From a virus: a stretch of 64,000 nucleotides of DNA. Shown here piece after piece: positions 1 through 64,000 of the stretch (within the stretch, counting starts at the first letter, position 1; each line of letters begins with the position of its first letter). The notes under the pieces are model-generated. The model saw only the letters and a program-made list of their open reading frames with translations. It made no database searches and had not been told where the DNA came from. Location: positions 1 to 64,000 of the IMG/VR virus record IMGVR_UViG_3300015371_000025. One strand, written 5' to 3'. The position numbers were made by a program, and so were the translations under genes.

Positions 1-269
1 TCCCATCTCGGGTCAGGGCAGGATCCACCGCAGGGGATGTGGTGGCTGCAATGGGCTCGCCAGCCGGGGCCGCGCATTTCCTGCGGGCGCCTGGAGTCGC
101 CAGGGCTCACGTCGTTGCTCGGCGAGATCCACACGCTGAGGGCGTACCAGCACCGCTCGCAGAGATCCATCGTCTGTAGCCACTTGGCGATGTCGCCCTC
201 GAAGGTGGCGTGGACCGGCTTCTCCGTCTCCTGACGGCAGCGGTCGCAGCGCGTGATCTCGAGCTTCAC
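1..269 (-). CDS. Zinc-ribbon-like small protein, 3' end outside window
   Basis: GTG start overlaps the stop of the upstream gene (GTGA). The first residues carry CDRC and, about 30 residues on, CERC, a pattern typical of a treble-clef or zinc-ribbon knuckle; more Cys/His follow near the cut end. Last gene of the leftward mini-operon seen here. Truncated by the window edge. Function unknown; metal binding is inferred from the paired CxxC motifs. Confidence 0.6.
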   Translation of the reverse strand, partial: MKLEITRCDRCRQETEKPVHATFEGDIAKWLQTMDLCERCWYALSVWISPSNDVSPGDSRRPQEMRGPGWRAHCSHHIPCGGSCPDPRW

Positions 270-463
270 GCCGCCTCCTTGAGCTTGGCGATGATGATGT
301 CCTTCCGCCAGCGACTCGCGACAACGATCCCCCGGGCCGTGGCGAGGTCGATCAGATCGGGCTTGGTCATGGCGTCGTAGTCGACGTGCATGACTACTGC
401 GGGCGTGTGAAGAGCATGCTGGCGACGACGCTCGAGCCTGCGTGCTCGCTGACGACGATTCAT
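266..463 (-). CDS. Small basic protein with SAP/HeH-like C-terminus
   Basis: 65 aa. The N-terminal 20 residues are Arg-rich; residues 32-65 (KPDLIDLATARGI then RKDIIIAKL) follow the helix-extension-helix pattern of SAP/HeH or Rho-N-type nucleic-acid-binding domains. The ATG overlaps the TGA of the upstream gene and its own TGA overlaps the next GTG, so translation is coupled. Could be a DNA- or RNA-binding accessory protein; the domain call is by eye. Confidence 0.6.
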   Translation of the reverse strand: MNRRQRARRLERRRQHALHTPAVVMHVDYDAMTKPDLIDLATARGIVVASRWRKDIIIAKLKEAA

Positions 464-660
464 CGTCCCGGCCGCAGTTCGTGGTAGTCGATGAACGCCT
501 TGGCGATGTGGTCCGGCGTCTCCCGCCCGAGCCCGAGCGCGAGGAACTCCTCCATCACCGCGACGCGACGCCCGCCGTGCCAGCGTGCCATGCAGTCGAG
601 CTTGGCTTCGATCCGATCGAGCTGCTCGGTGATCCCTGCGTAGACCGTCCCCTCCATCAC
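460..660 (-). CDS. Hypothetical 66-aa protein
   Basis: Starts at an ATG preceded by GGAGGAGACGTG, a strong Shine-Dalgarno site, making it the first well-initiated gene of the distal mini-operon. Predicted mostly helical, with EQLDRIEAKLD near the N-terminus resembling a short coiled coil. No family recognised. Confidence 0.6.
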   Translation of the reverse strand: MMEGTVYAGITEQLDRIEAKLDCMARWHGGRRVAVMEEFLALGLGRETPDHIAKAFIDYHELRPGR

Positions 661-868
661 GTCTCCTCCAGTCGAGCGGCGTACTGCCGGGGCCGATTTG
701 AGCAGGCCCCAAGGGTGGTTGGTTTGGGTTCACACAATCGCCCTGGATGATGATGGAGCCGGAGCCCCGGCAGCCGCCTGGTGTCTATGCTAGCGGCAGA
801 TTGGCCGCACTAAGATCGTAGCATAAGCCCACAGGCATGCGCCACTGCGGCCCGAGCCCTCTGGAGCG
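661..868. other. Intergenic stretch, no gene seen
   Basis: 208 bases between two leftward genes. It holds a short hairpin (GCGGC/GCCGC near 795-812) and the Shine-Dalgarno site for the 66-aa gene. No -35/-10 pair of the type used elsewhere is convincing. Confidence 0.4.
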
Positions 869-1033
869 TCACGAGTCGTAGCTGTCGATGTGCCGGTCGT
901 AATCGCCCTGGACGATCTCTCGCAGCCGGTCGATCTCTTCGTCGTACAGCCCTCGGTCGTGTTGCGGCAGATCCTTGAGCTTGTCGAGCGTCGCGAGCGC
1001 CCACTCGTAGTCCTTGCAGGTCTGACAGGGCAT
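869..1033 (-). CDS. Hypothetical 54-aa protein with N-terminal CxxC
   Basis: Begins MPCQTC and continues as an acidic amphipathic helix rich in Asp, Leu and Arg. Its ATG overlaps the TGA of the 71-aa gene upstream (ATGA), indicating coupled translation. A single CxxC could be half of a dimeric zinc site. No family recognised. Confidence 0.6.
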   Translation of the reverse strand: MPCQTCKDYEWALATLDKLKDLPQHDRGLYDEEIDRLREIVQGDYDRHIDSYDS

Positions 1034-1248
1034 CAGCCGATGAGCCGGTACGGGTCGATGTCGTGGCTCTTGGTCTCGAGCCGAGCGATGCGCGTCTCCA
1101 GTGCTTCGATGGTCCGCTGCTGTTCGACGCAGAGGACGAGGAGGTCGCGGATGGGCAGGCTCGGCATGGCCTGGCCCGTCTTGAGCTTCTCGAGGCTCAT
1201 CTTGGCGGCGTTGATGGCGTCGTCGACTTCGTGCTGGTTGGGAATCAT
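1033..1248 (-). CDS. Hypothetical coiled-coil protein, 71 aa
   Basis: First gene of the leftward mini-operon. A heptad-like stretch of Leu, Ile and charged residues (about 35-62) suggests a short coiled coil. The region before the ATG has no clear ribosome site but has TACCCT eight bases upstream, which could serve as the -10 of a leaderless promoter. Function unknown. Confidence 0.6.
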   Translation of the reverse strand: MIPNQHEVDDAINAAKMSLEKLKTGQAMPSLPIRDLLVLCVEQQRTIEALETRIARLETKSHDIDPYRLIG

Positions 1249-1649
1249 GGCGCGGCAGGGTACCAGACTTGGGGAGTTCTCTTGTGTAGGTCAGGATTGA
1301 CTACTCTTAGTTGACAGCACGTCTCAGCTCTCTCAGTTCTCGAGGGGGTGGGCTCCGTGTCGCGAATGCTCATATGTAGAACTCGCCAGCGTTCGCCAGC
1401 GGAGCTGACAACTCCGAGTTGACACCCTAAGCCACGTATACAGGCGTACATCGGCCCCGATGGCTTGTGCGAAACCGCACAAGAGGAAACGGGCGGGGGC
1501 GAGCGTCAACGCGCCAGGATGCGCCTGTAGGTGCCTGTAGGTGTCAGACATCTGACATCGGGGTCAAGATTCCGCCCACAGGTGCCGATGAATGTAGTAC
1601 CTTGTAGGAACAGTCAACGGAGCGCCTGAGGCGCGGAAGGGTAGGGAAC
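1249..1649. promoter_or_regulatory. Divergent control region
   Basis: About 400 bp without a convincing gene separates leftward and rightward transcription. It holds several TTGACA/TTGACT boxes (around 1297-1316 and 1419-1424), a perfect hairpin CTTGTGCG/CGCACAAG (1464-1471 and 1476-1483), two tandem GCCTGTAGGTG copies near 1523-1541, and a palindrome TGTCAG-N4-CTGACA (1542-1557). The layout resembles a phage early control region; which elements are used cannot be decided from sequence. Confidence 0.5.
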
Positions 1650-2246
1650 ATGAGGACCGCAACGGAGATCCTGGAGTCGCTGGACACGTCGGGCTGCGCG
1701 CGTAACGCGCGGGCCAACGCTGCGCTGATGCTCGCGCAGGCGTTCGGCAACTTCGTGCGCGAGGCGCACGCGCACGATCGCGGCGCGATCTCGGAGCACC
1801 CGCAGTGGCCGCTCGCGCCGATGTCGGAGCGCAGCGACGGCCGTGGCCGTCCGCCCGCGATCTCCTACGTGTGGGACTTCGATCTCACGCCGAACGAGGT
1901 GACGCGTCACCTCCGCGCGATCGCGACCGCTGCGCGCCTCGCGAGCGTCACGCGTCACGACGAGGACGCGTGCGAGATCGCGACGCGCGAGACCGTGGCG
2001 CGCATGACGCGTCTGTTCACCGCCGATATGCGCGCATACGGCGTGTGGTGCGCGACCGATAAGACGCACCTGAGCGGCCCTGAGGCGGCCCTGGAGGACA
2101 TCGACGGTACCGCCTGGACCTCCTCGCTCAAGGGCCGCGACGCTAGCCTGCGCAGCGCAGGGTTCGTCGGCGCTAACCGCGACGAGCACGCCTACGCGCG
2201 CAGCGCGGACGCCTACGTGAGCGAGCGGGACATCGCTCGCGCGTAG
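1650..2246 (+). CDS. Hypothetical 198-aa protein
   Basis: First rightward gene. The ATG follows a purine-rich GGGTAGGGA. The protein is rich in Ala, Arg and Asp, with a helical N-terminal half; no motif recognised. It is followed at once by a strong hairpin terminator, so it is probably a single transcription unit whose control lies in the divergent region upstream. Confidence 0.7.
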   Translation: MRTATEILESLDTSGCARNARANAALMLAQAFGNFVREAHAHDRGAISEHPQWPLAPMSERSDGRGRPPAISYVWDFDLTPNEVTRHLRAIATAARLASVTRHDEDACEIATRETVARMTRLFTADMRAYGVWCATDKTHLSGPEAALEDIDGTAWTSSLKGRDASLRSAGFVGANRDEHAYARSADAYVSERDIARA

Positions 2247-2252
2247 CGCACA

Positions 2253-2288
2253 ATGCGCGCATCCCGCTAGCACAGGGGATGCGCGCAT
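2253..2288 (+). terminator. Hairpin terminator
   Basis: Perfect 13-bp inverted repeat (ATGCGCGCATCCC and its complement, arms 2253-2265 and 2276-2288) just after the stop codon. It lacks a clear T tract; a shorter GGGGA/TCCCC stem follows. Confidence 0.6.
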
Positions 2289-2356
2289 AGGGTCCGGGGA
2301 GCGTCCCCGCTGAGGATGGCCTAGATCGGCCGAAACCCTACCTACAGGAGATCACA

Positions 2357-2758
2357 ATGTTCCGCACCGCCACTGGACAGACCGGCCGCGACGCCTACCT
2401 GAACGAGCTTGCCGCTCTGGCCAACGCCGACCGCGAGCTTCGCGCCCGCGCGCAGCGCCTCGCCGACGCAATGCGCGCCGAGCTTGTCACCGCTCCCGAT
2501 GTGGAGGCGAGCATCGCTTCCGAGCGCTTCCCCGACGCGACGCACACCGTCGCTGCGATGCACTCGGCGGCTTTCATCGACGGTGGCGACCTGCGCCTCA
2601 TCGACGAGACCGTGGCGCTCGTCTCGCAGGTGCCCTCGGACTGGCGTCCGGGCACGGGTGAGCCCTCGGAGCACACCATTGAGTACCTGCGCCACAACGC
2701 GCGCCTGCGCGGCGAGGGCAACGTGTACCGCGCCATCCTGGACACCATCGAGTCCTAA
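2357..2758 (+). CDS. Hypothetical 133-aa protein
   Basis: ATG preceded by CTACAGGAGATCACA, giving an AGGAGA ribosome site. Ala/Arg-rich helical N-terminal half, then a more mixed C-terminal half. No family recognised. One of the few left-end genes with a true Shine-Dalgarno leader rather than the leaderless promoter. Confidence 0.7.
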   Translation: MFRTATGQTGRDAYLNELAALANADRELRARAQRLADAMRAELVTAPDVEASIASERFPDATHTVAAMHSAAFIDGGDLRLIDETVALVSQVPSDWRPGTGEPSEHTIEYLRHNARLRGEGNVYRAILDTIES

Positions 2759-2784
2759 AGGTCTCGGCGCACCATCCGATCACA

Positions 2785-2810
2785 GTGAGCGGGGCCACGG
2801 TCCCGCTCAC
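2785..2810 (+). terminator. Stem-loop between two small genes
   Basis: Perfect 9-bp arms GTGAGCGGG and CCCGCTCAC with an 8-base loop, no T run. It lies 26 bases after a stop codon and may act as a partial terminator or a processing site. Confidence 0.5.
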
Positions 2811-2838
2811 CATCACCTACAGAGAGCACACCATCCCA

Positions 2839-2970
2839 ATGCACGCACAGCCCGCACCATTCGTCACCGCGCCGAGCACAGCAACGCGCGAGTGGCTGAA
2901 ACAGTCCAGCCCCATGCTGCGCGCACAGTTGAGCGCAGCGGCAATGATCGCCACAGCGGCCCGCGTCTAG
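2839..2970 (+). CDS. Hypothetical 43-aa peptide
   Basis: Chosen start is the ATG after CTACAGAGAGCACACCATCCCA; a longer GTG reading would begin inside the stem-loop. The peptide is Ala/Pro/Thr-rich. Its stop codon sits inside the terminator hairpin. No function can be suggested. Confidence 0.45.
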   Translation: MHAQPAPFVTAPSTATREWLKQSSPMLRAQLSAAAMIATAARV

Positions 2971-2980
2971 CGGGCCGTTT
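2957..2980 (+). terminator. Rho-independent terminator
   Basis: CGGCCCGC (2957-2964), 5-base loop, GCGGGCCG (2970-2977), then TTT. The loop contains the start of the stop codon of the 43-aa gene. Confidence 0.8.
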
Positions 2981-2997
2981 GCGTTGTGCGGCCGGTT

Positions 2998-3245
2998 TTA
3001 TTTGACACGGCTACAGGGGAGGCGCTCGAGCGGTGTCAAATAATCGTCACCATAGCGCTACAGGGGACGGTCTCGAGCGGATAATAGACACGGCTGTGGT
3101 CTCACCATAGAGCGGTGTCAACTAACGGTAGACGGGCGCGTCTCGGCGGTGCCAGCACAAAGTAATGGACACCGCTACAGGCGAGAGTAATAGACACCGC
3201 TATCCCGCGAGGGTAAATGGACACCATCCGCCCGTGTGAGACTAT
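2998..3245 (+). repeat. Operator island I with promoter
   Basis: Non-coding. Contains two inverted pairs of TNGACACNGCT (3002-3012 with 3029-3039; 3085-3095 with 3111-3121), direct copies at 3166-3176 and 3191-3201, and a last copy whose TGGACA (3218-3223) serves as -35 to GACTAT (3240-3245) with a 16-bp spacer. The transcript should enter the GTG gene at 3287. Confidence 0.7.
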
Positions 3246-3286
3246 GTACCTACAGCAACCGCAGCGCCACCCTACAGGAGACCACA

Positions 3287-3493
3287 GTGACCTTCCCCGC
3301 CATCCCGCAGCCGCTCGATCCGCCCGCCATGCCGCGCGGGCTCGCGTCCCACTGCGCCGACAAGTGCGCTCGGCTGATGTCCAGCCGCGCGTGGTCCGGC
3401 CGCATCGCGGGCGTGGATCCGCTCGCGGGCGACGAGTGGGAGGTCGCCCTCCTGCGCGAGCACCACGACTACCCGGAGTACCCGGAGTTCTAG
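3287..3493 (+). CDS. Hypothetical 68-aa protein
   Basis: GTG start seven bases after AGGAGACCACA-type ribosome site (CTACAGGAG). Transcribed from the island I promoter with a roughly 35-base leader. Contains two Cys and an acidic Tyr/Glu-rich tail. No family recognised. Confidence 0.6.
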   Translation: MTFPAIPQPLDPPAMPRGLASHCADKCARLMSSRAWSGRIAGVDPLAGDEWEVALLREHHDYPEYPEF

Positions 3494-3501
3494 GAGACAT
3501 C

Positions 3502-3597
3502 ATGCGCCTGCCCGCCGTGGCGCCTCTCGATCGGGAGGCGCTCCTGCGCGAGATCCGTCAGTGGACTCGCCGCGCCAACACTCATGACCCCCGCTAG
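3502..3597 (+). CDS. Hypothetical 31-aa peptide
   Basis: ATG eight bases after the previous stop, with AGGAGA overlapping that stop; the frame ends inside the terminator stem. Composition is Arg/Leu-rich and helical. Coupled downstream partner of the 68-aa gene; function unknown. Confidence 0.5.
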   Translation: MRLPAVAPLDREALLREIRQWTRRANTHDPR

Positions 3598-3609
3598 TCG
3601 GGGGTCTTT
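3586..3609 (+). terminator. Rho-independent terminator
   Basis: GACCCCCG (3586-3593), 5-base loop, CGGGGGTC (3599-3606), then TTT and a T-rich tail. Confidence 0.85.
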
Positions 3610-3620
3610 GTGTTTCTGTA

Positions 3621-3789
3621 GGTAAATTGACACCGCTACACCGTGGGCACTCGAGCCCTGTCTACTAACGCTCGGCGCGCGCCCGCAGGCGGGTAGCTGG
3701 CAGGGAATAATAGACACCGCTGTAGGTGAGAATAATGGACACGGCTAGCGCCACGGGTAAATCGACACCATACGTGGGTGTGAGAGTAT
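3621..3789 (+). repeat. Operator island II with leaderless promoter
   Basis: Inverted pair 3628-3638/3654-3664, then direct copies at 3711-3721 and 3736-3746, then TCGACA (3762-3767) as -35, 16-bp spacer and GAGTAT (3784-3789) as -10. Same order of parts as islands I, III and IV. GACAC cores are 25 and 26 bp apart. Confidence 0.7.
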
Positions 3790-3795
3790 ATGTGC

Positions 3796-4026
3796 ATGGA
3801 ACGCCTCCTCACCGCCCTCGCAGTCGCAGCCGCCACGATCGCCCTCCTCGCCCTCGCGGGCGGGTTCGTCGGGCTGATGACCTACGCTGCGCGCCATGAC
3901 GCGGCCATGTACGCGCGCCAGGCGCAGGCGCGGACCGCACATCAGACGGCCGTGGCCGCATGCCTGCGCGCCTCGGACGACTACTCGCAGGCGGGGCTCA
4001 CCCACTGCGATCTCACCGCCCGCTAA
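3796..4026 (+). CDS. Small single-span membrane protein
   Basis: 76 aa. The ATG at 3796 lies exactly six bases after the -10, fitting leaderless translation; an ATG at 3790 in frame is less likely. Residues about 5-33 are a long hydrophobic Ala/Leu/Ile/Gly stretch, a membrane anchor or uncleaved signal. The C-terminal half is polar with two Cys. Could act at the envelope, for example in superinfection exclusion, but nothing proves it. Confidence 0.65.
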   Translation: MERLLTALAVAAATIALLALAGGFVGLMTYAARHDAAMYARQAQARTAHQTAVAACLRASDDYSQAGLTHCDLTAR

Positions 4027-4061
4027 ATAGACACCTACCTACAGACTGGTAAGATACACCA

Positions 4062-4364
4062 ATGCTCGATTACTCCACTCCCCTGTCGATCGCGCCCGGC
4101 GAGGTCGCGCTGATGGAACTTCCGTTCAGCGAGGTGAACATGTGCATGGGCGTCGCTGGACGCGAGATGCGCGTGCGCCTCCTCGTCGGCGAGACGCGTG
4201 ACGGCCGCCTGACCTACGCTGCGCAGCTACTCCGCGAGGATGGCTCCAACTACTCGGCGCCGATCACGATCGGCGAGGCCGGGATCTTCCAGACGGGCTC
4301 GTACGAGTTCGGCTACCACTTTCACTACTACCCGCCCGCGAGCGAGGTGATCGCCAGCCGCTAG
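4062..4364 (+). CDS. Hypothetical 100-aa protein
   Basis: Leaderless: -35 TAGACA 4028-4033, -10 TAAGAT 4050-4055, six bases to the ATG. The -35 begins two bases past the stop of the previous gene. Mixed beta-strand-like sequence ending in a Tyr/His/Phe-rich segment (about 80-92). No family recognised. Confidence 0.7.
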   Translation: MLDYSTPLSIAPGEVALMELPFSEVNMCMGVAGREMRVRLLVGETRDGRLTYAAQLLREDGSNYSAPITIGEAGIFQTGSYEFGYHFHYYPPASEVIASR

Positions 4365-4385
4365 CGGTGACACCATAGGCGCGAG

Positions 4386-4409
4386 AGAGCCCGCTTCGGC
4401 GGGCTCTTT
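4386..4409 (+). terminator. Rho-independent terminator
   Basis: AGAGCCCGC (4386-4394), TTCG tetraloop, GCGGGCTCT (4399-4407), then a T-rich tail. Confidence 0.85.
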
Positions 4410-4419
4410 GTGTTTCTGT

Positions 4420-4589
4420 AGGTAAATAGACACCGCTGTAGCGGGGCTCGAGTAGCGCTGTCTACTAAGTCGCGTCGCAGGCGCCCGTTGGGCGGGCGAG
4501 GGGAAGTAAATAGACACGGCTGTAGGTAACAATAAATAGACACTGCTATCGCCGAGATAAATAGACAGCATCCTGTGGTGTGAGACTAT
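4420..4589 (+). repeat. Operator island III with promoter
   Basis: Inverted pair 4427-4437/4454-4464, direct copies 4511-4521 and 4537-4547, then TAGACA (4562-4567), 16-bp spacer, GACTAT (4584-4589). Same parts in the same order as island II. Confidence 0.7.
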
Positions 4590-4618
4590 GTACCTACAGA
4601 AACCGACCGGAGCCCGCC

Positions 4619-4813
4619 ATGACCTACAAGAACCGCTACATCATCGAGTCCTACTCCGAGCCCGACACGCGCGTGATCCGCTACGTGGTCGTCGACTCGA
4701 TCACCGGCCGCGACTTCGACGCGCGTGACTTCGGCTTCGCCCGTGCGGACTTCGCCACGGCTGCGGACGCGCAGGCTTTCCGCGCGAGCATCGTCGCGGA
4801 CATCGGCGAGTAA
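4619..4813 (+). CDS. Hypothetical 64-aa protein
   Basis: Start chosen at the ATG after CCGGAGCCCGCC; the island III promoter gives it a short leader. Tyr- and Asp-rich N-terminal half, Ala-rich helical C-terminal half. The stop TAA leads straight into the next promoter. No family recognised. Confidence 0.65.
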   Translation: MTYKNRYIIESYSEPDTRVIRYVVVDSITGRDFDARDFGFARADFATAADAQAFRASIVADIGE

Positions 4814-4814
4814 A

Positions 4815-4842
4815 TAGACACTCGCCTCCCACGTAGTACACT
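4815..4842 (+). promoter_or_regulatory. Promoter with Shine-Dalgarno leader
   Basis: TAGACA 4815-4820, 16-bp spacer, TACACT 4837-4842. Unlike most copies it is followed by a roughly 30-base leader with AGGAG before the ATG at 4880, so the same promoter type also drives leadered mRNA. Confidence 0.7.
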
Positions 4843-4879
4843 GTACCTACAGTCAATCACCGCCCTACAGGAGCACAGC

Positions 4880-5017
4880 ATGACCTTCAAGAGCTTCGCC
4901 GACCTCGCCAACCACATGAGCGCTGCGCAGAACGCGCAGGACGTGGCCGCCGCCAAGCGGCTGCGCAAGGCGCGGTCCCTGCCCGCGCCGAAGGTCGGGC
5001 CGAAGGTGGCCCGATGA
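4880..5017 (+). CDS. Hypothetical 45-aa protein
   Basis: ATG after CTACAGGAGCACAGC. Ala/Lys-rich, helical, with a basic Pro/Lys tail. First of three coupled mini-genes (ATGA overlap with the next). Function unknown. Confidence 0.55.
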   Translation: MTFKSFADLANHMSAAQNAQDVAAAKRLRKARSLPAPKVGPKVAR

Positions 5018-5094
5018 CGGCCGCCGAGAGGGACGCACAGCGCGAGCGCGTGCGTCGCAAGCGAGCCCGCAAACTCAACGGAAAGAGGAGCTAA
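5014..5094 (+). CDS. Hypothetical 26-aa basic peptide
   Basis: ATG overlaps the previous TGA. Sequence is dominated by Arg, Lys and Glu (about a third Arg/Lys). Its TAA overlaps the next ATG (TAATG). May be a nucleic-acid-binding micropeptide or simply a translated linker. Confidence 0.45.
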   Translation: MTAAERDAQRERVRRKRARKLNGKRS

Positions 5095-5198
5095 TGCTCT
5101 ACCCTGTCGTCCGCCCCACGACGAACGCGCCCACGGCGCACCCGGCGGTCAAGCCGCCGATCCGCGTCAAGCGGCGCATCATCCTCCACGTCATCTAG
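5094..5198 (+). CDS. Hypothetical 34-aa peptide
   Basis: ATG overlaps the previous TAA and lies five bases after GAGGAG. Pro/Thr/Val-rich with a basic C-terminal third. Third member of the coupled trio; the terminator follows directly. Confidence 0.45.
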   Translation: MLYPVVRPTTNAPTAHPAVKPPIRVKRRIILHVI

Positions 5199-5204
5199 CA
5201 GCGC

Positions 5205-5230
5205 GAGCCCCGGCGAAAGTCGGGGCTCTT
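5205..5230 (+). terminator. Rho-independent terminator
   Basis: GAGCCCCG (5205-5212), 8-base loop, CGGGGCTC (5221-5228), TT. Confidence 0.75.
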
Positions 5231-5240
5231 CGCGTTACGC

Positions 5241-5450
5241 GACTAAATAGACACCGCTGTGCTTGAGGGTCGACAGCCCTGTCGAATACCACGCGCCGTG
5301 CGCGCCCGCACGCGAGGGGCTCGAGTAAATGGACACGGCTGTAAATAGACACCGCTACAGCGAGGGATAAATAGACACTGCTATCCACCCCGAATAATGG
5401 ACACCGCTAGCGGCCGGGCAAATAGACAGGAGTTGCAGGTGTGAGACTAT
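5241..5450 (+). repeat. Operator island IV with promoter
   Basis: Inverted pair 5248-5258/5275-5285, four direct copies (5330, 5346, 5372, 5398), then TAGACA (5423-5428), 16-bp spacer, GACTAT (5445-5450). About 95 bp without a recognisable gene follow the promoter, so its product may be a short untranslated RNA or read-through into the 52-aa gene. Confidence 0.7.
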
Positions 5451-5580
5451 GTACCTACAGAGAGCGGGGCGGGCGGGTAAGACTCAAAGAGCCCGTGCGT
5501 CGCACCGCAGCGCAGCGGATAGACCGCGCGCCTCGCCTCTGTAAATAGACACCACGCGCTACAGGAGTAAACTACACCAC

Positions 5581-5739
5581 ATGTTCGTCATCCTCATCAC
5601 CTTCGCCGACGCGCCTTCGATGGGCGCCCTGTTCTCCGAGGGCGAGTACACCTTCGGTGAGGCGATCGACCGCGCGTGGGCGTGGAATCGCTCCGGGCAG
5701 TTCACTGTGGAGATCGTCCCGGCGGACGACGACCGCTAA
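5581..5739 (+). CDS. Hypothetical 52-aa protein
   Basis: Leaderless: -35 TAGACA 5546-5551, -10 TAAACT 5568-5573, seven bases to the ATG. Hydrophobic N-terminus and an acidic C-terminus (PADDDR). The TAA stop begins the next promoter. No family recognised. Confidence 0.65.
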   Translation: MFVILITFADAPSMGALFSEGEYTFGEAIDRAWAWNRSGQFTVEIVPADDDR

Positions 5740-5774
5740 ATAGACACCACACCTACAGAGGGTACACTACAGAC

Positions 5775-6200
5775 ATGGCTTACAAGAGCAAGACGGACTT
5801 CAACGTCAACCGGATCCACGAGTGGGCGGACATCCTCGACCTCCCGTGGGGCGAGATGCCGGGCGAGCGCTCGGAGGCGATCGACGCCTACAACGACTAC
5901 TACGGCGAGCACTCGTTCAGCTCCCGCATGTGGCTGAATCTCTACGAGGTCGGCTACGTGTACTGCGGCCCGGAGGAGGGCGGCTGGGGCATCACGGTGT
6001 CCACCCCGTTCGCCTGCGTCCCCGTCACCTCGCGAGAGGGCGCGCTGCGGGCGCTCGAGATTCTCGAGGAGGCCGCCCGCGAGGAGTTCGGCGACCAGCG
6101 GGAGTACACCTCCGCCGCCGGTGGCGCGGATGGCACCATCGTCCTCGAGTCGCGCCGGTTCGCGTCCGAGTGGGACGGGACGGTCCCCCACTACGAGTAG
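5775..6200 (+). CDS. Hypothetical 141-aa protein
   Basis: Leaderless: -35 5741-5746, -10 TACACT 5763-5768, six bases to the ATG. Acidic, Tyr/Trp-rich, with a helical segment near residues 95-112. Its end overlaps a strong hairpin. No family recognised. Confidence 0.75.
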   Translation: MAYKSKTDFNVNRIHEWADILDLPWGEMPGERSEAIDAYNDYYGEHSFSSRMWLNLYEVGYVYCGPEEGGWGITVSTPFACVPVTSREGALRALEILEEAAREEFGDQREYTSAAGGADGTIVLESRRFASEWDGTVPHYE

Positions 6201-6232
6201 GGGGACCGGCGGGGCGGGCTTCGGCCCGCCTT
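6181..6232 (+). terminator. Double hairpin terminator
   Basis: CGGTCCCCC/GGGGGACCG (6181-6189 and 6200-6208) spans the stop codon; GGCGGGC-TTCG-GCCCGCC (6213-6230) plus TT follows. Confidence 0.8.
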
Positions 6233-6245
6233 GCCACCCGGTATC

Positions 6246-6283
6246 TTGACGCCGCTATGGGGCTCCCCTGCCAGCGGTGTCAA
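6246..6283 (+). repeat. Isolated inverted operator pair
   Basis: TTGACGCCGCT (6246-6256) and AGCGGTGTCAA (6273-6283) face each other with a 16-bp gap, total span 38 bp, just after a terminator and before the next promoter. Confidence 0.65.
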
Positions 6284-6331
6284 CTATCCGCAGTAAATCG
6301 ACACGTACCTACAGACTGATAGGATTCACCC

Positions 6332-6628
6332 ATGAGCTTGACGATCATCACCAACAACGTCCCCCGCTTCACGGTCGACGCGTACGAACTGACGCCTGCC
6401 GAGCGGCGCGACTTCGACTATCTCGACTGGGACGCCATCGACCGGGGCGAGAGCGGGGCCACGTTCTTCCGCTACCGTGGCAACCTCTACGATCTCAGCG
6501 AGATCCTCGCAGCGCCGGGCTCCCTCGCGCCGTGGGAGGGCTACGCCTCCGACAGCTACTTCTCGGGCATCGTCGTGCGCTTCACGAACGACTCCGAGGA
6601 GGTCATCGTGGGGCGCTACTACTCCTGA
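6332..6628 (+). CDS. Hypothetical 98-aa protein
   Basis: Leaderless: -35 TCGACA 6298-6303, -10 TAGGAT 6320-6325, six bases to the ATG. Acidic, Tyr/Phe-rich; the pattern of short hydrophobic strands suggests a small alpha/beta fold. No family recognised. The last gene before the 1-kb non-coding array. Confidence 0.7.
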   Translation: MSLTIITNNVPRFTVDAYELTPAERRDFDYLDWDAIDRGESGATFFRYRGNLYDLSEILAAPGSLAPWEGYASDSYFSGIVVRFTNDSEEVIVGRYYS

Positions 6629-6668
6629 AACGCCCCCGAACGGGTGTCAACTAGCGGTTTACGCGTAT

Positions 6669-6736
6669 CAGGGGGTCCCCGTGGCCCCCTGAACCACCCC
6701 CAATGTGTGCGGAACGGCCCCTGAATGGGGCCGTTT
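6669..6736 (+). terminator. Tandem terminators
   Basis: CAGGGGG/CCCCCTG (6669-6675, 6685-6691) and AACGGCCCC/GGGGCCGTT (6713-6721, 6727-6735) with a T-rich tail after the second. Confidence 0.8.
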
Positions 6737-7600
6737 CTGTAGGTACGTAGCGCGCGGAAGCGGCTAAATAGACAGCGCTGTTGTCCTGTAGGCACAGCCG
6801 TGACCAATAACCTACAGGTGAGGGCCAGAAAGTAATAGACACCGCTGTAGGTGAAGGGCTCGAGCGGTGTAAACTATCGGTTTACATCTGAGATGCGCGG
6901 GGAAAGTAATGGACACGGCTGTCAGAGGGCGATTCCAGCCCTGTCTAATACCCTCCGGCGGGGGCTCGCGGGGGTGCGGGCGAGGCTAAATTGACACCGC
7001 TATCCCCGTGCTAGAGCCAAATGTGGGTGTGCAACGTGTAGGTAAATAGACACCGCTACAAGTGACAACTCTTAGTTGACACGGCTGTGCTGCGCGACGT
7101 AGGGACCCGCACACCAGCAAGGGATAATGGACACCGCTGCGAGGGGCCGAGGGTGCGCGAGGCAAATTGACACCGCTGCAAATGGACACGGCTAGCTGCG
7201 GTGTGCGAGTGCGTGTCTATTACCCTAGTAGTAATGGACACTACTATTCGGGGGCGCGAATTGGGTCTCGATTAGTGTGTAGCTAATGGACACGGCCGCA
7301 GGAGGTGCTACTCGCGGGCGCCTATCGGGAGCGGGGCTCGGGCAAATAGACACCGCTGTAAACCAACGGTTGAATCATGTCGAAATTGTGCCCATTTGCA
7401 GGGAAAATAGACACTGCTACCAACGGTTGTCAATCCCTTGCTAAATGGACACCGCTGTAGGTAGGAAACCGGGGGCTCGAATAATCGACAGGAGTCCTAG
7501 CTAGCGTAGTCTACCGGGTGTCAGCAAGACAGAGAGCACGGGCGCCGGTCGACGGGGCGCCGAGCGAGTAAATAGACACCACACTCCTACAGAGTAAAGT
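6737..7600 (+). repeat. Operator array VI, main non-coding repeat region
   Basis: About 860 bp without a gene. Forward TNGACACNGCT-type copies begin near 6769, 6836, 6910, 6991, 7047, 7076, 7128, 7167, 7183, 7235, 7287, 7347, 7408, 7446 and 7485; inverted copies face three of them (6796-6806, 6863-6873, 6937-6947). Most copies have no -10, so they are better read as protein-binding sites than as promoters. Candidate operator cluster, replication origin or partition site. Confidence 0.7.
7573..7600 (+). promoter_or_regulatory. Promoter without an obvious gene
   Basis: TAGACA 7573-7578, 16-bp spacer containing CTACAG, TAAAGT 7595-7600. Five bases later a GTG opens a 16-codon frame. Confidence 0.6.
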
Positions 7601-7605
7601 ACAGG

Positions 7606-7656
7606 GTGCAGCGCAGGACACCGGCCCGGATCACGCGGGACGGGGCGAGTAAATAG
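7606..7656 (+). CDS. Possible 16-aa leaderless peptide
   Basis: GTG frame of 16 codons between two promoter copies; its TAG is the first triplet of the next TAGACA. The geometry matches real cassettes, but GTG is not used by other leaderless genes here and the length is minimal. It may be a decayed cassette. Confidence 0.2.
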   Translation: MQRRTPARITRDGASK

Positions 7657-7688
7657 ACACCGATCACCTACAGCGTAGAATGGACACC

Positions 7689-7979
7689 ATGATGAACACT
7701 CCCATTGAGGTCGAGCGCAGGAAGAGCAAGCAGGGTGCAGAGGCGGCTGCGCGGCGCGCGAACGCGTCGGCGTTCCCCGGACAGCGCTACTCGGTCGAGC
7801 GCATCGCGACGCGCGACTGGGCCGTGGTCCTGTTCGATGGCGGCGCGGCCGACAATCGGTCGAGCATCACGCACAGCCTGCCCGTGCGCGCCGAGCGGCT
7901 GCGCGAGCGTGACTTCTCGGCGCTCGGCGGGAAGCGTCAGCATCACCGTGCGAGCACGGTCTACCGGACCATCGGCTAA
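7689..7979 (+). CDS. Hypothetical 96-aa basic protein
   Basis: Leaderless: -35 7654-7659, -10 TAGAAT 7676-7681, seven bases to the ATG; an ATG at 7680 overlaps the -10 and is unlikely. N-terminal third is Arg/Lys/Ala-rich and helical, like DNA-binding tails; the rest is mixed. No family recognised. Confidence 0.65.
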   Translation: MMNTPIEVERRKSKQGAEAAARRANASAFPGQRYSVERIATRDWAVVLFDGGAADNRSSITHSLPVRAERLRERDFSALGGKRQHHRASTVYRTIG

Positions 7980-8015
7980 ATAGACACGAACCTACAGACT
8001 GGTAAAGTACACACC

Positions 8016-8480
8016 ATGAGCTACCTCAACGACTCCATCAGCGCGGTCGAGACCGCCGAATACGCCACCCGTGGGCTCGGCCCGTTCGATACGGCCGACC
8101 ATGATCCGGCCGAGCTTATCGCTCTGGCGGGCTACTACATCCGCCGCGAGGCGTTCGCTGAGCGCGTCGCTGAGGTGCTCGACGGGCTCGACTACATCCC
8201 CGGCGAGTACCGCGATCGGTTCGTCGATGGCGGCATGGTGCCCGGCGAGTACGCCATCCATCGCGGGAACGCACAGCCCGACTACGCACAGCCGCACAGC
8301 CTGCGCCTGCGGGTGAATTCCCTGCACGTGACCGTTCAGGCGCTCGATGGCGACCGTAGCCGCGTCGTGGCCGCACTCATCGGCGCCGGTGTGGTCTCCG
8401 GCTGGGACGGCGACGAGACCGCGCCGGACGGCTTCACCGAAGCATTCTCGGATCACGGCTGGATCTCGGTCCGCCGCTAA
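8016..8480 (+). CDS. Hypothetical 154-aa protein
   Basis: Leaderless: -35 7981-7986, -10 TAAAGT 8003-8008, seven bases to the ATG. Acidic, with a helical first half and a beta-rich second half. No family recognised. Confidence 0.75.
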   Translation: MSYLNDSISAVETAEYATRGLGPFDTADHDPAELIALAGYYIRREAFAERVAEVLDGLDYIPGEYRDRFVDGGMVPGEYAIHRGNAQPDYAQPHSLRLRVNSLHVTVQALDGDRSRVVAALIGAGVVSGWDGDETAPDGFTEAFSDHGWISVRR

Positions 8481-8481
8481 A

Positions 8482-8509
8482 TAGACACTCAACTACAGAG
8501 AGGTAGACT
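8482..8509 (+). promoter_or_regulatory. Representative leaderless promoter cassette
   Basis: Type example of more than 30 near-identical copies. TAGACA (8482-8487) starts two bases after a stop codon, a 16-bp spacer carries CTACAGAGAGG, and the -10 TAGACT (8504-8509) ends six bases before the ATG at 8516. Across copies the -10 varies as TACACT, TAAACT, TAAGAT, TAGACT or TAAAGT; the spacer is 16 bp, rarely 17. Confidence 0.8.
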
Positions 8510-8515
8510 ACTCCC

Positions 8516-8791
8516 ATGCCCACCGTTCAGAACCTTCCCGCCGCCGACGTTCAGGTGCAATTCCCGTCCGGCGAGGTCAAGACCATCTTCCTGCTCCGCC
8601 TGCTCGGCATCGTCCAGCACGCCGAGATGATGGCCCGATTCGGCCACGGCATCGCCCGCAACGCGCCGACGCTGCGCGAGGTGCGCGAGGAGCTTGAGAT
8701 CCCCGCGAGCGTGTGCCGCACGTGGGCACAGGCTGCGCCGATGCTGCGCGAGTTCTACAACGATCTCACGGCGCACCTGCGCGACGCGTAA
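8516..8791 (+). CDS. Hypothetical 91-aa protein
   Basis: Leaderless from the 8482-8509 promoter. Short beta-like N-terminus (about 1-25) followed by helices; the later part (REVREELEIPASVCRTW) has a helix-turn-helix feel but no clear family match. Confidence 0.7.
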   Translation: MPTVQNLPAADVQVQFPSGEVKTIFLLRLLGIVQHAEMMARFGHGIARNAPTLREVREELEIPASVCRTWAQAAPMLREFYNDLTAHLRDA

Positions 8792-8826
8792 ATAGACACG
8801 AACCTACAGAGAGGTACACTACTTCC

Positions 8827-9072
8827 ATGAGCGAGCATCTCCCCACTTCCACCCTACAGCGCGCTGCGTTCGCACTCAACGCGGGCATCGCCCGCATGCA
8901 GGACCGAATCGCTGACGCGGCGCCCAACTCGGCCGACGACGTGATGCGCGAGCACTTCCTCGCCGAGATCCGGCGCGACCGTGCGGCGCGCGACGACCTG
9001 TCGCGCATCCTGCGCGAGCGGGAGGCGGCCGAGCGGGACGCCATCCGTCACGGCTGCTACGGCAACGGCTAA
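8827..9072 (+). CDS. Hypothetical helical 81-aa protein
   Basis: Leaderless: -35 8793-8798, -10 TACACT 8815-8820. Almost entirely helical, Arg/Glu/Asp-rich, likely coiled coil in the second half. Gene contains an internal CTACAG. Function unknown. Confidence 0.7.
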   Translation: MSEHLPTSTLQRAAFALNAGIARMQDRIADAAPNSADDVMREHFLAEIRRDRAARDDLSRILREREAAERDAIRHGCYGNG

Positions 9073-9107
9073 ATAGACACCATCTCCTACAGGGGTACAC
9101 TACTTCC

Positions 9108-9323
9108 ATGACGCACACCGATCACATCTCCGCGCCGCGCTTCTCGTCCGGCGACTATCTCGGCCACTACCCCTGCACCATCGTGCGCGCCCTTCCCACG
9201 GGCGACTCCAATCCGGGCTACCTCGTCCGATTCGAGGACGGGCACGAGGCGGGCGCCTTCCGGCGCGAGCTTCGGGCCACCATGCACGGCTGGTCGACCA
9301 TCGACGCGGCCGACGCGGCGTAA
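9108..9323 (+). CDS. Hypothetical 71-aa protein, possible SH3-like barrel
   Basis: Leaderless: -35 9074-9079, -10 TACACT 9096-9101. Strand pattern with YLVRFEDGHEAG at about residues 39-50 resembles small SH3/Tudor-like barrels; this is a fold guess only. Confidence 0.65.
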   Translation: MTHTDHISAPRFSSGDYLGHYPCTIVRALPTGDSNPGYLVRFEDGHEAGAFRRELRATMHGWSTIDAADAA

Positions 9324-9358
9324 ATAGACACTCACCTACAGCGAGGTAAGATACTCCC

Positions 9359-9691
9359 ATGCACATCACAGAGGACACCGTAGTCACCATCGCCGAGCGG
9401 GCCGACTCCGACCGCGAGCACAGGATCTTCGCAGTCACGATCGAGACCCCGTTCACGATCGAGATGCAGCGGTGCCCGACCTTCATCTATCCCGGCGACC
9501 CCGACCATCCGGGCGGCGACGTTGGCATGGTCGAGGCGTCCTACCGTTCGTGGGGTGTCTGGGATGCCCGCGTGGCCGACTGGGCTCGCGTCTCGGCCGG
9601 ATGGCAGGACGCGTCGCACTTCGGCTCGCGCGGCGAGGCGGAGGCGTGGCTGCGCGACAATCTCGCGGACCTGCTCGCCTATAAACACTAA
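9359..9691 (+). CDS. Hypothetical 110-aa protein
   Basis: Leaderless: -35 9325-9330, -10 TAAGAT 9347-9352. Trp-rich C-terminal half (several Trp between about 60 and 100). Its last codons contain the -35 (TAAACA) of the next gene, the only clear case where that box lies inside coding sequence. No family recognised. Confidence 0.7.
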   Translation: MHITEDTVVTIAERADSDREHRIFAVTIETPFTIEMQRCPTFIYPGDPDHPGGDVGMVEASYRSWGVWDARVADWARVSAGWQDASHFGSRGEAEAWLRDNLADLLAYKH

Positions 9692-9715
9692 CCTACAGCG
9701 AGGTACACTACTCCC

Positions 9716-9934
9716 ATGAGCAATCCCAAGCGACCCTATCGCGGCATGCGCGGCGACTACGTACTTGAGCAGGAGTACAACGGCGTCTGGATCGTCGCTT
9801 CCGGCGGATCCGAGGATCGCTGCAAGCAGGACGCGCGCCGCTATACGAACGGTCTCGCGCTCGGGCGCGGGCTGCGCATCACGCCGAACCGGCCCGGCGA
9901 CCCCGTGGCTGAGGGCTCCTACCGGCCCGCGTAA
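9716..9934 (+). CDS. Hypothetical 72-aa protein
   Basis: Leaderless: -35 TAAACA 9682-9687 inside the previous gene, -10 TACACT 9704-9709. Basic, Gly/Arg/Tyr-rich. The gene gap is only 24 bp, yet promoter-to-start spacing is unchanged. Function unknown. Confidence 0.7.
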   Translation: MSNPKRPYRGMRGDYVLEQEYNGVWIVASGGSEDRCKQDARRYTNGLALGRGLRITPNRPGDPVAEGSYRPA

Positions 9935-9970
9935 ATAGACACTCACCTACAGCGAGGTAAGATACTTCAC

Positions 9971-10207
9971 ATGATCCACGTCAACGTCCGATCTAACCCG
10001 AGCGAGCACGCTCACCCCGCCGAGTGCATCGTGGAAACGTCCACGGACGGCGCCGGATGGCGGACGCAGTACGTCGTGAGCTACACCATCGGCGACCACG
10101 GTGGGCGCCCGCGACAGGAGGCGGAGCACATCGCCCGCGTGATGGGCGTCGCTTGGACCTACGCCGGTGTCCCGTGGCGCGGAACGTCGCACGGGTACGC
10201 GCTCTAA
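9971..10207 (+). CDS. Hypothetical 78-aa protein
   Basis: Leaderless: -35 9936-9941, -10 TAAGAT 9958-9963, seven bases to the ATG. Beta-strand-like first half and a helix containing RQEAEHIARVMG near residues 52-63. No family recognised. Confidence 0.7.
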   Translation: MIHVNVRSNPSEHAHPAECIVETSTDGAGWRTQYVVSYTIGDHGGRPRQEAEHIARVMGVAWTYAGVPWRGTSHGYAL

Positions 10208-10242
10208 ATAGACACTGACCTACAGCGAGGTACACTACTCCC

Positions 10243-10590
10243 ATGAACGCAACGACTCCCATCCCCTTCGCTCACCCGCTGAGCGCCGATCATCTCGATG
10301 CCCGCTACAGCGTGGACGGTTGGGGCCGCATCGCGGTCTACATCGTCGGCTGGACGACCGAAGAGGTCTACGAGGGTGACTACCTCATCTGCCCGGACGA
10401 TGACTGCGACCACACCGCGAGCGAGATGTGCTGGATCGAGGGCGATACCTCGCTCATCGACGGCGAGATGCTCCGTGTCGTGATGGTCGGCGACGACCGC
10501 GAGCACATCGTCGACCCCGAGGATCTCGTCCGGCTGGACGAGGACGAATACTGCGGGTGCTGCGGGCAGCTTGGCTGCCCGTGGGGATAA
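10243..10590 (+). CDS. Acidic Cys-rich 115-aa protein
   Basis: Leaderless: -35 10209-10214, -10 TACACT 10231-10236. Very acidic. Cysteines cluster in CPDDDC, a further Cys about 8 residues on, and the C-terminal CGCCGQLGC, compatible with one or two zinc sites. Function unknown. Confidence 0.7.
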   Translation: MNATTPIPFAHPLSADHLDARYSVDGWGRIAVYIVGWTTEEVYEGDYLICPDDDCDHTASEMCWIEGDTSLIDGEMLRVVMVGDDREHIVDPEDLVRLDEDEYCGCCGQLGCPWG

Positions 10591-10624
10591 TAGACACGAA
10601 CCTACAGAGAGGTACACTTCTCCC

Positions 10625-11083
10625 ATGCCGCGAATCACTCTCATCAAGTCGAACGCCGGTCGCGCCGGTCAGCGTAGCTACTGGGGCGACATCCTTGGCA
10701 CGACCATTACCCGCAACTTCCGCCACGACATCGAGTCGGCCGTCGAGTCGGAGCACTCCTGCGACGACACCGCCTGCGACATCGGCGCCGCGCTGCGCGA
10801 AGGCTATTCGTACTTCGCTGCTCACATGCTGATGTCGGCGACCGACGAGCTTCCGACCCTGTACGCCGTGCTCGACGCGCACCGCTTCAACGGCACGATC
10901 CCGGCTGACTTCGGGACGCACCTGTACGACAACGCCGATTGGGAGGGATGGAAGGCGTACTTTGACGCCAACTCCGTCGAGTGCCCCGGCTGCGGCGCAT
11001 TCTGCTTCCCCGGCGACTACGACGACACCTGCTCCAACTGCCTCACCGCGCTCCCGTCGCGCAGCGACGACGACGACGAGTAA
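10625..11083 (+). CDS. Hypothetical 152-aa protein with C-terminal zinc ribbon
   Basis: Leaderless: -35 10591-10596, -10 TACACT 10613-10618. CPGCG and CSNC, about 16 residues apart near the C-terminus, form a classic rubredoxin-type zinc ribbon, followed by an Asp/Glu tail. The N-terminal 110 residues match no family I recognise. Confidence 0.75.
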   Translation: MPRITLIKSNAGRAGQRSYWGDILGTTITRNFRHDIESAVESEHSCDDTACDIGAALREGYSYFAAHMLMSATDELPTLYAVLDAHRFNGTIPADFGTHLYDNADWEGWKAYFDANSVECPGCGAFCFPGDYDDTCSNCLTALPSRSDDDDE

Positions 11084-11118
11084 ATAGACACGAACCTACA
11101 GAGAGGTACACTTCCATC

Positions 11119-11325
11119 ATGACGAACGCACAGACTCCCATCCGCCGCACGCTCGGCGACCTGAGCGTGGCCGAGCTTCTCGACCGCGCGCTCAGCGAGA
11201 CTCTCGATCTCGGCAACCGCTTCGATCGCGTGGCGATGAGCCCCGACGACCGACTCCTGTTCAATGCCTACATCGGCTCGATCGGCGCTAGCCTCAGCGT
11301 CGCGCAGGACAAGATCGGCCGGTAA
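11119..11325 (+). CDS. Hypothetical helical 68-aa protein
   Basis: Leaderless: -35 11085-11090, -10 TACACT 11107-11112, TCCATC then ATG. Helical and Leu-rich with alternating acidic and basic residues. No family recognised. Confidence 0.7.
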   Translation: MTNAQTPIRRTLGDLSVAELLDRALSETLDLGNRFDRVAMSPDDRLLFNAYIGSIGASLSVAQDKIGR

Positions 11326-11360
11326 ATAGACACACTCCTACAGAGAGGTAAGATACTCCC

Positions 11361-11864
11361 ATGATCGAGACCGACTACTACACCCCCGAGGGCCACTACC
11401 TCGCCCGGCCGCTGCTCCTGCCGGACGTGCGCAACTTCTCCGACCTGCTCACCTACGAGCGCGAATGGAACTTCGACACGATGTCGGCCCGCAGCGGCAA
11501 GATCGCTCGGCCGGATCTCGTCCCCGAGCCCCGCTACATCGGACACGGCGAGCGCAACGACATCTGCGACCGCATCATGGCGATCGGCGGATTCGGCACG
11601 GACCCGCAGGCGCGGAACGAGATCGGCCCGTACTGCTCGGTCAAGCTGCTCGGCTCGCGGCGGAGCATCGCGGTCACGGCGACCGATCTCGTCATCGAGA
11701 CCGTGGCCCCGCGCATCGTGACGGCCGACGATCACCTCAGTTTCGAGATCATCGAGCACGCCGACCGCGACCGGGCGCTTGTCATCCTGAGCCACGGCCA
11801 CATCATCGGCTCGCACTGGCTCGCGTACATCGACCCCGCCACCATCCCGGCGCCGGTCGAGTAA
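11361..11864 (+). CDS. Hypothetical 167-aa protein
   Basis: Leaderless: -35 11327-11332, -10 TAAGAT 11349-11354. Mixed alpha/beta with a beta-rich second half. No motif or family recognised. Confidence 0.75.
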   Translation: MIETDYYTPEGHYLARPLLLPDVRNFSDLLTYEREWNFDTMSARSGKIARPDLVPEPRYIGHGERNDICDRIMAIGGFGTDPQARNEIGPYCSVKLLGSRRSIAVTATDLVIETVAPRIVTADDHLSFEIIEHADRDRALVILSHGHIIGSHWLAYIDPATIPAPVE

Positions 11865-11901
11865 ATAGACACCACCCCTACAGAGAGGTAAACTACTTCC
11901 T

Positions 11902-12438
11902 ATGCGCACCACAGAACGAATCATCGCGAAGGTCGGTCAGCCCGGTGGCGGCCGATGGGAGCTTGTCGACGGCGACGGTATGGGCGGGTTCATGGATCCG
12001 CCCGGCGCGCTCACGCACACGCTGTACGTCCGCGAGTGGCGTGGCTCGCGCAGCGAGTGCTACGAGACCGCAATGGCGATCGACTCTGCGCTCAGCGAGA
12101 GCTACGTCCCGGCCGTGATCAAGCGGGCCATCCGGCGCGAGCTTGCGAAGGCCGAGCCGCCCGTGGCCGACGAGGCGTGGATCGAGCGCACTTACGCCTA
12201 CTACAAGAACTGCTACAGCCCGGACGGCATCGACCGCAACGTGAGCCATTGCCTGATCGTGGCGCCGACCCCGGACGGCTTCGGCTACGTCGTCGGCACC
12301 TTCGGCCGCGACGGCTGGATGGAGAACCGGCCGAGCCCCGAAACGCACCTCGCGGTGCTCGCCATCCGCAAGCACTTCCCCGACCACGAGCCCCGCGTGG
12401 ATCTCATCGAGACCCCGCCTGTCTGGGGGCGCAAGTGA
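11902..12438 (+). CDS. Hypothetical 178-aa protein
   Basis: Leaderless: -35 11866-11871, 17-bp spacer, -10 TAAACT 11889-11894, seven bases to the ATG. Trp/Tyr-rich middle region. Its TGA overlaps the GTG of the secreted protein that follows, so the two are translated together although their predicted destinations differ. Confidence 0.75.
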   Translation: MRTTERIIAKVGQPGGGRWELVDGDGMGGFMDPPGALTHTLYVREWRGSRSECYETAMAIDSALSESYVPAVIKRAIRRELAKAEPPVADEAWIERTYAYYKNCYSPDGIDRNVSHCLIVAPTPDGFGYVVGTFGRDGWMENRPSPETHLAVLAIRKHFPDHEPRVDLIETPPVWGRK

Positions 12439-12689
12439 GGCGCGCTCTCGTCGCGGCGCTCGCGCTGCTCGCGATGGCCCCTGCCACGGCCGACGCGTCT
12501 GTCTCGGGCGCCGTCGCTGCGGTCAAGCGGGCCGAGCATCGCGGCGGCGCGTGGGCATCGCAGGTGCAGTGCCGCACCATCGTCCGCAACCGCCTGTACC
12601 GCTGCACGTTCGTCCACATGGACAGCTACGGCGACATCTACGACGACGACGCCACGGTGCGCCAGTACGGGCGCCGCTACCTCGTCTAG
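12435..12689 (+). CDS. Small secreted protein, 84 aa
   Basis: GTG start overlapping the upstream stop. N-terminus RRALVAALALLAMAPATADA is a textbook signal peptide with a likely cut after ADA. The mature part is about 60 residues with two Cys (about 53 and 63) that could form a disulfide, and an Asp/Tyr-rich tail. May alter the host surface; function unknown. Confidence 0.7.
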   Translation: MRRALVAALALLAMAPATADASVSGAVAAVKRAEHRGGAWASQVQCRTIVRNRLYRCTFVHMDSYGDIYDDDATVRQYGRRYLV

Positions 12690-12700
12690 CCTCCTGCGGC

Positions 12701-12726
12701 GCGGTGCCTTCGGGCGCCGCGCTCGC
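12701..12726 (+). terminator. Hairpin terminator
   Basis: GCGCGGTGCC (12701-12710), TTCG loop, GGCGCCGCGC (12715-12724), one G-U pair, no long T run. Confidence 0.65.
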
Positions 12727-12743
12727 CCCGTCGCCGGATAATT

Positions 12744-12887
12744 GACACCGCTAGGGCTCGAGTTCCAAGCGGTGTCGACTATCCCGGCCGCCACCCTCCC
12801 GCCGTAAATGGACACCGCTGTTCCGGTGGCGCTCGATCCTGTCCATTTGCAGGGAATAATCGACACCATGCCTACAGATGGGAGAAT
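12744..12887 (+). repeat. Operator island VII with leaderless promoter
   Basis: Inverted pair 12744-12754/12770-12780, a second weaker pair starting 12810, then TCGACA (12860-12865), 16-bp spacer and GAGAAT (12882-12887). Occupies the whole gap between terminator and next gene. Confidence 0.65.
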
Positions 12888-12894
12888 GCCGTCC

Positions 12895-13050
12895 ATGAGC
12901 AAGAGCAACGCACAACCCAAGACCCGCAGCTACGTCGCCATCGCGGCACAGATGCGCAACTCCGCCGGTGCGATGGGCGGGGGTAAGCGCTCCAAGAGCC
13001 GTCGCGATCGCAAGGATGCCCGACAGGCAATCCGGCGCGGCGACTGGTAA
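12895..13050 (+). CDS. Small basic protein, 51 aa
   Basis: Leaderless, seven bases after GAGAAT. Strongly basic: a run of Lys/Arg/Ser around residues 31-48 suggests nucleic-acid binding. Shares the opening MSKS with the next gene. No family recognised. Confidence 0.65.
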   Translation: MSKSNAQPKTRSYVAIAAQMRNSAGAMGGGKRSKSRRDRKDARQAIRRGDW

Positions 13051-13086
13051 ATAGACAGCGACCTACAGAGAGGTACGATGGTGTCC

Positions 13087-13314
13087 ATGAGCAAGTCACC
13101 CGCACAGTTTCGCAAGCGCGCCGAGCGAGTCTTTCGCAAGGCTAACCCGGACGCGGAAGCGGTCGGTCTCGTCATCACGTGGACGCGCTGCGTCCGGGTC
13201 ACGTGGGCCGATGGCTCGCGCGGGTTCTCGGGCACCATGCAAGTCGCGGCGCCGGGCCATCGCTCACGCGCCATGCTCGCCACCGAGACCGACTCGGCCA
13301 TCTCGGTCCGATAA
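13087..13314 (+). CDS. Small basic protein, 75 aa
   Basis: Leaderless: -35 13052-13057, -10 TACGAT 13074-13079. Basic helical N-terminus (FRKRAERVFRK) then a strand-rich region. No family recognised. Confidence 0.65.
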   Translation: MSKSPAQFRKRAERVFRKANPDAEAVGLVITWTRCVRVTWADGSRGFSGTMQVAAPGHRSRAMLATETDSAISVR

Positions 13315-13350
13315 ATAGACACTGACCTACAGAGAGGTAGACTCCACACC

Positions 13351-13713
13351 ATGAGCTTCACTCCCGACTACCGAAAGATCCATGTCGCGGCCAACGCTGC
13401 GCAGCACGTCCTCTGGGCGATGGGCGCGAAGGTCGAGACCAACTACTTCAACGGACTGGTCTCGCTCGATCATGGCTACGCCCGTGGCCCCGTGCGCGAG
13501 CCGGGCGAGTGCCGCTACTGCGCGGCGTACATCATCGAGTCAGTCGACGACGGCGCGTGGTGCGACGAGAGCGGCGCCTGCGGGTGCGGCATCGGCGAGC
13601 ATGAGCCGGGCGGCTTCGACCAGTACGCCCACGATGAGCGCGCTCGCGAGACCCCGTGGTGGGACGACCCCTTCCACGATCACGACGACTACCCCGCCGA
13701 GTACGCCGAGTAA
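13351..13713 (+). CDS. Cys-rich acidic 120-aa protein
   Basis: Leaderless: -35 13316-13321, -10 TAGACT 13338-13343. CRYC at about residue 54, then CDESGACGCG about 17 residues on, look like a zinc-binding core; the C-terminal third is very acidic with several His. Function unknown. Confidence 0.7.
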   Translation: MSFTPDYRKIHVAANAAQHVLWAMGAKVETNYFNGLVSLDHGYARGPVREPGECRYCAAYIIESVDDGAWCDESGACGCGIGEHEPGGFDQYAHDERARETPWWDDPFHDHDDYPAEYAE

Positions 13714-13748
13714 ATAGACACCACAACCTACAGAGGTACACTTCCATC

Positions 13749-14102
13749 ATGAGCAATCGAGTCCTTCGGCCCCTCTCGGATCACGTCTACGAGGTGCGCA
13801 TCGACAACTGGCCGGTCGGCCGTGTCAAGAGCGTGGCGGCAGGCTACCTCGCATACGGCGAGATCAGCATGTACGGCGACGTAGAGCTACTCACCGAGAC
13901 CACCTTCCCCACCATGCGGGAGGCTGCGCTCGCCGTGGCCGACGCGCACGCTTCGCAGGAAGAGTACCGCGCCGCAGAAGCCAAGAGCGAATTCATCGGC
14001 GAGTACGGGATGGGCGCGGTGTGTGGCGGCGCGAGCCCCGGCGATGCGCTCCTGATGGCCGAGATGGCGTGGGCCGAGCAGATGGCCCGCTCCGCCGAGT
14101 AA
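13749..14102 (+). CDS. Hypothetical 117-aa protein
   Basis: Leaderless: -35 13715-13720, -10 TACACT 13737-13742. Strand-rich first half resembling a small substrate-binding fold, helical Ala/Glu-rich second half. No family recognised. Confidence 0.7.
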   Translation: MSNRVLRPLSDHVYEVRIDNWPVGRVKSVAAGYLAYGEISMYGDVELLTETTFPTMREAALAVADAHASQEEYRAAEAKSEFIGEYGMGAVCGGASPGDALLMAEMAWAEQMARSAE

Positions 14103-14137
14103 ATAGACACGAACCTACAGAGAGGTACACTCCCACC

Positions 14138-14506
14138 ATGATGAATCACCCGACCTTCCGAGAGTCGCTCAGCAACGTCTACGTCGACTACGACGACATC
14201 GCCGAAGAGGTGATGCGGACCCCGCTCGGCATCGAGCTTTACACCGGCGAGATGGTCGTCCACCTGTTCGATCGCGAGCCCGGATGGCAGGCGCGCTATC
14301 AGGAGGCAATCCGCGAGGATCGCGAGGACAAGGCATGGGCGCGTCAGTACCTCGCCGACCGCGCCGACTACTACCGCAGGGACCCCGAGTACGGCTACTC
14401 CCAGGCCGACCTTGCGGCCGAAGCCGCGAGCATCCGCGAGGACGAGCGCCGGATGATGGAGGATCGCGAGCGCGACATCATGCGCGGTCTCGGCGGCATC
14501 TGGTAA
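14138..14506 (+). CDS. Hypothetical acidic helical protein, 122 aa
   Basis: Leaderless: -35 14104-14109, -10 TACACT 14126-14131. From about residue 45 a long charged helix rich in Arg, Glu, Asp and Met, with Tyr-rich YYRRDPEYGYSQADL near 79-93. No family recognised. Confidence 0.7.
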   Translation: MMNHPTFRESLSNVYVDYDDIAEEVMRTPLGIELYTGEMVVHLFDREPGWQARYQEAIREDREDKAWARQYLADRADYYRRDPEYGYSQADLAAEAASIREDERRMMEDRERDIMRGLGGIW

Positions 14507-14541
14507 ATAGACACGAACCTACAGAGAGGTACAATCATCCC

Positions 14542-15159
14542 ATGATCTACACCTTCAAGTTTCAAGGCTACGGCGACATCGGCGAGTTCGATGGTCAGCG
14601 CATCGACATCCTGCGCCTTGTCGAGCCGGGCGAATTCGAGTACACCGATCTCACCACGATGGCGCGCTTCCCGAACGGCACCGAGCTTCCCCTGCGCGCT
14701 GACGAGATCACGGGCCACAGCCGAGACTTCGATCTCGACGCGATGATCGAGGGCTACGTCGAATGCGCTCTCTGGGCCGACTACATGCCCGAGCCGACCG
14801 ACGAGGAGCCCGAGCCCGAGCTTGGCGGCGGCAACGATCTCGGTCTCCGTCCCGACGACGCGTCGACCAAGCGCATCCACGAAACGTGCGAGTCGTTCTT
14901 CAACTTCCACGCGGCCGACTGCATGGAGTACGTCGAGCGCATGGTCTCTGAGAACCGGCTCTCAGGGTGGGACGACGGCACGCCCGAGAGTTATCTCGGC
15001 CACGATCTCTGGCTCACGTCGCACGGCCACGGCGCAGGATTCTGGGACCGTGGGCTCGGCGCTCTCGGCGACCGACTGACCGAAGCCTCCAAGCCTCACG
15101 CAACGTCGAGCGGTGTCGCCATGAGCAACGGCGATGGTCTCACGGTCGAGATCAACTAA
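14542..15159 (+). CDS. Hypothetical 205-aa protein
   Basis: Leaderless: -35 14508-14513, -10 TACAAT 14530-14535. The middle part has a Pro/Glu linker (about 79-92). The second half carries WDDGTPESYLGHDLWLTSHGHGAG-type sequence (given in part), which looks like a conserved phage domain of unknown function. No enzyme motif identified. Confidence 0.75.
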   Translation: MIYTFKFQGYGDIGEFDGQRIDILRLVEPGEFEYTDLTTMARFPNGTELPLRADEITGHSRDFDLDAMIEGYVECALWADYMPEPTDEEPEPELGGGNDLGLRPDDASTKRIHETCESFFNFHAADCMEYVERMVSENRLSGWDDGTPESYLGHDLWLTSHGHGAGFWDRGLGALGDRLTEASKPHATSSGVAMSNGDGLTVEIN

Positions 15160-15194
15160 ATAGACACGAACCTACAGAGAGGTACACTCCCATC

Positions 15195-15542
15195 ATGCCC
15201 TACATCGTCACCATCCTGAACACGACCGTCCACGGCGAGCCGATGGAAGACCAGTCCGCCGCAGATGTTGACGGCGCTATCCGCACCGCTGTCGCCACGC
15301 TCGATGAGGCGCGCGACCGCGTGATCGAGGAGATCTCACCGCTCGGACTCGCGACCATCGAGAACGTCATCACCGCCGAGGGCGGCACGATCAGCCTGCC
15401 GGGCGGCACCGTGATCGAGGTGCAGGCTGTCTCATGGAATTGGGTCATCGGCATGGCGGACGACGCAGGCATTGACACCGATGCCGTCTACGAGGATGGC
15501 GGCGATCTCGCGATCCTTGCTGCTCTCGACGCGAAGCTGTAA
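15195..15542 (+). CDS. Hypothetical 115-aa protein, paralogue of 17484-17861
   Basis: Leaderless: -35 15161-15166, -10 TACACT 15183-15188. Shares with the 125-aa protein at 17484 the opening P(Y/F)IVT, the block AVATL(D/E)(E/D)AR, LP(D/G)GT near the middle and an acidic AILAA end. This points to a duplicated family; function unknown. Confidence 0.75.
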   Translation: MPYIVTILNTTVHGEPMEDQSAADVDGAIRTAVATLDEARDRVIEEISPLGLATIENVITAEGGTISLPGGTVIEVQAVSWNWVIGMADDAGIDTDAVYEDGGDLAILAALDAKL

Positions 15543-15577
15543 ATAGACACGAACCTACAGAGAGGTACACTACTCCC

Positions 15578-16039
15578 ATGAACGAGACCACGCTACTCCA
15601 ACTCGCCCGCGAGCACATCACGCTCACCGGCGGCAATCCCGACGCGGCGCCCATCGACGGCGACACGGCTCTGCGCGAGGCAATCGAGATGGCCGGACGC
15701 GCGGCGCGCGAGGATGCCGCAAGCGCCATCGAGATCGCCCGTGAGTCGGACGATCCGGTCGCCTTCATCACCGGCAACTCTCACATGCCACCGCTGCGTG
15801 CCTTCGGCCGCGCCGAAGACTTCTGGGCTGCGTCGCACGATGTCGACGCCTACATGATCTCACCCTACGAGGTGTACGTCGAGACCTTCGAGAGCACGCT
15901 CGAAGCTGCGAATGTCATCGTGGAGTGCCCCGAATACGACAACGCTCTCTACGTGGTCGATCTCGACCGATGGGAGTACGACGAGGATCTCGACGGCCCC
16001 ACCCTGTCGAGCCAGTGGCGCGCAGTCGAGCCGTCATAA
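15578..16039 (+). CDS. Hypothetical 153-aa protein
   Basis: Leaderless: -35 15544-15549, -10 TACACT 15566-15571. Acidic, helical N-terminal two thirds then strands. No family recognised. Confidence 0.7.
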   Translation: MNETTLLQLAREHITLTGGNPDAAPIDGDTALREAIEMAGRAAREDAASAIEIARESDDPVAFITGNSHMPPLRAFGRAEDFWAASHDVDAYMISPYEVYVETFESTLEAANVIVECPEYDNALYVVDLDRWEYDEDLDGPTLSSQWRAVEPS

Positions 16040-16073
16040 TAGACACGAACCTACAGAGAGGTACACTACTCCC

Positions 16074-16970
16074 ATGCTGAACTTCACCGCTGACCGCACG
16101 AACGACACCATCGTCGTCAACGACATCACCTACAACGTCGAGCGCGAGCACTGCCGCGACGGCATGAGCATCGAATTCACCATCGAGCAGTTCCCCGGTC
16201 TCGTCGGCAAGGTCGCCAACGAGGAGTACATCGAGTCGTGGATGTCTCCGCGTGACAGCGTGGACGGTCTGCTCGGCGTGATGGCGACGAGCTACCGTGG
16301 CTACAGCTTCGGCGACGAGTCGCACGATCTCGTCGACTACGACGGCGGCTTCGAGATCCCGTGCGCCGACTGCAACGGCACCGGCGAGAGCTACGGACCG
16401 GACAACGAGATCGGCGGCTTTCCCGTGCGACCGCCCGACTGCTTCTACTGCGGCGGCGAGGGAACGATCATCACGGATCCGGCCACGTGGGCTCGCAAGG
16501 TCCACGGCGCTCGCGTGGTCCTGCCCGTGTTCGTCTACGAGCACAGCGGCATCACCATGAGCGTCGGCAAGGCCATCCCTACGGCGGCCAACCTTGGCCC
16601 CGGCGGAGACTTCGACGCCCGTGGCCGCAATCCCTTCGACGCGGCCGGATGGGACACATCGGCGGTCGGCATCATCTTCGACACGACCGAGACCCGCGAG
16701 GCGTGCGGGTGGGAGGATCGCTCCGACGAGGAGATCGAAAAGGATCTCCGCGCCGAGATCGACATCTACGATGACTTCCTACAGGGTATGGTCTACTACT
16801 ACACCGTGATCGACGAGGAGAGCGGCTACGACGAGGGGTGCGGCGCCATGTACGGCGAGGCGTACACCGAGGAGGAGTGCTTCGGCGTGATGGCTCACGC
16901 CATCGCTGCGCGGCTCGATGAGCAGGCAGAGCGCGCCGACGCGGCGGCTCGCGACATCGTGACCGTCTAA
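16074..16970 (+). CDS. 298-aa protein with DnaJ-type zinc motif
   Basis: Leaderless: -35 16040-16045, -10 TACACT 16062-16067. Contains CADCNGTGE (about residue 97) and CFYCGGEG (about 123), a pair of CxxCxGxG-type repeats as in DnaJ zinc domains, but no J domain. The flanking acidic, Tyr-rich sequence is unfamiliar. Probably a zinc-stabilised protein-interaction factor. Largest product of the leaderless series. Confidence 0.75.
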   Translation: MLNFTADRTNDTIVVNDITYNVEREHCRDGMSIEFTIEQFPGLVGKVANEEYIESWMSPRDSVDGLLGVMATSYRGYSFGDESHDLVDYDGGFEIPCADCNGTGESYGPDNEIGGFPVRPPDCFYCGGEGTIITDPATWARKVHGARVVLPVFVYEHSGITMSVGKAIPTAANLGPGGDFDARGRNPFDAAGWDTSAVGIIFDTTETREACGWEDRSDEEIEKDLRAEIDIYDDFLQGMVYYYTVIDEESGYDEGCGAMYGEAYTEEECFGVMAHAIAARLDEQAERADAAARDIVTV

Positions 16971-17005
16971 ATAGACACACAACTACAGAGAGGTACACTA
17001 CTCCC

Positions 17006-17206
17006 ATGCGACACCCATTCATCTTCCTGCGCGACTGCGACAACTGCGAGGAGCCCAACACGCGCCTGTTCACCGACACGTGGACAGGCAAGGAGCTTTG
17101 CATCGAGTGCATCGCGCCGATCATCGACCACATCACCATGAGCCCCGAGGAGGGCGACAACCTGCCCAAGCTACTCAACGAGTCCGACCGCAAGGTGGAG
17201 GCATGA
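17006..17206 (+). CDS. Zinc-ribbon-like 66-aa protein
   Basis: Leaderless: -35 16972-16977, -10 TACACT 16994-16999. CDNC and CIEC, about 21 residues apart, form a likely zinc ribbon. Overlaps the next gene by ATGA and leads a three-gene coupled unit (17006-17861). Confidence 0.7.
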   Translation: MRHPFIFLRDCDNCEEPNTRLFTDTWTGKELCIECIAPIIDHITMSPEEGDNLPKLLNESDRKVEA

Positions 17207-17484
17207 GCGAGTTCCAGACGATTGTCACGCAGGGTAACGAGGTGAGCTACGAGCCGTGGACGGACGGACATGCGGTTGGCTTCAAGGTCACGCACATCCC
17301 GACGAACACGGTCGAGTACATCTACCTGAACCCGTCCGGCAACGACGACAACTCCGACTCGCCCAACGTCTTCATCTATCAGGGGACCGAGGGGCACCCC
17401 GACAAGGACCATCCGTACCACTACTACAGCGTGCTGGAAGAGGTCACGGCGGCCAAGCAGGGCGGATGGGAGGTGGAGGCGTAG
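17203..17484 (+). CDS. Hypothetical 93-aa protein
   Basis: ATG overlaps the previous TGA, with GGTGGAGG as ribosome site. Mostly strands, His/Tyr-rich near residues 63-76. Ends in TAGTG overlapping the next gene. No family recognised. Confidence 0.7.
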   Translation: MSEFQTIVTQGNEVSYEPWTDGHAVGFKVTHIPTNTVEYIYLNPSGNDDNSDSPNVFIYQGTEGHPDKDHPYHYYSVLEEVTAAKQGGWEVEA

Positions 17485-17861
17485 TGCCCTTCATCGTCAC
17501 GACCCGCATCCCGGCCGACCCCGACGACCACCACAACGCCATGTGCGAGGCGGCCGGGTTCAACACGGATGAGGTTCACCGCTACGCCGTGGCGACGCTG
17601 GAGGACGCCCGATCCGCTGCGTACAGCATCATCAGCCAGAACGCGATCGGCCAGAGCGGGGACGCATGGCGCCGTGCAGCGAACCTCGTCAATCACCCGG
17701 CGTGGCCGTATCTGGAGCGCAGCACAGTCCCCCTGCCGGACGGCACCACCGTCGAGGCGCGACAGGTCACGTGGCGCCAGTTGGAGGCGAAGGCGGACAT
17801 GCTCGACCATGACCACGACGCCGACGACACGGACGCGATCCTCGCGGCCTTCAATCAGTAA
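17484..17861 (+). CDS. Hypothetical 125-aa protein, paralogue of 15195-15542
   Basis: GTG start inside TAGTG with GAGGTGGAGGC upstream. Shares several blocks with the 115-aa protein at 15195 (see there). The paralogue is leaderless while this copy is translated by coupling, so duplicates moved between expression modes. Confidence 0.75.
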   Translation: MPFIVTTRIPADPDDHHNAMCEAAGFNTDEVHRYAVATLEDARSAAYSIISQNAIGQSGDAWRRAANLVNHPAWPYLERSTVPLPDGTTVEARQVTWRQLEAKADMLDHDHDADDTDAILAAFNQ

Positions 17862-17897
17862 ATAGACACACTCCTACAGAGAGGTAAACTACATCCC

Positions 17898-18086
17898 ATG
17901 AACAGCCCCACGCAAATCCAAGTCAAGCGCGACAAACTCGGCGCCCGTGACGCGATCGAGCGAATCAACGCGACGATTGTGAACATCGAGGACGAGCGCT
18001 CGATGCCCGGCCACTGGCAGGACATCGCCGACTACGCCTACGTCCTGCACAGCCGCGCCAACAGCATCGCGAGGCTCGACCGATGA
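17898..18086 (+). CDS. Hypothetical 62-aa protein
   Basis: Leaderless: -35 17863-17868, -10 TAAACT 17885-17890, seven bases to the ATG. Helical, with alternating basic and acidic residues. Overlaps the next gene by ATGA. Confidence 0.7.
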   Translation: MNSPTQIQVKRDKLGARDAIERINATIVNIEDERSMPGHWQDIADYAYVLHSRANSIARLDR

Positions 18087-18595
18087 CCACGCAAGAGGGC
18101 AAGGCCCAGAGCATCATCCAGACTCTCGTCGCGATCGAACCCGGCGACACGTCGACCGGCTTCAAGCGAATCACGTCCGAGCAGGGCGACGCCATCGCGC
18201 GGCTCTTTGACGGAGACTTCGAGTTGTTCCGCAAGCTGGACGAACAGCCGGGGCTCTACACGTCTCCCTTCTACCACGGGGTCGAGGGTGACTACTCCTA
18301 CGACTCATGGCACTACAAGCTGCGGCAGGCCCGCAACGACGCGAGCAACATGTTCTTCGAGATCCTCGCGTCGGACCGGCGCGAGCGCGAGGAGCGTGAG
18401 CGCAAGGCGGCGGCAAAGCCGCCCACGGCCACGGTCAACGGCTCGGTCATGAAGACTTCCGCAGGCTACGAATGCTGCCTGTGGATCGAGGTCGACGGCG
18501 CACAGATCGACGGCGAGGTGTACGGCTACGGTCGACACCCTTCCGACGCCATCGCATGCGCCGCCGAAGAGATCGACTACTCGCCGATCTCCTGA
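18083..18595 (+). CDS. Hypothetical 170-aa protein
   Basis: ATG overlaps the previous TGA. Helical N-terminal half with a charged stretch of Arg/Glu/Lys (about 98-112), then a strand-rich C-terminal domain containing two adjacent Cys. No family recognised. Its stop precedes the non-coding region with the putative RNA gene. Confidence 0.7.
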   Translation: MTTQEGKAQSIIQTLVAIEPGDTSTGFKRITSEQGDAIARLFDGDFELFRKLDEQPGLYTSPFYHGVEGDYSYDSWHYKLRQARNDASNMFFEILASDRREREERERKAAAKPPTATVNGSVMKTSAGYECCLWIEVDGAQIDGEVYGYGRHPSDAIACAAEEIDYSPIS

Positions 18596-18636
18596 AAGAT
18601 TGCGATCCCCGCCGGGAGTCGGGTGAGCGCAATAAA

Positions 18637-18665
18637 TGGACACTGTAGTTCGGGGGTGCTACAGT
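18637..18665 (+). promoter_or_regulatory. Promoter of putative non-coding RNA
   Basis: AATAAA then TGGACA (18637-18642), 17-bp spacer, TACAGT (18660-18665). Same -35 core as gene promoters, but no start codon or ribosome site follows at a usable distance. Confidence 0.6.
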
Positions 18666-18671
18666 TCCATC

Positions 18672-19132
18672 TCCCCACCTGACGCGGGGATCAAAGAGTC
18701 GGACTACGAGAGCCGAACGCTCAGGGCACAGCGAAGGCAGACAATAGACCCGAGGGTGGCGCTGCACCCGGAGGCGGCACAGCAAGGTGCGGCTGGTCGA
18801 GAATCCCCACCGTCAATGGCACCACGATCCACGATAGGCCGGATGGCCGACTGTAGGCGGCTTCCTTCTCTAGCAGGAGGGACGGCTAAGGATCGGCGCG
18901 AGTTCTTATGGGAGGCTCGCGTGGCGGTGGGGCAGAACTTGCCCGTGGTAGCAGGCAAGCCAAGCCGGGCATCGCGACCGGCCGCTGGTGAAGTGGGTAT
19001 CCGGAGTCGCGACCGGAACGTCTCCAATCCCCAGGCGAAGCCAAAGGGAGGGCCGGGTACCACGAACCCCGGCAACACAAACTTGCGGGGTCGGGCCGGA
19101 GGCGTTGGGGAACACAGCCCGGCCCCGCAAGT
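18672..19132 (+). ncRNA. Putative structured non-coding RNA, about 460 nt
   Basis: Between a promoter and a long terminal stem, with weak third-position GC bias and no convincing reading frame. Local stems: TCCCC/GGGGA (18670-18690), GGGTG/CACCC (18754-18769), CTTGCC/GGCAAG (18938-18959), TCCGG/CCGGA (19000-19017), GCCGGG/CCCGGC (19052-19073), and a 16-bp stem with one G-U pair (19081-19096/19117-19132). It does not match tRNA, tmRNA, RNase P or group I intron signatures that I know. Function unknown. Confidence 0.5.
19081..19132 (+). terminator. Long terminal stem-loop
   Basis: 16-bp arms with a 20-base loop, no T tract. Could end the putative RNA or be its closing stem. Confidence 0.6.
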
Positions 19133-19199
19133 AATAGACACTCTTCTGCTACAGACTAACATGTAGCTACAAACTTCACTCCGAACGAAAGGACACTCC

Positions 19200-19451
19200 A
19201 TGCCCGACACCATGAACATCAATCAGGTGCGCACCGCCGCACTGAACACGCCTGACCACAACTCGGCTCTCCTCTGCGCCATCGTCTACCTTGGCGACTC
19301 CATCCGCGAGGCTTGCAGCGACATCGGTCCGGCCATCGCCGACAGCGGTCGCAGCACGTCGGCCGAGCTTGGCGATGTGGCGCTCTCGCTGCGCGATCTC
19401 GGTCGCGAGTTCGCGGGCATCACCGCCGCTGTCGACGGGATCGGCAAGTAG
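19200..19451 (+). CDS. Hypothetical 83-aa protein
   Basis: Promoter TAGACA 19135-19140 and TAACAT 19157-19162; leader with GAACGAAAGGA before the ATG, a leader motif seen at several other genes. Helical, Ala/Leu-rich with many Asp/Ser. Directly abuts the next gene. Confidence 0.7.
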   Translation: MPDTMNINQVRTAALNTPDHNSALLCAIVYLGDSIREACSDIGPAIADSGRSTSAELGDVALSLRDLGREFAGITAAVDGIGK

Positions 19452-20099
19452 ATGTCCCGCTACGTCGGCGGTGTCGAGGGCAAGGGTCGCATGGTCCAGC
19501 GCGTCGGCACGCAGCGCAGCGGCATGAAGGTCCACGCCGCGAGCGGCGAGAGCCGAGTCGACGTGGAGCTTCACGGCGGTCCCGGCTTCGACTGGGCCAA
19601 CATCAGCATCTACGGCGAGCGCGGACGGCACCATCTGCCCGGCTTCAACCTGGAGCTTGTGGCGGCTGCACTCGACTCGGGCGACCCAAAGACCCTGCGC
19701 ATCTGGAACCGCATCCAGAGCGACATCCGGCGCCTGCACGACGACGCACCGAAGGCGATCAAGCGTGCCGAACGCCGTCGCCGGAACGAGGAGGAGGCCG
19801 CCCAGCGCGAGCACGCGCTCAGGCTGGAGACTCAGCGCGCCTTCGCCGAGACCATCACGGACGCCGAGGCCGAGCACTTCATCGCGCTCACCGGACTGAC
19901 GAACGACGAGAGCGACCGCGAGGCGCTCCTCGCTAGGGCCAAGCACGCTGCGGCGAGCCCCGAAGTCATGGAGCCCCGCCGCAAGGACGGGCACCTGTTC
20001 GTGGCCACCATCATCGGCATCGGCTGGGACAGCAGCGTCAAGTTCCTGAACCTGACGGACGGCATCGAGGTCGATCTCGATGCAGTCCCCGTAGTCTAA
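19452..20099 (+). CDS. Hypothetical 215-aa protein
   Basis: ATG immediately after the TAG of the 83-aa gene. N-terminal basic region, a central Gly/Phe-rich segment, a charged coiled-coil-like helix (about 100-130) and a strand-rich end. The coiled coil hints at oligomer formation. No family recognised. Confidence 0.7.
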   Translation: MSRYVGGVEGKGRMVQRVGTQRSGMKVHAASGESRVDVELHGGPGFDWANISIYGERGRHHLPGFNLELVAAALDSGDPKTLRIWNRIQSDIRRLHDDAPKAIKRAERRRRNEEEAAQREHALRLETQRAFAETITDAEAEHFIALTGLTNDESDREALLARAKHAAASPEVMEPRRKDGHLFVATIIGIGWDSSVKFLNLTDGIEVDLDAVPVV

Positions 20100-20135
20100 A
20101 TAGACACCTACCTACAGATAGGAGATACTACTCCC

Positions 20136-20573
20136 ATGAAGCGAATCGTGCTGTACCTAGACCTCGTTGCGCCCGAGCAGGACGAAGCTCTGCTGCGCGA
20201 CCCCGAGTCGGGCCGCATCGTGCTCGACGCCGTGAACGACTACCTGCCCGAGCCGTTCTCACTGATCGACGCCGGTGGCGATGATCTGCTCGCGCTGCAC
20301 ATGATGCTCTACCCCGAGCGCTACCCGCGCTCGGCTCAGCCCGATCACGTCTACTGGGACAACTTCGATTCCGAGGCCGACGCAGACTACGGCGAGATCG
20401 AAGAAAACGCCTCCGTCGAGGACATCGCTGCGGCCGTCGAGGCGGCTACCGCCAAAGCCGAGGCCGAGTGGCGCGAGTCTCCCTTCGAGTGGAACAGCGG
20501 CACGATCGAGTGGGTCGGCACCTATCTCGAACAGCGACTCGCTGGCACGAGCCACCCCGGCTACAAGTCCTAA
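20136..20573 (+). CDS. Hypothetical acidic 145-aa protein
   Basis: Leaderless: -35 20101-20106, 17-bp spacer, -10 GATACT 20124-20129. Very acidic (Asp/Glu through residues 60-115). DNA-mimic function is conceivable from charge alone but unproven. Confidence 0.7.
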   Translation: MKRIVLYLDLVAPEQDEALLRDPESGRIVLDAVNDYLPEPFSLIDAGGDDLLALHMMLYPERYPRSAQPDHVYWDNFDSEADADYGEIEENASVEDIAAAVEAATAKAEAEWRESPFEWNSGTIEWVGTYLEQRLAGTSHPGYKS

Positions 20574-20608
20574 ATAGACACACCCCTACAGAGAGGTACA
20601 CTATGACC

Positions 20609-21316
20609 ATGAAGCTCAACAACGGCACCACCCAATTCAACATCGACGAGAGCATCGCAGGCCACCTGCTCTGGGAGGCCATGCGCGACTTCCGCGAGGC
20701 TTACGCTGCGCTGACGCAGGCCGCCCACCAGGGCGTGACCGATCTCGAAGATGCCGACACGCCGGACGACAGTGCCATCCGCAAGTTCGCGGTCGCCGCT
20801 GCCGAAGCCTCCTCCAAGATCACCGAGGCGCTCCAGCGCGCTCGCCTGATGCACTACGGCGACGTGTACGACGAGCTGATCAACCGCGAGGATCTCGGCC
20901 CCGAGGTCGACGGCCATCGCAAGACGGTCTACACCAAGCTCAGCATGGCCGACAAGAGCGTCACCCACATCCGCGAGATCAACACCGGCATGAGCCTGCT
21001 CGCCGGTCTCAACGTCTGGGACGACGACAAGGGCAAGCGCCGTCAGCCGATCGTCGCGATCAACACCGAGGGTCTGCGGCGTGAGTTCACCTACGGCGAC
21101 GACGGCGGCATGCCGATCATCGACGTGGACATCAACGACGCCGACATCTTCGATGACGCTGGCGCTGGCGACAAGATCCGCTCGGACGCCGAGTCGATGA
21201 AGCACCGGCTGATGCAGGCCCACATGGCCGCGCAGGGCAAGGGCGACCAGGGCGCGTTCGACGTGTGGAACGAGGTCGCGGACATCATCGGAATCAAGCG
21301 CGAGGAGGAGTCGTAA
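20609..21316 (+). CDS. Hypothetical 235-aa protein
   Basis: Leaderless: -35 20575-20580, -10 TACACT 20597-20602. ATG at 20609 is chosen over 20603 because six bases separate -10 and start elsewhere. Helical, acidic, with a central Lys/Arg-containing segment. Leads a coupled set of three (20609-21812). No family recognised. Confidence 0.75.
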   Translation: MKLNNGTTQFNIDESIAGHLLWEAMRDFREAYAALTQAAHQGVTDLEDADTPDDSAIRKFAVAAAEASSKITEALQRARLMHYGDVYDELINREDLGPEVDGHRKTVYTKLSMADKSVTHIREINTGMSLLAGLNVWDDDKGKRRQPIVAINTEGLRREFTYGDDGGMPIIDVDINDADIFDDAGAGDKIRSDAESMKHRLMQAHMAAQGKGDQGAFDVWNEVADIIGIKREEES

Positions 21317-21513
21317 TGGACCGCGTAACCATCTACACGCTGGTAGTCACCGAGGGCGAGCGCACCCACGACGACACGGGTTCGCCCATGAAGTTCCACG
21401 CCGAGCTTGCCCACAACGGCATCATCCTGAGCCAAGGCTGGGGCGAGTTCGCTGTCGACGCTGCCAACGAGGCGATCGCCAACGGCGTCAGCGACGAGGA
21501 GGCTGTGGCGTAG
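21316..21513 (+). CDS. Hypothetical 65-aa protein
   Basis: ATG overlaps the TAA of the previous gene (TAATG), with GAGGAGGAG as ribosome site. Strand-helix pattern ending in an acidic helix. Ends in TAGTG. No family recognised. Confidence 0.65.
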   Translation: MDRVTIYTLVVTEGERTHDDTGSPMKFHAELAHNGIILSQGWGEFAVDAANEAIANGVSDEEAVA

Positions 21514-21812
21514 TGAACTACACCGTCATCCTGCGGGACTACAGCGAGCACCGCTGGGGCTCAACTCGCGTGGTGGTCGAGAGCGGCGAGACCGCCTACG
21601 ACGCGGCGCAGTACGCCGAGATCACCATCGCGACCGAGACCTTCGGCAAGCTCTGGCCCGGCGTCGATCCCATCGACGGCAATCACGACGACGACTGGAT
21701 GTCCTGCATGGATTCCGTGGGCGTCGTGGCCGTCATCGAGGGCACGCCCAAGACGTACTACGAGGACGCGATCACCGAGAACGATCTGTCCGAGTGGATC
21801 GTCAACGCCTAA
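21513..21812 (+). CDS. Hypothetical 99-aa protein
   Basis: GTG start inside TAGTG with GAGGAGG upstream. Similar strand-helix plan to its neighbour, with an acidic middle (DGNHDDDW). No family recognised. Confidence 0.65.
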   Translation: MNYTVILRDYSEHRWGSTRVVVESGETAYDAAQYAEITIATETFGKLWPGVDPIDGNHDDDWMSCMDSVGVVAVIEGTPKTYYEDAITENDLSEWIVNA

Positions 21813-21848
21813 ATAGACACGGTTCTACAGAGAGGTAAACTACATCCC

Positions 21849-22121
21849 ATGAGCTACTCCATCATCACCTACAAGAGCAAGAACGTCGGCAACGGCCCGA
21901 TGCGCGAGGTCAAGCGCGAGCGCGTCGCCACCATCGAGGAGGCCCGCGACGAGGCCACCGCCATCGTTCAGGACGCGATGGACTCGTTCAGCGAGGACCG
22001 CGACGTGCTCCGTCGCTACGGCTTCCTCGCCTGCGAGGAGGCGGCGCTCGACGCGTCCGAGGACGGGGCCATGATCCTCCTCCCGAACGCCTACGTAATC
22101 CACATCTCGGTCGCCGACTGA
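21849..22121 (+). CDS. Hypothetical 90-aa protein
   Basis: Leaderless: -35 21814-21819, -10 TAAACT 21836-21841, seven bases to the ATG. Small alpha/beta pattern. Ends in TGATG, coupling it to the next gene. Confidence 0.7.
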   Translation: MSYSIITYKSKNVGNGPMREVKRERVATIEEARDEATAIVQDAMDSFSEDRDVLRRYGFLACEEAALDASEDGAMILLPNAYVIHISVAD

Positions 22122-22330
22122 TGTGCTTCTGCAAGCACGGCCACGACGACGGGCTCTGGGAGGGCGGTCCCTGCGCGAACGAGGAGACCGCCAAGCTCTT
22201 CGGCAAGCTCTGCGCTGAACGAGGCATCGAGCCCGACTCCGACACGCCCGAGGCCGACGCCGCCTACGAGGAGGCGTCCGAGCGGGTCGAGGCCCGCAAG
22301 GTGCGCCAGGACAGCATCCGCTTCGAGTAA
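22121..22330 (+). CDS. Cys/His-containing 69-aa protein
   Basis: ATG overlaps the previous TGA. N-terminus MCFCKHGHDDG followed by a Cys about ten residues later could bind zinc; the rest is an acidic helix. Function unknown. Confidence 0.65.
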   Translation: MCFCKHGHDDGLWEGGPCANEETAKLFGKLCAERGIEPDSDTPEADAAYEEASERVEARKVRQDSIRFE

Positions 22331-22365
22331 TAGACACGAACCTACAGAGAGGTAAACTTCCCATC

Positions 22366-22740
22366 ATGAACAAGACGATCAACATCGCACCGGCGCCGCA
22401 CGTCATTCAGACGGCGCTCAAGGACGCGGGCATCCCGCTCCAGTACAACGACGACCACACGGTCACCATCGACAGCCACGGCACCGGCTGGGACTCCAAC
22501 GGCCACATCTCGATGTCCGAGGACTCGGCTCTGGTCCCGATCATCCAGGGCGCCGTCACGCTCGCGATGGAGCGCTACTTCGAGCGCACGATGGTGCTCC
22601 CGAGCAACATCCGCGCGATCAACGAGGTCGCCGACGAGCTGGTCAACCTGCGCCACGCGGGTCGCTCGGAGGACTCCGAGTGGATCGACGAGATGATCGA
22701 GCGCCTCCACAGCGTCGCGATCAACCTGGAGCCCCGATGA
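22366..22740 (+). CDS. Hypothetical 124-aa protein
   Basis: Leaderless: -35 22331-22336, -10 TAAACT 22353-22358. Strand-rich first half and helical second half. First gene of a coupled string running to 23421. No family recognised. Confidence 0.7.
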   Translation: MNKTINIAPAPHVIQTALKDAGIPLQYNDDHTVTIDSHGTGWDSNGHISMSEDSALVPIIQGAVTLAMERYFERTMVLPSNIRAINEVADELVNLRHAGRSEDSEWIDEMIERLHSVAINLEPR

Positions 22741-22994
22741 CCTACAACCTGGAGCCCGGCGCCATCCGGGACGTGCTCGACCTGCTGCGCGGCCGGATCG
22801 AGCGCAACGTCAACCTAATCGACGAGCTGAACGCCGCGAACCACAACGCGATCGTGGACGGCGACGTGCTGCACGCGATGTCGCTGCACCAGCAGGCTTC
22901 CCGCTTGCAGGGCGAGGTCGACGCCTACGGCTACGCCGTAGCCGCCATCGAGACGCGCACGCGCGTCGGCATGGAAAAGGTGGACCAGCGATGA
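22737..22994 (+). CDS. Hypothetical helical 85-aa protein
   Basis: ATG overlaps the previous TGA. Two long helices rich in Leu, Asn and Arg; coiled-coil dimer plausible. No family recognised. Confidence 0.65.
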   Translation: MTYNLEPGAIRDVLDLLRGRIERNVNLIDELNAANHNAIVDGDVLHAMSLHQQASRLQGEVDAYGYAVAAIETRTRVGMEKVDQR

Positions 22995-23194
22995 GCCAGC
23001 TCTCACAGAACGAGATCGACCGCCTGTTCCGTGCGTCGGCTCTGCGCTCATACGCCCGGCGCGAGGCCACCTACCAGGCCGAGCGCGACCGCATCCTGGG
23101 CAGCACACACCGCTGGGCTGTCCTGGCTTGCGGCACGGCCGCAGCGATGGTCATCCTGGCCTTCCTGCTCCTGCTCACCGTGGTGACCCGCTGA
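22991..23194 (+). CDS. Small membrane protein, 67 aa
   Basis: ATG overlaps the previous TGA. Residues about 43-65 are a strong hydrophobic span at the C-terminus; the N-terminal 40 residues are charged and would face the cytoplasm. Ends in TGATG. Possible tail-anchored factor of host takeover. Confidence 0.65.
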   Translation: MSQLSQNEIDRLFRASALRSYARREATYQAERDRILGSTHRWAVLACGTAAAMVILAFLLLLTVVTR

Positions 23195-23421
23195 TGCCCG
23201 AGTACAGCGAGTGCCGGGCCGACGAAGTGAACATCGATGACCTCATCGATCTGGAGAACGACGAGTTCGCCGACCCCGAGGACCGGCGGCACATCTTCCC
23301 CTACGAGCACGCCCGCGTGATCGGCTTCGAGCGCGAGACGGAGGACTGCATCCGCATCGACTTCGACAACACGTCGATCGGCTTCCCCGTCGCACACATG
23401 CTCCGTCGATTCGACGGCTAA
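23194..23421 (+). CDS. Hypothetical acidic 75-aa protein
   Basis: ATG in the TGATG overlap. Very acidic N-terminal half (VNIDDLIDLENDEFADPED), then strands. No family recognised. Confidence 0.65.
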   Translation: MPEYSECRADEVNIDDLIDLENDEFADPEDRRHIFPYEHARVIGFERETEDCIRIDFDNTSIGFPVAHMLRRFDG

Positions 23422-23499
23422 CACCTACAAACGAATAATAGACACGGTTGACCAGTACGGTATACTGTGTCTACAGTTCACCCAGAACGAAAGGATCCC

Positions 23500-23796
23500 A
23501 TGCACTACTCAATCGAACGGCGTCATCTGGAGAGCGGTCTCTGCGAGGACGTTTGCTACGTGCCCGGCCACACGCTCGGCAACGGCTGGACGCGCCACAT
23601 CGTCGAGCTGGCCGAGGGCGACACGGCCGACAACCCGTGCTCGACCAAGGGGCCGATCTACGGCCCGGCGTTCGTCACCTACGACTGCCACCGCTCCGGC
23701 ATCACGGTCCACGTCGACAACAACGCGGGCGAGTTCTACGACGCGCTCTACGAGACTCGCAAGCAGCGCGAACAGATGATGGCCGATCGTGCCTAA
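23500..23796 (+). CDS. Hypothetical 98-aa protein
   Basis: Promoter TAGACA 23439-23444, 16-bp spacer, TATACT 23461-23466; leader contains CCAGAACGAAAGGA before the ATG. Three Cys in the first 70 residues. Heads a coupled five-gene run to 25126. Confidence 0.7.
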   Translation: MHYSIERRHLESGLCEDVCYVPGHTLGNGWTRHIVELAEGDTADNPCSTKGPIYGPAFVTYDCHRSGITVHVDNNAGEFYDALYETRKQREQMMADRA

Positions 23797-24025
23797 CGAG
23801 CTTGCGCAGCAGTTCATCGACGCCGCGCCGACACCGTTCGTGGCCGCCTGCGAGTTCATGAGTTCGCTCATGGCAGGCGATCCGGCGACGTTCAAGGTCG
23901 GCTACTCGGCTGACAACGCCTACCTGGCGACGCGCGAGTGCTTCGACGACGCGCTCGACAACGACCAGTGGCGCGCAATCGCCGAGCTTCACCACGTTTC
24001 GCATCGGACAAGGGAGATGGCATGA
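23789..24025 (+). CDS. Hypothetical 78-aa protein
   Basis: GTG start overlapping the last codons of the previous gene by eight bases. Helical. No family recognised; the overlap and the downstream ATGA junction support it. Confidence 0.6.
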   Translation: MPNELAQQFIDAAPTPFVAACEFMSSLMAGDPATFKVGYSADNAYLATRECFDDALDNDQWRAIAELHHVSHRTREMA

Positions 24026-24255
24026 GCGGTTGGCCGACCATTCACATCACAGCAAGCCAGATGGTCGCGCTCGGCAGACTCGTAGGGGGCACCTTTGATC
24101 ACGGCGGCTCAACCGCTCAACTGGTCGAGCCCGAGCACGAGCTTGGCGGCGCATTCATGGGCCGCTGGGAAGTTCAACTCGCACCTGACGGCGACCTGCG
24201 TCTGCGCGACGTGGAGCGCGACTTCTACATCACTCCGGGAGGGAGCATCCGATGA
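24022..24255 (+). CDS. Hypothetical 77-aa protein
   Basis: ATG overlaps the previous TGA; GGGAGATGG is the ribosome site. Mostly strands, Gly/His-rich. Overlaps the next gene by ATGA. Confidence 0.65.
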   Translation: MSGWPTIHITASQMVALGRLVGGTFDHGGSTAQLVEPEHELGGAFMGRWEVQLAPDGDLRLRDVERDFYITPGGSIR

Positions 24256-24587
24256 GCAACACGTACGAGAGCATCAGCGCCGAGGACTTCGACGCGCTCG
24301 CTCGGGAGATGGGCGTCATCACCCGGCGAGGCATGCGCAAACTCACTGACGCGGGCCGCGCTGCGGTGGCGCACGTCCTGCGCGATCTCGACGACGAGGA
24401 GCGCTACAGCATCGTCCTCATGAGCAGCAACGGCCGCTGGGACTGGCACATGGTCGACGGCACGACCCGCGTGTGGCACTTCACCGAGGACGGCGAGGTG
24501 TCATGGAACATGCTGCCCGATCGCGTCGAGAACAGCGTGCTGCACAACGCCTACGATCTCGGCTTCAAGGAAGGGCCGCACCTGTGA
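24252..24587 (+). CDS. Hypothetical 111-aa protein
   Basis: ATG overlaps the previous TGA with GGGAGG upstream. N-terminal helices, then a Trp-rich strand region (about 62-85). Overlaps the next GTG. Confidence 0.7.
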   Translation: MSNTYESISAEDFDALAREMGVITRRGMRKLTDAGRAAVAHVLRDLDDEERYSIVLMSSNGRWDWHMVDGTTRVWHFTEDGEVSWNMLPDRVENSVLHNAYDLGFKEGPHL

Positions 24588-25126
24588 GCAAGCGCAGTGG
24601 AAACCCCGCCAAGGCGGCGTGGGATCCGATCCAGGTCGGCCCTGCTCGGCGCGAGGGCGCGTTCGGCATGTCCGGCGCGTTCTACGAGACCGAGGGGCGC
24701 AAGCACCACTACAGCTACAGGGACCCACAGCGCGCAACCGCGTGCCTGGCGTTCTTCAACCGGCTCTACAACGGATTCGCTCTCGTCTTCGAGGACGAGT
24801 CCATGCACCTCAGCTTCAAGCGCAACGACCGCGCTGCCGTCCGTGACTGGCGCCATTTCCAGGCGATCAAGAACGAGGTGGCCGGTCCCGATCGCGAGGC
24901 GATCGAGATCTATCCGCCCGAGTGGAACCTGATGGACTCGGCAAACGAGTACCACCTCTTCGTCCTGCCGCCCGGCATGGGCTCTCCGATGGGCCTTGAG
25001 GGCACCGGCGGGGTGGGAGAGGCTGCGAACAACCACGACCACGCTTCGTACCGCCAGGGCGGCGCGAGCGGCTATCAACAGCGCGACTGGGAGCCCGGCA
25101 TTCCGACCGGGCTCGGCAAGAAATAG
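24584..25126 (+). CDS. 180-aa protein, DUF7694-like domain
   Basis: GTG start overlapping the previous TGA. Residues about 88-132 (DWRHFQAIKNEVAG, then EIYPPEWNLMDSANEYHLFVLP, given in part) match the pattern I associate with DUF7694, a domain frequent in phages and of unknown role. C-terminal tail is Gly/Gln-rich. Its TAG stop is the first triplet of the next promoter's TAGACA. Confidence 0.7.
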   Translation: MSKRSGNPAKAAWDPIQVGPARREGAFGMSGAFYETEGRKHHYSYRDPQRATACLAFFNRLYNGFALVFEDESMHLSFKRNDRAAVRDWRHFQAIKNEVAGPDREAIEIYPPEWNLMDSANEYHLFVLPPGMGSPMGLEGTGGVGEAANNHDHASYRQGGASGYQQRDWEPGIPTGLGKK

Positions 25127-25158
25127 ACACCAACCTACAGAGAGGTAATATACATCCC

Positions 25159-25353
25159 ATGAACACCAACTACGACACACTCGACGACCTACAGGGCGAG
25201 GCCCAGGCCCACATCGACAGCCTGCGCAGCCTGCACGAGCGCATCCAGGCGCTCCAGAACGACGACTCCGACGAGGCGAACGAGCAGCTCATCGAGAACC
25301 TCGAAGTCGCCATCGGCGACGTGGAAACCGCGCTCATGGACATCGTGCCGTGA
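25159..25353 (+). CDS. Hypothetical helical 64-aa protein
   Basis: Leaderless: -35 25124-25129, -10 TAATAT 25146-25151, seven bases to the ATG. Two acidic helices, probable coiled coil. Contains an internal CTACAG. Leads a coupled run to 26250. Confidence 0.7.
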   Translation: MNTNYDTLDDLQGEAQAHIDSLRSLHERIQALQNDDSDEANEQLIENLEVAIGDVETALMDIVP

Positions 25354-25580
25354 GCTTCTGGGTCGTAGGCATCACCGAGACCTGCGAGCGACTCGCCATC
25401 TGCGGAACGCAAAAGCGGGCCGAGCGGTTCTGCGGCGAGCTGCCCAACGTCGAACAGGGCATCTACTACATCGATGGCCCCTGCCACGACACAATCGTGC
25501 TGGCAGGAGTGCCCGTCGATGAGATGCCCGAAGAGGACGACTTCGCCGACCAGGAGGACGATACATGGAGGCACCGATGA
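25350..25580 (+). CDS. Hypothetical 76-aa protein
   Basis: GTG start overlapping the previous TGA. Strand-helix-strand first half resembling a small ferredoxin-like fold, acidic C-terminal third. No family recognised. Confidence 0.65.
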   Translation: MSFWVVGITETCERLAICGTQKRAERFCGELPNVEQGIYYIDGPCHDTIVLAGVPVDEMPEEDDFADQEDDTWRHR

Positions 25581-25870
25581 CCGTCACGATCGACGACAAG
25601 CTCCGCGCAAGGGTCCTCGAGATCTGCGAGGAGCAGTACCTCAGCGAGCCCGACTCGGAGTCCGGCTGGGACGATGATCAGGAGCCCGAGCGCTACCTGA
25701 TGTTCGAGCGCGGCCACTACGGACAGACGTGGCTCACGTGGCACTCGTCGCGCTCGATGGCGGCGCACTACTCGCTCCATCAGGAGTACGCCGAGGACTG
25801 GCAGGCCATCTGCCTGCTCGACACCGAGACCGACGCCGTGCTCATCCCGCAAGACATCATCTGGGGGTAG
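25577..25870 (+). CDS. Hypothetical 97-aa protein
   Basis: ATG overlaps the previous TGA, with GGAGG seven bases upstream; an in-frame ATG at 25565 lacks such a site. Acidic, Trp/Tyr/His-rich. No family recognised. Confidence 0.65.
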   Translation: MTVTIDDKLRARVLEICEEQYLSEPDSESGWDDDQEPERYLMFERGHYGQTWLTWHSSRSMAAHYSLHQEYAEDWQAICLLDTETDAVLIPQDIIWG

Positions 25871-25872
25871 AC

Positions 25873-26250
25873 ATGACCAAGACGTTCAACGAGCGCAAGC
25901 GCGGCGAGGAGCTGCTCAGCAACACGCCCATGAAGCGTGAGGGCTGGAACGAGCAGCGCGAGCGCGAGGAGGCCCATCGGGCGCTGCCCCAGGAGGAGCA
26001 GCCCTACATGGTGATCTTCATGGGTATGCTCGACTACGCCGTCCTCTGGATCGGCGAGCCGGGTGGGTCCGAGGAGGACGCCAAGGCCGAGATGCAGCGG
26101 TGGGCGAGCGAGATGGAGCGCGAGAACTTCTGGCTCCTGCCCTTCACGCAGAACCCGCATCCGGGCGACCTCCAGGTTCGCCAGCAGTGGAGCCTGGACT
26201 CGCTCGTGGCCGCTATCCAGCGGTCGTACCCACAGCCCCACAACTTCTAA
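25873..26250 (+). CDS. Hypothetical 125-aa protein
   Basis: ATG three bases after the previous stop. Charged helical N-terminal third (many Glu/Arg), then a hydrophobic strand segment and a Trp/Pro-rich end. No family recognised. Confidence 0.65.
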   Translation: MTKTFNERKRGEELLSNTPMKREGWNEQREREEAHRALPQEEQPYMVIFMGMLDYAVLWIGEPGGSEEDAKAEMQRWASEMERENFWLLPFTQNPHPGDLQVRQQWSLDSLVAAIQRSYPQPHNF

Positions 26251-26251
26251 G

Positions 26252-26279
26252 TAGACATCCGGGCCACATCTGCTACAGT
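26252..26279 (+). promoter_or_regulatory. Promoter of the histone-like gene
   Basis: TAGACA 26252-26257, 16-bp spacer, TACAGT 26274-26279, followed by a leader with AAGGAGG, the strongest ribosome site in this half of the window. Confidence 0.65.
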
Positions 26280-26310
26280 GTGGCCTTCAACCAACACAAG
26301 GAGGTACAAG

Positions 26311-26859
26311 ATGGCACGTACGTACAAGATGAGGAAGTTCAACAACGGGCAAACGAAGGACGGTCAGCCGTTCGTCAACTACAGCCTGACGCTTCCGACG
26401 CCGCTGGCCCAGAAGCTCGAGGAGCAGTTCGGCACCGAGATCAGCTTCGAGATCGATCTCACCGGCGAGGGCATCCTCTACCGGCCGGTCGAGGTCGAGG
26501 CCGAGGTCCCGGCCGAGCTGCCGTTCACGCCGCAGAAGCGCTCTGCCGCGCCGAAGACCAACGGTGCATCGGCCGAGAAGCCCGCTGCCAAGCCCCGTGG
26601 TCGCAAGGCCGCCGAGCCCAAGGCGGCCGACAAGCCGAAGGTCGCTCCCAAGGCGGCCACGGGCAAGGCCAAGCCTGCCGCGAAGCCCGCCGCGCCGAAG
26701 GCGCCCGCTGCCAAGGCGGCGGCTCCGAAGGCTCCGGCCGCTCCGAAGGCGTCGACCGGCCGGGCCAAGCCCGCTGCCCCGAAGGCACCGGCGGCTCCCA
26801 AGGCCGCCAAGCCCGCCGCTCCCCGCGCGCCCAAGCCGCGCGCCAAGGCGACCGCGTAG
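26311..26859 (+). CDS. AbrB-like domain fused to histone H1-like tail
   Basis: 182 aa. Residues about 20-57 (LTLPTPLAQKLEE, later GEGILYRPVE) fit the swapped-hairpin pattern of AbrB/SpoVT DNA-binding domains. From about residue 78 to the end the protein is almost only Ala, Lys and Pro in AAPKA-type repeats, like histone H1 or the tails of actinobacterial HupB. Strong AAGGAGG site suggests high expression. Probable DNA-coating or nucleoid-remodelling protein, and one candidate for binding the repeated operator. Low complexity makes the tail length unreliable for homology. Confidence 0.65.
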   Translation: MARTYKMRKFNNGQTKDGQPFVNYSLTLPTPLAQKLEEQFGTEISFEIDLTGEGILYRPVEVEAEVPAELPFTPQKRSAAPKTNGASAEKPAAKPRGRKAAEPKAADKPKVAPKAATGKAKPAAKPAAPKAPAAKAAAPKAPAAPKASTGRAKPAAPKAPAAPKAAKPAAPRAPKPRAKATA

Positions 26860-27092
26860 CATCAAGCTCGATCGGGCCAGTCAGCGGCATGGTGCCGGGG
26901 GAGATCCCCGGACAGAAGCGGCTCGCGAGAGCCCGTTGACTGTGAAACACCGCAGACATCTGTAGGCCCGTCGTACAGAGAGGGCCGCCTTCGGGTGGCC
27001 CTCTCGCATGTTCGAGGTCGAACGTGCGCTCAAGCTCGAGCCCTCTAGGGCCGATGCATTCCATGCAACCCAACGGAAGGAAAGCCACAACC
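26860..27092 (+). other. 233-bp leader region with two hairpins
   Basis: No gene seen. Holds CCGGGG/CCCCGG near 26896-26912 and a perfect GAGAGGGCC/GGCCCTCTC hairpin (26978-26986, 26997-27005), either of which may terminate the histone-like transcript. GTTGACT near 26934 could start the next one. Confidence 0.5.
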
Positions 27093-28103
27093 ATGAGGAA
27101 GATCACCGCCGTACTGGCGGGCGCCATCGCGTCGCTCGCGTTTGCAGGGTCGGCTCACGCCGCGACGGTCCCCGTCAACTCGCTCACCGGCGCGTTCTCG
27201 GGCAGCAACTCGACGGTCCACAGCACGCCCGAGGGCGTCCACTTCGGCACCTATGCCGATGGCGGTGCGCTCGGCGGCTCCGTCACCTACTCGGGCATGA
27301 ACGGTAAGACGCTCGCCGACGTGACCGATTTCAGCTACACGTTCACGTACCGCGAGGCGGGCGTGACCACGGGTGCGGCTCCGTACGCCCGCATCTTCCT
27401 GGACGCCGATGGCGATGGCGCCGTCGACAACGACGTGATCCTGGATCCGTCCTTCTGCGCGACGGTCCGCCCGGCGATCAGCACGGACCTCACCTACCAG
27501 ATGGTCGGCAACTCGGTCCGCTACAGCGACGACGGCTGCGACGGCGTGGCCCCGGACCAGCAGGACTGGGCCGATGTCGTGGCTGCTCACGGCGACGAGG
27601 CCATCGTCGGCCTGCTCGTCTCGCAGGGCAACTCGACCGGCACGGACGTGTCGGCGCTGCTCCGCAACATCACGGTGAACGGCACGACGTTCGCGTTCAA
27701 CGTGCCGCCCGCTCAGGGTCCGCAGGGTCCTGCTGGCAACAACGGCACGAACGGCGTCAACGGCACGAACGGTGCTCAGGGCGCTGCCGGTCTCCCCGGC
27801 GCTGCTGGCGAGACCCGCATCATCCGCGAGCAGGTCATCGTGACGGTCCCGCAGCCGCAGACCTGCACCAGCGGCGTCCGCGTCCTGCACGCCTCGAGCC
27901 GCAAGGGCGCGAAGTTCCTGTCGGCCAAGGCCACGCTGCGCGGCAAGGCGCTGTCCGTCAAGGGCCGCACCATCACGGTGAAGCTCGCCGGTCAGACCGA
28001 GGGCAACTTCAACGTGCGCATCACGTCGAAGTACCGCTCGAACAAGACCCACAAGGTCTTCACCCGGTCCGAGACGCGCAACCTGAGCGTTGCCTGCTCG
28101 TAG
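27093..28103 (+). CDS. Secreted protein with collagen-like segment
   Basis: 336 aa. Start after GGAAGGAAAG. Residues 1-24 are a signal peptide ending SAHA-A. Residues about 25-210 are a strand-rich extracellular domain; residues about 213-247 are Gly-X-Y collagen-like repeats (GPQGPAGNNGTNG and on); the C-terminal 90 residues are a basic strand-rich domain with KGRTITVKLAG, of a type I associate with soil Actinobacteria surface proteins. Two Cys (about 270 and the penultimate residue) may pair. It differs from its neighbours in being large and host-like, so recent gain from a host is likely. It may coat the infected cell or act as a lysogeny-conversion factor. Confidence 0.75.
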   Translation: MRKITAVLAGAIASLAFAGSAHAATVPVNSLTGAFSGSNSTVHSTPEGVHFGTYADGGALGGSVTYSGMNGKTLADVTDFSYTFTYREAGVTTGAAPYARIFLDADGDGAVDNDVILDPSFCATVRPAISTDLTYQMVGNSVRYSDDGCDGVAPDQQDWADVVAAHGDEAIVGLLVSQGNSTGTDVSALLRNITVNGTTFAFNVPPAQGPQGPAGNNGTNGVNGTNGAQGAAGLPGAAGETRIIREQVIVTVPQPQTCTSGVRVLHASSRKGAKFLSAKATLRGKALSVKGRTITVKLAGQTEGNFNVRITSKYRSNKTHKVFTRSETRNLSVACS

Positions 28104-28162
28104 GTAGGGGCATGTAGTACCCCCGGCGCCGGGAGGGCCGTCGGGTAAATAGAGGGAACGGC

Positions 28163-28196
28163 GAGGGCCAGCTATCATAGCTGGCCCTCAGTCGTT
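28163..28196 (+). terminator. Rho-independent terminator
   Basis: Perfect 11-bp arms GAGGGCCAGCT and AGCTGGCCCTC (28163-28173, 28179-28189), 5-base loop, then AGTCGTTT. Confidence 0.85.
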
Positions 28197-28226
28197 TCTA
28201 CTACAAACTTCTACCGAGAGGCAAAC

Positions 28227-28640
28227 ATGAGCAGCAAGCACCACAAGTGGGTGGAGTTCGAGGGCGACATGTGGACGCTCCGAGCTGTGCTCTGCGAGAG
28301 GCTGCGTTACGACGACGAAGGCGAGCGGATGGACATCTGGATGTGGTTCGCTTCGCTGGGTCAGGACGAGTGGTTCGCCCACGCCGTCTCAAGCGATGTC
28401 GGCCCGAAGGCGCGCGAGACCATCTTCGCCAGCATCGACGGCGAGGAGATGGACGTGATGCTGGCCTACGCAGGCGAGCCCTGGGAGACCATCATCGAGG
28501 AGCCGGTCGGCGTCGGCAACATGCACCGCGCCGTCGTCAACGCAATCAACCCCGGCCTGATGTCCGACCTCAAGCGGATGTCGCGGTCGGAGATCGTGTC
28601 CCTTAGATCCATCGAGGAGGGTGGACTCAGCTTCATGTAG
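28227..28640 (+). CDS. Hypothetical 137-aa protein
   Basis: ATG after CCGAGAGGCAAAC. Acidic, Trp/Met-rich, probably a compact alpha/beta domain. No family recognised. The next gene's promoter lies at its 3' end. Confidence 0.7.
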   Translation: MSSKHHKWVEFEGDMWTLRAVLCERLRYDDEGERMDIWMWFASLGQDEWFAHAVSSDVGPKARETIFASIDGEEMDVMLAYAGEPWETIIEEPVGVGNMHRAVVNAINPGLMSDLKRMSRSEIVSLRSIEEGGLSFM

Positions 28641-28650
28641 CTGATAAAAT
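28622..28650 (+). promoter_or_regulatory. Leaderless promoter inside gene end
   Basis: TGGACT 28622-28627, 17-bp spacer, TAAAAT 28645-28650, six bases to the ATG at 28657. Same geometry as the cassette family but a diverged sequence lacking CTACAG. Confidence 0.6.
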
Positions 28651-28656
28651 CGCATC

Positions 28657-29658
28657 ATGGCAAACAATAAAGGTTACCAACCGTACAAGCCGCACGGCAA
28701 GAACGCAGCCTGGCTGCGTGCCGCCGAGCACATCATCTACCAGTACAAGGACAACTGGCCGCTGACCGCGCGCCAGATCTTCTACCGCATGGTCGCGTCG
28801 GTCAACTACCCGAAGACCGAGACGGCGTATAAGGCGCTCGCTGCGATGCTGGCCAAGGCCCGGCGCGCATCGCTGGTCCAGAACGGCACCGAGGTCCACA
28901 TCCCGTTCAACGCCATCCGCGACGACACCATGCGGATCGTCGAGGTCACGAGCTTCGACGGCACCAAGGACTTCATGCAGTCTGTAGTCCAGTGGAGCAA
29001 GGGCTTCATGCTCGACCGGCAGATCGGTCAGGAGCAGGTCATCGAGGCGTGGTGCGAGGCCGGAGGCATGGTGCCGATCCTGGCCGACCTGGCGTTCCCC
29101 TTCGGGATCCGGGTCAACTCCAACGGTGGCTACGACTCCGTGACCTCGAAGCACAAGCTCGCCGATCGCGTCGTCAAGCGGGCTCGCGAGCAGAGGCGGC
29201 CGACGATCGTCCTGCACGTGGGCGACTTCGACCCCTCGGGCGAGAACATGTGCAACGTGTTGCACGAGGACGTTCTGACGATGGTCTGCCAGCGCCTCTG
29301 CTCCGGCAAGGAGAAGATGAGCTGGTCGGAGGCGAGCGAGATGTTCTCCGTCGAGCGCGTGGCTCTCACGGCCCGCCAGGTCATCGAGTACAACGTCATC
29401 ACGGCGCCGCCCAAGCCGAGCGACTCGCGCATGGAGGGCTTCCTCGAGCAGAACTGGGAGCTGGTCGACGAACTCGGCACGGAGGACATCTCGGCACAGC
29501 TCGAGGCCCTCACACCGCCGCAGCTCGAGGCCCTGCTGACGGACACCATCGAGGGCCATCTCGATCGCGACATGTACGACGAGACCCTGCGGCGCGAGGC
29601 CAAGCTGCGCGACGAACTCGTGAAGCGCATGGAGGCCGAAGTCGAGCGCGCGCAGTAA
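28657..29658 (+). CDS. Topoisomerase VI A / Spo11-like protein without B subunit
   Basis: 333 aa. N-terminal winged-helix region has LTARQIFYRMV (about 28-38), matching the catalytic-Tyr motif of TopVIA/Spo11 (REIYY type). The Toprim part shows an acidic residue in IEAWCEAGG (about 129) and VGDFDPSGENM (about 188-198), the DxD motif. No GHKL ATPase (B subunit) gene is nearby. Single-subunit A-like proteins (Mini-A, related to topoisomerase VIII) have been described in mobile elements; this one fits that class. Could cut or relax phage DNA in replication or recombination. Leaderless start. Confidence 0.75.
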   Translation: MANNKGYQPYKPHGKNAAWLRAAEHIIYQYKDNWPLTARQIFYRMVASVNYPKTETAYKALAAMLAKARRASLVQNGTEVHIPFNAIRDDTMRIVEVTSFDGTKDFMQSVVQWSKGFMLDRQIGQEQVIEAWCEAGGMVPILADLAFPFGIRVNSNGGYDSVTSKHKLADRVVKRAREQRRPTIVLHVGDFDPSGENMCNVLHEDVLTMVCQRLCSGKEKMSWSEASEMFSVERVALTARQVIEYNVITAPPKPSDSRMEGFLEQNWELVDELGTEDISAQLEALTPPQLEALLTDTIEGHLDRDMYDETLRREAKLRDELVKRMEAEVERAQ

Positions 29659-29716
29659 TCGACACATGACAACTGTTGGTATACACTGGAGGTACCAGAA
29701 CGAAGGAGGGACCTAA

Positions 29717-30064
29717 ATGGCCCCAGCTCGACATCCGGGTCGCAGAAGGCCCACACCTCAGCGCAACATCAGCGCCGCCGAACGAGAGATCAGAGCAGCA
29801 CAGCAGAAGAGGCTCGAAGCCGAAGCGGCGCTCGAGGCGAAGGTGTCCGAGCTGGCTCATCTGATCGACCACCACATGAAGGATGGCGTGGGCACGACCG
29901 AGATCGGAACGTGGCTCGTCAGCCCTCGCAAGCCCAAGGGCGTGACCAGGCAGCAGGTGTATAAGCTCGTCGCCGAGCGCGTGGACCACAAGGACATGCG
30001 CTCGCCGAAGCCTGCTGACTCGAACGGCCGCCCTAGGCCCAGGCCCCAGAGGAACCCAGAATGA
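29717..30064 (+). CDS. Putative HTH DNA-binding protein, 115 aa
   Basis: Promoter TCGACA 29659-29664, TACACT 29682-29687; leader with CCAGAACGAAGGAGGG. Basic N- and C-terminal tails flank a helical core. GVGTTEIGTWL, then GVTRQQVYKLVAERV (about residues 57-87), reads like a helix-turn-helix. Candidate transcription regulator of the phage. Confidence 0.65.
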   Translation: MAPARHPGRRRPTPQRNISAAEREIRAAQQKRLEAEAALEAKVSELAHLIDHHMKDGVGTTEIGTWLVSPRKPKGVTRQQVYKLVAERVDHKDMRSPKPADSNGRPRPRPQRNPE

Positions 30065-30079
30065 CAGGAGTGTCTACAC

Positions 30080-30538
30080 ATGATCGAATTCGTCTACGAC
30101 GACGGCGGCCGTAAAGCTGCCGGATTCAAGGGCGACACCGGCGACTGCGTAACGCGCTCGATCGCCATCGCCACCGGCCTTGAGTACCGCACGGTCTACG
30201 ACGCGCTGCACTACGCCGCGCTCAACAACCGTGCCTACATGGCGAGCATGGAGCTGCGCTACGGGAAGAACGCCCGCAAGTACGCGAGCCCGCGCAACGG
30301 CATGAGCAAGAAGATCTACGATCCCTTCCTGGCCGACCTCGGCTGGCAGTGGAAGCCGATGATGGAGTTCGGCAAGGGCTGCCAAGTCCATCTTCGCGAG
30401 GACGAGCTGCCGAGCGGTCGCCTGATCGTAGCCGTGTCGAAGCACATCACGTGCGTCATCGACGGCGTGATCCATGACCTGTACGACCCATCACGAAACG
30501 GAACGAGGTGTGTGTATGGCATCTATGCGAAGCCGTAA
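30080..30538 (+). CDS. Papain-like cysteine peptidase fold protein
   Basis: 152 aa. GDCVTRSIAIATG (about 21-33) gives the N-terminal Cys helix; SKHITCVIDGVIHDLYDP (about 122-139) gives the His and Asp strands. This resembles the small C39/papain-fold proteins common in phages. No signal peptide, so cytoplasmic or virion-associated. Peptidase activity is inferred. Confidence 0.7.
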   Translation: MIEFVYDDGGRKAAGFKGDTGDCVTRSIAIATGLEYRTVYDALHYAALNNRAYMASMELRYGKNARKYASPRNGMSKKIYDPFLADLGWQWKPMMEFGKGCQVHLREDELPSGRLIVAVSKHITCVIDGVIHDLYDPSRNGTRCVYGIYAKP

Positions 30539-30773
30539 AGATCGAATGATCGATGTCGAGCGCCGGTCGATGGTCCCAGAAGGCGGCCAGGACTCGTTCG
30601 AGGTCGTGGACTACGCCGAGTTCAAGCCCGGCATGTCGGTCTTGACCTACAAGTACACCAGCGCAGGCATTTCGGGCATGCGCCCTGCGACGACGACACG
30701 CTGGTGCGCCTGGGTCAACGACCACGCTCTCGCGAGCGGCGTGCTGCACACGGACTTCGGCAAGGCCGCGTGA
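30516..30773 (+). CDS. Hypothetical 85-aa protein
   Basis: Overlaps the previous gene by 23 bases in another frame; ATG chosen after AACGAGGTG, and 30525 is an alternative. Basic N-terminus, strand-rich remainder. No family recognised. Confidence 0.55.
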   Translation: MASMRSRKDRMIDVERRSMVPEGGQDSFEVVDYAEFKPGMSVLTYKYTSAGISGMRPATTTRWCAWVNDHALASGVLHTDFGKAA

Positions 30774-30892
30774 TCACGGTCATCTACTGTCAGAGGTGCC
30801 CGGAGTGTGGCGACTGGTGGATGACGACGATCCCTCCGTTCGGCTCGAAGTGGACCTCACTCTGCTGGGGCTGCCTCGCCTGGCACATCTAG
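30770..30892 (+). CDS. Zinc-ribbon mini-protein, 40 aa
   Basis: GTG overlaps the previous TGA. CPEC and CWGC, about 20 residues apart, with Trp residues between, form a complete minimal zinc ribbon. Function unknown. Confidence 0.6.
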   Translation: MITVIYCQRCPECGDWWMTTIPPFGSKWTSLCWGCLAWHI

Positions 30893-30904
30893 GAAAGGAC
30901 TACA

Positions 30905-31306
30905 ATGGCATACAGAACACCAGAAGACCTGTTCGACGAGTTCTCTGCGGACTGGGAGGCGGCCCTGTGCCCGTCCCTCTGTGAGTTCATCGAGCAGTGC
31001 CACCCGGAGCGCCGTGACGATCTGATCGGCACGATCGACATCTACCTCGAGCACGCGCCGACGCCGCCGTACTCGCCGGTCCAGCAGCGCCGTATCGGCG
31101 AGAAGATCAAGGGGCGCATGGGCTCGAGGCTCGATGCAGCCTTCAACGAGGGCTGGAAGGAGTTCAACGAGGGACCGGACGGCTACGCACAGCAACCTGC
31201 TCTCGAGAAGCTCAGGCGCCGCGCACGGTTCCGCTGGGGAGTGCTGCGGATGCGCATCTTCTACGGCGGCATCATCGGCCGCATGAGGACGAAGCCGTGG
31301 GACTGA
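30905..31306 (+). CDS. Hypothetical 133-aa protein
   Basis: ATG after AGGAAAGGACTACA. Helical; three Cys in the first 35 residues and a basic Arg-rich C-terminal end. Overlaps the next gene. No family recognised. Confidence 0.7.
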   Translation: MAYRTPEDLFDEFSADWEAALCPSLCEFIEQCHPERRDDLIGTIDIYLEHAPTPPYSPVQQRRIGEKIKGRMGSRLDAAFNEGWKEFNEGPDGYAQQPALEKLRRRARFRWGVLRMRIFYGGIIGRMRTKPWD

Positions 31307-31650
31307 ACGAGTGGCTCACCGAGTTCAACAGACAGGTGTTCATCGAGGGAGATGTAGTCCGCGTGCGCCTGCTCCGAACCAACTTCGAGCTTCGGTTCGA
31401 GATGCCGAACCGCGTGACCATTGACGGCATCAAAGAGCGCGAAGGCGCGGCCTACTCCGTCCCGATCCGCATGCGGCTCATCAACCGCAACAGCGAGAAG
31501 GATGTTCGCGGCTTCGATGGGCGCTACATCAACCCCTACTGGCTGCGGCGATTCGTCTTCGACCTCGCCAACGCCGTCGCGTGGATGGAACGCGAATGGG
31601 ACTTGATGTCGGAGGAGTACGTCCAGAAGGTCGAGAACCAAGAAATATAG
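31297..31650 (+). CDS. Hypothetical 117-aa protein
   Basis: GTG start inside the previous gene's last codons. Strand-rich, with Arg/Asn-rich central region. Ends in TAG at the start of the next TAGACA box. No family recognised. Confidence 0.65.
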   Translation: MGLNEWLTEFNRQVFIEGDVVRVRLLRTNFELRFEMPNRVTIDGIKEREGAAYSVPIRMRLINRNSEKDVRGFDGRYINPYWLRRFVFDLANAVAWMEREWDLMSEEYVQKVENQEI

Positions 31651-31674
31651 ACACGGACTACAGACTGTTGTAGT
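31648..31674 (+). promoter_or_regulatory. Promoter with Shine-Dalgarno leader
   Basis: TAGACA 31648-31653 and TGTAGT 31669-31674 (15-bp spacer), then a leader with AAGGGAG. Confidence 0.5.
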
Positions 31675-31703
31675 CTTCAATAACTCAACCAAGGGAGCCG
31701 ACA

Positions 31704-31772
31704 ATGTTCGGATTCATGATCGCGATGGCAGTGCTCTTCGAGACGCTGACCGTCCTGGGAGTCCTAAAGTGA
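31704..31772 (+). CDS. Possible 22-aa hydrophobic peptide
   Basis: ATG eight bases after AAGGGAG. 22 residues, nearly all hydrophobic, one Lys at the end; would be a membrane micropeptide. Its TGA overlaps the next GTG, so it may also be a leader for coupled translation. Confidence 0.45.
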   Translation: MFGFMIAMAVLFETLTVLGVLK

Positions 31773-32332
31773 TCTCAACGAAGCAGCAGGAACTCGTCGA
31801 CCTGGCAGTAGCCGTCGTCCAGGAGAACGCCGCTCTGGCAATCTCCGACCCGGACGACCGCTGGGGCCGCGAGTACATGGAGGCGTACGCAGTCACGTCC
31901 GTGCTGCGCGACCGGGGGCTCATCGATCACCCGGATCTGAGCAGCCGCGACTCGCACATCCGCGACCGAGGACGCAAGTCGCTCGAGGGCAGGGTCAAGC
32001 GCGCGCTCGACGCCGAGTGCTCGAAGCCGGACACGCGCCTCGTGCGGTGCTCATCGCTCGACACGCCGACCGGCGGCTACCCGCGCCTGAATGGCACGCG
32101 CCGGGGCCTCCACGGGCAGGCGGTGGGCTACACGACGCCCGAGTGCTTCGCCCTGGCCACGCGCGCCGTCGAGGCGGCGCAGAACCAGGCCGCGCGAGAG
32201 GCGGCCAAGATGGACGCGCTCCTCGAGCGCGCGAAGCGAGCAGGCATGCCGGAGCCGTTGAAGGCGTGGACGGATGGCGTCACGTTCGACCGCGACGCCT
32301 TCGAGACCATCATCAACAAGCTGGAGGTGTAG
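31769..32332 (+). CDS. Hypothetical 187-aa protein
   Basis: GTG start overlapping the micropeptide stop. Helical N-terminus; the middle has a basic segment and GTRRGLHGQAVGYTTPE. No family recognised. First of five coupled or abutting genes up to 33293. Confidence 0.7.
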   Translation: MISTKQQELVDLAVAVVQENAALAISDPDDRWGREYMEAYAVTSVLRDRGLIDHPDLSSRDSHIRDRGRKSLEGRVKRALDAECSKPDTRLVRCSSLDTPTGGYPRLNGTRRGLHGQAVGYTTPECFALATRAVEAAQNQAAREAAKMDALLERAKRAGMPEPLKAWTDGVTFDRDAFETIINKLEV

Positions 32333-32336
32333 ACAC

Positions 32337-32480
32337 ATGGAGACGTTTGACCTGGGCGACCTCGTGGACGAGATCTGCGATGTGCTCGACAACGCGGGCG
32401 CCGCCGAGCCGGTCAACTGGCCGACCATCTCGAACGCCGTCCTGACCGAGCTTCACGCTCGCGAGGAGCTGATCGGCTAG
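32337..32480 (+). CDS. Hypothetical 47-aa acidic protein
   Basis: ATG four bases after the previous stop, following TAGACAC. Acidic and helical. Its TAG overlaps the next GTG. Confidence 0.6.
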   Translation: METFDLGDLVDEICDVLDNAGAAEPVNWPTISNAVLTELHAREELIG

Positions 32481-32695
32481 TGCCCGAAACCGAGACCAAG
32501 CTGACCAAGGAGCAGGTCGACGAGCTGATCGAGCGCACGCTCCATATCGCTCGCGGCTCGATGCGCCGGTGGATCGGCGACCGCACGACACGTCAGTACG
32601 ACGCGGCCGATGGGGTGGCAGAGGGTGTCGCTCGCGGCATCCGCCACGCGACGCTCGAGATGGGCCTGCGCGACAAGACCGAGGAGGACATCTGA
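32480..32695 (+). CDS. Hypothetical 71-aa protein
   Basis: GTG in TAGTG overlap, with GCGAGGAG upstream. Helical, with RRWIGDRTTRQYDAADG in the middle. Ends in TGATG. Confidence 0.6.
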   Translation: MPETETKLTKEQVDELIERTLHIARGSMRRWIGDRTTRQYDAADGVAEGVARGIRHATLEMGLRDKTEEDI

Positions 32696-33039
32696 TGAGC
32701 AACTTGCAGGCACACATCATCAACGACGAGACCGGCGAGGAGGCCACGCTCGAGGAGCAGCTCGATGCTGCGCGCGAGCTGTGGGCCGAGGTCCAGCGCC
32801 TCACGATGGAGGCGTGGAAAATCACGCCGCAGTTCGTCCTCAGCCACGACCGCATGACGGTCCGGCGCCAGATGAAAAACGTCAATCTGGTCCAGGAGGG
32901 ATCGAGCAAGCTCGCCGCCACGTGCAGCGAGGCCCTTGGCTCACTCCGGCGCAACCGCAAGGCGCGCGAGGAGGGCTTGCAGTGGGCCTTCGAGACCGAC
33001 CAGGAGGCCGCCGAGATGGGCGCCAGGAGGGTCGCGTGA
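32695..33039 (+). CDS. Hypothetical helical 114-aa protein
   Basis: ATG in TGATG overlap with GAGGAGG upstream. Helical throughout, Glu/Arg-rich, coiled-coil-like. Overlaps the next GTG. Confidence 0.65.
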   Translation: MSNLQAHIINDETGEEATLEEQLDAARELWAEVQRLTMEAWKITPQFVLSHDRMTVRRQMKNVNLVQEGSSKLAATCSEALGSLRRNRKAREEGLQWAFETDQEAAEMGARRVA

Positions 33040-33293
33040 AGGTCAGAGTCGTAGCTACAGACAGCAACGGCATCGAGCACCGCATCGGCGTCTTCAACCA
33101 CGGCGTCGTCGTCGAGCACGACGCGATCATCGACACGGCGTCCAACGATGCCGTGCTGGTCCGCTGGCACCCGTCCGGCGTGTGGGTGTCGAAGGCGCAG
33201 GCTGACGAGGAGTACGGCTTCGAGCCTGGCCTGCGGACGATCCCATCGCCCGCGTTCAGGCGGGTGTTCATCCAGGGCGTGCCAGAGGGCTGA
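33036..33293 (+). CDS. Hypothetical 85-aa protein
   Basis: GTG overlapping the previous TGA with AGGAGGG upstream. Alternating strands, likely a small beta barrel. Last gene before a terminator. Confidence 0.65.
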   Translation: MKVRVVATDSNGIEHRIGVFNHGVVVEHDAIIDTASNDAVLVRWHPSGVWVSKAQADEEYGFEPGLRTIPSPAFRRVFIQGVPEG

Positions 33294-33304
33294 TCTGGAA
33301 AGCA

Positions 33305-33340
33305 GAGAGGGCCAGGGGGCTCGACTCCCCTGACCCTCTC
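33305..33340 (+). terminator. Hairpin terminator
   Basis: GAGAGGG plus AGGGG pair with CCCCT plus CCCTCTC, one internal mismatch, 8-9 base loop. Confidence 0.7.
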
Positions 33341-33428
33341 ACCCAGAACGAAAGGTCTGTCTCAACCGATCGAGCGCAAAGCGTACCATACGCAGGCAAG
33401 ATCCAGGACGAAAGGAATCAACACCTAC

Positions 33429-33830
33429 ATGGCTGACGAACTCACCGATCGCGAGAAGCTCCAGAAGATCCTGGAGGCCCTCAACATGCCGGAGTCGCAG
33501 TACGCCATCCAAGGCGACGCTGCGCGTGTCATCGCGGGGACACAGAGCGAAACCGACCACATGATGCTGGCCGTGTCTACAGCTCTGTGGTTCATGTTCT
33601 ACGAGTCGACCGAGGGCGGCCTGATCTGGGGCCTCTGGGTCCCCGAGCCCAACGACCCCGAGGAACTCTGCGACGCGCCCATCATCTACGTGAGCCTGCT
33701 CGACATCGAGATCCGCTGCACGTTCGGGGCGGGCACGCCGGACCACACCTGCGCCACAGAGATCGCCAAGGCCAAGATTGTCGACGGCTGGCCGATCGCC
33801 TTCGGCGACGCCATCGCGATCGGCGTCTGA
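33429..33830 (+). CDS. Hypothetical 133-aa protein
   Basis: Last rightward gene. Leader has two copies of the (G)AACGAAAGG / GGACGAAAGG motif (33346 and 33407). Acidic; Trp/Phe-rich middle. No family recognised. A bidirectional terminator follows. Confidence 0.7.
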   Translation: MADELTDREKLQKILEALNMPESQYAIQGDAARVIAGTQSETDHMMLAVSTALWFMFYESTEGGLIWGLWVPEPNDPEELCDAPIIYVSLLDIEIRCTFGAGTPDHTCATEIAKAKIVDGWPIAFGDAIAIGV

Positions 33831-33840
33831 GGGAGGGCAT

Positions 33841-33870
33841 AGAAAAGGCCCGCCGTAGCGGGCCGTTTCT
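33841..33870. terminator. Bidirectional terminator between converging operons
   Basis: GGCCCGC-CGTA-GCGGGCC (33847-33864), preceded by AAAA and followed by GTTT, so it has a T run on both strands. Rightward genes end at 33830, leftward genes at 33914. Confidence 0.8.
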
Positions 33871-33913
33871 GGGGAGAAGCGGGGCGGCGGGGGTGACCGC
33901 CCCGCCCTCCTCC

Positions 33914-34168
33914 TCAGTAGCGCTTGTCGGCGCTGGGACCGATGCCGAGCGTGGGGTTCCGCTTGCCCTGGAGCGAGAGGACACGCGGGTTGGTGACCCG
34001 GACGCTCGAGCCCCTGATGAGGTCCACGTCGCGGGTCGCTCGCGGTCGCGGGACGATGCGGCCGTCCGGCAGCTCCGTTCCGGCCCTGACACCACGGCCG
34101 GTCGGTCGGTACGTCGACATGCTCCCGCCATCCGACAGGAACGTGCTGATCTTGCCTCGCGTCGCCAT
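33914..34168 (-). CDS. Hypothetical 84-aa protein, last gene of leftward block
   Basis: Start set at the ATG after ACAGGAGGCGAT, an excellent ribosome site. Basic, Gly/Arg/Pro-rich and probably poorly structured. A GGGTAAGATC-type motif lies 36-46 bp upstream of the ATG. Possibly a minor virion protein; no family recognised. Confidence 0.65.
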   Translation of the reverse strand: MATRGKISTFLSDGGSMSTYRPTGRGVRAGTELPDGRIVPRPRATRDVDLIRGSSVRVTNPRVLSLQGKRNPTLGIGPSADKRY

Positions 34169-34240
34169 ATCGCCTCCTGTGTTGGGTCCGATCGGTAAAG
34201 CGCGCCCTTGGATCTTACCCAATCCGGGCGCCTACGCAAC

Positions 34241-34423
34241 CTAGGCGTCCACGATGTCCTCGAGCTGGTGGACCAGCAACATGAAGCCCCCACCGCGCAC
34301 GAGCTGGAAGGCTAGCCCGGCCTGCACATCCTCACGCCACCGCTCGGTGCTGACGTTGTACCTCTGATCAGCTACAAGCCGAAGAGAGATACGCCCGCCA
34401 GCCATCTCCACGATGGTGTGCAT
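34241..34423 (-). CDS. Hypothetical 60-aa protein
   Basis: ATG preceded by TAGCTACAC, in which the TAG ends the upstream gene. Strand-rich. No family recognised. Confidence 0.6.
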   Translation of the reverse strand: MHTIVEMAGGRISLRLVADQRYNVSTERWREDVQAGLAFQLVRGGGFMLLVHQLEDIVDA

Positions 34424-34429
34424 GTGTAG

Positions 34430-34711
34430 CTAGAAGTCGGACTCCCCGAGGTACTCGGCCTCGGGCTGAATCGGGAAACCGCCGCCGGAGTTGGCGGGGA
34501 AGATGCCGTTGACCGTCCTGCGGCTCGGGCGGAGCAGCGGGACTCCGGGCGTGCCGTCGACACCAGGACCGGGCTGCCCCGCACGAAGCGGCTTGCGGTC
34601 CCGGAAGCCAGGTGCAGACGGGTGTCCCGAGGCCAGCTCGTGCGCCGTCATCGCGGGGATGACGCCGTAGTCGATCTGAGTCCACGGGGACTTGAGCCCG
34701 GAGCCAGCCAC
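34430..34711 (-). CDS. Hypothetical Pro/Gly-rich 93-aa protein
   Basis: GTG start directly after the previous TAG. Rich in Pro, Gly and Arg with little predicted structure; such proteins are often minor virion components. No family recognised. Confidence 0.55.
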   Translation of the reverse strand: MAGSGLKSPWTQIDYGVIPAMTAHELASGHPSAPGFRDRKPLRAGQPGPGVDGTPGVPLLRPSRRTVNGIFPANSGGGFPIQPEAEYLGESDF

Positions 34712-34840
34712 CTAGAACACCTTCTTCGGGACGCTCGGGAGGAAGATGGTCTTCTTCTTCGACTTCGAGAACGTCGGCTGCTTGAGCGTGCCGTGCCCGT
34801 TGCCGAAGCCCGGCGCATTGCTTCTGCGGTTGCCGCTCAC
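34712..34840 (-). CDS. Hypothetical basic 42-aa peptide
   Basis: GTG overlaps the previous TGA with CAGGAGG upstream. Lys/Ser/Gly-rich (SKSKKKT). Function unknown. Confidence 0.55.
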   Translation of the reverse strand: MSGNRRSNAPGFGNGHGTLKQPTFSKSKKKTIFLPSVPKKVF

Positions 34841-35067
34841 TGCGCACCTCCTGACGGGCCGTCGCCGGTGGCCGAGGAGTCACCCTCGCCGCCGTCCGGG
34901 CCGATATTCGATCCGTCGCCGCCACCCTCCGTGGGAGTGGTACCAGCAACGCCGGTCGAGGTCGTGTCGCCGGTCGTGGTGCCGGACGTGTCGACGCCCG
35001 TGACGGGCTCCTCCTCGTCGGGCTTGCGGCCGGGCGTCTCGCCCTCGTACTGCTTCTCTTCGTCCAC
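34837..35067 (-). CDS. Acidic Gly/Thr-rich 76-aa protein
   Basis: ATG after AAAGGAGCGTCGTGG. Low-complexity Glu, Gly, Thr, Asp and Pro throughout, so intrinsically disordered. Immediately upstream is a GGGTAAGATC motif. Function unknown. Confidence 0.6.
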   Translation of the reverse strand: MDEEKQYEGETPGRKPDEEEPVTGVDTSGTTTGDTTSTGVAGTTPTEGGGDGSNIGPDGGEGDSSATGDGPSGGAQ

Positions 35068-35099
35068 GACGCTCCTTTCAGATCAGGGACACCCGGATC

Positions 35100-35366
35100 T
35101 TACCCGGATGTCGTCATCTCCACGAGGTCGGGCTGCGGGTCAACGTACTCGCCGGGGCGCGGGACGCGCATGAGGGTCACGCCGTCGATCTCCGTGTTGC
35201 CGTCGTCGTCCCGCACAACGAGCACCGGCGCGAGCCAGGGGGGCGGTTCGTCCAGGTCGTAGATCACGATCGCGCCGTCGATGATGGCCCATCCCTCAGA
35301 CCAGTTGCCGACATCCTCGTGGTCCTTGGTGGCCATGATCTGCTGGAGCCTGCCGCTAGGAATCAT
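35100..35366 (-). CDS. Hypothetical 88-aa protein
   Basis: ATG after CACAGGAGATCTAA-type leader. Acidic, alternating strands, Trp/Pro-rich middle; small beta fold likely. No family recognised. Confidence 0.65.
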   Translation of the reverse strand: MIPSGRLQQIMATKDHEDVGNWSEGWAIIDGAIVIYDLDEPPPWLAPVLVVRDDDGNTEIDGVTLMRVPRPGEYVDPQPDLVEMTTSG

Positions 35367-35388
35367 TTAGATCTCCTGTGTGTAGTAG

Positions 35389-35577
35389 TTACTTCTTGCG
35401 ACGACGCTTGTTGCGCTTCCGGGCGGCGGCCGACTTCTTGGCCATGCCCTTCTTGCCGTACTTCTTGATGCCTGCCGAGGCCGCGATCTTGGTCGCCGAG
35501 CTGTGGCTGTAGCCCTTGCGCTTGAGCTTGGACCGCATCTTCGAGAAGTTGCTCTGCTTCCGCTTCCGCTTGGCCAT
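35389..35577 (-). CDS. Very basic 62-aa protein
   Basis: ATG after GAGGTCGGTC. Over 40% Lys/Arg, ending in KRNKRRRKK. Probable nucleic-acid-binding protein, perhaps packaged with the DNA. The neighbour at 35590 is of the same character. Confidence 0.65.
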   Translation of the reverse strand: MAKRKRKQSNFSKMRSKLKRKGYSHSSATKIAASAGIKKYGKKGMAKKSAAARKRNKRRRKK

Positions 35578-35589
35578 GACCGACCTCCT

Positions 35590-35727
35590 CTACTTCTTCT
35601 TCTTGCGCTTCCCCCAGCGAGCCCACGCGGCCTTCCTCGAGCCCGCTGCTGACTTCTTGTGGCTGATGCGCTTGTGGCCCTTCCGGGCAGCCCTGCTCTT
35701 CGGGGCGCCCTTCTTCCGATTAGCCAT
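35590..35727 (-). CDS. Very basic 45-aa protein
   Basis: ATG overlaps the stop of the upstream gene; CTAGGAGAATCAG gives the ribosome site. Lys/Arg/Ala-rich, ending GKRKKKK. Resembles the 62-aa neighbour in composition; the two may be a duplicated pair of DNA-condensing peptides. Confidence 0.6.
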   Translation of the reverse strand: MANRKKGAPKSRAARKGHKRISHKKSAAGSRKAAWARWGKRKKKK

Positions 35728-35917
35728 CTGATTCTCCTAGCCTGGTCAAGTCCTCGAACACGACCTGCTGAGCATGCTCCTCGGCTGCGCTCAGCTCGGT
35801 ACCGTACTCGTCGAGCGCGTCGACTCGTGCATCGTTGTAGCGCTCGACCTCCTCAACAATGCCGAGCCCGAACTTGGACTCGATCTCGTTGCGGACGATG
35901 CGATTGGTCCTCACCAT
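35720..35917 (-). CDS. Hypothetical helical 65-aa protein
   Basis: Start at the ATG in TGATG after GAGGAGCAC. Acidic, helical. No family recognised. Confidence 0.6.
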   Translation of the reverse strand: MVRTNRIVRNEIESKFGLGIVEEVERYNDARVDALDEYGTELSAAEEHAQQVVFEDLTRLGESDG

Positions 35918-36108
35918 CAGTGCTCCTCGGGCGGACCCCACAGGGGCACGTTGTCTGCCACGCGTCCGATCTGGAAGGCAACCTCCAGGAGCGCATGAAC
36001 AATCGCTACTCCCACAGCCACCTCTGCCGTGTCGTACGACTTCTGCTCAGCAGCCACCTTCGCAGCCTTGAGCGCCTTGCGCTTGTTCGGCGAAACCGTA
36101 CGCGTCAT
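35917..36108 (-). CDS. Hypothetical 63-aa protein
   Basis: ATG after AGGAGAAATCGA, overlapping the previous TGA. Basic N-terminal third, then a hydrophobic helix (about 33-50) that could be membrane-associated. No family recognised. Confidence 0.6.
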   Translation of the reverse strand: MTRTVSPNKRKALKAAKVAAEQKSYDTAEVAVGVAIVHALLEVAFQIGRVADNVPLWGPPEEH

Positions 36109-36284
36109 TCGATTTCTCCTATCTCTACCTCTACACGGTGACCTTCCGCGCAGACCATGAATGTTGGACCAGGCACCCACTGGTCGCCGGTGAACTTCAT
36201 CCAACGCGTTTCCACGCGCTGCACCGGCGTGCCGCACTGATGACACGGCGGCGAAGCCAGCTCGATCAGCTCGGCCCTGTTCAT
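36105..36284 (-). CDS. Hypothetical 59-aa protein with CxxC
   Basis: CHQCG at residues 14-18 and a Cys with a nearby His about 30 residues later (MVCAEGH) could form a zinc site. Coupled to the next gene by ATGA. Function unknown. Confidence 0.6.
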   Translation of the reverse strand: MNRAELIELASPPCHQCGTPVQRVETRWMKFTGDQWVPGPTFMVCAEGHRVEVEIGEIE

Positions 36285-36317
36285 AGCCGCCCCTTGCGAT
36301 TCATCGCTCGTCGCCTC

Positions 36318-36710
36318 CTACTCCGAGCCCTCACGCAGTAGCGCCGGGATCCTCGCCGTACGCCTCTTGATCTCTGCGCGGTCGGGCTCAATGAAGCGGC
36401 CTCCTTGTTCGGTTCGACCGGCGATCCAGTCACCGGCCCGCTGCACGATGAAGATCTCGCCGTCCACGTCGATCGCCATGACCGGCTCCTGCTCGCCCCG
36501 GCAGTGGCGCTGGATCTCACGAAGGTGGCCCTTCTCGACGCGGAAGCTCTGTGCCTGTGTGTGCTTACAGCTCACGAGCACTGAGGCATCGCCGAGATCC
36601 ATCTTGGCGTGCCACTGGTTGCCACTGCCCCGCGTGGGCTTGACCCCGAGCACGGCGCCGAAGCGCCCCTCGAAGTCGTAGCCCTCTTCCTGTGCGGTCT
36701 TCTTCTTCAC
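36318..36710 (-). CDS. PD-(D/E)XK resolvase-like nuclease
   Basis: 130 aa. GYDFEGRFGAVLG (10-22) provides the N-terminal Glu; AKMDLGDASVLVSCKHT (35-51) gives the Asp and the SxK version of the catalytic (D/E)xK motif. Size and motif order fit Holliday-junction resolvase or VRR-type nucleases. Would act on branched phage DNA before packaging; a second resolvase (RuvC type) lies at 51867. Confidence 0.6.
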   Translation of the reverse strand: MKKKTAQEEGYDFEGRFGAVLGVKPTRGSGNQWHAKMDLGDASVLVSCKHTQAQSFRVEKGHLREIQRHCRGEQEPVMAIDVDGEIFIVQRAGDWIAGRTEQGGRFIEPDRAEIKRRTARIPALLREGSE

Positions 36711-36717
36711 GCTACCT

Positions 36718-37125
36718 CTATCTGTTGCAAGCCTCGAGACCTCGCGCGGCCAACACGCGGTAGCCCTTCGAGGCGGGATGGATCCCGTCGAGCCGCTTGA
36801 CGGAGCCCCACGGGATGAGATGCAGGCGCCGGTCGTGCGAGGCTCTCAGCTCGAGCACGCGGTTGAACTCCGGGCGCTTCGGGACACGGAGCCAGGCCAC
36901 GCACGTGCGTCCCTGCATGACCTGGCGAACAACCGACCGAAAGTGGGCCACGGTGCGAGGATCATCGTTGGCCCCGAGGCTCACGATCAGCCGACCATCG
37001 GCATGAGCCAGTATCCGATGAAGACCGACGCCGCTTGACCGACCAACAGCAGCGTCAGTCTTGTGTGCAACATGTACCTGTTGGGAGATGCCAACAGCAA
37101 GACTATCTCCGGCGACTAGCAGCAA
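36718..37125 (-). CDS. SGNH/GDSL-family hydrolase
   Basis: 135 aa, probable TTG start. VAGDSLAVG carries the block I nucleophile Ser (about residue 8), VSLGANDD the block III GxND (about 48-55), and DGIHPAS the block V DxxH (about 113-119), so all catalytic blocks are present in a small protein. Family members remove acyl groups; in a phage lysis region a cell-envelope or polysaccharide esterase is likely. No signal peptide. Confidence 0.7.
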   Translation of the reverse strand: MLLVAGDSLAVGISQQVHVAHKTDAAVGRSSGVGLHRILAHADGRLIVSLGANDDPRTVAHFRSVVRQVMQGRTCVAWLRVPKRPEFNRVLELRASHDRRLHLIPWGSVKRLDGIHPASKGYRVLAARGLEACNR

Positions 37126-37219
37126 GGCTACGTCGCTCGATCTCCCTGCGAATGTACTCGCGGATGCAAAGGAGGCACCCGCACCCCCGATCGAATCCCC
37201 GACACGGAGCTTTGTCCAT
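37103..37219 (-). CDS. Possible Cys-rich 38-aa protein
   Basis: ATG after CAAGGAGAGCGCTG. Contains Cys at about 6, 13, 15 and 18 (CGCLLC), and a basic helix, so a small zinc motif is plausible. It overlaps the 96-aa frame for most of its length; one of the two may be spurious, or they truly overlap. Confidence 0.4.
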   Translation of the reverse strand: MDKAPCRGFDRGCGCLLCIREYIRREIERRSLAASRRR

Positions 37220-37418
37220 CAGCGCTCTCCTTGCTGGACTCGGCCGAGATCTGCTGCGACTCGCCTGTGCAGCAGCTCTCTAGCACTTGACGACAGTGCC
37301 CGCACTGGACGTGCCCGGCGACCTTGACGGGGTGCTGTAGCCAGCCGCAGTGAGGACATACCTCGGCAGGGATTCCCGCGTACTCCTTGGTCCTAACGCC
37401 CGCCCACGAACCCCTCAT
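37128..37418 (-). CDS. Zinc-ribbon protein, 96 aa
   Basis: ATG overlaps the previous TGA. CPHCG (about 21-25) and CGHC (about 39-42) make a clear zinc ribbon. The last 40 residues are Ser-rich and overlap another frame. Function unknown. Confidence 0.55.
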   Translation of the reverse strand: MRGSWAGVRTKEYAGIPAEVCPHCGWLQHPVKVAGHVQCGHCRQVLESCCTGESQQISAESSKESADGQSSVSGIRSGVRVPPLHPRVHSQGDRAT

Positions 37419-37624
37419 TTCTTCGCCACCGCTGCGTGGGCATCGGCTGCGGCGAAGATGGCCGCCATAGCTCGAGCGCGCTGATTGCTCGAGCGAGCCA
37501 GGAACGTCCCCTGAGCTGTCGTGATCTCGACAGCCGCAATCATGCCGGGAACAGCTACAGGGAGGTTCTTGCCCTGCTTGGCGGTAGCAAAGAACGCGAT
37601 GACTTCTCGAGTCTCTGTAGACAT
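37415..37624 (-). CDS. Hypothetical 69-aa protein
   Basis: ATG shortly after the upstream stop, following TCTACAG-type bases on the coding strand. Ala-rich, strand-helix plan. No family recognised. Confidence 0.6.
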   Translation of the reverse strand: MSTETREVIAFFATAKQGKNLPVAVPGMIAAVEITTAQGTFLARSSNQRARAMAAIFAAADAHAAVAKK

Positions 37625-37628
37625 AGCG

Positions 37629-38420
37629 CTAGAGAGTCGAGAGGAACTGCTGGAGCTGGTCGATCGCGTACCCTTGCGGAGTCTTTCCTGATGTACGTAG
37701 GTAATCAGGGTTGACGAAGGCGTATGCCTCGTCCACGTAGGTGTCCCACCATCGCCACGTGTAGCGCTGCCGCTGGCCCCAGGTGACCACCTGGCCGCCG
37801 TTCTTGTCGTAGGCGGGGGTCCACATAGCGTGGCCGCCCCACGAGCCGAACCTGTCGAGCCGGGCGTCGCCAGTCAGGTCCCAGACAGAACGACCGATCT
37901 GCTGAGCTGCGGCGTTCGGCAGGCCCGCTCCGATGTAGAGCCCGCCGAAGAGGTACGAAGCCAACCGCACCTCGTCGTGGTCCTTCGGGTCGACGGCAGC
38001 GAAGCCAAGGATTTTGTGGGCCTGGCCGTTCTTCTGACGGCCGACGCCGACCTTGCGGAAGTAGTTCGCGCCGTCGAGCAGGTAGATCCCGTTGTCGTTC
38101 TCGCCGGTCTCGGGGTTGTAGCCCGAGATCGCTGAGTAGGCACGCACGATGTCGTCATCGGTGAGCTGGATCTCGCGCTGCTGAGATGAGCGCTCGAGCC
38201 CCACGGTCTCGTGCCCGAAGCTCGCCACGCCACAGTCCCCAATATCGTTGTTCTTGAACACCGGGAACGTCGTCTGCGTGTGGGCGATGTCGTGGAGCCT
38301 TGGAACGGTCGGCAGCTTCGGAGGCAGGATCGCCTTCACTGCCAGGGTGCGCCGATCGTGAACGACGCCGAGCTTCTTGCCCAATTTGAGATTCGGAGCG
38401 TCATGATCTGTGTAGGTCAT
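37629..38420 (-). CDS. Papain-like (C39-type) cysteine peptidase
   Basis: 263 aa. ATG chosen because it overlaps the TGA of the transglycosylase gene. NNDIGDCGVASFGHE supplies the Cys, WGGHAMWTPAY the His, and VTWG the following strand, as in papain-fold peptidases. Sits in the lysis cluster, so peptidoglycan cross-link cleavage or protein processing is plausible. No signal peptide. Confidence 0.65.
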   Translation of the reverse strand: MTYTDHDAPNLKLGKKLGVVHDRRTLAVKAILPPKLPTVPRLHDIAHTQTTFPVFKNNDIGDCGVASFGHETVGLERSSQQREIQLTDDDIVRAYSAISGYNPETGENDNGIYLLDGANYFRKVGVGRQKNGQAHKILGFAAVDPKDHDEVRLASYLFGGLYIGAGLPNAAAQQIGRSVWDLTGDARLDRFGSWGGHAMWTPAYDKNGGQVVTWGQRQRYTWRWWDTYVDEAYAFVNPDYLRTSGKTPQGYAIDQLQQFLSTL

Positions 38421-38917
38421 CGAGTGAACCGCCCGTGCCACTTGGTTGCCCTGGCGCGCAGCTCGCGGCTGTAGGCCACGGCCGCCGGTCCGGCGCCGTT
38501 ATACCGGCGACAGCCGTCGACATAGCCGTGGTCGCGGATGAGAGCTGCGAGCGTCTGGAACGCCACACTCGCGTTGTGCTCGGTCTTCCAGCAGCCGCCA
38601 CGCCGATCAGCGAGATCCTGAGTCTCCCACCACGTCAACTGGAAGACGCCGACGCCCTGCATCCTGCGGTTGCCCGACGCGCGGCGCCGAGCCTTGTAGA
38701 TGAGGTACTTCGCCCGCGTGACCGTGCCCCAGCCCACGCAGATCGTCGGATCGTGCCCGAAGACGTTGTGGAAGGCCGACTCCTGCTCGGCAAGCGCGAA
38801 GGCGAGCGAGATGGGGAGCTTCCACCGGCGAGCTTGATCGATGATGACCCGAGCGATGCCCTCCCGGCACCCGTGCGCTCGGGCGATTGCGATGTATGTC
38901 TCGTCGACTGTAGTCAT
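38417..38917 (-). CDS. Lytic transglycosylase-like endolysin
   Basis: 166 aa. ALAEQESAFHNVFGHD (about 42-57) carries the catalytic Glu of SLT/goose-lysozyme-type domains, and GVGVFQLTWWE is the matching glycan-binding strand. Would cut the glycan backbone of peptidoglycan. Follows holin and M15 peptidase in transcription order. Confidence 0.75.
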   Translation of the reverse strand: MTTVDETYIAIARAHGCREGIARVIIDQARRWKLPISLAFALAEQESAFHNVFGHDPTICVGWGTVTRAKYLIYKARRRASGNRRMQGVGVFQLTWWETQDLADRRGGCWKTEHNASVAFQTLAALIRDHGYVDGCRRYNGAGPAAVAYSRELRARATKWHGRFTR

Positions 38918-38921
38918 GTAG

Positions 38922-39353
38922 CTACTCCGGACGAAGGGGCGGGCTACCCGCGCTCTGGCCGATACTGCCTGCCGACTCGCCCTCGAGAACCGGCGGCACG
39001 TCGTCGTTGTCCGTGTCCTTGCCTAGCGCCTCGGTCGGCAGATCCACCGGCGACACGTCCTCCACGTCGTCGGGGTGCAGCTCGTCAACCTCGGGATCGG
39101 ACACCCCGCCGGTCGCGGCTTCGGCGACGACGGCGTTGGACTTGATGTCGCTGACGTTGCGGCCGATGCGGATGGCGGCGTCGGCGCCGAGGATGCCCAG
39201 CGCCCAGATGCCCGTCGTCTGGAGAGCGTCCTGCTGCTCCGGCGACAGGCTGTAGACGCCAAACGCGTTGAGCAGAGCGGCGAGGATCGGAACTCCCGAC
39301 ACGATCTGTGCCGGGGTAATGTCGGGCCTGTTGCCCTTGAAGACTTGCAACAT
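38922..39353 (-). CDS. Holin-like membrane protein
   Basis: 143 aa, start at ATG preceded by TAACTAC. Two hydrophobic segments (about 17-34 and 47-62) separated by SLSPEQQDAL, a turn typical of actinophage holins, then a long acidic cytoplasmic tail. Placed between the two endolysin genes. Confidence 0.65.
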   Translation of the reverse strand: MLQVFKGNRPDITPAQIVSGVPILAALLNAFGVYSLSPEQQDALQTTGIWALGILGADAAIRIGRNVSDIKSNAVVAEAATGGVSDPEVDELHPDDVEDVSPVDLPTEALGKDTDNDDVPPVLEGESAGSIGQSAGSPPLRPE

Positions 39354-39366
39354 GTAGTTACCCCTC

Positions 39367-39984
39367 CTACTGGGTGAGCTGCTTGAAGTACGCGTACCGA
39401 CGCTTACGCTGAGCCTTGCCCCAGCCACCGTCCTTGGCCGCCCTGTAGATGTTCTTGCGACGATCGATGAACCAGCGGAAGAGCTGGCCCCGGCGCTGCT
39501 TGTTGACGCCACGCGCCTTGAGGCTCTGGTACTCGCGGACCTTACTGCGCTCCTCGGCCGTGAGGAACCAGAGCGGATCCTTCTTCGGGGGCTTGTACCC
39601 GCCGACGTAGGTCCAGTGCCACGCCTCGCCGACACGTGCTCCTTCGGCGTGGCTCCACCCGTACGTGTGGGCGTGGCGCGAGAGCCAGTTGTAGACGCCC
39701 GGCCCGAGCACGAAATCGATCGCCTGACCTTTTCCGTGATTCGAGGTGCCCGGAACAGCGGCCCGGAAGCACATGCCCCGGCCGCACCACCAGTTGCGCC
39801 AGTAGCGCTGTCGCGCGATGGGCCTGTACCCGTCCGCGACCTTGAGCGTGACGCCATCCCTGGCTGCCGCCGCCCGCATGGCGACGAATGAATCGTGGAC
39901 CGCTCCCTTGAGCAGATACTCGCCTGGCGACCCAGGGACCGACGCCAGCGCGCTCTGTGGGATTCGGCCATTCGCATAGGCCAT
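39367..39984 (-). CDS. M15/VanY-type D,D-carboxypeptidase endolysin
   Basis: 205 aa. TSNHGKGQAIDF (about 79-90) and GEAWHWTYVG (about 118-127) hold the zinc ligands His, Asp and His and the catalytic Glu of peptidase M15. The C-terminal 70 residues are very basic, probably a wall-binding tail. Cuts peptide stems of peptidoglycan. A GGGTAGGATC motif precedes the start. Confidence 0.8.
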   Translation of the reverse strand: MAYANGRIPQSALASVPGSPGEYLLKGAVHDSFVAMRAAAARDGVTLKVADGYRPIARQRYWRNWWCGRGMCFRAAVPGTSNHGKGQAIDFVLGPGVYNWLSRHAHTYGWSHAEGARVGEAWHWTYVGGYKPPKKDPLWFLTAEERSKVREYQSLKARGVNKQRRGQLFRWFIDRRKNIYRAAKDGGWGKAQRKRRYAYFKQLTQ

Positions 39985-40009
39985 GACTACGATCCTACCC
40001 TGATCTCGT

Positions 40010-40624
40010 TCAGATAGCGCACAAGAGGCTCAACAAATCCTCATCATCTTGCAGCGCCAAGCTCCACGTATACGCGGGCTCGCGACGAGACGGGGTGACG
40101 AACACGACTTCACGAACGGCGCTGGCGCTACCCGGAACGACGCGCTCGTACGCCTTGACGGCGTGAGCTGCCGAAGTGAACTCGGCACGGATGGGCTCGA
40201 GCCGTGGGCCTTCGACCTGCGCGCCGAAGCGGAACTCAACGCGCTCGCCGACGATCGGCCCGAAGAAGCCTGCCTGGCCGGTGCCGCTCGCTCCCTCTTC
40301 GACCGGCGGCGGTGCGACCGGCTCCTGGACGCTGTACGAGATCGTGCGCGTAACTCCGACAACGACATTCGAGGCGGCGATCCCGTAAGGCAGCTCGCGC
40401 GTGATCCCGACGATGACCGGCTCGACGTGGGCGCCGCCGTCGACCAGATACGGCAGGCGCCGGAAGAGGCCGACGTTGATCGGCCCCTCGGGGACCGGAT
40501 CGCTCGTGACCTCGATGGCGAACCACGAGTGTCCCAAACCACCATCGCCAGGCTGAACAGATGGAGTAGCTCGACGCCCACCATAGGTCCCTGAGCCGTA
40601 TGTGCCGGAGCCGTATGTGCCCAT
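40010..40624 (-). CDS. Structural protein, 204 aa
   Basis: Opens with GTYGSGTYG repeats, then a strand-rich sequence with VGITRELPYGI and VGVTRTISYSV, two similar units about 20 residues apart. Likely virion surface or tail-associated; the family is not known to me. Confidence 0.6.
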   Translation of the reverse strand: MGTYGSGTYGSGTYGGRRATPSVQPGDGGLGHSWFAIEVTSDPVPEGPINVGLFRRLPYLVDGGAHVEPVIVGITRELPYGIAASNVVVGVTRTISYSVQEPVAPPPVEEGASGTGQAGFFGPIVGERVEFRFGAQVEGPRLEPIRAEFTSAAHAVKAYERVVPGSASAVREVVFVTPSRREPAYTWSLALQDDEDLLSLLCAI

Positions 40625-40710
40625 CAATACGGTCCGTGATCATTCATACACATGTAGTAGCCCAGCACCCCCAGGGCGATGATGATGAGCGCTGTGGGAA
40701 CGTAATCCAC
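40624..40710 (-). CDS. Hypothetical 28-aa membrane peptide
   Basis: GTG start overlapping the previous TAG. Residues 6-21 are hydrophobic, ending in a His/Asp-containing tail. Could be a second holin-like or a spanin-like micropeptide; weakly supported. Confidence 0.45.
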   Translation of the reverse strand: MDYVPTALIIIALGVLGYYMCMNDHGPY

Positions 40711-40943
40711 TACGACGGGATGCGACCTTGCGGACCGAACAGGTGAGGGTTGAGCTGCTCGGGTGTCGGCGCCGACTGGTTCTCGGGCGGCAGCGCCGGG
40801 TTCTTGAGGAGCCGTGCGAAATCGTCCGGCGTGACAGCAACGGGCGGATACTCAACACCCTGCTGAAATCCCGAAACCGTCGCGTGCTCCTCGGCGACAG
40901 CCTTCTCCCAGTCAGCGGCCTTCTGCTTCTCGTCATCAGCCAT
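40710..40943 (-). CDS. Hypothetical 77-aa protein
   Basis: ATG overlaps the TGA of the adhesin gene upstream. Acidic helix first, then Pro-rich sequence. No family recognised. Confidence 0.6.
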   Translation of the reverse strand: MADDEKQKAADWEKAVAEEHATVSGFQQGVEYPPVAVTPDDFARLLKNPALPPENQSAPTPEQLNPHLFGPQGRIPS

Positions 40944-41833
40944 CACGCGCTCCAGTTCCCGGCCGCATCCTGGACGAACACCTTCACAACCTTCGTGCCG
41001 TCGCCCGCGCTGGCGGCCTGGATGTCGCGGGCGTCGAGCACGACGGCCTGCGTCGCCGCAGCCGTCTTGGCGCCACCGGAGGTGCCGGTGGAGCCGTTCG
41101 TCGTGCCGATCACGGTACCGCTGCCGCGCGCCGAGCCCGAGTTGGCCACGACGGCGATCTCCCAGGCAGTAATTGCCTCGGAGCCGACCGTGAAGGTGAA
41201 GTTCACCGTGCGCTTGCCGGACAGAATCGAAACCTTGGTCGCGTCCGGGCCGGTGGTGATGTCGACGGTCGGGACCGTCGTGTCGACCGTGATCGACTGT
41301 GTGAGTGTGGAGGTCTCGTTCCACACATCGTCGCGGATGCGGGCCGAGACCGACTTGGATCCGTCGCCGGTCGTGAGGCGAACAGCCTGGTTAGCTGTAA
41401 ACGGACCCGAACCTGTCCATGTAGGTGAGATCCATGAGGATGATCCCTGGGCGGTCTGGATCGACGCGTTGAAGGCCGGGTCTACGCCTGCGCCCCAGAT
41501 GAGGATCTGGTACCCGGTGACCGGGTTGTCCGTCGTCGTGAGCGCTGCGGTGATGTCGCGCGACGTGGTGACCGTGGCGCCGCCGTTGAGCGCGAGCGCT
41601 GCACCGCCAGGAGCGGTCGTGTCCAGGATGACATTGAAGCTCGAGGCACCACCGGCGAGAGGGATGAACTCCTCCCAGATGCCCTGCCAATCGTCGGGCT
41701 CGAGGCGCCGTCCCTCTGCGCGTCTGAGCGCTCGGTTGCTCCGTCGCGACTCGACGAACTCCCGCGAAGGGAGTCGACGGTCGGCGCCCCGCAGGACCAG
41801 CTCTCGTGCCTCAACGACTGTCAGATCGCTCAT
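40943..41833 (-). CDS. Ig-like adhesin or fibre protein
   Basis: 296 aa. Start at the ATG after GATCGGAGCGAT. Ser/Thr/Gly-rich tandem strand domains with TTDNPVTGYQI and TVDTTVPTVDI, typical of bacterial Ig-like repeats. The end (KVFVQDAAGNWS) is nearly identical to that of the 586-aa neighbour. Probably binds the host surface. Confidence 0.65.
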   Translation of the reverse strand: MSDLTVVEARELVLRGADRRLPSREFVESRRSNRALRRAEGRRLEPDDWQGIWEEFIPLAGGASSFNVILDTTAPGGAALALNGGATVTTSRDITAALTTTDNPVTGYQILIWGAGVDPAFNASIQTAQGSSSWISPTWTGSGPFTANQAVRLTTGDGSKSVSARIRDDVWNETSTLTQSITVDTTVPTVDITTGPDATKVSILSGKRTVNFTFTVGSEAITAWEIAVVANSGSARGSGTVIGTTNGSTGTSGGAKTAAATQAVVLDARDIQAASAGDGTKVVKVFVQDAAGNWSA

Positions 41834-41856
41834 ATCGCTCCGATCATACCCAGGAT

Positions 41857-43617
41857 TCAGGTGGACCAATTTCCCGCCGCGTCTTTCACGAAGACCTTGA
41901 ACAGATTCGTACCCTCAGATGCCGCCGCCGCAACGATCTCATCATCGGTGAGGGCCATCGTGTACTGCGTGACTCCTCCGGACGATGCGGGCTTGTAGGC
42001 CGCAATCGAATCGGACCACAGGACTGACGACGCAAGAGTTCCTGTATGTTGATACGTACCGGCCGCCACGTTGATCTGCTCATCGACCGACAGACCCTTG
42101 CCTGCGGAAACAACCTCATCGATCTCTGTCCAGGCCCCGCCGGGGGAGTGGGACGGAGAGGAGGAGTTGTAGCCACAAGCCCCGATGAGCAAGTCCTGCG
42201 CCGTGGTTACGACGGAACCACTCGCGGGCGCCGTGGAAGTGCCCTTGCCCGTGTTGTCGGACTTGTCCAGCCACGTCGTAGCGTGTAGACCACTGTATTC
42301 ATAGGCGGCCATATGGCGGTACGTGACGCTGGCGCTGACCGTCATCGTGATCGTCTGACCGGCGGTCAATGCGGTCGTACACTTCGCCGAAGCGATGGCC
42401 GAATAGGCTCCTGTGGCATTGCCATCGTCAGTCAGAGTGTCAACAGTGTAGGTATTGCCAGCCTGATCCGCGACCGAGACGGTCAGACCCAGGGCTCCGG
42501 AGAACCCCATCACGACAACGATGTGGTTGCCAACCGAGACGTTCGAGGGAAGCGTGATCGTGAGCGTCGCACCGCTTGTGCCGGATTGCGTCGGCGTTGC
42601 CTTCTGGACGCGAGTGATCGACCCTGCGATCGTCGCCTGCTCGACCAGCGTCCCCATCGTGCGCGTGTCGCTAGCAGAGGCGACCTTGCGCACCATGTAC
42701 TCCACGAACGCCTCATCAGCCGTGACGGTGGCGTTCACGACATCCTTGCCTGCGACGCGAGAGATCTTCGCGGCCGAGATGTTGATGACGTTGATGGTTC
42801 CGGGCGGCGTCGTGTCCGCCCCGCCAGCAACAAACAGGTTCGATCGGCCCTGTCCTGAACGCCCCTGACCAGCACGTCTATTTGTAGGTGAAGCTCCAGT
42901 ACCGTCGTATGTCCACCCGAGAGACGTGGCGTTGTCGAGCACCGGCGCGGAGTTGGCGGCGATCGAACCGACACCTCCCATAAGATCAACCGGGCTTGCT
43001 GCGGTGAACTCGATAAGAGATACAGGGGCGCCCGCAGCGTGATTCGCCAGGTCGCTCGTCTTGTTGTTCGCGCCACAGGCCATGCGGTTCGTCTGATCCA
43101 TCGCGACGCCGGTCCAGGCTGCGAAAACACCTACACGGCCAGAGAGAAGATCCACCCACGAAGCACCGGGGTAACCACCGAAGATCAAGCCGCCGGTCGA
43201 CGGCAGTGCAACATCGTTCTGACCATTTGTAGACGATGAGCCGTGAGTCCACGCCGACGTGTTCATGTTCTTGATGCTCCACTGGGGAGCGGCCAGCCCG
43301 GCGGCCTTGCTCAGTACAACGAGCAGCGGCACGTCGGTCAGCGTTCCGAGCCCGTGGGTGAAGTTGTGGTTCGCGCCGTTGTCCTGCTGGCTGAGGATCG
43401 TGCTGCTCTGCCACTCGAACCCAGCACGCACGGCGAACCCGACGCCTGGGTTGTCATTCAGGACCCAGCCGATGTCCCATCCATCCGTGCCGCCCGTCCA
43501 CGAGCTGCGCGACATGAGGATGACTGCGGTGAAGGCGCCCGTTGGAAGGTTGCGAAGAGCTGTGCTTAGTGTTGAGAAGACAAGACGATCGTCGACCCCA
43601 TCGAAGAGGAACGCCAT
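41857..43617 (-). CDS. Lectin-like and Ig-like fibre protein, 586 aa
   Basis: N-terminal 220 residues have the strand and Gly/Trp pattern of concanavalin/LamG-type jelly rolls (FDGVDDRLVF at the start). A Gly/Arg linker follows, then a region with TVTADEAFVEYMVRKV, a second Ser/Thr-rich domain, and the closing FKVFVKDAAGNWST. Likely a receptor-binding tail or capsid fibre. Confidence 0.7.
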   Translation of the reverse strand: MAFLFDGVDDRLVFSTLSTALRNLPTGAFTAVILMSRSSWTGGTDGWDIGWVLNDNPGVGFAVRAGFEWQSSTILSQQDNGANHNFTHGLGTLTDVPLLVVLSKAAGLAAPQWSIKNMNTSAWTHGSSSTNGQNDVALPSTGGLIFGGYPGASWVDLLSGRVGVFAAWTGVAMDQTNRMACGANNKTSDLANHAAGAPVSLIEFTAASPVDLMGGVGSIAANSAPVLDNATSLGWTYDGTGASPTNRRAGQGRSGQGRSNLFVAGGADTTPPGTINVINISAAKISRVAGKDVVNATVTADEAFVEYMVRKVASASDTRTMGTLVEQATIAGSITRVQKATPTQSGTSGATLTITLPSNVSVGNHIVVVMGFSGALGLTVSVADQAGNTYTVDTLTDDGNATGAYSAIASAKCTTALTAGQTITMTVSASVTYRHMAAYEYSGLHATTWLDKSDNTGKGTSTAPASGSVVTTAQDLLIGACGYNSSSPSHSPGGAWTEIDEVVSAGKGLSVDEQINVAAGTYQHTGTLASSVLWSDSIAAYKPASSGGVTQYTMALTDDEIVAAAASEGTNLFKVFVKDAAGNWST

Positions 43618-43958
43618 CAGAACACCCGGCGATCGGACTCCACGCAGGGGGCGGGGCTCGACTCGTCGTGCGGGCAGTCGTGCTTGGCGATCCAGGAACC
43701 CGCTACGGGTCCATTTACTCCCTGTAGCTGATTCGACAGGTCGACATAGAACTGATCCCGAGAAGCCGAATCAAGGAAACGAAACTCGCACACGAGCGTG
43801 GGGGCCGGAGCGTCTCGTGGCGAGAGGCTATCTGCATCCTCAACGACGATCGGCCCCCACGTTCCCAATCCTGTCATGCGAGTCACGACGTAGCTGTGCG
43901 CGTTGTCGCGCCGAGAAGCATTCTGAAACGCCATCGCTGCGTTGACGGCGTAGACCAT
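43617..43958 (-). CDS. Hypothetical 113-aa structural protein
   Basis: ATG in a TGATG overlap. Mixed strands and helices, Cys-containing acidic tail. Its place in a run of virion genes is the only functional hint. Confidence 0.6.
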   Translation of the reverse strand: MVYAVNAAMAFQNASRRDNAHSYVVTRMTGLGTWGPIVVEDADSLSPRDAPAPTLVCEFRFLDSASRDQFYVDLSNQLQGVNGPVAGSWIAKHDCPHDESSPAPCVESDRRVF

Positions 43959-44215
43959 CAACGGATGATCTGGACAGTCTGCGCGGCAGGCCAGCTCACT
44001 GCCATGACGGTGCCCAGCCTGTCGAGCGTCAGGGATCGGTTACCGCTCGTTGTGGCGCCGGTCGCGGTGACCTTAGCCCGCGCCCCTACAAGATAGTCGT
44101 TTACCGCCAAGTCAGAGACTAGACAGTTGTAGACAACTCCAGATGGAAGGCCGCCGTTGCGGTACTGGAGCCACCAGTTCGCGAGCGTCGTGCCAGCCTG
44201 TGAGGTGAGAGCCAT
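43958..44215 (-). CDS. Hypothetical 85-aa structural protein
   Basis: ATG overlaps the previous TGA. Thr/Ala/Gly-rich strands. No family recognised. Confidence 0.6.
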   Translation of the reverse strand: MALTSQAGTTLANWWLQYRNGGLPSGVVYNCLVSDLAVNDYLVGARAKVTATGATTSGNRSLTLDRLGTVMAVSWPAAQTVQIIR

Positions 44216-44925
44216 CAGTTGATATACATGTCGCCGAAGGAGCCCCTCTTCACAACGTTGCCGCTCGCCGTGGTGACCTCATTCGCAGCCTGTATCTGAA
44301 TACTGCCAGTTGCGGAGGGGTTAGACAGGATCCCCTCGATGATCACCGGGAAGTTGATGCCGACCGGCACGATGTCGGCCACCACGGAATCGCCAGAGGA
44401 GGTGATGTAGCCCTCCCAGGGGGAGTTCGTCACCGTCATGGTGGCCTGTCCGGTACCTGCGGCCGGGTTCGGGTCAATCGTGCGAGGAATCGTGACCTTG
44501 GCTGAGACGTAGCCCGTGAGCGCCGGGCACGTCAGGCCCACGCGGATTCCGTTCGTGGCGCCCGCTGAGGACGTGCAGATGAGGATGACCTTGAAGGCGT
44601 AGTCGAGACCAGTGGTGCTGATCGGCAGCACCATGTCCGTGATGTTCGTGAGCGCCGTAACCGAGGAGAGAGTCTGATCGGCTGTCTTGCGGCATGTAGT
44701 ACGAGCAGCAAGCCGAGCTGCCATGTCGACGAAGGTGCCGGAGGGGTTGTTCCCCATCTCCAGCTCGGCTGCCGCCATGAAGAGCGCCAGCTTGTTGTGC
44801 TCGAGAGCGTGTGTACCCTCTGCCGCATCAGAGCCATCCGTCGTGCCGTCGCTATGGCTCGTGTCGTTGCGCCAGTTCGACTTGGGCGCGGCGTCCTGCG
44901 TTGTCGGCCAGTTGATCGTCGCCAT
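44215..44925 (-). CDS. Structural protein, 236 aa
   Basis: N-terminal 75 residues have LALFMAAAELEMGNNPSG-type sequence seen in phage tail or head-decoration proteins; the rest is a Thr/Ser/Ile-rich beta domain. Likely surface-exposed. Confidence 0.6.
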   Translation of the reverse strand: MATINWPTTQDAAPKSNWRNDTSHSDGTTDGSDAAEGTHALEHNKLALFMAAAELEMGNNPSGTFVDMAARLAARTTCRKTADQTLSSVTALTNITDMVLPISTTGLDYAFKVILICTSSAGATNGIRVGLTCPALTGYVSAKVTIPRTIDPNPAAGTGQATMTVTNSPWEGYITSSGDSVVADIVPVGINFPVIIEGILSNPSATGSIQIQAANEVTTASGNVVKRGSFGDMYIN

Positions 44926-45302
44926 CAGGCAACGCTCACGGCCACAACGACGAAGTTGAAGTCGTAGCGGCCTTCGTGATCAGAGAACGTATACATGGAC
45001 CGAGCCCAGAACATGAACCCGTCACCTGGATACAGTACATCGGGGAACTTGAGGACGGCACCTGGATCTCGCCATTCGCCCGGCTTGCCGTCGCTGTTGG
45101 CTGCGAGCTGCACCTTGCTGGCGCCGTCACCCGCAGTTGCAATCTCCAGCTCGCGCATCACCGTGGTGCCGTTGTTGAGCCCGAAGATGGGACGAGCTTC
45201 GCCGGTGGCGTACTCGCCCTCGATCATGGTCTCGCCGAGCCCCACCTCGCTGACGCTCTGCGTGTGAGCGGGGTCGGCGTAGAGCGCGAGGCTAGCTGGC
45301 AT
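44925..45302 (-). CDS. Structural protein, 125 aa
   Basis: Coupled to neighbours by ATGA overlaps. Beta-sandwich-like pattern with GDGFMFWARSMYTFSDHEGRYDF (given in part); could be a decoration or tail protein. Confidence 0.55.
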   Translation of the reverse strand: MPASLALYADPAHTQSVSEVGLGETMIEGEYATGEARPIFGLNNGTTVMRELEIATAGDGASKVQLAANSDGKPGEWRDPGAVLKFPDVLYPGDGFMFWARSMYTFSDHEGRYDFNFVVVAVSVA

Positions 45303-46066
45303 CAGTCGAACACCTCACGCACGCCGGTGATGAGCTTCGTGTCGGGGTCGCGCGTCGGGATGAGGTTGCGCGGCTTGGGCTCGGGGATGTTCACCGTGAC
45401 CGGCGCGTCGACCTTGATCTCGATCTCGCGGAAGGCGTCGCGCATGGCGTCGGCGAACTCGACGCGCTCCTCTTCCTCGGGGTCGAACTCGACGGCCGAG
45501 AACGAGACCGTGTGGCCCTTCTCCTCGAACCACTTCTTGACCTCGGCCTCGTCATGGCCGCGTGACGCGACGACGCTGACGATCTGGTCGACTTCTGATG
45601 GCTGTAGGTTATTCATCGCCTTGCGCAAGAAGCCCTTGGGTGCGCTGACCCTGACTTTGCGACGGCCCTGCTTCATCGCGTCGTTCGTGCTGCGGAACTG
45701 CTGATCGAGCAAGTCGGCGATGTCAGCGATGCGCTGCTGCCGAACGAGCGCCAGGAAGCCCTGGATGTCGACCTGATCGACGTTCTTCGCGCGACCGGCG
45801 AGGAACTCCCTGATGTCGCCCTCCTGGGGATCGTCGAACTCGCGAGCAGCGTCCCGAGCTGCGGCGACCATCCGGGCGAACTCGTGCGGGTCGACGTTAG
45901 CCGGGGCCGGGGTGCGCTTCTTGGCGCCACCGCTGCCGAACTTACCTGAGCGCGTGTCGTGGCGCGGGTTGCCACTGCGGGCGTTGGCGTCGATCGTGCT
46001 CGAGCCCGAGCCCACAACGTCGGCCAGCTCGACCGGCATCCCGTGGCGGAAGACGAACATGGTCAT
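45302..46066 (-). CDS. Head-morphogenesis-associated protein, 254 aa
   Basis: ATG overlaps the portal-MuF TGA. Helical, with a basic first third and an acidic last third. Position right after the portal is where a scaffold or minor head protein is expected; sequence alone does not show which. Confidence 0.55.
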   Translation of the reverse strand: MTMFVFRHGMPVELADVVGSGSSTIDANARSGNPRHDTRSGKFGSGGAKKRTPAPANVDPHEFARMVAAARDAAREFDDPQEGDIREFLAGRAKNVDQVDIQGFLALVRQQRIADIADLLDQQFRSTNDAMKQGRRKVRVSAPKGFLRKAMNNLQPSEVDQIVSVVASRGHDEAEVKKWFEEKGHTVSFSAVEFDPEEEERVEFADAMRDAFREIEIKVDAPVTVNIPEPKPRNLIPTRDPDTKLITGVREVFD

Positions 46067-48603
46067 GTCGTCACCAGCAGTTCACCTACACGCAGCATGT
46101 ACTCGGTTCTCGTTTCCTCGGGCACGTCGCTCGAGAAGTACAGGACGTTGCCTTCGGAGTCGAAGGAGATGTCCTCGCCCTCGGGCAGAATGGAACGGTC
46201 CTCGTCGATCTGATAGGTCAGCTCGACCGGCAGGATCCGCCAGCCGAGCGTGCCGTTCGGGTGCTCGCGCTCCTGGAAGGCGTCGGCAACGTTGAAGACC
46301 TGCCCGTTGCGCGCCTTGCACAGCTCATCGCCGGTGCCGTCGAGCGCCTGAACCTGGGCGCCTGCGGTCTCTGCGGCGATGAGCGTGGCCGCGTTGTAGG
46401 CGTCGCGGATCTCGGTGCGGGCCAGCCGGTCGGCCTTCCAATCGGGGAACTCCTCGAAGTGCGACCGCACGTCGTCGGCGAGCGTCTTGGCATCCGTGAC
46501 GCCCTCGCTGATCCTGTTCGCCAGGAAGTCGGTCAGCTCTTCGCGCGTCGTGAAGGACACGTTGGAGACGAACTCAGCGGCATGGGTCTTGATCCAATCG
46601 TCGAGCCGGGCATCCTCGGGCTCGGCCTTGACCTTCGAGCGCTTGGTCTCGACCTTGGCGGCACGGTCCATGACGCGCTTGTAGATGCCCGTAGTCCTGT
46701 CCAGGACTCGGCCGAGCTTGTCCGTGTTGGTCTCCCACGCCTTGACGATCCTGCGGGCAAGGCGCCGGATGTCCTCGCTCACGTCGGCCAGCTCGATCGT
46801 GTCCTGCTCGCTGAGGAACTCGGCGAAGGACTTGTACTCCTCGTCGTACATCGAGCGCCACTCCTGCCACAGCTCGCGGGCAGCGCGGCGCACCTGGGGA
46901 TCCTCGTACTGAACCGCGCTGGGCAGCTTCTCGAGGAACGCCGTGGTCGAATCCGAGAGGTAGATGATCTCCCGTGGCTGTACGTAGGCATTGAAGCCGG
47001 TGGAGCTGGGCTGCACGCCGACCTGTCCGGCACCGGCAGAGGCGCCGGGCACGGGAGCGATGGCCTCGGGCGGGCCGAGAGCCGCCTGCTGCTCGGCCTG
47101 GATCTTCGCCTCGCGCGCCTGCTGGTCCTTGAAGGGCAGGATCGGGATCCCGGCGTCCTCGAGAACCTTCTGGAGATCGGTGAACTTCATCAGCTCGCGG
47201 GCGCCGAAGTCCTGCTGACCGATGAGCTGGATGATCGAGTTGCGGGCGTCGACATCCTGATCGGCGAAGCCCTGCATGACGATGTTGGCCGCGCCACCGT
47301 TCGTGAGGAACTCGGGGAAATTGGTGGCGAGGAACTGCGGGATCATCCAGCGGTTGATGCTCTCGACGAGCTGCGCGCCGAGCACGGCCTGCGACTCGGT
47401 GAAGCTCTCGCCCATCTCCTTCGCGACGTTACGGCTCGAGGTGCCGCCCTTGCCTTCGAGGAACGCCTGCTCGGGAATCCACAGGGAACGGAGCTTGGCT
47501 ACATCCAGGTAGTCGAAGCTCTTGTCGAACGGGTTGAAGTCAATCGCGTCCTTGATCGTCTCGATGTCCCAGAGGCGAATGCCGGACGGCTTGCCATCCA
47601 TCTCCCCCATGTAGACCTCGGACGGCAGGGAGATCGTCGACCCGGCCCGCATCCGCTCGCCCATGTCGAGCGCATACTCGCGCGCCGAAATGACCGTGCC
47701 GTCGCCGAGATCCACCTCGGTGTCCGGGTGGCGGACGACAAGCCCAGGATCCGACTTCTTCTCGAAGGCACGGTCGGCGATGGCCCAGCGGAACCAGTAG
47801 CTCCACCAGTAGCGGAAGGCGTAGCCCAGGCGCGGGTAGCCGAAGATGTTGCCGTCGTTCGACTCCTTCTCGTGCGTGGCCCACAGCGCGTGGTACACGT
47901 CGATCTTGAAGGTGGCCTGATCGCCCTGCTGCACGGCGCCGATTGCGGCCGGTGCGTTCTGCTGGTTGTAGAGGATGCCGTTGAAGTCGCCGCTGCCGGT
48001 GAAGATCGGCTCGATGACCTCGGGCGCGAGCGCCACGAACGGCTTCCACATGATCGGCTGCACGTTGCCCTGCGACCACAGCGGGCTCTCGGTCTGGTTG
48101 CCGCTGTCGTCGGTCGTGATAAACGTGCCGGACGGCTGCCGCGCCTCGTAGCGCTTGGCCATGCCGGAGAAGCCGAAGTCCAGGATCCGCATGAACTGGA
48201 AGACGTAGCTCGCGTAGATCCGGCGCAGAGCCCAGTCGACGTTCGCGGCCACCTCGGCGTTCGGGCCGTTGTTGTCCTTGGCGTCGATGAACCACTTCGC
48301 ACGGGCGAACGGCGTGCGGATGAAGCTGAGGCCGAAGGCGAGCATCGGGTCGCGGCGCATGAGGCGCAGGCGCGAGAGCGGGATGCGCTCGACATCGAAG
48401 GGATCCCCGAGCTGGTCGCGGACTCGAGCCCAGTTGACATTGGCGCCCGCCTGCTGGCGAGTCGACGGCGCCTGCTCCTTGCCCGTGATTGACGCCTGGA
48501 TCGCGGAGAGTTCCTCTGGGGTGACATCACCTACAGGAACGTTCCCTCGCCGACCGTTGTTGCGGGTCGGTCGCTGGCGCTTCACAGTCGGGACTGTAGG
48601 CAT
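46063..48603 (-). CDS. Portal protein fused to MuF-like domain
   Basis: 846 aa. The N-terminal 500 residues have the length and layout of an SPP1/HK97-type portal (RDPMLAFGLSFIRTPFARAKWFI near 79-99). From about 690, ADDVRSHFEEFPDWKADRLARTE and GDELCKARNGQVFNVADAF (given in part) match the MuF minor head domain. In many phages these are two genes; here one frame. Forms the dodecameric DNA gate of the capsid. Confidence 0.85.
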   Translation of the reverse strand: MPTVPTVKRQRPTRNNGRRGNVPVGDVTPEELSAIQASITGKEQAPSTRQQAGANVNWARVRDQLGDPFDVERIPLSRLRLMRRDPMLAFGLSFIRTPFARAKWFIDAKDNNGPNAEVAANVDWALRRIYASYVFQFMRILDFGFSGMAKRYEARQPSGTFITTDDSGNQTESPLWSQGNVQPIMWKPFVALAPEVIEPIFTGSGDFNGILYNQQNAPAAIGAVQQGDQATFKIDVYHALWATHEKESNDGNIFGYPRLGYAFRYWWSYWFRWAIADRAFEKKSDPGLVVRHPDTEVDLGDGTVISAREYALDMGERMRAGSTISLPSEVYMGEMDGKPSGIRLWDIETIKDAIDFNPFDKSFDYLDVAKLRSLWIPEQAFLEGKGGTSSRNVAKEMGESFTESQAVLGAQLVESINRWMIPQFLATNFPEFLTNGGAANIVMQGFADQDVDARNSIIQLIGQQDFGARELMKFTDLQKVLEDAGIPILPFKDQQAREAKIQAEQQAALGPPEAIAPVPGASAGAGQVGVQPSSTGFNAYVQPREIIYLSDSTTAFLEKLPSAVQYEDPQVRRAARELWQEWRSMYDEEYKSFAEFLSEQDTIELADVSEDIRRLARRIVKAWETNTDKLGRVLDRTTGIYKRVMDRAAKVETKRSKVKAEPEDARLDDWIKTHAAEFVSNVSFTTREELTDFLANRISEGVTDAKTLADDVRSHFEEFPDWKADRLARTEIRDAYNAATLIAAETAGAQVQALDGTGDELCKARNGQVFNVADAFQEREHPNGTLGWRILPVELTYQIDEDRSILPEGEDISFDSEGNVLYFSSDVPEETRTEYMLRVGELLVTT

Positions 48604-48605
48604 AT

Positions 48606-50450
48606 CTAGTAGTTCCTCATGATCGGTTCACCCAGGGACTTGCGCCAGTCGGACATCTGATCTCCATCGCGGGACCCTATCGGACCCTGGCGATCTGTCC
48701 TGGTGACGGTCACGCGTACTCCGGGAGCCCGGCGACGGGGCGGTCCTGCGGCCGGACGGTTCTGGGAGCGGTTGAAGCGCCGTCGCATCTTCTTGATGTT
48801 CTCGACGGCGTAGCGGAAGTTGGACATGCAGTGGTTGAACTCGTCGATCTGCTTGAGCGTCTCTTCGTGCTTACGCCAGTCCTTGCGCTCCTTGAGCCAC
48901 ATCTCGCAGCGGGCATCGGTGCGAAGCAGATCGTCATCCATGTAGCTACGGATGGACTTGATGTGCTCGTCGAACTCGCGCGTGGAGTGCCACTCCGTCT
49001 TGAGCCCCTTCTCGCGCCAGTCCATGCGGGCGGCCTTGCCCTGGGGATCTGCGAAGCGGGCCGAGATGCGGAAGCCAGGCGAGAGCACCGCCCAGCGTGC
49101 CTCTCGAGCGATCACCATGTCGCCGAGCTTGTCGTTGCCGATCTCGGCCTTGTAGATCTCGTCGAAGCAGACGATCGTGCCCTCCTTGACGCGGACCTTG
49201 GGATGGGTCCCGTCGTGGAGCATCGTGTAACCGTCACACTCAACATCTACAGTCAGCAGTTGGTACCAGTTGACGGCGTGGGGGTTCGTGCCGCCCCAGT
49301 CGACCGACTGGAAGATCGGCCCGTTCTCGGCGTCGGGGATGAAGTTGCGAATGACGTGGTGAGCGTCGCGCCAGTCGTGCAGGTAGTGGAACCGCATCTC
49401 CGGCTTGAGGCAGAGCTGCTGGACCTCGAAGGTGTCGCGATCGTTCTCGCGGAACTGCTTCACGATCTCGACCGGCGGCTGCCACCCACGGCTGCGGAAG
49501 AAGTCGCCGTCGCAGACTGCATCGAGCGTGCGGGCGCTGCCGTCATCCCACTCACCCTTGCGCACCTCGTTACAGGTACACAGCTCGCAAGGATCGCGGC
49601 CAAGCTCCTTGAGCCGGGCCTTGCGGGCATCGGGATCTGCACGGCGGCAGTCGGGGCGCTCCTGAGCGGTCTCCTTGATGCACCACTTGAGGAGCTTGCG
49701 GGGCGGCTGATAGCCCTGGGTGATCGCCTCATCGATCTCGTCGATGAGTTCCTGCATGCGGCCCGAGGGACCCTTACGAGTGCTTGTAGCAATATCCTGC
49801 GGAACGATCTCGCGGCCATCCGTGGTCGTGCCCGCGACCGTCATATTGCGGGACTCCTTCCACGTGTCGCTCCGCATCAGCTCGACCTCATCGGCGTGGC
49901 TGACGTTCGGGTGTGGCCCGTTGACCTGCTCCGGCGTGGAGCCCAGCACCTCGATCTTCGACGTGTTGCGGAAGTTCGTCTCCGACTGGAGCGAGGAGAC
50001 GATCTCAGGCTTGCGGTTGCCGTTCTTGTCGTAGATCCACTTCTTGAGGTGGCTGTAGGCACGCTTCGACTGGTTCTCGACGGCGCCGAAGGTGATCGAC
50101 TCGATGCCCGGCTTGAAGCGGCTGTTGATCCAGTGGATGACGGCCACGAGGAAGGTCTTGCCGCCGCCTCGGTTGGCCATGAGGAGAACGGCGTCGACCC
50201 GCTCGAAATAGATGTCGGCGACGAACTGGAAGGGCGGGTCGTGCTCCTCACAGACGGCTGTGCGAGGGATGTCGAGCCCCAGCTCGTGCTTGATCCACTC
50301 GTGAAGCTCGTCGTCGTTCTGAGGACCGTATGTAGCTAGACGGCGCTCCAGCTCGAGTTCGTGCTCGTAGATCTCACGGAGATCCTCCTCATCAAGCTGC
50401 TCGAGATAGGTGGCCCACTCCTCGGGCGTGTGCGGGAGAGTGGCCGCCAT
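48606..50450 (-). CDS. terL: Terminase large subunit
   Basis: 614 aa. Walker A is MANRGGGKT (about 92-100), Walker B-like HADEVELM (about 184-191); the nuclease domain shows VDWGGTNPHAV (about 392) and FDEIYKAEIG (about 437). An insertion around residues 288-294 contains CELCTC, unusual for TerL and possibly a metal site. Powers DNA packaging at the portal. Followed immediately by portal. Confidence 0.85.
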   Translation of the reverse strand: MAATLPHTPEEWATYLEQLDEEDLREIYEHELELERRLATYGPQNDDELHEWIKHELGLDIPRTAVCEEHDPPFQFVADIYFERVDAVLLMANRGGGKTFLVAVIHWINSRFKPGIESITFGAVENQSKRAYSHLKKWIYDKNGNRKPEIVSSLQSETNFRNTSKIEVLGSTPEQVNGPHPNVSHADEVELMRSDTWKESRNMTVAGTTTDGREIVPQDIATSTRKGPSGRMQELIDEIDEAITQGYQPPRKLLKWCIKETAQERPDCRRADPDARKARLKELGRDPCELCTCNEVRKGEWDDGSARTLDAVCDGDFFRSRGWQPPVEIVKQFRENDRDTFEVQQLCLKPEMRFHYLHDWRDAHHVIRNFIPDAENGPIFQSVDWGGTNPHAVNWYQLLTVDVECDGYTMLHDGTHPKVRVKEGTIVCFDEIYKAEIGNDKLGDMVIAREARWAVLSPGFRISARFADPQGKAARMDWREKGLKTEWHSTREFDEHIKSIRSYMDDDLLRTDARCEMWLKERKDWRKHEETLKQIDEFNHCMSNFRYAVENIKKMRRRFNRSQNRPAAGPPRRRAPGVRVTVTRTDRQGPIGSRDGDQMSDWRKSLGEPIMRNY

Positions 50451-50950
50451 CAGTCCTCTTCGATGACCTCTGCGTCGACAATCGTCTCCTGCTCGAGCTG
50501 CTGGCGCATAATGGCTGCGGCAGGCCCGTTGGAGAGCTTCTCGGCCAGGGCTGCGATGATCTGCTCGCGCGTGAGCTGCTCACCATCGGCCTTCTCTTCG
50601 GCCAAGGCCAGCTTCGCGTTCTCGCGCTCGACGGCGAGCCACAGCTCGGCGCCCTTGAGGCGCTGGCCCATCGGGCGCTCGGGGTCGACGGCATCCTTGA
50701 AGACCTGGACGATCGCCTTGCGGTTCTCCTCCTCCTGAGCTGCACCGGCAATGGCCTGGTTGGCGAGGCGCTTCTCACGTGTGTTGCCGCGACCACCGAG
50801 CCTGCCGAACTCGGCCCCGCCGAAGCGCCCCTCGGCATGCCGCTGCTTGGCGGCTTCCGAGAGGCGCTGTCTAGCCTCGGGGCTGAAATGAGGCTTCTTG
50901 CGGCCGTTTCGCGTGGGGCGCTGGCGCTTGGCGGGGGAGGGCGACGACAT
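50450..50950 (-). CDS. Probable terminase small subunit
   Basis: 166 aa, overlapping terL by ATGA. Basic N-terminus with SPEARQRLSEAAKQRHAEG (a nuclease-associated NUMOD3-like helix) and FGRLGG, then an acidic helical C-terminal half. Position directly before terL supports the call. A GGGTAACATC/GCTAAGATC doublet lies just upstream. Confidence 0.6.
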   Translation of the reverse strand: MSSPSPAKRQRPTRNGRKKPHFSPEARQRLSEAAKQRHAEGRFGGAEFGRLGGRGNTREKRLANQAIAGAAQEEENRKAIVQVFKDAVDPERPMGQRLKGAELWLAVERENAKLALAEEKADGEQLTREQIIAALAEKLSNGPAAAIMRQQLEQETIVDAEVIEED

Positions 50951-51003
50951 GATCTTAGCCCCGATGTTACCCAGGATCCGTCATCTGGGAGTAGTCATTT
51001 GCG

Positions 51004-51867
51004 CTACGCGGCCGACTCAGCGTAGAGATCGGGGTACAGATCCCAGATGTGAGTCGACCCTTCGTTGTGGAGCATCTTGTCCACGGTGTCGTCCTCAATG
51101 TAGGTCTTCGTACCGTTCGCGAGCGCACGGATCAAAGCGCCGTCGACCCCGCAAAGAGCGCCCAACTCCTCCGACGACCACTTGCTGAGACGGTCCCGAA
51201 CCCACTCCTCCATCGGACCGCACTCGAGCCTCGTGGCCGGACCAATGTCACGGTTGTTGAGGAGCTTCAAGCGGGGCTCGATGCCAGCTCTGCGCCGGGC
51301 GCCCTCGGCCCAGATGCGCTGGTACTCGCGCCGGTGCTCAAGCCAGTCGGGGTCCTTGCTCTTCTCGGCGTGGTACTGACGCCTGCGAGCGTTGCGATCC
51401 TCACGCGTCGCTCTGCGGAGAGGCTCGTATGGCTTGCCTCGCCTGCGGATCCCTGCGGCATGGCGCTGTTCGATCCGATCGCACGCCATACACACATACT
51501 GGTACGCGATTGCGTTGCCCTCGTCATCGCGGTCGCGAGCGTGGAAGTTGAGAATCGAGACCCAGCGCGGCCCCTGGTGATGCTTCGATCCGCAAAGACG
51601 GTGACCCATGACGACGGGGTTCGTCTTGGCATGACGCTTACAGGTGCAGCCGGGCTCGCACGGGCCGCGCTTCACACGCTTGATCTTGCCGCCCTTGCGC
51701 TGGCGCTCGCGGATCTGCTCCGGCGTGAGCTTGACGCCCCGCTCCTTGAGCCAACGGCGCACCGAGCCGTTGCCAACGTGATGCTTGCGGGCGACCTCCA
51801 TGTTGGTCATTCCCGACAGGTAGTCGGCAACAGCAGCGTCCTTGATGTCCTCCGGCACTCCAGCCAT
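51004..51867 (-). CDS. HTH protein with Cys clusters, possible HNH-type endonuclease
   Basis: 287 aa. Residues about 10-40 (YLSGMTNMEVARKHHVGNG) form a transposase-type helix-turn-helix. CEPGCTCKRH, then CGSKHH and CMAC later, suggest zinc knuckles; a Tyr/Arg-rich helix follows. The mix resembles HNH or homing-type endonucleases often found beside terminase genes, but the HNH core is not clear. Confidence 0.55.
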   Translation of the reverse strand: MAGVPEDIKDAAVADYLSGMTNMEVARKHHVGNGSVRRWLKERGVKLTPEQIRERQRKGGKIKRVKRGPCEPGCTCKRHAKTNPVVMGHRLCGSKHHQGPRWVSILNFHARDRDDEGNAIAYQYVCMACDRIEQRHAAGIRRRGKPYEPLRRATREDRNARRRQYHAEKSKDPDWLEHRREYQRIWAEGARRRAGIEPRLKLLNNRDIGPATRLECGPMEEWVRDRLSKWSSEELGALCGVDGALIRALANGTKTYIEDDTVDKMLHNEGSTHIWDLYPDLYAESAA

Positions 51868-52352
51868 CAGGAGCCGAGAACGGTCAGACCCGCCTTCGCC
51901 ATGACGAAGGCATCTGCCACGTCGGCTCCGCCCTTGCGCGGGAGCTTGAGCTGGGGGTAGTTCTGTTTCACGACGGCGTGAGCCTCCTCTTTCGTTGCCG
52001 TGATCGGGAGCCCCAGAAGTTGATGTCGAGCATCTGCGGCCTTGACGCGCACCACGATGAGCCCGTGCCTCTTGCACGCGATCAACGCGGCGGCCTCGAA
52101 GTGAGCCAGGACCCGTGCGGTCTTGGCGCCCCTCATAACCGCTAGCTCCTCCACCACGGCTAGTTCGATTGTGGACCTACGTAGACCTATCCAGGTATTC
52201 AGCCATGAGTAGTAGGCGAATATCCTGGTCGCGCCCTTGGCCTTCTCCTCTGCCGGAGTCGGCGTCCAGACACCGTAACCGATCATGTCGTCGCCTTCCA
52301 CGAGCGCGTGCCCGCTGCACGAACTCGAGGGGTCGATTCCAAGAACGATCAC
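51867..52352 (-). CDS. ruvC: RuvC-like Holliday junction resolvase
   Basis: 161 aa, GTG start. GIDPSSSCSGHAL gives the first catalytic Asp, VVEEL the Glu, and DVADAFVMA the C-terminal Asp pair. Length fits the RuvC family. Resolves branched concatemers before packaging. A terminator lies only a few bases before the start, so it may begin a new transcript. Confidence 0.8.
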   Translation of the reverse strand: MIVLGIDPSSSCSGHALVEGDDMIGYGVWTPTPAEEKAKGATRIFAYYSWLNTWIGLRRSTIELAVVEELAVMRGAKTARVLAHFEAAALIACKRHGLIVVRVKAADARHQLLGLPITATKEEAHAVVKQNYPQLKLPRKGGADVADAFVMAKAGLTVLGS

Positions 52353-52356
52353 GTGA

Positions 52357-52384
52357 GGGAAACGGGGCGGCCTGGACCGCCCCG
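52357..52384 (-). terminator. Rho-independent terminator of upstream leftward genes
   Basis: CGGGGCGG/CCGCCCCG (52363-52370, 52377-52384), followed on the minus strand by GTTTCCC. It ends the replication-gene transcript just before ruvC. Confidence 0.65.
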
Positions 52385-52436
52385 CCCAGACTGGATCACC
52401 TCGATCATCGGTTGCCAGAAACCTGCGCTCGGAAAC

Positions 52437-52610
52437 TTACCCGATCAACGACCAGGAAAACCGAGCGACGATCAATAGCACCTTGACGAAGGCCGGGATG
52501 AAGGCAGCTCCTATGAGCAGCAGGAAGCAGAGCCACCCGACTGCACGAGCAGCGTCAGAAGTCGTGGAATCCCGCTGAGGTGGCGCGTAACCCGCCTCGG
52601 GCTCGGTCAC
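52437..52610 (-). CDS. Small membrane protein, 57 aa
   Basis: GTG start overlapping the previous TGA. Polar N-terminal third, then a hydrophobic span (about 25-47). Function unknown. Confidence 0.6.
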   Translation of the reverse strand: MTEPEAGYAPPQRDSTTSDAARAVGWLCFLLLIGAAFIPAFVKVLLIVARFSWSLIG

Positions 52611-53149
52611 TTCGACCGCCTCCCGTTCCCGGCGCGGGTGAACTCGTTGTCCCTCATGGTTTCCTGTCGAGATAGACGCTCCACCACCTTGTCGTAGTTG
52701 TCGCGATCCTTGCGGAGTACGGCTGCGAGAACGCCGTGGCGACGCTGACGCTTGCGCCAGCGCTTCACGTCGTCGTTCTGCTCGGCGGCGGCTTTGATCT
52801 GCGTCATGGTGCCGTCGTCGTCGCCGTGGGCCGCGATGTAGGCCGTGACGATCTCCTCGGCGGCCTCGCGGCAGGTCGACTCGTGCGCCTCCTCGAGAGC
52901 GAGCAAGTAGCCAGCTCTGTAGGAATATGATGCGAAAGCCGAATGGAGCTGCTGGAGCTGCTTGTCGCTGATCAGCGTCAGGTCGAAGGGAAGGTCGACC
53001 GGATCAGCTTCGAGCTGCGGAGGAACATGTAGACGCTCGCGATCGATGCGCTCGCGAACGTGCTGGATCAGTTCCGCATGCTCCGGATCGTCAGCCCCCG
53101 GCGATGAGGCCGGGGGCTGAGACCGAGTGGGCCGCTGCCTACTCGGCAT
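52607..53149 (-). CDS. Hypothetical 180-aa protein
   Basis: ATG after ACTCGGTCTC-type leader, overlapping the end of the acidic repeat protein. N-terminal Pro/Arg-rich tail, then acidic and basic helices. No family recognised. Confidence 0.6.
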   Translation of the reverse strand: MPSRQRPTRSQPPASSPGADDPEHAELIQHVRERIDRERLHVPPQLEADPVDLPFDLTLISDKQLQQLHSAFASYSYRAGYLLALEEAHESTCREAAEEIVTAYIAAHGDDDGTMTQIKAAAEQNDDVKRWRKRQRRHGVLAAVLRKDRDNYDKVVERLSRQETMRDNEFTRAGNGRRSK

Positions 53150-54239
53150 CGACCTGGATGGAGGTCACGCCGCTCGACAGGAGATCGAGCACGAGACCGG
53201 CCACGGCGAACTTCCCGAGCGACTGCACGACGCCGCCCTCGGTCGTCACCGCGTAGAGCCGAACCGCGTCGGCCGCTGCGCCGTCAGAGGCACCTCCAGA
53301 GCGCCGAGTCCGCTTCGCTGCGGCAGGCCGAGCTGCCTCGCCGTCTCCCTCGCCTTCCGAATCGCCGTCCTCTCCTCCGGCGTCAGCAGACGGTGCGGCT
53401 GCGTCTTCGGCTTCCCCCGCTCCCTCCGCCTCTGCCGCTGCGTCTTCTTCGCCACTGCCGTCCTCCGTGTAGGGCTTCATCAGCTCGTCCAGGCGGTCGA
53501 GCAGGCCGGTGCGGTTCTTGTGGATCGACTCGTACGCGAAGACGTGCTTGAGGGTCCAGAGCTTGTCCTCGTCGGACACGTCCTCGTTCTCGAGGTACTC
53601 GTCGAGCGACTCCTTGACCTCGCTCACCTTGAGCGCGGCGAAGCCCTCGAACGGCTCCTCCTGAGCGTCGGGCTGCTCCTCGGCGGGCTCGGCGTCGACC
53701 TCCTCGGGCTCCGCCTCCGCCTCGGGCTCCGGGTCGGGCTCAGGCTCCGGATCGACGCCACGCCCGGTCAGCTCGCTGGCGCGGTCGACGATCTTCTTGC
53801 GGTTCTTGTGCGCCGCCTCGTAGAGCAGGACGTGCGTCACGGAATCCGTGTCGCCCTCGTCGCCCCAGACCTCGACGCCCTCGATGATGTCGGTCACCGA
53901 ATCGCTGTCGTAGCCCTCCCAGGGCTCCTCCTGCGAGCGCGGGTCGGCGGGCTCGGGCTCCGGCTCCTTCTTCTGCGGCTTCGGACGGCCGGGCTTGGGC
54001 TTGGCAGCGGTCGGCTTGGGCTTCGGCTTGGCCGAAGGGCCATCACCGTTCGCCTCGGCCAGCTTGAGCAGCGCCGCCACCTCGGGGGTCTGGACGTTCT
54101 GCTCCCAGGCGTCCTTGGCCATCGCGACGAGACCCTCTGCGGCCTCGATCGCTGCCGAGTCGTCCTCGGGCATCTCGCCCTCGAACATCTCGTCTTCGAG
54201 CGCTTGCGAGATGATCGCTCGCGCGGTTTCTGCGGTCAT
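53139..54239 (-). CDS. Acidic protein with duplicated domain, 366 aa
   Basis: Two related units of about 55 residues (near 102-160 and 195-255), each starting EEP(W/F)EG(Y/F) and ending YE(A/S)xHKNRxxxxDR, separated by Pro/Glu linkers. The HKNR unit resembles short phage domains likened to SAP/HeH. An acidic/Ala region and a strand-rich C-terminal end follow. Could be scaffold-like or a hub binding replication proteins. Confidence 0.65.
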   Translation of the reverse strand: MTAETARAIISQALEDEMFEGEMPEDDSAAIEAAEGLVAMAKDAWEQNVQTPEVAALLKLAEANGDGPSAKPKPKPTAAKPKPGRPKPQKKEPEPEPADPRSQEEPWEGYDSDSVTDIIEGVEVWGDEGDTDSVTHVLLYEAAHKNRKKIVDRASELTGRGVDPEPEPDPEPEAEAEPEEVDAEPAEEQPDAQEEPFEGFAALKVSEVKESLDEYLENEDVSDEDKLWTLKHVFAYESIHKNRTGLLDRLDELMKPYTEDGSGEEDAAAEAEGAGEAEDAAAPSADAGGEDGDSEGEGDGEAARPAAAKRTRRSGGASDGAAADAVRLYAVTTEGGVVQSLGKFAVAGLVLDLLSSGVTSIQVDAE

Positions 54240-54280
54240 CGGGGCATTGCCTCCGTTCGTGGGAAATCGTTAGTGCGATC

Positions 54281-55339
54281 TTAGCGTATCGCGGGCTTCT
54301 TTGGGGACCAGCGGCGCTTCACTCGCTCGCGGGCATCGCTGTAGGAGTAATCCGGTCGGATCTCCTTCGTCATGCGGATGCCGTTCGAGTCGTCGAGCGC
54401 CTGAATATCGCCTCGGAAATCTTCCTGACAGACCTTCTTGTAGCTACAGAACTTGCACGGCTCATAGGACCACTTCCAGCCGTGGGGATGGCCGAAACGC
54501 GTCGTGCGCTTCCCCGGCTTGTTCTCTGCGAGCAGCTCCTCCTCCCAGAGAGCCCGGAAGCGCTTGAGCTGCTCGACGCCGGTCTCGAAGAACGTCGCAT
54601 CGTACTGGACCCAGAACTCTGCGGTGGGTATGGGCTCGCGAGGATCGTACTTCTGATCCCTGGCCATGTAGTAGATGAAGCCGCCGTCGCAGAGCTTGAG
54701 ATCGCTCCACAGGTCGCCGTTCTCCTGAGCGGCACGGATGAGGCCCATCTGCGTCTTGAGCTGCTTGACGTGCTTCTCGTCGGGGCCACGAAGTCCCAGC
54801 AACATGTTGCGGATGTCGCTCTCGTGCTTCGTCTTGATCTCGACCGGCGTCGCCTTCTTGCGCAGCACGATGGCGGAGTCGACGGAGCCCGTCAGCATCA
54901 GCTCGGGGATCTCGAAGCCGGTCTGCACCTCGGCGTCCGGCGGCGCCGAGATCAGCATGCCGCTGCCACGATGCAGCTTGTCGACGAGATCGGTCTCGAG
55001 CGCCTTGCCGGTGATGGCCGTCAGGTGAAGCCTGCGCGACGGCTCGCTCTCAGCCGTGAAGTCGGCCATGCGGTAGACAGCCTCGCGGGAGCAGGCCATC
55101 GGATCGTCGCCGGGGAACTGGCTCGCGTGGAAGGAGACGTGCCAGGGGTGGCCGTGCGGGCTGTCGTCGAGCTGATCGCGCCAGCTCTCGCGCAATGCAC
55201 GTCTGTAGGAGTCTTCGATGATGGGCTCAAGCGTGCGGACAAGCTGGAGCCTGCTGAACAGCTCCTTGCGCGTCAGCCGCTTGAGCCCCATCGTGGCCCG
55301 CAGGCGCAGCGCCATGACTTCCTTGCGGTCGTACTTCAC
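54281..55339 (-). CDS. Cas4/RecB-type exonuclease with Fe-S cysteines
   Basis: 352 aa. GSVDSAIV and PVEIKTKHE (about 150-172) form the PD-(D/E)XK active site. One Cys near residue 83 and CKFCSYKKVC near 300-309 make the four Cys of a Cas4/AddB-type iron-sulfur cluster. No cas genes or CRISPR nearby, so a role in phage recombination with the RecA-like protein is likely. Confidence 0.75.
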   Translation of the reverse strand: MKYDRKEVMALRLRATMGLKRLTRKELFSRLQLVRTLEPIIEDSYRRALRESWRDQLDDSPHGHPWHVSFHASQFPGDDPMACSREAVYRMADFTAESEPSRRLHLTAITGKALETDLVDKLHRGSGMLISAPPDAEVQTGFEIPELMLTGSVDSAIVLRKKATPVEIKTKHESDIRNMLLGLRGPDEKHVKQLKTQMGLIRAAQENGDLWSDLKLCDGGFIYYMARDQKYDPREPIPTAEFWVQYDATFFETGVEQLKRFRALWEEELLAENKPGKRTTRFGHPHGWKWSYEPCKFCSYKKVCQEDFRGDIQALDDSNGIRMTKEIRPDYSYSDARERVKRRWSPKKPAIR

Positions 55340-55737
55340 GAGCGCGCCTTCGCGATGAACGGGTTGATCTCCTTCTTCGCCTTGGCGATGAAGGGATTAG
55401 TTTGTAGCTGATTTTCCGTTGTCTTGGCCACGTTTGTGTCTTCGTCCGGCGGAAGCTCCCAGGGAGGCGTGCGAGCGGCGTGGCCCTCGATCTTCTCCAT
55501 GCGCGTCGCGAACGCCACGATGGTCGACCGGAGATGGCCCGGTGTGTTGTTCGAGGGCTCCACCTCGAACCAGCCGGTCTTGCGATCGAGCGTCTTGAGC
55601 GGCCCAGTGTGCGACAGGGTGCCGCCGCCGTAGGCAGGATCTACCTCCCACGTGACGCGCACCGTGTCGCCCACCTTGATCCCCTTCGCATCGAGTTCGG
55701 CGAAGGCTGCCTTGAGTGTGAAGGGGTTCACAGACAT
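55336..55737 (-). CDS. 133-aa protein with NPFIAKA repeats
   Basis: Overlaps the nuclease gene. Central small barrel (VGDTVRVTW, then TGWFEVEPSN). The last 20 residues hold two copies of NPFIAKA (114-120, 125-131) and residues 4-10 are NPFTLKA. The same motif occurs in the protein at 57340. Probably a docking peptide; partner unknown. Confidence 0.65.
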   Translation of the reverse strand: MSVNPFTLKAAFAELDAKGIKVGDTVRVTWEVDPAYGGGTLSHTGPLKTLDRKTGWFEVEPSNNTPGHLRSTIVAFATRMEKIEGHAARTPPWELPPDEDTNVAKTTENQLQTNPFIAKAKKEINPFIAKARS

Positions 55738-55741
55738 GTAG

Positions 55742-56149
55742 CTACTGCACGGGCTCCTCGACCGGGGGCTCGGGATCGACAGGCGGCTCCACGGGAGGCT
55801 CCTCAGCCGGAGGCGTGGGGTCGGCGGGCTGCGCCGGAGGCGGATCCGCAGGGGTGATCGAGGGATCGGCGGGCTCCTCGACCGGCGCCTGCACGGGCTC
55901 GATCTTGGTGACCTGCATGGACGGGAACTGCACCGTGGCCCCGAACGGCTCCAGCGTGCTCGAGATCAGCGCGACCTTGGCCGCGTCGATGTTCGCATTG
56001 CGCGACAGGTCGACGATGAACGTCGGCAGCTCGGCCGACTCCGGGAGACCAGCGTAGAGCGGGTCGGCGATGACGACGATCGTCACGTTGACCTGGGCCG
56101 CGTCGACCAGCGCCGCCGCGATCCCGTATGACTCCTCCTGCGTGAACAT
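55742..56149 (-). CDS. Hypothetical 135-aa protein with Pro/Glu tail
   Basis: N-terminal 85 residues are an alpha/beta domain (VNVTIVVIADPLYAG), followed by a 45-residue Pro/Glu/Val tail, presumably extended. No family recognised. Confidence 0.6.
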   Translation of the reverse strand: MFTQEESYGIAAALVDAAQVNVTIVVIADPLYAGLPESAELPTFIVDLSRNANIDAAKVALISSTLEPFGATVQFPSMQVTKIEPVQAPVEEPADPSITPADPPPAQPADPTPPAEEPPVEPPVDPEPPVEEPVQ

Positions 56150-56182
56150 CAGACTCCTTTGTCGTAGAGAGGTCGGGGGAGT

Positions 56183-56599
56183 CTACGCGGCTTCGAGGGA
56201 CGGGAACCAGGCCCGAAGCGTGTCGGGCAGCTCGTCCACGGTGTCGATCCGGGTCACATCGCGGAGGTACCAGAAGATCGAGTCGCGGATCGATCCCACG
56301 ACGATGACGGGGATGCCATAGGCGAGCGCCATGCCGGTCTCGATGAACATCCCGAGGCCGTTGGCGGTGTCGCTGCCGCAGACGAGAACGAGGAAGTCAG
56401 CCGTCACGCAAGCGTGGCGCTCCATCTCGGCGATCCGCTCTGCCTCGAGAGGAGCCTGATCCCAATCGGGCCGGAAGTTGCCATCGAGGCTCGTCCAGTC
56501 GAGCGTGATCTCGATGCCGTGCTCGCGAAGAACACGCTGCACAGCACGCACGCCTTCGATGTTCGATGTCCGACCTGCAACGTACCCTTTCGTGCTCAC
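56183..56599 (-). CDS. Nucleoside 2-deoxyribosyltransferase-like protein
   Basis: 138 aa. GTG start overlaps the previous TGA with GGAGG six bases upstream. KGYVAGRTSN at the N-terminus, ACVTADFLVLV in the middle, and IETGMALAYGIPVIVVG near 95-111 match the NDT/DUF4406 fold, with the catalytic-type Glu in the IET block. May act in base salvage or base exchange, alongside ThyX and the MazG-like enzyme. Confidence 0.7.
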   Translation of the reverse strand: MSTKGYVAGRTSNIEGVRAVQRVLREHGIEITLDWTSLDGNFRPDWDQAPLEAERIAEMERHACVTADFLVLVCGSDTANGLGMFIETGMALAYGIPVIVVGSIRDSIFWYLRDVTRIDTVDELPDTLRAWFPSLEAA

Positions 56600-56760
56600 C
56601 ACGGTCCTCCGTTGAGTATGTAGATGTGTCGCCGATTCCGCGACCTGTTGCGGGATGTATACCCGCGTGGCTCCCAAACCTCCCAGCGTCCGTTCACGAC
56701 GCGGAAATGGGGCTTCCAGGGGCGCGGGATGGTCCAGCGGTTCCGGCGCCTCCGTCTCAC
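56596..56760 (-). CDS. Basic 54-aa protein
   Basis: GTG overlaps the previous TGA; its own TGA overlaps the next GTG. Extremely Arg-rich (first residues RRRRRNRW) with several Trp. Probable nucleic-acid-binding micro-protein. Confidence 0.55.
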   Translation of the reverse strand: MRRRRRNRWTIPRPWKPHFRVVNGRWEVWEPRGYTSRNRSRNRRHIYILNGGPW

Positions 56761-57215
56761 ATCTGCTTCCCGTGGAGGTGAGGCCGGTCGCGGTTCTTGG
56801 TCATCTTCGCGTACACCTCATCGCCGATCTGGATGTCGATCATGTCGGCGAGGTCGCCGATGCGGATCTGGGCATCGGCCAGCTCCTCGCCGATGTTGCC
56901 GTCGCCGTTGGCGTGGCCGACGTAGCCGGTGACGCGAAGGCTCTCGAGTGCCTCGGACAGCTCGGACACGGTGAGCATGAGCTTGGTGCCGATAACGTTC
57001 CTGCGAAGAGCGTCGGCGGCGAGCGCCAAGATCGGGCCGATGCGCTGCTCGCCGGAGGCAAGATGCATTTGGAAGAACATGGACCGATCGGCGATCTCGT
57101 CGAGCAGATTGGCCAGCTCCCAGTCATCGCGAAAGCCCTTGGACTCGGACGTGTCGCCGACCTTCTCGGCAACGAGGTTCATCGAGTCGCGGGCCGCTTC
57201 AAGTTCTGTAGACAC
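56757..57215 (-). CDS. MazG-like NTP pyrophosphohydrolase
   Basis: 152 aa, GTG start. KLMLTVSELSEALESLR (about 78-94) and GNIGEELADAQIRIGDLADMI (about 106-126, given in part) hold the two Glu-rich helices of the all-alpha NTP-PPase family; the end KMTKNRDRPHLHGKQ fits too. Removes non-canonical or excess NTPs during phage replication. Confidence 0.75.
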   Translation of the reverse strand: MSTELEAARDSMNLVAEKVGDTSESKGFRDDWELANLLDEIADRSMFFQMHLASGEQRIGPILALAADALRRNVIGTKLMLTVSELSEALESLRVTGYVGHANGDGNIGEELADAQIRIGDLADMIDIQIGDEVYAKMTKNRDRPHLHGKQM

Positions 57216-57217
57216 AA

Positions 57218-57343
57218 TTATCCGTTCTGAGAGTCAGGGGTCGGGTAGGAGATCTCGAGCAGTTCGTTCATGAAGTCGTCCCAGTCGGACTCCGAGAACC
57301 ACTCGATCGAGGTGAGATGGACTTCGAGCTGCTCACCGTTCAC
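57218..57343 (-). CDS. Hypothetical acidic 41-aa protein
   Basis: GTG overlaps the previous TGA. Acidic, Trp-containing helix. No family recognised; the overlap supports it as a gene. Confidence 0.5.
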   Translation of the reverse strand: MNGEQLEVHLTSIEWFSESDWDDFMNELLEISYPTPDSQNG

Positions 57344-57681
57344 TTGATCTTGCCCTCCTTGAGAGCCTTGGCGATGAATGGGTTCTTCTTCGCTGCGGCC
57401 AGGATGAACGGGTTCGGCTTGTGGCCGTTGCTCGTGGAGCCACCGGGGCGCGCGAGCTGGATCTTGTGCTTGCGCTTGTACTCCTGTAGGCCAAACGCGA
57501 GGTCGCGGTCAACGGTCGCGGCCTCGCGCATCGGCGAGTCCTTCATGTTCGGGTTGCCCACCATCCACGAGCCGAAGCGATCGTGAAGGGTGTACTCGCC
57601 CTGGTCACGGTACGACTGCACCCTGGCGACGCAGAAGCCGTCGCTGTGGCGCCGCATGTCGAGAATCTTGTAGCTGAGCAT
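57340..57681 (-). CDS. 113-aa protein with NPFIAKA motif
   Basis: Strand-rich N-terminal 60 residues, helix, then a disordered Lys-rich tail with NPFILAA (90-96) and NPFIAKA (100-106). Shares this tail motif with the protein at 55336. Lies right after the RecA-like gene. Confidence 0.65.
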   Translation of the reverse strand: MLSYKILDMRRHSDGFCVARVQSYRDQGEYTLHDRFGSWMVGNPNMKDSPMREAATVDRDLAFGLQEYKRKHKIQLARPGGSTSNGHKPNPFILAAAKKNPFIAKALKEGKIK

Positions 57682-57696
57682 TGGTCCGTCCTGGGT

Positions 57697-57740
57697 GTCG
57701 CTGCGATCTTACCATTATACACGGTCGCTGCGATCTTACC
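57697..57740 (-). promoter_or_regulatory. Leftward promoter with flanking direct repeat
   Basis: On the minus strand a perfect TATAAT (57714-57719) lies between two identical 17-bp copies of GGTAAGATCGCAGCGAC (57724-57740 and 57697-57713). Each copy contains the GGTAAGATC motif found at other boundaries of this block. Confidence 0.6.
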
Positions 57741-58792
57741 TAACGCTGTCGAGCCCGAGCGAGCGCCGCCTTGCGGATCTCGCGCTGGAGCGTGAGGTCT
57801 CCCATGACCAGCTCGCGGAGGGCCGCCTCGCCGCGCAGGTGCATCTGCTTCTTGCCGTTGGACTGTGTGGGGTAGTAGTAGTTTCCACCACCCCGGTTCT
57901 CGACAACGCCGTACGCCTTAGCGGCCTCCACGAACTCGAAGATGCGGTCGAACTGCACCGTCTGGAAGTCGAGCCGCATCTCGGCCGGGATGAGCGGACG
58001 GCAGACGCGCGACTTCTCGACGCGAGCCTTGATGATCAGCCCATCGGGCTCGAGATCGTCGGTCATCTCGATGCGCTCCGACTTAGCCTTCTTCTTCGGG
58101 TCGTCGAGATAGCCGTGCGAGTTGTAGAAGAGCCAGCCGCCCTTGCGGAACTTCATCGACATCGACGACGCGTGATCGAGGATCTTGCCGCCGGGCGCCT
58201 CCTCGGCGCTCGTCTTGAAGTTCACGCGCACCTGATCGAGCAGGACGATCGTGTTCTCGGTGTGGTCGAAGCGGTCGTTGATCCTGCGGAAGACCTTGCC
58301 CCACGCGCGAGCGCCGATGCCGGGGCGCCAGTCCTCGGGCTTGGCGTTCAGCTCGTCGACCGAGACCGCCTGGGAGGCGGAATCGATCACATGTAGGTGA
58401 ACGACGCCGAGAAGGGCCTCGAGCTTCTCGCCGATCTCCTCGATGGTCGAGCCCTCCATCACGAGCAGCTCGTCGATGTCGACGCCCATGTTGTCCCGGA
58501 CGAACTCGGGGTCGTACGCCTTCTCGATGTTCCAGTAGCAGCAGGAGTAGCCCTCCTCCTGCGCCTCGCGGATCACATTCCAGGCCGTGAGGCTCTTCGT
58601 GCTCGAATACGGGCCGTACAGGCGGCTGACGCGGCCCCAGGGCAGACCGCCGCCGGACGCCACGTCGAGAGCCAGCGATCCGAAGGAGATGCGCTGCGGG
58701 TGCTCGTAGCTGTCGCCGTTGCGAAGGTCGCCCTCGTACTTCTTGTTGATAGCTGCTACTACAGAGTCGAAGTTATCCTGATTGACCGGCAA
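57740..58792 (-). CDS. recA: RecA-like recombinase
   Basis: 350 aa. ALDVASGGGLPWGRVSRLYGP aligns with the RecA core (given in part). Walker A reads GPYSSTKS where RecA has GPESSGKT, so the Gly before Lys is Thr. IEKAYDPEF keeps the catalytic Glu, HLHVIDS is Walker B. L2 and C-terminal parts are diverged. Probably strand exchange for phage recombination; whether ATP turnover is normal is open. Confidence 0.8.
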   Translation of the reverse strand: MPVNQDNFDSVVAAINKKYEGDLRNGDSYEHPQRISFGSLALDVASGGGLPWGRVSRLYGPYSSTKSLTAWNVIREAQEEGYSCCYWNIEKAYDPEFVRDNMGVDIDELLVMEGSTIEEIGEKLEALLGVVHLHVIDSASQAVSVDELNAKPEDWRPGIGARAWGKVFRRINDRFDHTENTIVLLDQVRVNFKTSAEEAPGGKILDHASSMSMKFRKGGWLFYNSHGYLDDPKKKAKSERIEMTDDLEPDGLIIKARVEKSRVCRPLIPAEMRLDFQTVQFDRIFEFVEAAKAYGVVENRGGGNYYYPTQSNGKKQMHLRGEAALRELVMGDLTLQREIRKAALARARQR

Positions 58793-61700
58793 CTTGCTCC
58801 TCCTCGTCCTCTTGGAAGAAATCCTCGATCGACACCATCTCCTCGACGACGACGCTCTGGAAGTCCTTCCAGATGTCCTTGTGGCCCGAGATCATGACCT
58901 CAGAGCCCTCGTGCAAGAGGTGTCTGTAGTAGGAGACCTGGGGCTCCCACAGCTTGCAGCGCCACTCGTCGGTCTCGAACTGTACCGTGATGTTGGCGTA
59001 GTCCTTGCCCGTCTTCGTCTGCTTGAAGTCGAGCTTGATGATCTCGCCGCCGCAGATGATGTGATCGTCCTGCTCAGCGGACTCAAACTCGTCACCCAGG
59101 TGGCAGTTCTCGCGCATGTACTCGATCACCGGCGCGTCGAGCTTGCTCTCCGTGAGCGGCACGGTGAAGTGCGTGCCCCGGAGAACCTCAAGCATGTCAC
59201 CAGAGGGCGTCCTGCGGAACTTGGGCACCTCGCGCGGGTTCTTGAGCGTCGTGTTGTGCTTGAGGTGCTCCCAGACCTGCCACTCTTCCTCGGTGCCGTC
59301 ACGCTTGAGCTTCGTGACGAACGACAGCATGTAGTTGCGGTCCAGGAAGTCGTCGCAGGCGCCGGACTCGATGAGCTGCCGGATCGGGAGCGCCTTGCCG
59401 CGCGTGAAGAGATCGTCGGCCGAAACGAAGGGGCGCAGCTTGATCGCCTGCTTCGCGCTCTTCGAGCCCATGCCCTTGATCGACGCCAAGCCGAGCCTGA
59501 GCACCTTGCCGTCCGTCGTCCAGCCCTCGCCGGACTCGTTCAGCAAGGGCGGCTCCAGCTCGATGTCGAGCTGACGGGCCTCACGCACGGCGGACTTGAT
59601 CTTCTCCTCGTCCTCCTCGAAGGTGAGGAAGGCAGCGTAGAACTCGTGCGGATAGAGCATCTTGAGGTACATATCCTGGTACGCCAGGCAGGCGTAGCTG
59701 GCCGAGTGGCTCTTGTTGAAGCCGTAGTGGCCGAACTGTAGGAACATGTTCCACGTGGCCTCTGCTGCGGCCTCGTCCCACCCGTGGTCCTTGATGGCGC
59801 CGTCGTAGAACGGCACCTCGTACTTGGCCATGAAGTCCTTGGCCGCCGTGCCGCCCTTGATGCGGTACAGCTTGCCCATCGCCTTACGCATGTCATCGGT
59901 GTCGCCCGCCTTGAGGCGACCGATGCCACCGGCGATAAGCATGACCTGCTCCTGGTAAGCGATGATCCCGTAAGTTTCGCCCAGGTAGCGCTTGAGGTCT
60001 GGATGTAGGTACTGGCGAAGGAAGCGGTTGTTCTTGCGCTTCGGGAAGTCCCACGCTGCGGGGGTGTCGGAGCCCGGCATGGACGCCTTGAGCGGGCCGG
60101 GACGATAGAGCGCGTTGACAGCGGCCACGTCGAGCACAGTGTCGGGCTTGGTCGCCATGAGCAGCTTGCGGATGCCCGGCGAGCCGAACTGGAAGACGCC
60201 GACCGTGTAGCCCTTGCGGAAGCCGTCCATGACGCGCTCGTCGACCCTGACCGGATCGCGCAGCGCAGGCAGGGCATAGAGGTCGACCTTCTCGCCGGTG
60301 CGCGCCTCGATGAGATCGCATGCGTAGTCGTGAACGTCGAGCGCCTTGATGCCCAGCGCGTCGAGCTTCACGAAGCCGTAGTCGCTGATGACGGCGAAGT
60401 CTGCGGCATCGGACCAGGAGGTGACCAGATCGCCGCTCTTGCCGCGCTCGAGCGCCATGTAGGTCGCGATCGGCTTCGGCGTGACGATCACACCGGCGGC
60501 GTGCTTGCCTGCGTTGGCCACGGTGCCCTCGAGCCGCAGGGCGTGCTTCCAGATCTCCGGCTGAGCTTCCTTGAACTTCTGTAGGTGCTCGTAGAGAGGC
60601 AGGATCTCCTCGAGCGTCGTCTCCTCGGAGTCCTGCCGGATCTCGATCGGCTTCGTGACCCGCTTGGCCTCCTGCGGGTTGATGTCGAAGGCGCGGCAGA
60701 GGTCGCCGAGCACCTTCTTGGGCTGGAAGCGCTGGTGCGTGATGATGTCGGCCACGTGGGAGCGGCCGTAGCGGCGCGATATGAACTCCTTGACCATCGG
60801 CCGAGAGAGCGACTGGAAGTCCATGTCGATGTCCGGCAGGCCCTTGCGGTTCGGGTTGAGGAATCGCTCGAACAGCAGTGTGTAGCCCATCGGATCGATC
60901 TTGACGATCCCGACGAGGTAGGAGATCAGGCAGCCAGCGGCGGATCCTCGGCCGAGCCCGATTCGGATGGGCTTCTTCCGGTATCCCTTGACACGATGTA
61001 CTGGGTACTGGTCACGTTCTCCTGGAGCGACCGGCGGGAGTGGGGCATCCGAAGCGCACCAGCGAACGATCTCTCCCACCATGACGAAGTAGTCGAGCAC
61101 TCCCTTGGACTCGAGAATCCCCCATTCGTATGCGACGCGCTCACGGTACTCGTCCTCTCGCTCGGTGATCTGATCTGCGGTCAGGCCGTCTTCCTGCCAC
61201 GCCGTCTTGACGCTCGCCATGCCCTCTTCGATCCACCCTCGGAGGATGGCGGCGCTCGCGTCGACCGACTCGGTGACCTTCGGCAGCTTGAGACCCTTGT
61301 CCAGCATGAACGGCTTGATGCTCTGAGTCATGAGCATCGTGTTGTCCATCGCTTCATCTACAACGTTCTGCGGAAGATCCGGGTGGTACTTCTGGAACCA
61401 GAGGTACATCTCCTCGGCGTCGGAGAGGTAGAGCGTCGGGTTCAGCTCGGCCAGGTACTCGGCCTTGCCGTTCTCGGCGTCCTTCTTCGCCTTCTCGAGC
61501 GAGGAGCCCGAGCCCATGATCTTCGCGATGCGGTGCGTGTCGGCCCACTCCTTGTAGGGGAAGTGGGCGTCATTCGTGGCGATGACCGGAATGCTGAACT
61601 GCTCTGCGACCCGGACCAGCTCCACGTTGAGGACGCGCTGATCCTCGAAGTCGTGCGGCATGATCTCGACCCAGAGATCGTCGCCGAAGATCTTGCGCAT

Positions 61701-62189
61701 CCTCTGGATGTAGGCAGAGACCTCGCCACTGTGGCCGAGGTTGACCAGATTCGCGAGCCACGAACTGATGCAGGCCGTGGAGCAGACGAGCCCCTCGTGG
61801 TGGCGCTCGAGAAGCTCCCAGTCGACAGCGGGGTACTGGTAGAAGCCGCCGCCGTCTTCTACCTCGCTGTAGGCAGTCGACACGATCGACAGGAGGTTGT
61901 GCCAGCCCTTGAGGTTCTTGGCGAACAGGCAGAGGTGCCACGCCTTCTGGTTCTTCTCCTCCTTCGCCTTGCGCCGGTCGGGGCGGAAGTACGCCTCCAC
62001 GCCGGAGATCGGGACGATCTTCGCGTCGCGGCACGCCTGGATGTGATGCAGGGCGCCGGAGAGCGTGCCGTGGTCCGTCTGCGCGAGAGCGGGCTGACCG
62101 AGTTCGGCCGCCCGCATCGCGTACTGCTTCGCCGTCCCTACACCGTCGAGACGGCTGTACTCCGAATGCCTGTGTAGGTGTACGAACAC
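58773..62189 (-). CDS. dnaE: DNA polymerase III alpha subunit
   Basis: 1138 aa with GTG start. PHP domain intact: FVHLHRHSEYS at the N-terminus, TDHG and GVEAYF later, so metal-dependent proofreading is possible. Palm domain has GRGSAAGCL (about 410) and LPDIDMDF (about 450), with KLDALGIK (about 609) as third Asp. C-terminal OB region GGEIIKLDFKQTKTGKDYA (near 1052-1070). Replicates the phage genome. Its coding strand overlaps recA by a few codons. Confidence 0.9.
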   Translation of the reverse strand: MFVHLHRHSEYSRLDGVGTAKQYAMRAAELGQPALAQTDHGTLSGALHHIQACRDAKIVPISGVEAYFRPDRRKAKEEKNQKAWHLCLFAKNLKGWHNLLSIVSTAYSEVEDGGGFYQYPAVDWELLERHHEGLVCSTACISSWLANLVNLGHSGEVSAYIQRMRKIFGDDLWVEIMPHDFEDQRVLNVELVRVAEQFSIPVIATNDAHFPYKEWADTHRIAKIMGSGSSLEKAKKDAENGKAEYLAELNPTLYLSDAEEMYLWFQKYHPDLPQNVVDEAMDNTMLMTQSIKPFMLDKGLKLPKVTESVDASAAILRGWIEEGMASVKTAWQEDGLTADQITEREDEYRERVAYEWGILESKGVLDYFVMVGEIVRWCASDAPLPPVAPGERDQYPVHRVKGYRKKPIRIGLGRGSAAGCLISYLVGIVKIDPMGYTLLFERFLNPNRKGLPDIDMDFQSLSRPMVKEFISRRYGRSHVADIITHQRFQPKKVLGDLCRAFDINPQEAKRVTKPIEIRQDSEETTLEEILPLYEHLQKFKEAQPEIWKHALRLEGTVANAGKHAAGVIVTPKPIATYMALERGKSGDLVTSWSDAADFAVISDYGFVKLDALGIKALDVHDYACDLIEARTGEKVDLYALPALRDPVRVDERVMDGFRKGYTVGVFQFGSPGIRKLLMATKPDTVLDVAAVNALYRPGPLKASMPGSDTPAAWDFPKRKNNRFLRQYLHPDLKRYLGETYGIIAYQEQVMLIAGGIGRLKAGDTDDMRKAMGKLYRIKGGTAAKDFMAKYEVPFYDGAIKDHGWDEAAAEATWNMFLQFGHYGFNKSHSASYACLAYQDMYLKMLYPHEFYAAFLTFEEDEEKIKSAVREARQLDIELEPPLLNESGEGWTTDGKVLRLGLASIKGMGSKSAKQAIKLRPFVSADDLFTRGKALPIRQLIESGACDDFLDRNYMLSFVTKLKRDGTEEEWQVWEHLKHNTTLKNPREVPKFRRTPSGDMLEVLRGTHFTVPLTESKLDAPVIEYMRENCHLGDEFESAEQDDHIICGGEIIKLDFKQTKTGKDYANITVQFETDEWRCKLWEPQVSYYRHLLHEGSEVMISGHKDIWKDFQSVVVEEMVSIEDFFQEDEEEQVAGQSG

Positions 62190-62191
62190 AG

Positions 62192-63067
62192 TCAGACTTC
62201 GGCCTTGACGGCGCCGAAGTTGCTCTCGTTGGGGATCTGCTTGCGCATTTGAACCCATCCGCGAAAGTTGCCCGAGAACTTGATCTCCGGCATGACAGTG
62301 GCCTGATCCATCGGCTTCGCGACGTGCTCGAAGGGCGACAGGTGGAAGCTGTCGATGAGTCGGTTGGCGCGAGCAATCGTAGCCTCCTGCGCCTCGTCGT
62401 CGTGCTGGCGGTCGTAGCTCACGCGAGCGCAACGCGAGGCCGAGAGCAGCTTGACGATCTCCCAGTTGACGAAGGCTGAATTGTAGGTCGTCTCGTGCGC
62501 GTCGAGACCCTCGCGAGCCTCTGCCAGCGGCGTGTGCCATTCGCCGTAGTCGACCAGGCGCGGGAACGACATCTCCATCGTCGACCGCATGAGCCTGGCG
62601 ATGATCTCCATCTCGGGCTGCGCGGCGGGGTTGGCACGCAGAGCAAAGAAGTTGTCCCACTCTGTAGCTGAAACGATGACGGTGTGCCAGAGGAAGGGCT
62701 CGAGCAGGCGGTTGGCCCGGCTCTTGTCGATGCCGATCTCCATCAGCTTCTCGGCGCTGTAGGCGGCGTCGATCGCCGCCTGGCGCCACTCGTCCTCGGC
62801 GCGGCGATGCAGCTTGTCCTCCAGTGTCTCACCTACACCCATGCCCTTGATCCGCTTGTTGAAGGTCTCGGGGATGAACGGGTTCGTGCGAACGCGCTCG
62901 ATCAGGATCTCGGTCGGAATGGCGCGCGACGACGCCGAGTTGCGCGAGAACATCCGGTGCGTGTTGAACTCGGCCAAGATGAAGCGCGGGAAGGTAACCT
63001 CCAGCGTCGTGAGCCGGACGCCATCGGGCGACACCGAGTCGGCGAGAACTTGTGCTTTGTAGGCCAT
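62192..63067 (-). CDS. thyX: Flavin-dependent thymidylate synthase
   Basis: 291 aa. THRMFSRNSASSRAIP (36-51) is the ThyX signature with the substrate-binding Arg and Ser residues. FEHVAKPM and FSGNFRGWVQMRKQ toward the end match the FAD/dUMP-binding region. Makes dTMP for phage DNA. Ends three bases from the DnaE start, so the two are co-transcribed. Confidence 0.9.
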   Translation of the reverse strand: MAYKAQVLADSVSPDGVRLTTLEVTFPRFILAEFNTHRMFSRNSASSRAIPTEILIERVRTNPFIPETFNKRIKGMGVGETLEDKLHRRAEDEWRQAAIDAAYSAEKLMEIGIDKSRANRLLEPFLWHTVIVSATEWDNFFALRANPAAQPEMEIIARLMRSTMEMSFPRLVDYGEWHTPLAEAREGLDAHETTYNSAFVNWEIVKLLSASRCARVSYDRQHDDEAQEATIARANRLIDSFHLSPFEHVAKPMDQATVMPEIKFSGNFRGWVQMRKQIPNESNFGAVKAEV

Positions 63068-63267
63068 CAGCGGTCCTTGATCGATTCGATGAGGTTGGGG
63101 TCCAGGTACATCATCTGGCCGGTCGGGATCAGATCACGCTCGATGGCGAGCAACGTGTCGCCATCCTGCCGGGCCTTGTTGACCAGCTCGGAGACCTTCC
63201 AGGCCCGCTCGGCGCAGTAGTGCTTCTCGCCGCTCTGCATGACGATAACGGCGCCGTCACCTCTCAT
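63067..63267 (-). CDS. Hypothetical 66-aa protein
   Basis: ATG after CCGGAGATTCC, overlapping the previous TGA. Strand-turn-helix plan with one Cys. No family recognised. Confidence 0.6.
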   Translation of the reverse strand: MRGDGAVIVMQSGEKHYCAERAWKVSELVNKARQDGDTLLAIERDLIPTGQMMYLDPNLIESIKDR

Positions 63268-63575
63268 GGAATCTCCGGTCGGATCTGAGCGAAGCGGATC
63301 TTGCCGCCGTCGAGGTAGTGGGTCTCTGCGGTCAGGCCCACGGACTCGGCGAGGTCGCACACCTCGCGCAACTCGACGGCGCGAATACCGAAGCCCTTAC
63401 TCGCCGAGTCGAGGATCAGCACGTCGTACACCACCTGGAAATCACCTACAGAATCCCACTCGTCGTTGCTTACGGGGAGCCTGTGATCCGGCGACATCAC
63501 GCGGGCGTTGATCTGCGTGGAGTAGCCGCGCTCGGTGAGGACTTTGAGCGCAGCCATAGCGTTCTCCAGGTGCAT
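63264..63575 (-). CDS. Hypothetical 103-aa protein
   Basis: ATG overlaps the previous TGA with its ribosome site in the upstream gene. Helix, then alternating strands; small alpha/beta fold. No family recognised. Confidence 0.65.
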   Translation of the reverse strand: MHLENAMAALKVLTERGYSTQINARVMSPDHRLPVSNDEWDSVGDFQVVYDVLILDSASKGFGIRAVELREVCDLAESVGLTAETHYLDGGKIRFAQIRPEIP

Positions 63576-63814
63576 CAGTGCCCTCGGATCTCAGTGGCGA
63601 CAACGCGCCAGCGACCGATCGTGCGGCCCTCCTTCTCGACCCGCACGCCGCGCGTCCACAGCGGCAGGCCGTGCTCACGCAGGATCGAGACCCGCTTCTC
63701 GTCCGTCGCACCAGCCATTGTGTCGAGCCCCTCCTGCAACCGGCGCTCTTCGCGGCGCGCGTTGCGGCGGAACCAGTGGCGACTGACGGTCGCCTCCTTG
63801 GCCATCGTGGTCAT
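63575..63814 (-). CDS. Hypothetical basic 79-aa protein
   Basis: ATG overlaps the TGA of the gene cut by the window edge. Arg-rich helical first half (about 13-32), strands later. No family recognised. Confidence 0.6.
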   Translation of the reverse strand: MTTMAKEATVSRHWFRRNARREERRLQEGLDTMAGATDEKRVSILREHGLPLWTRGVRVEKEGRTIGRWRVVATEIRGH

Positions 63815-64000
63815 GACGGCGGCACGCTCCCGGCGCGCTCTTCGGCGGTCTTGAACGCCTCCTCGGGCACGGCGTCGGCCAGCTCCTCGGAGAGCTTGTC
63901 GCGGGTCTCCTGGTCGAGCCCCCACGACATCTCGCGCACGAGCTGCTCGAGAGGTTCGGAGGGGAAGGCACAGGTGATCATCTGGCCGCTGTCGGGGTCG
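63811..64000 (-). CDS. C-terminal part of a gene cut by the window edge
   Basis: At least 62 codons, 5' end outside. Acidic helical sequence (EQLVREMSWGLDQETRDKL) with one Cys. Its TGA overlaps the next ATG. Function unknown. Confidence 0.55.
   Translation of the reverse strand, partial: DPDSGQMITCAFPSEPLEQLVREMSWGLDQETRDKLSEELADAVPEEAFKTAEERAGSVPPS

Follow-up and report, generated by a model that had tools for sequence, protein, structure and literature searches.

An approximately 35-base junction is repeated before 33 small, mostly non-paralogous genes in an uncultured tailed phage, and each of these junctions very probably acts as a sigma70-type promoter with its +1 on the A of the adjoining ATG, such that the gene would be leaderless. 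The stretch of DNA analyzed here, hereafter the window, comprises 64,000 nucleotides (positions 1 to 64,000 of IMG/VR record IMGVR_UViG_3300015371_000025) and represents most of a 67.4-kb contig. All 33 copies in the window lie on the + strand and conform to the pattern TAGACA-16 nt (17 nt in 2)-TANNNT-6/7 nt-ATG, with the few hexamer variants given below.

Structure and Distribution of the Junctions

The window contains 35 matches to the core pattern TAGACA-N15-18-TANNNT vs. 0.12 expected from dinucleotide shuffles, and between 2.2 and 20 kb there are 33 promoter-like sites compared with 2.6 in shuffled sequence. Among the junctions, the -35 hexamer is TAGACA in 30, TCGACA in two and TAAACA in one; the spacer is 16 nt long in 31 of 33 and 17 nt in the other two, within the sigma70-type range (16–18 nt), and includes CTACAG in all 33, shifted by 1–3 nt in seven of which six retain the 16-nt spacer. 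The -10 hexamer is TANNNT in 31 junctions and GANNNT in two, and it is separated from the ATG by 6 nt in 21 cases and by 7 nt in 12; for gene 20609, the distance refers to the second in-frame ATG. The base at -1 is C in 31 of the 33. The layout described in the initial annotation, namely TAGACA, a 16-bp or rarely 17-bp spacer with CTACAG, a -10 hexamer and 6–7 bases to the ATG, is thus confirmed for 33 units, and its proposal that each gene has its own promoter and a predicted leaderless start is well supported by the sequence.

The junctions are numbered here from left to right, each with the gene that it precedes. Junction 1 (4028..4061, TAGACA-16-TAAGAT-6) precedes gene 4062-4364. Non-coding DNA lies upstream of junctions 2 (5546..5580, gene 5581-5739), 4 (6298..6331, with TCGACA, gene 6332-6628) and 5 (7654..7688, gene 7689-7979), and junction 3 is located at 5741..5774 (gene 5775-6200). 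A long series comprises junctions 6 (7981..8015, gene 8016-8480), 7 (8482..8515, gene 8516-8791), 8 (8793..8826, gene 8827-9072), 9 (9074..9107, gene 9108-9323), 10 (9325..9358, gene 9359-9691), 11 (9682..9715, with TAAACA and overlapping the end of the upstream gene, gene 9716-9934), 12 (9936..9970, gene 9971-10207), 13 (10209..10242, gene 10243-10590), 14 (10591..10624, gene 10625-11083), 15 (11085..11118, gene 11119-11325), 16 (11327..11360, gene 11361-11864) and 17 (11866..11901, with a 17-nt spacer, gene 11902-12438). Junction 18 (12860..12894, with TCGACA and GAGAAT, gene 12895-13050) has operator-like pairs upstream and is followed by junctions 19 (13052..13086, gene 13087-13314), 20 (13316..13350, gene 13351-13713), 21 (13715..13748, gene 13749-14102), 22 (14104..14137, gene 14138-14506), 23 (14508..14541, gene 14542-15159), 24 (15161..15194, gene 15195-15542), 25 (15544..15577, gene 15578-16039) and 26 (16040..16073, gene 16074-16970). 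Further downstream, junction 27 (16972..17005) heads a three-gene operon (17006-17861) and junction 28 (17863..17897) a two-gene operon (17898-18595); junction 29 (20101..20135, with a 17-nt spacer and GATACT) precedes gene 20136-20573, and junctions 30 (20575..20608), 31 (21814..21848), 32 (22331..22365) and 33 (25124..25158) head operons 20609-21812, 21849-22330, 22366-23421 and 25159-26250, respectively. At junction 30, one in-frame ATG touches the -10 hexamer and a second lies 6 nt away. The single-gene units of the initial annotation hold for most junctions between 4 and 17 kb; from 17006 on, several of the predicted leaderless genes are the first members of small operons whose genes overlap.

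An upstream open reading frame directly adjoins 29 of the 33 junctions, the remaining four being preceded by non-coding DNA, and the gap from stop codon to ATG is 33–38 bp in 27 of these 29 (24 and 32 bp in the others); more than 30 boundaries of this length had been claimed, slightly too many, and the 33 copies do exist, with the smaller counts applying to the gaps. The stop codon and the start codon co-vary with the junction. Of the 29 abutting upstream genes, 28 end in TAA, compared with 14 of 103 genes elsewhere (p=4e-17), and the remaining one, at junction 33, ends in a TAG inside TAGACA; the start is ATG in all 33 junction genes vs. 74 of 99 elsewhere (p=5e-4, a comparison biased by the penalty that the gene caller sets on GTG and TTG). 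Across the predicted genes, which were called with our own codon-usage script such that gene counts are approximate, 29 have TANNNT at a distance of 6 or 7 nt from the start, and the other 13 distances between 0 and 14 nt together account for five.

This geometry corresponds to the known signature of leaderless genes, in which about 12 bp separate the first T of TANNNT from the start (PMC3160421); in all 33 junctions this distance is 12 or 13 bp. Leaderless genes of Actinobacteria and Deinococcus-Thermus share the position and consensus of the -10 hexamer, an ATG at the predicted +1 and a high-GC setting, but their promoters are scattered and individual (PMC3160421), whereas the phage has a near-identical 32–35-bp promoter 33 times over, touching the preceding stop codon.

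Predicted Promoters of the Same Family That Are Not Joined to an ATG

A weight matrix built from the junctions, as the initial annotation had suggested, was scanned against the 67 kb and yielded only five further promoters at the level of the seed copies, all on the + strand. Four of these have a leader with a Shine-Dalgarno (SD) sequence: 4815..4842 (gene 4880, SD CTACAGGAG), 19135..19162 (gene 19200, SD GAAAGGA), 23439..23466 (gene 23500, SD GAAAGGA) and 29659..29687 (TCGACA-17-TACACT, with SD GAAGGAGGGA before the ATG at 29717). They are as strong as the junction promoters and place the SD at normal spacing. The fifth (7573..7600) is without a clear gene, a GTG 5 nt past the -10 opening an ORF of 16 codons, and is possibly an empty or decayed unit.

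A Repeated Element Outside the Junctions and a Possible Regulator

The window contains 69 copies of AATNGACAC, the -35 half of the junction, vs. 0.9 expected, with 68 on the + strand and one on the - strand; when ATT/AGT variants are included, about ten sites of this type are reversed, as members of convergent pairs. Approximately half of the AATNGACAC sites lie outside junctions, most of them lacking a -10, and form nine convergent pairs spaced 40–41 bp as well as tandem runs with a period of 25–27 bp, in which the final site is the -35 of a promoter. Several operator-like blocks on the + strand combine both arrangements. The first (3000..3796) has convergent pairs 3000/3041, 3083/3123 and 3625/3666 and tandem runs 3164, 3189, 3216 and 3709, 3734, 3760, which end in the -35 of a GACTAT/GAGTAT promoter. 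The second (4423..4590; pair 4425/4466, tandem 4509, 4535, 4560) leads into a promoter TAGACA-16-GACTAT with a CTACAG leader, and the third (5244..5460; pair 5246/5287, tandem 5328/5344, 5370, 5396, 5421) into a promoter TAGACA-16-GACTAT. A non-coding stretch on the same strand (6767..7510) contains about 15 more sites of this type, and two convergent pairs (12740/12780 and 12807/12847, at 12739..12858, + strand) are located upstream of junction 18.

The number and arrangement of these sites suggest a regulator common to them, and we infer that a phage regulator binding the shared AATNGACAC element could switch the whole set together. There is a parallel with the stoperators of cluster A phages, which are likewise numerous, asymmetric and oriented with transcription, some of them within promoters (PMC6550527, PMC9283540); the AATNGACAC repeats, too, are asymmetric, lie in short gaps between genes and follow the direction of transcription. 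In cluster A, however, there are 20–30 sites and a known repressor (PMC6550527, PMC9283540), whereas in the present phage about half of the sites are in promoters, and Pfam comparison of the predicted proteins, most of which are ORFans, revealed neither a recognizable repressor nor an integrase. It is conceivable, albeit rather unlikely, that the junction repeats are mainly such regulator sites that happen to contain the -35-like GACA, in which case the conserved feature would be regulation rather than the start of transcription. A repressor site would not need the -10, the fixed distance to the ATG, the C at -1 or the ATG itself, all of which are conserved, and the orphan sites read CGCT after GACAC, unlike the junction copies. 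The two readings are compatible.

Do the Junctions Promote Gene Shuffling?

The initial annotation likened the series to a gene-cassette array that could promote shuffling through homologous ends. Consistent with this idea, most of the flanked proteins are non-paralogous, relatives almost entirely lack the block of junction-flanked genes, a RecA/UvsX-like protein is encoded by the phage, and the whole spacer, CGAACCTACAGAGAGG, is identical in nine copies. Moreover, an intergenic 17-bp repeat is present in over 30 copies in cluster O mycobacteriophages such as Corndog, and deletions by recombination between copies have been inferred (PMC4351075); in that cluster the repeat is a palindrome separate from the three comparable promoters described (PL1, PR2, and PL2), whereas here the repeat itself is the predicted leaderless promoter. 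On the other side, no empty, rearranged or duplicated site was seen for comparison, similarity between neighboring junctions is marginal by identity (p=0.04) and weaker by Hamming distance (p=0.2), and identity is concentrated at promoter positions, for which selection accounts. An integron-type array is not indicated either, given that no integrase is found among the Pfam matches and the junction is a predicted promoter. That the junctions are short homologies retained for gene exchange is improbable.

Shine-Dalgarno-Like Elements, Read-Through and the Proposed Mechanism

In an ordinary polycistronic operon, every gene would be translated from read-through mRNA with the GAGAGGT element as its SD, and the match to a -10 would be incidental. 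The element pairs with the anti-SD at approximately -7.4 to -7.9 kcal/mol in most junctions, as in other genes of the phage, and in a scan of 2.2–20 kb no + strand terminator-like site was found inside any junction and the + strand terminators after 8 kb were at best weak; with no good terminators between units, transcripts must overlap or be nested. However, the SD-like GAGGT or GAGG lies 12–13 nt before the ATG in 26 of the 33 junctions, whereas the SD of other genes is mostly 2–10 nt from the start and none of their matches of at least 5 nt falls at 11–14 nt. In 30 of 33 junctions there is no SD at a working distance, the element being 12–13 nt away or absent, and only the genes at 6332, 12895, and 20136 have an SD-like match at 5, 9, and 10 nt, respectively. 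Furthermore, no SD match of at least 4 nt precedes genes 4062, 7689, 8016, and 9108, all four of which retain the promoter geometry, the leadered promoters of the same family keep their SD at normal spacing, and TANNNT at 6–7 nt is far above chance. The operon reading is accordingly very unlikely, with SD-led translation of read-through RNA possible to some degree. The earlier statement that no ribosome site fits holds for the 6–7 nt between the -10 and the ATG and must be qualified by the SD-like element farther upstream. Nothing but the repeated DNA speaks for an origin by chance, by misassembly or by tandem duplication of a single gene unit; chance and duplication are already refuted by the 0.12 matches expected and by the mostly unrelated proteins, and misassembly is very improbable.

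We favor the leaderless-promoter reading, in which the upstream gene would end in a TAA touching the -35 box, or in a TAG within it, and be followed at once by a host sigma70-type promoter, TAGACA-16-TANNNT. RNA polymerase would initiate 6–7 bp past the -10, at the first base of the following ATG, and translation of the gene would proceed from a leaderless mRNA. Promoters farther upstream would also yield read-through RNA spanning the same genes, but on such RNA the SD-like GAGGT would be too distant, so most of the output would come from the gene's own start.

Relatives, Analogs and Related Systems

The array is missing from the terminase and RecA relatives; the motif, which the initial annotation had proposed to look for there, is absent from all 18 terminase-relative records. 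These relatives also lack the genes, so the absence of the repeats there is no fair argument against the reading. Two cassette proteins match mainly mycobacteriophage and Gordonia phage proteins, and the two remote mycobacteriophage homologs are located in ordinary, largely SD-led operons. On this indirect basis the host may be an actinobacterium; a terminase search of GTDB genomes for the host gave no match. No match was obtained by megablast of the block against cultured phages, by exact-motif scans of viral and GTDB contigs, or by Rfam on the window and on the non-coding stretch at 18.6–19.1 kb; blastn of the consensus junction against phages and plasmids gave only partial matches (E ~8–9), and a loose pattern scan only single matches. 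The single match of a looser scan (locus L164) is a chance occurrence inside an AT-rich gene, and the repeat GGAGTAGTCA-ATG of one relative (G009) is an SD-type start motif rather than a leaderless junction.

In contrast to the relatives, two uncultured phages unrelated to the present one carry analogous arrays: G019, which has a T4-like portal, with 14 pattern matches, most near-identical, and G020 with 23, compared with none for a reversed control pattern. Their arrays use other sequences, and in some units the stop codon forms part of the -35 (TTGACA). The architecture scan of viral genomes gave at least 120 loci, and the analogs amount to at least two phages.

Among described systems, the start-associated sequences (SAS) of cluster K and similar motifs of Microbacterium clusters EF, EC, EG, and EI (PMC7302621, PMC12699233) resemble the junctions in being short, conserved and located in the gaps before small non-structural actinophage genes, with unproven function. 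The SAS, however, is an over-conserved ribosome-binding site, a 13-bp GGGATAGGAGCCC-like sequence beside the start, whereas the junction consists of a -35 and a -10; the EC and EG motifs lie 14–30 bp upstream, and a full -35/-10 joined to an ATG is not reported for such motifs in these two studies (PMC7302621, PMC12699233). The PeSLs of T4-like phages are repeated small intergenic promoter elements for which gene shuffling has been proposed (Arbiol 2010 and Comeau 2014, in the account of PMC4503421); as described there, they combine a promoter with a stem-loop terminator, whereas no + strand terminator accompanies the junctions in the 2.2–20 kb scanned, and the present phage does not belong to the T4-like group.

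Because at least two further uncultured phages show this architecture with sequences of their own, it seems to be a solution that recurs and not an isolated peculiarity. Genes of the Thermus phages phiYS40 and P23-45 are read from leaderless mRNAs; we know of no repeated stop-promoter-start cassette in these phages. Leaderless translation in phages is usually treated for single promoters. We tentatively raise the possibility, less likely than the promoter assignment itself, that the stop-promoter-start junction is a general, convergent phage device by which large sets of small accessory genes are expressed independently of one another and without leaders, here with one regulator acting through AATNGACAC on dozens of units and operator arrays. 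With the preceding stop codon overlapping or touching the -35 and the start codon coinciding with +1, the intergenic gap would be reduced to exactly one promoter.

The 33 near-identical predicted leaderless promoters, together with the leadered controls in the same genome, amount to a natural experiment on promoter-to-start geometry. They also suggest an annotation rule for small accessory genes (stop, 33–38 bp, ATG, with TANNNT at 6–7 nt), and the analogs in other phages make the gene-shuffling idea testable.

Some features speak against the leaderless-promoter reading: TAGACA is a weaker -35 than TTGACA, the 16-nt spacer is below the usual 17, and the junction promoters match only 9–10 of the 12 consensus bases. 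Conservation of the whole spacer in the nine identical copies also goes beyond the needs of a promoter alone.

Junction array and its leaderless reading

The junction pattern (a TAGACA-type -35 element, a 16-17 nt spacer containing CTACAG, a TANNNT -10 element, 6-7 nt and ATG) was confirmed: its -35, spacer and -10 parts were matched 35 times against 0.12 expected. Curation yielded 33 units; the spacer is 16 nt long in 31/33, the -10 element reads TANNNT in 31/33, and ATG lies 6 or 7 nt past the -10 element in all 33 (at 20609, by using the second in-frame ATG). The initial annotation placed stop-to-ATG distances of 33-38 bp at more than 30 boundaries; the pattern itself is borne out in 33 units, but only 29 come directly after an ORF. 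Their gaps span 24-37 bp, and 27 gaps fall in the annotated range. The flanked proteins are mostly non-paralogous, with only two weak pairs within the block, and therefore the array is not one duplicated gene.

Multiple observations make an array of leaderless promoters very probably the best reading of the junctions. Among the predicted genes of this phage, the distance from TANNNT to the start is 6 or 7 nt in 29 and takes other values between 0 and 14 in five; no comparable peak was found in the genes of relatives. TANNNT at this position serves as the leaderless signature in PMC3160421, where leaderless genes are reported to exceed 20% in Actinobacteria and Deinococcus-Thermus. Moreover, the position of CTACAG within the spacer varies (offsets 5, 6, 7, and 8) whereas the distance from -35 to -10 is constant. 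C directly precedes ATG in 31/33 units, which fits the pyrimidine at -1 and A at +1 expected of a transcription start. ATG is the start codon in 33/33 units vs 74/99 genes elsewhere, a comparison that depends on a gene caller with a penalty for GTG and TTG, and TAA is the upstream stop at 28/29 junctions vs 14/103 elsewhere. Furthermore, five additional promoters, all on the plus strand, score as high as the junction set and are internal controls: in four, a Shine-Dalgarno (SD) leader separates the promoter from a start further on, whereas the one at 7573 lacks a clear gene. At 3790-3796 and 20603-20609, an in-frame ATG abuts the -10 element ahead of the ATG in the leaderless position; the annotated start is ambiguous at both.

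Upstream of the -10 element, GAGAGGT matches the SDs of other genes in how well it pairs with the anti-SD, approximately; it lies 12-13 nt from ATG, a distance at which none of the SD matches of at least 5 nt in other genes occurs. GAGAGGT would be missing from the gene's own predicted RNA and carried by read-through RNA only. Such RNA must exist because plus-strand terminators past 8 kb are at best weak in the stretch scanned. Thus, the proposed 'single-gene unit' fits translation better than it fits transcription. Several units from 17006 onward lead small operons of overlapping genes.

Operator-like sites

The -35 half of the junction, AATNGACAC, is present in 69 copies vs 0.9 expected. Besides the junction copies, it forms nine convergent pairs, with 40 or 41 bp between the arms, and tandem runs at 25-27 bp. 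The final copy of such a run doubles as the -35 element of a promoter that carries GACTAT or GAGTAT. These operator-like pairs and runs, several with CTCGAG between the arms, occupy 3000-7510 and 12739-12858, and terminator-like hairpins at 3586 and 4384 precede two of the blocks. In the orphan sites, the hexamer varies freely at its second base and GACAC is followed by CGCT; junctions differ on both. We infer a putative sequence-specific regulator common to junctions and orphan sites; no candidate protein for it was found.

Genomic context and distribution

The IMG/VR record (67,404 bp, 64% GC; window G000:C1:1-64000) encodes, in its minus-strand half, proteins matching terminase, portal/head morphogenesis, RecA/UvsX, ThyX, and DnaE-type polymerase. 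No close relative was found among cultured phages. The terminase is common to 25 IMG/VR loci, the nearest at ~60% amino-acid identity, leaving aside one 100%-identical fragment. Core genes have counterparts in the relatives at roughly 30-60%; those of the 4-26 kb block are nearly missing from them. The protein of 26311-26859 has a long, histone-like tail rich in Ala, Lys and Pro behind a conserved N-terminus, which has a homologue in G006.

Searches for the junction motif in terminase relatives, GTDB genomes, cultured phages and plasmids found none, and viral contigs gave a single chance match. Remote mycobacteriophage homologues of two cassette genes lie within ordinary, mostly SD-led operons. 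In the relative G009 (L157-L159), a repeated AGGAGTAGTCA-ATG fuses SD, the stop TAG and start, and thereby follows the stop-signal-start idea with an SD as the signal.

A generic architecture scan, followed by per-record counting, reached at least two analogues in unrelated uncultured phages. In G019, a 74.8-kb record with a T4-like portal and 33% GC over the part read, the pattern was matched 14 times; these matches include 9 of its 11 places with at most three mismatches to TTGACACCTCCTCCTAAAGCATATAGAATAAG, these 9 lying directly before ATG. G020 and its kin G021 and G022 (L240/L285/L297; 36-37% GC) have 23, 15, and 16 matches, in which the spacer is not conserved. As a control, the reversed pattern gave 0 matches in all four records. 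In several junctions of the G020-G022 group, the TGA within the -35 TTGACA is the stop of the upstream ORF, with 30-31 bp from stop to start. Proteins of this phage had no match in the compared stretches of these phages, and therefore, among the matches listed, the stop-promoter-start architecture appears to recur independently. On the minus strand of G019 (L257/L295; 1-20000), near-identical cassettes carry predicted leaderless promoters with a spacer, CACCTCCTCC, resembling the anti-SD sequence.

The closest published relatives of the array are the repeat and the leaderless promoters of cluster O phages (PMC4351075), start-associated sequences and related actinophage motifs (PMC7302621, PMC12699233), stoperators (PMC6550527, PMC9283540), and the promoter-early/stem-loop elements of T4-like phages (via PMC4503421). 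The array matches the full definition of none of these repeat families. That genes may be shuffled via the junctions, as the initial annotation suggested, is a hypothesis.

Additional elements

At 18637-19131, a promoter-like site precedes a non-coding stretch of ~460 nt, which a 15-bp GC hairpin closes. This stretch, possibly a phage non-coding RNA, has no Rfam match, and its folding exceeds that of shuffled sequences only slightly (z=-1.67). CTACAG also occurs just past the -10 element of leadered promoters (GTACCTACAG), within SD motifs (CTACAGGAG), and directly after terminators on the other strand (CTGTAGGTAAAT).
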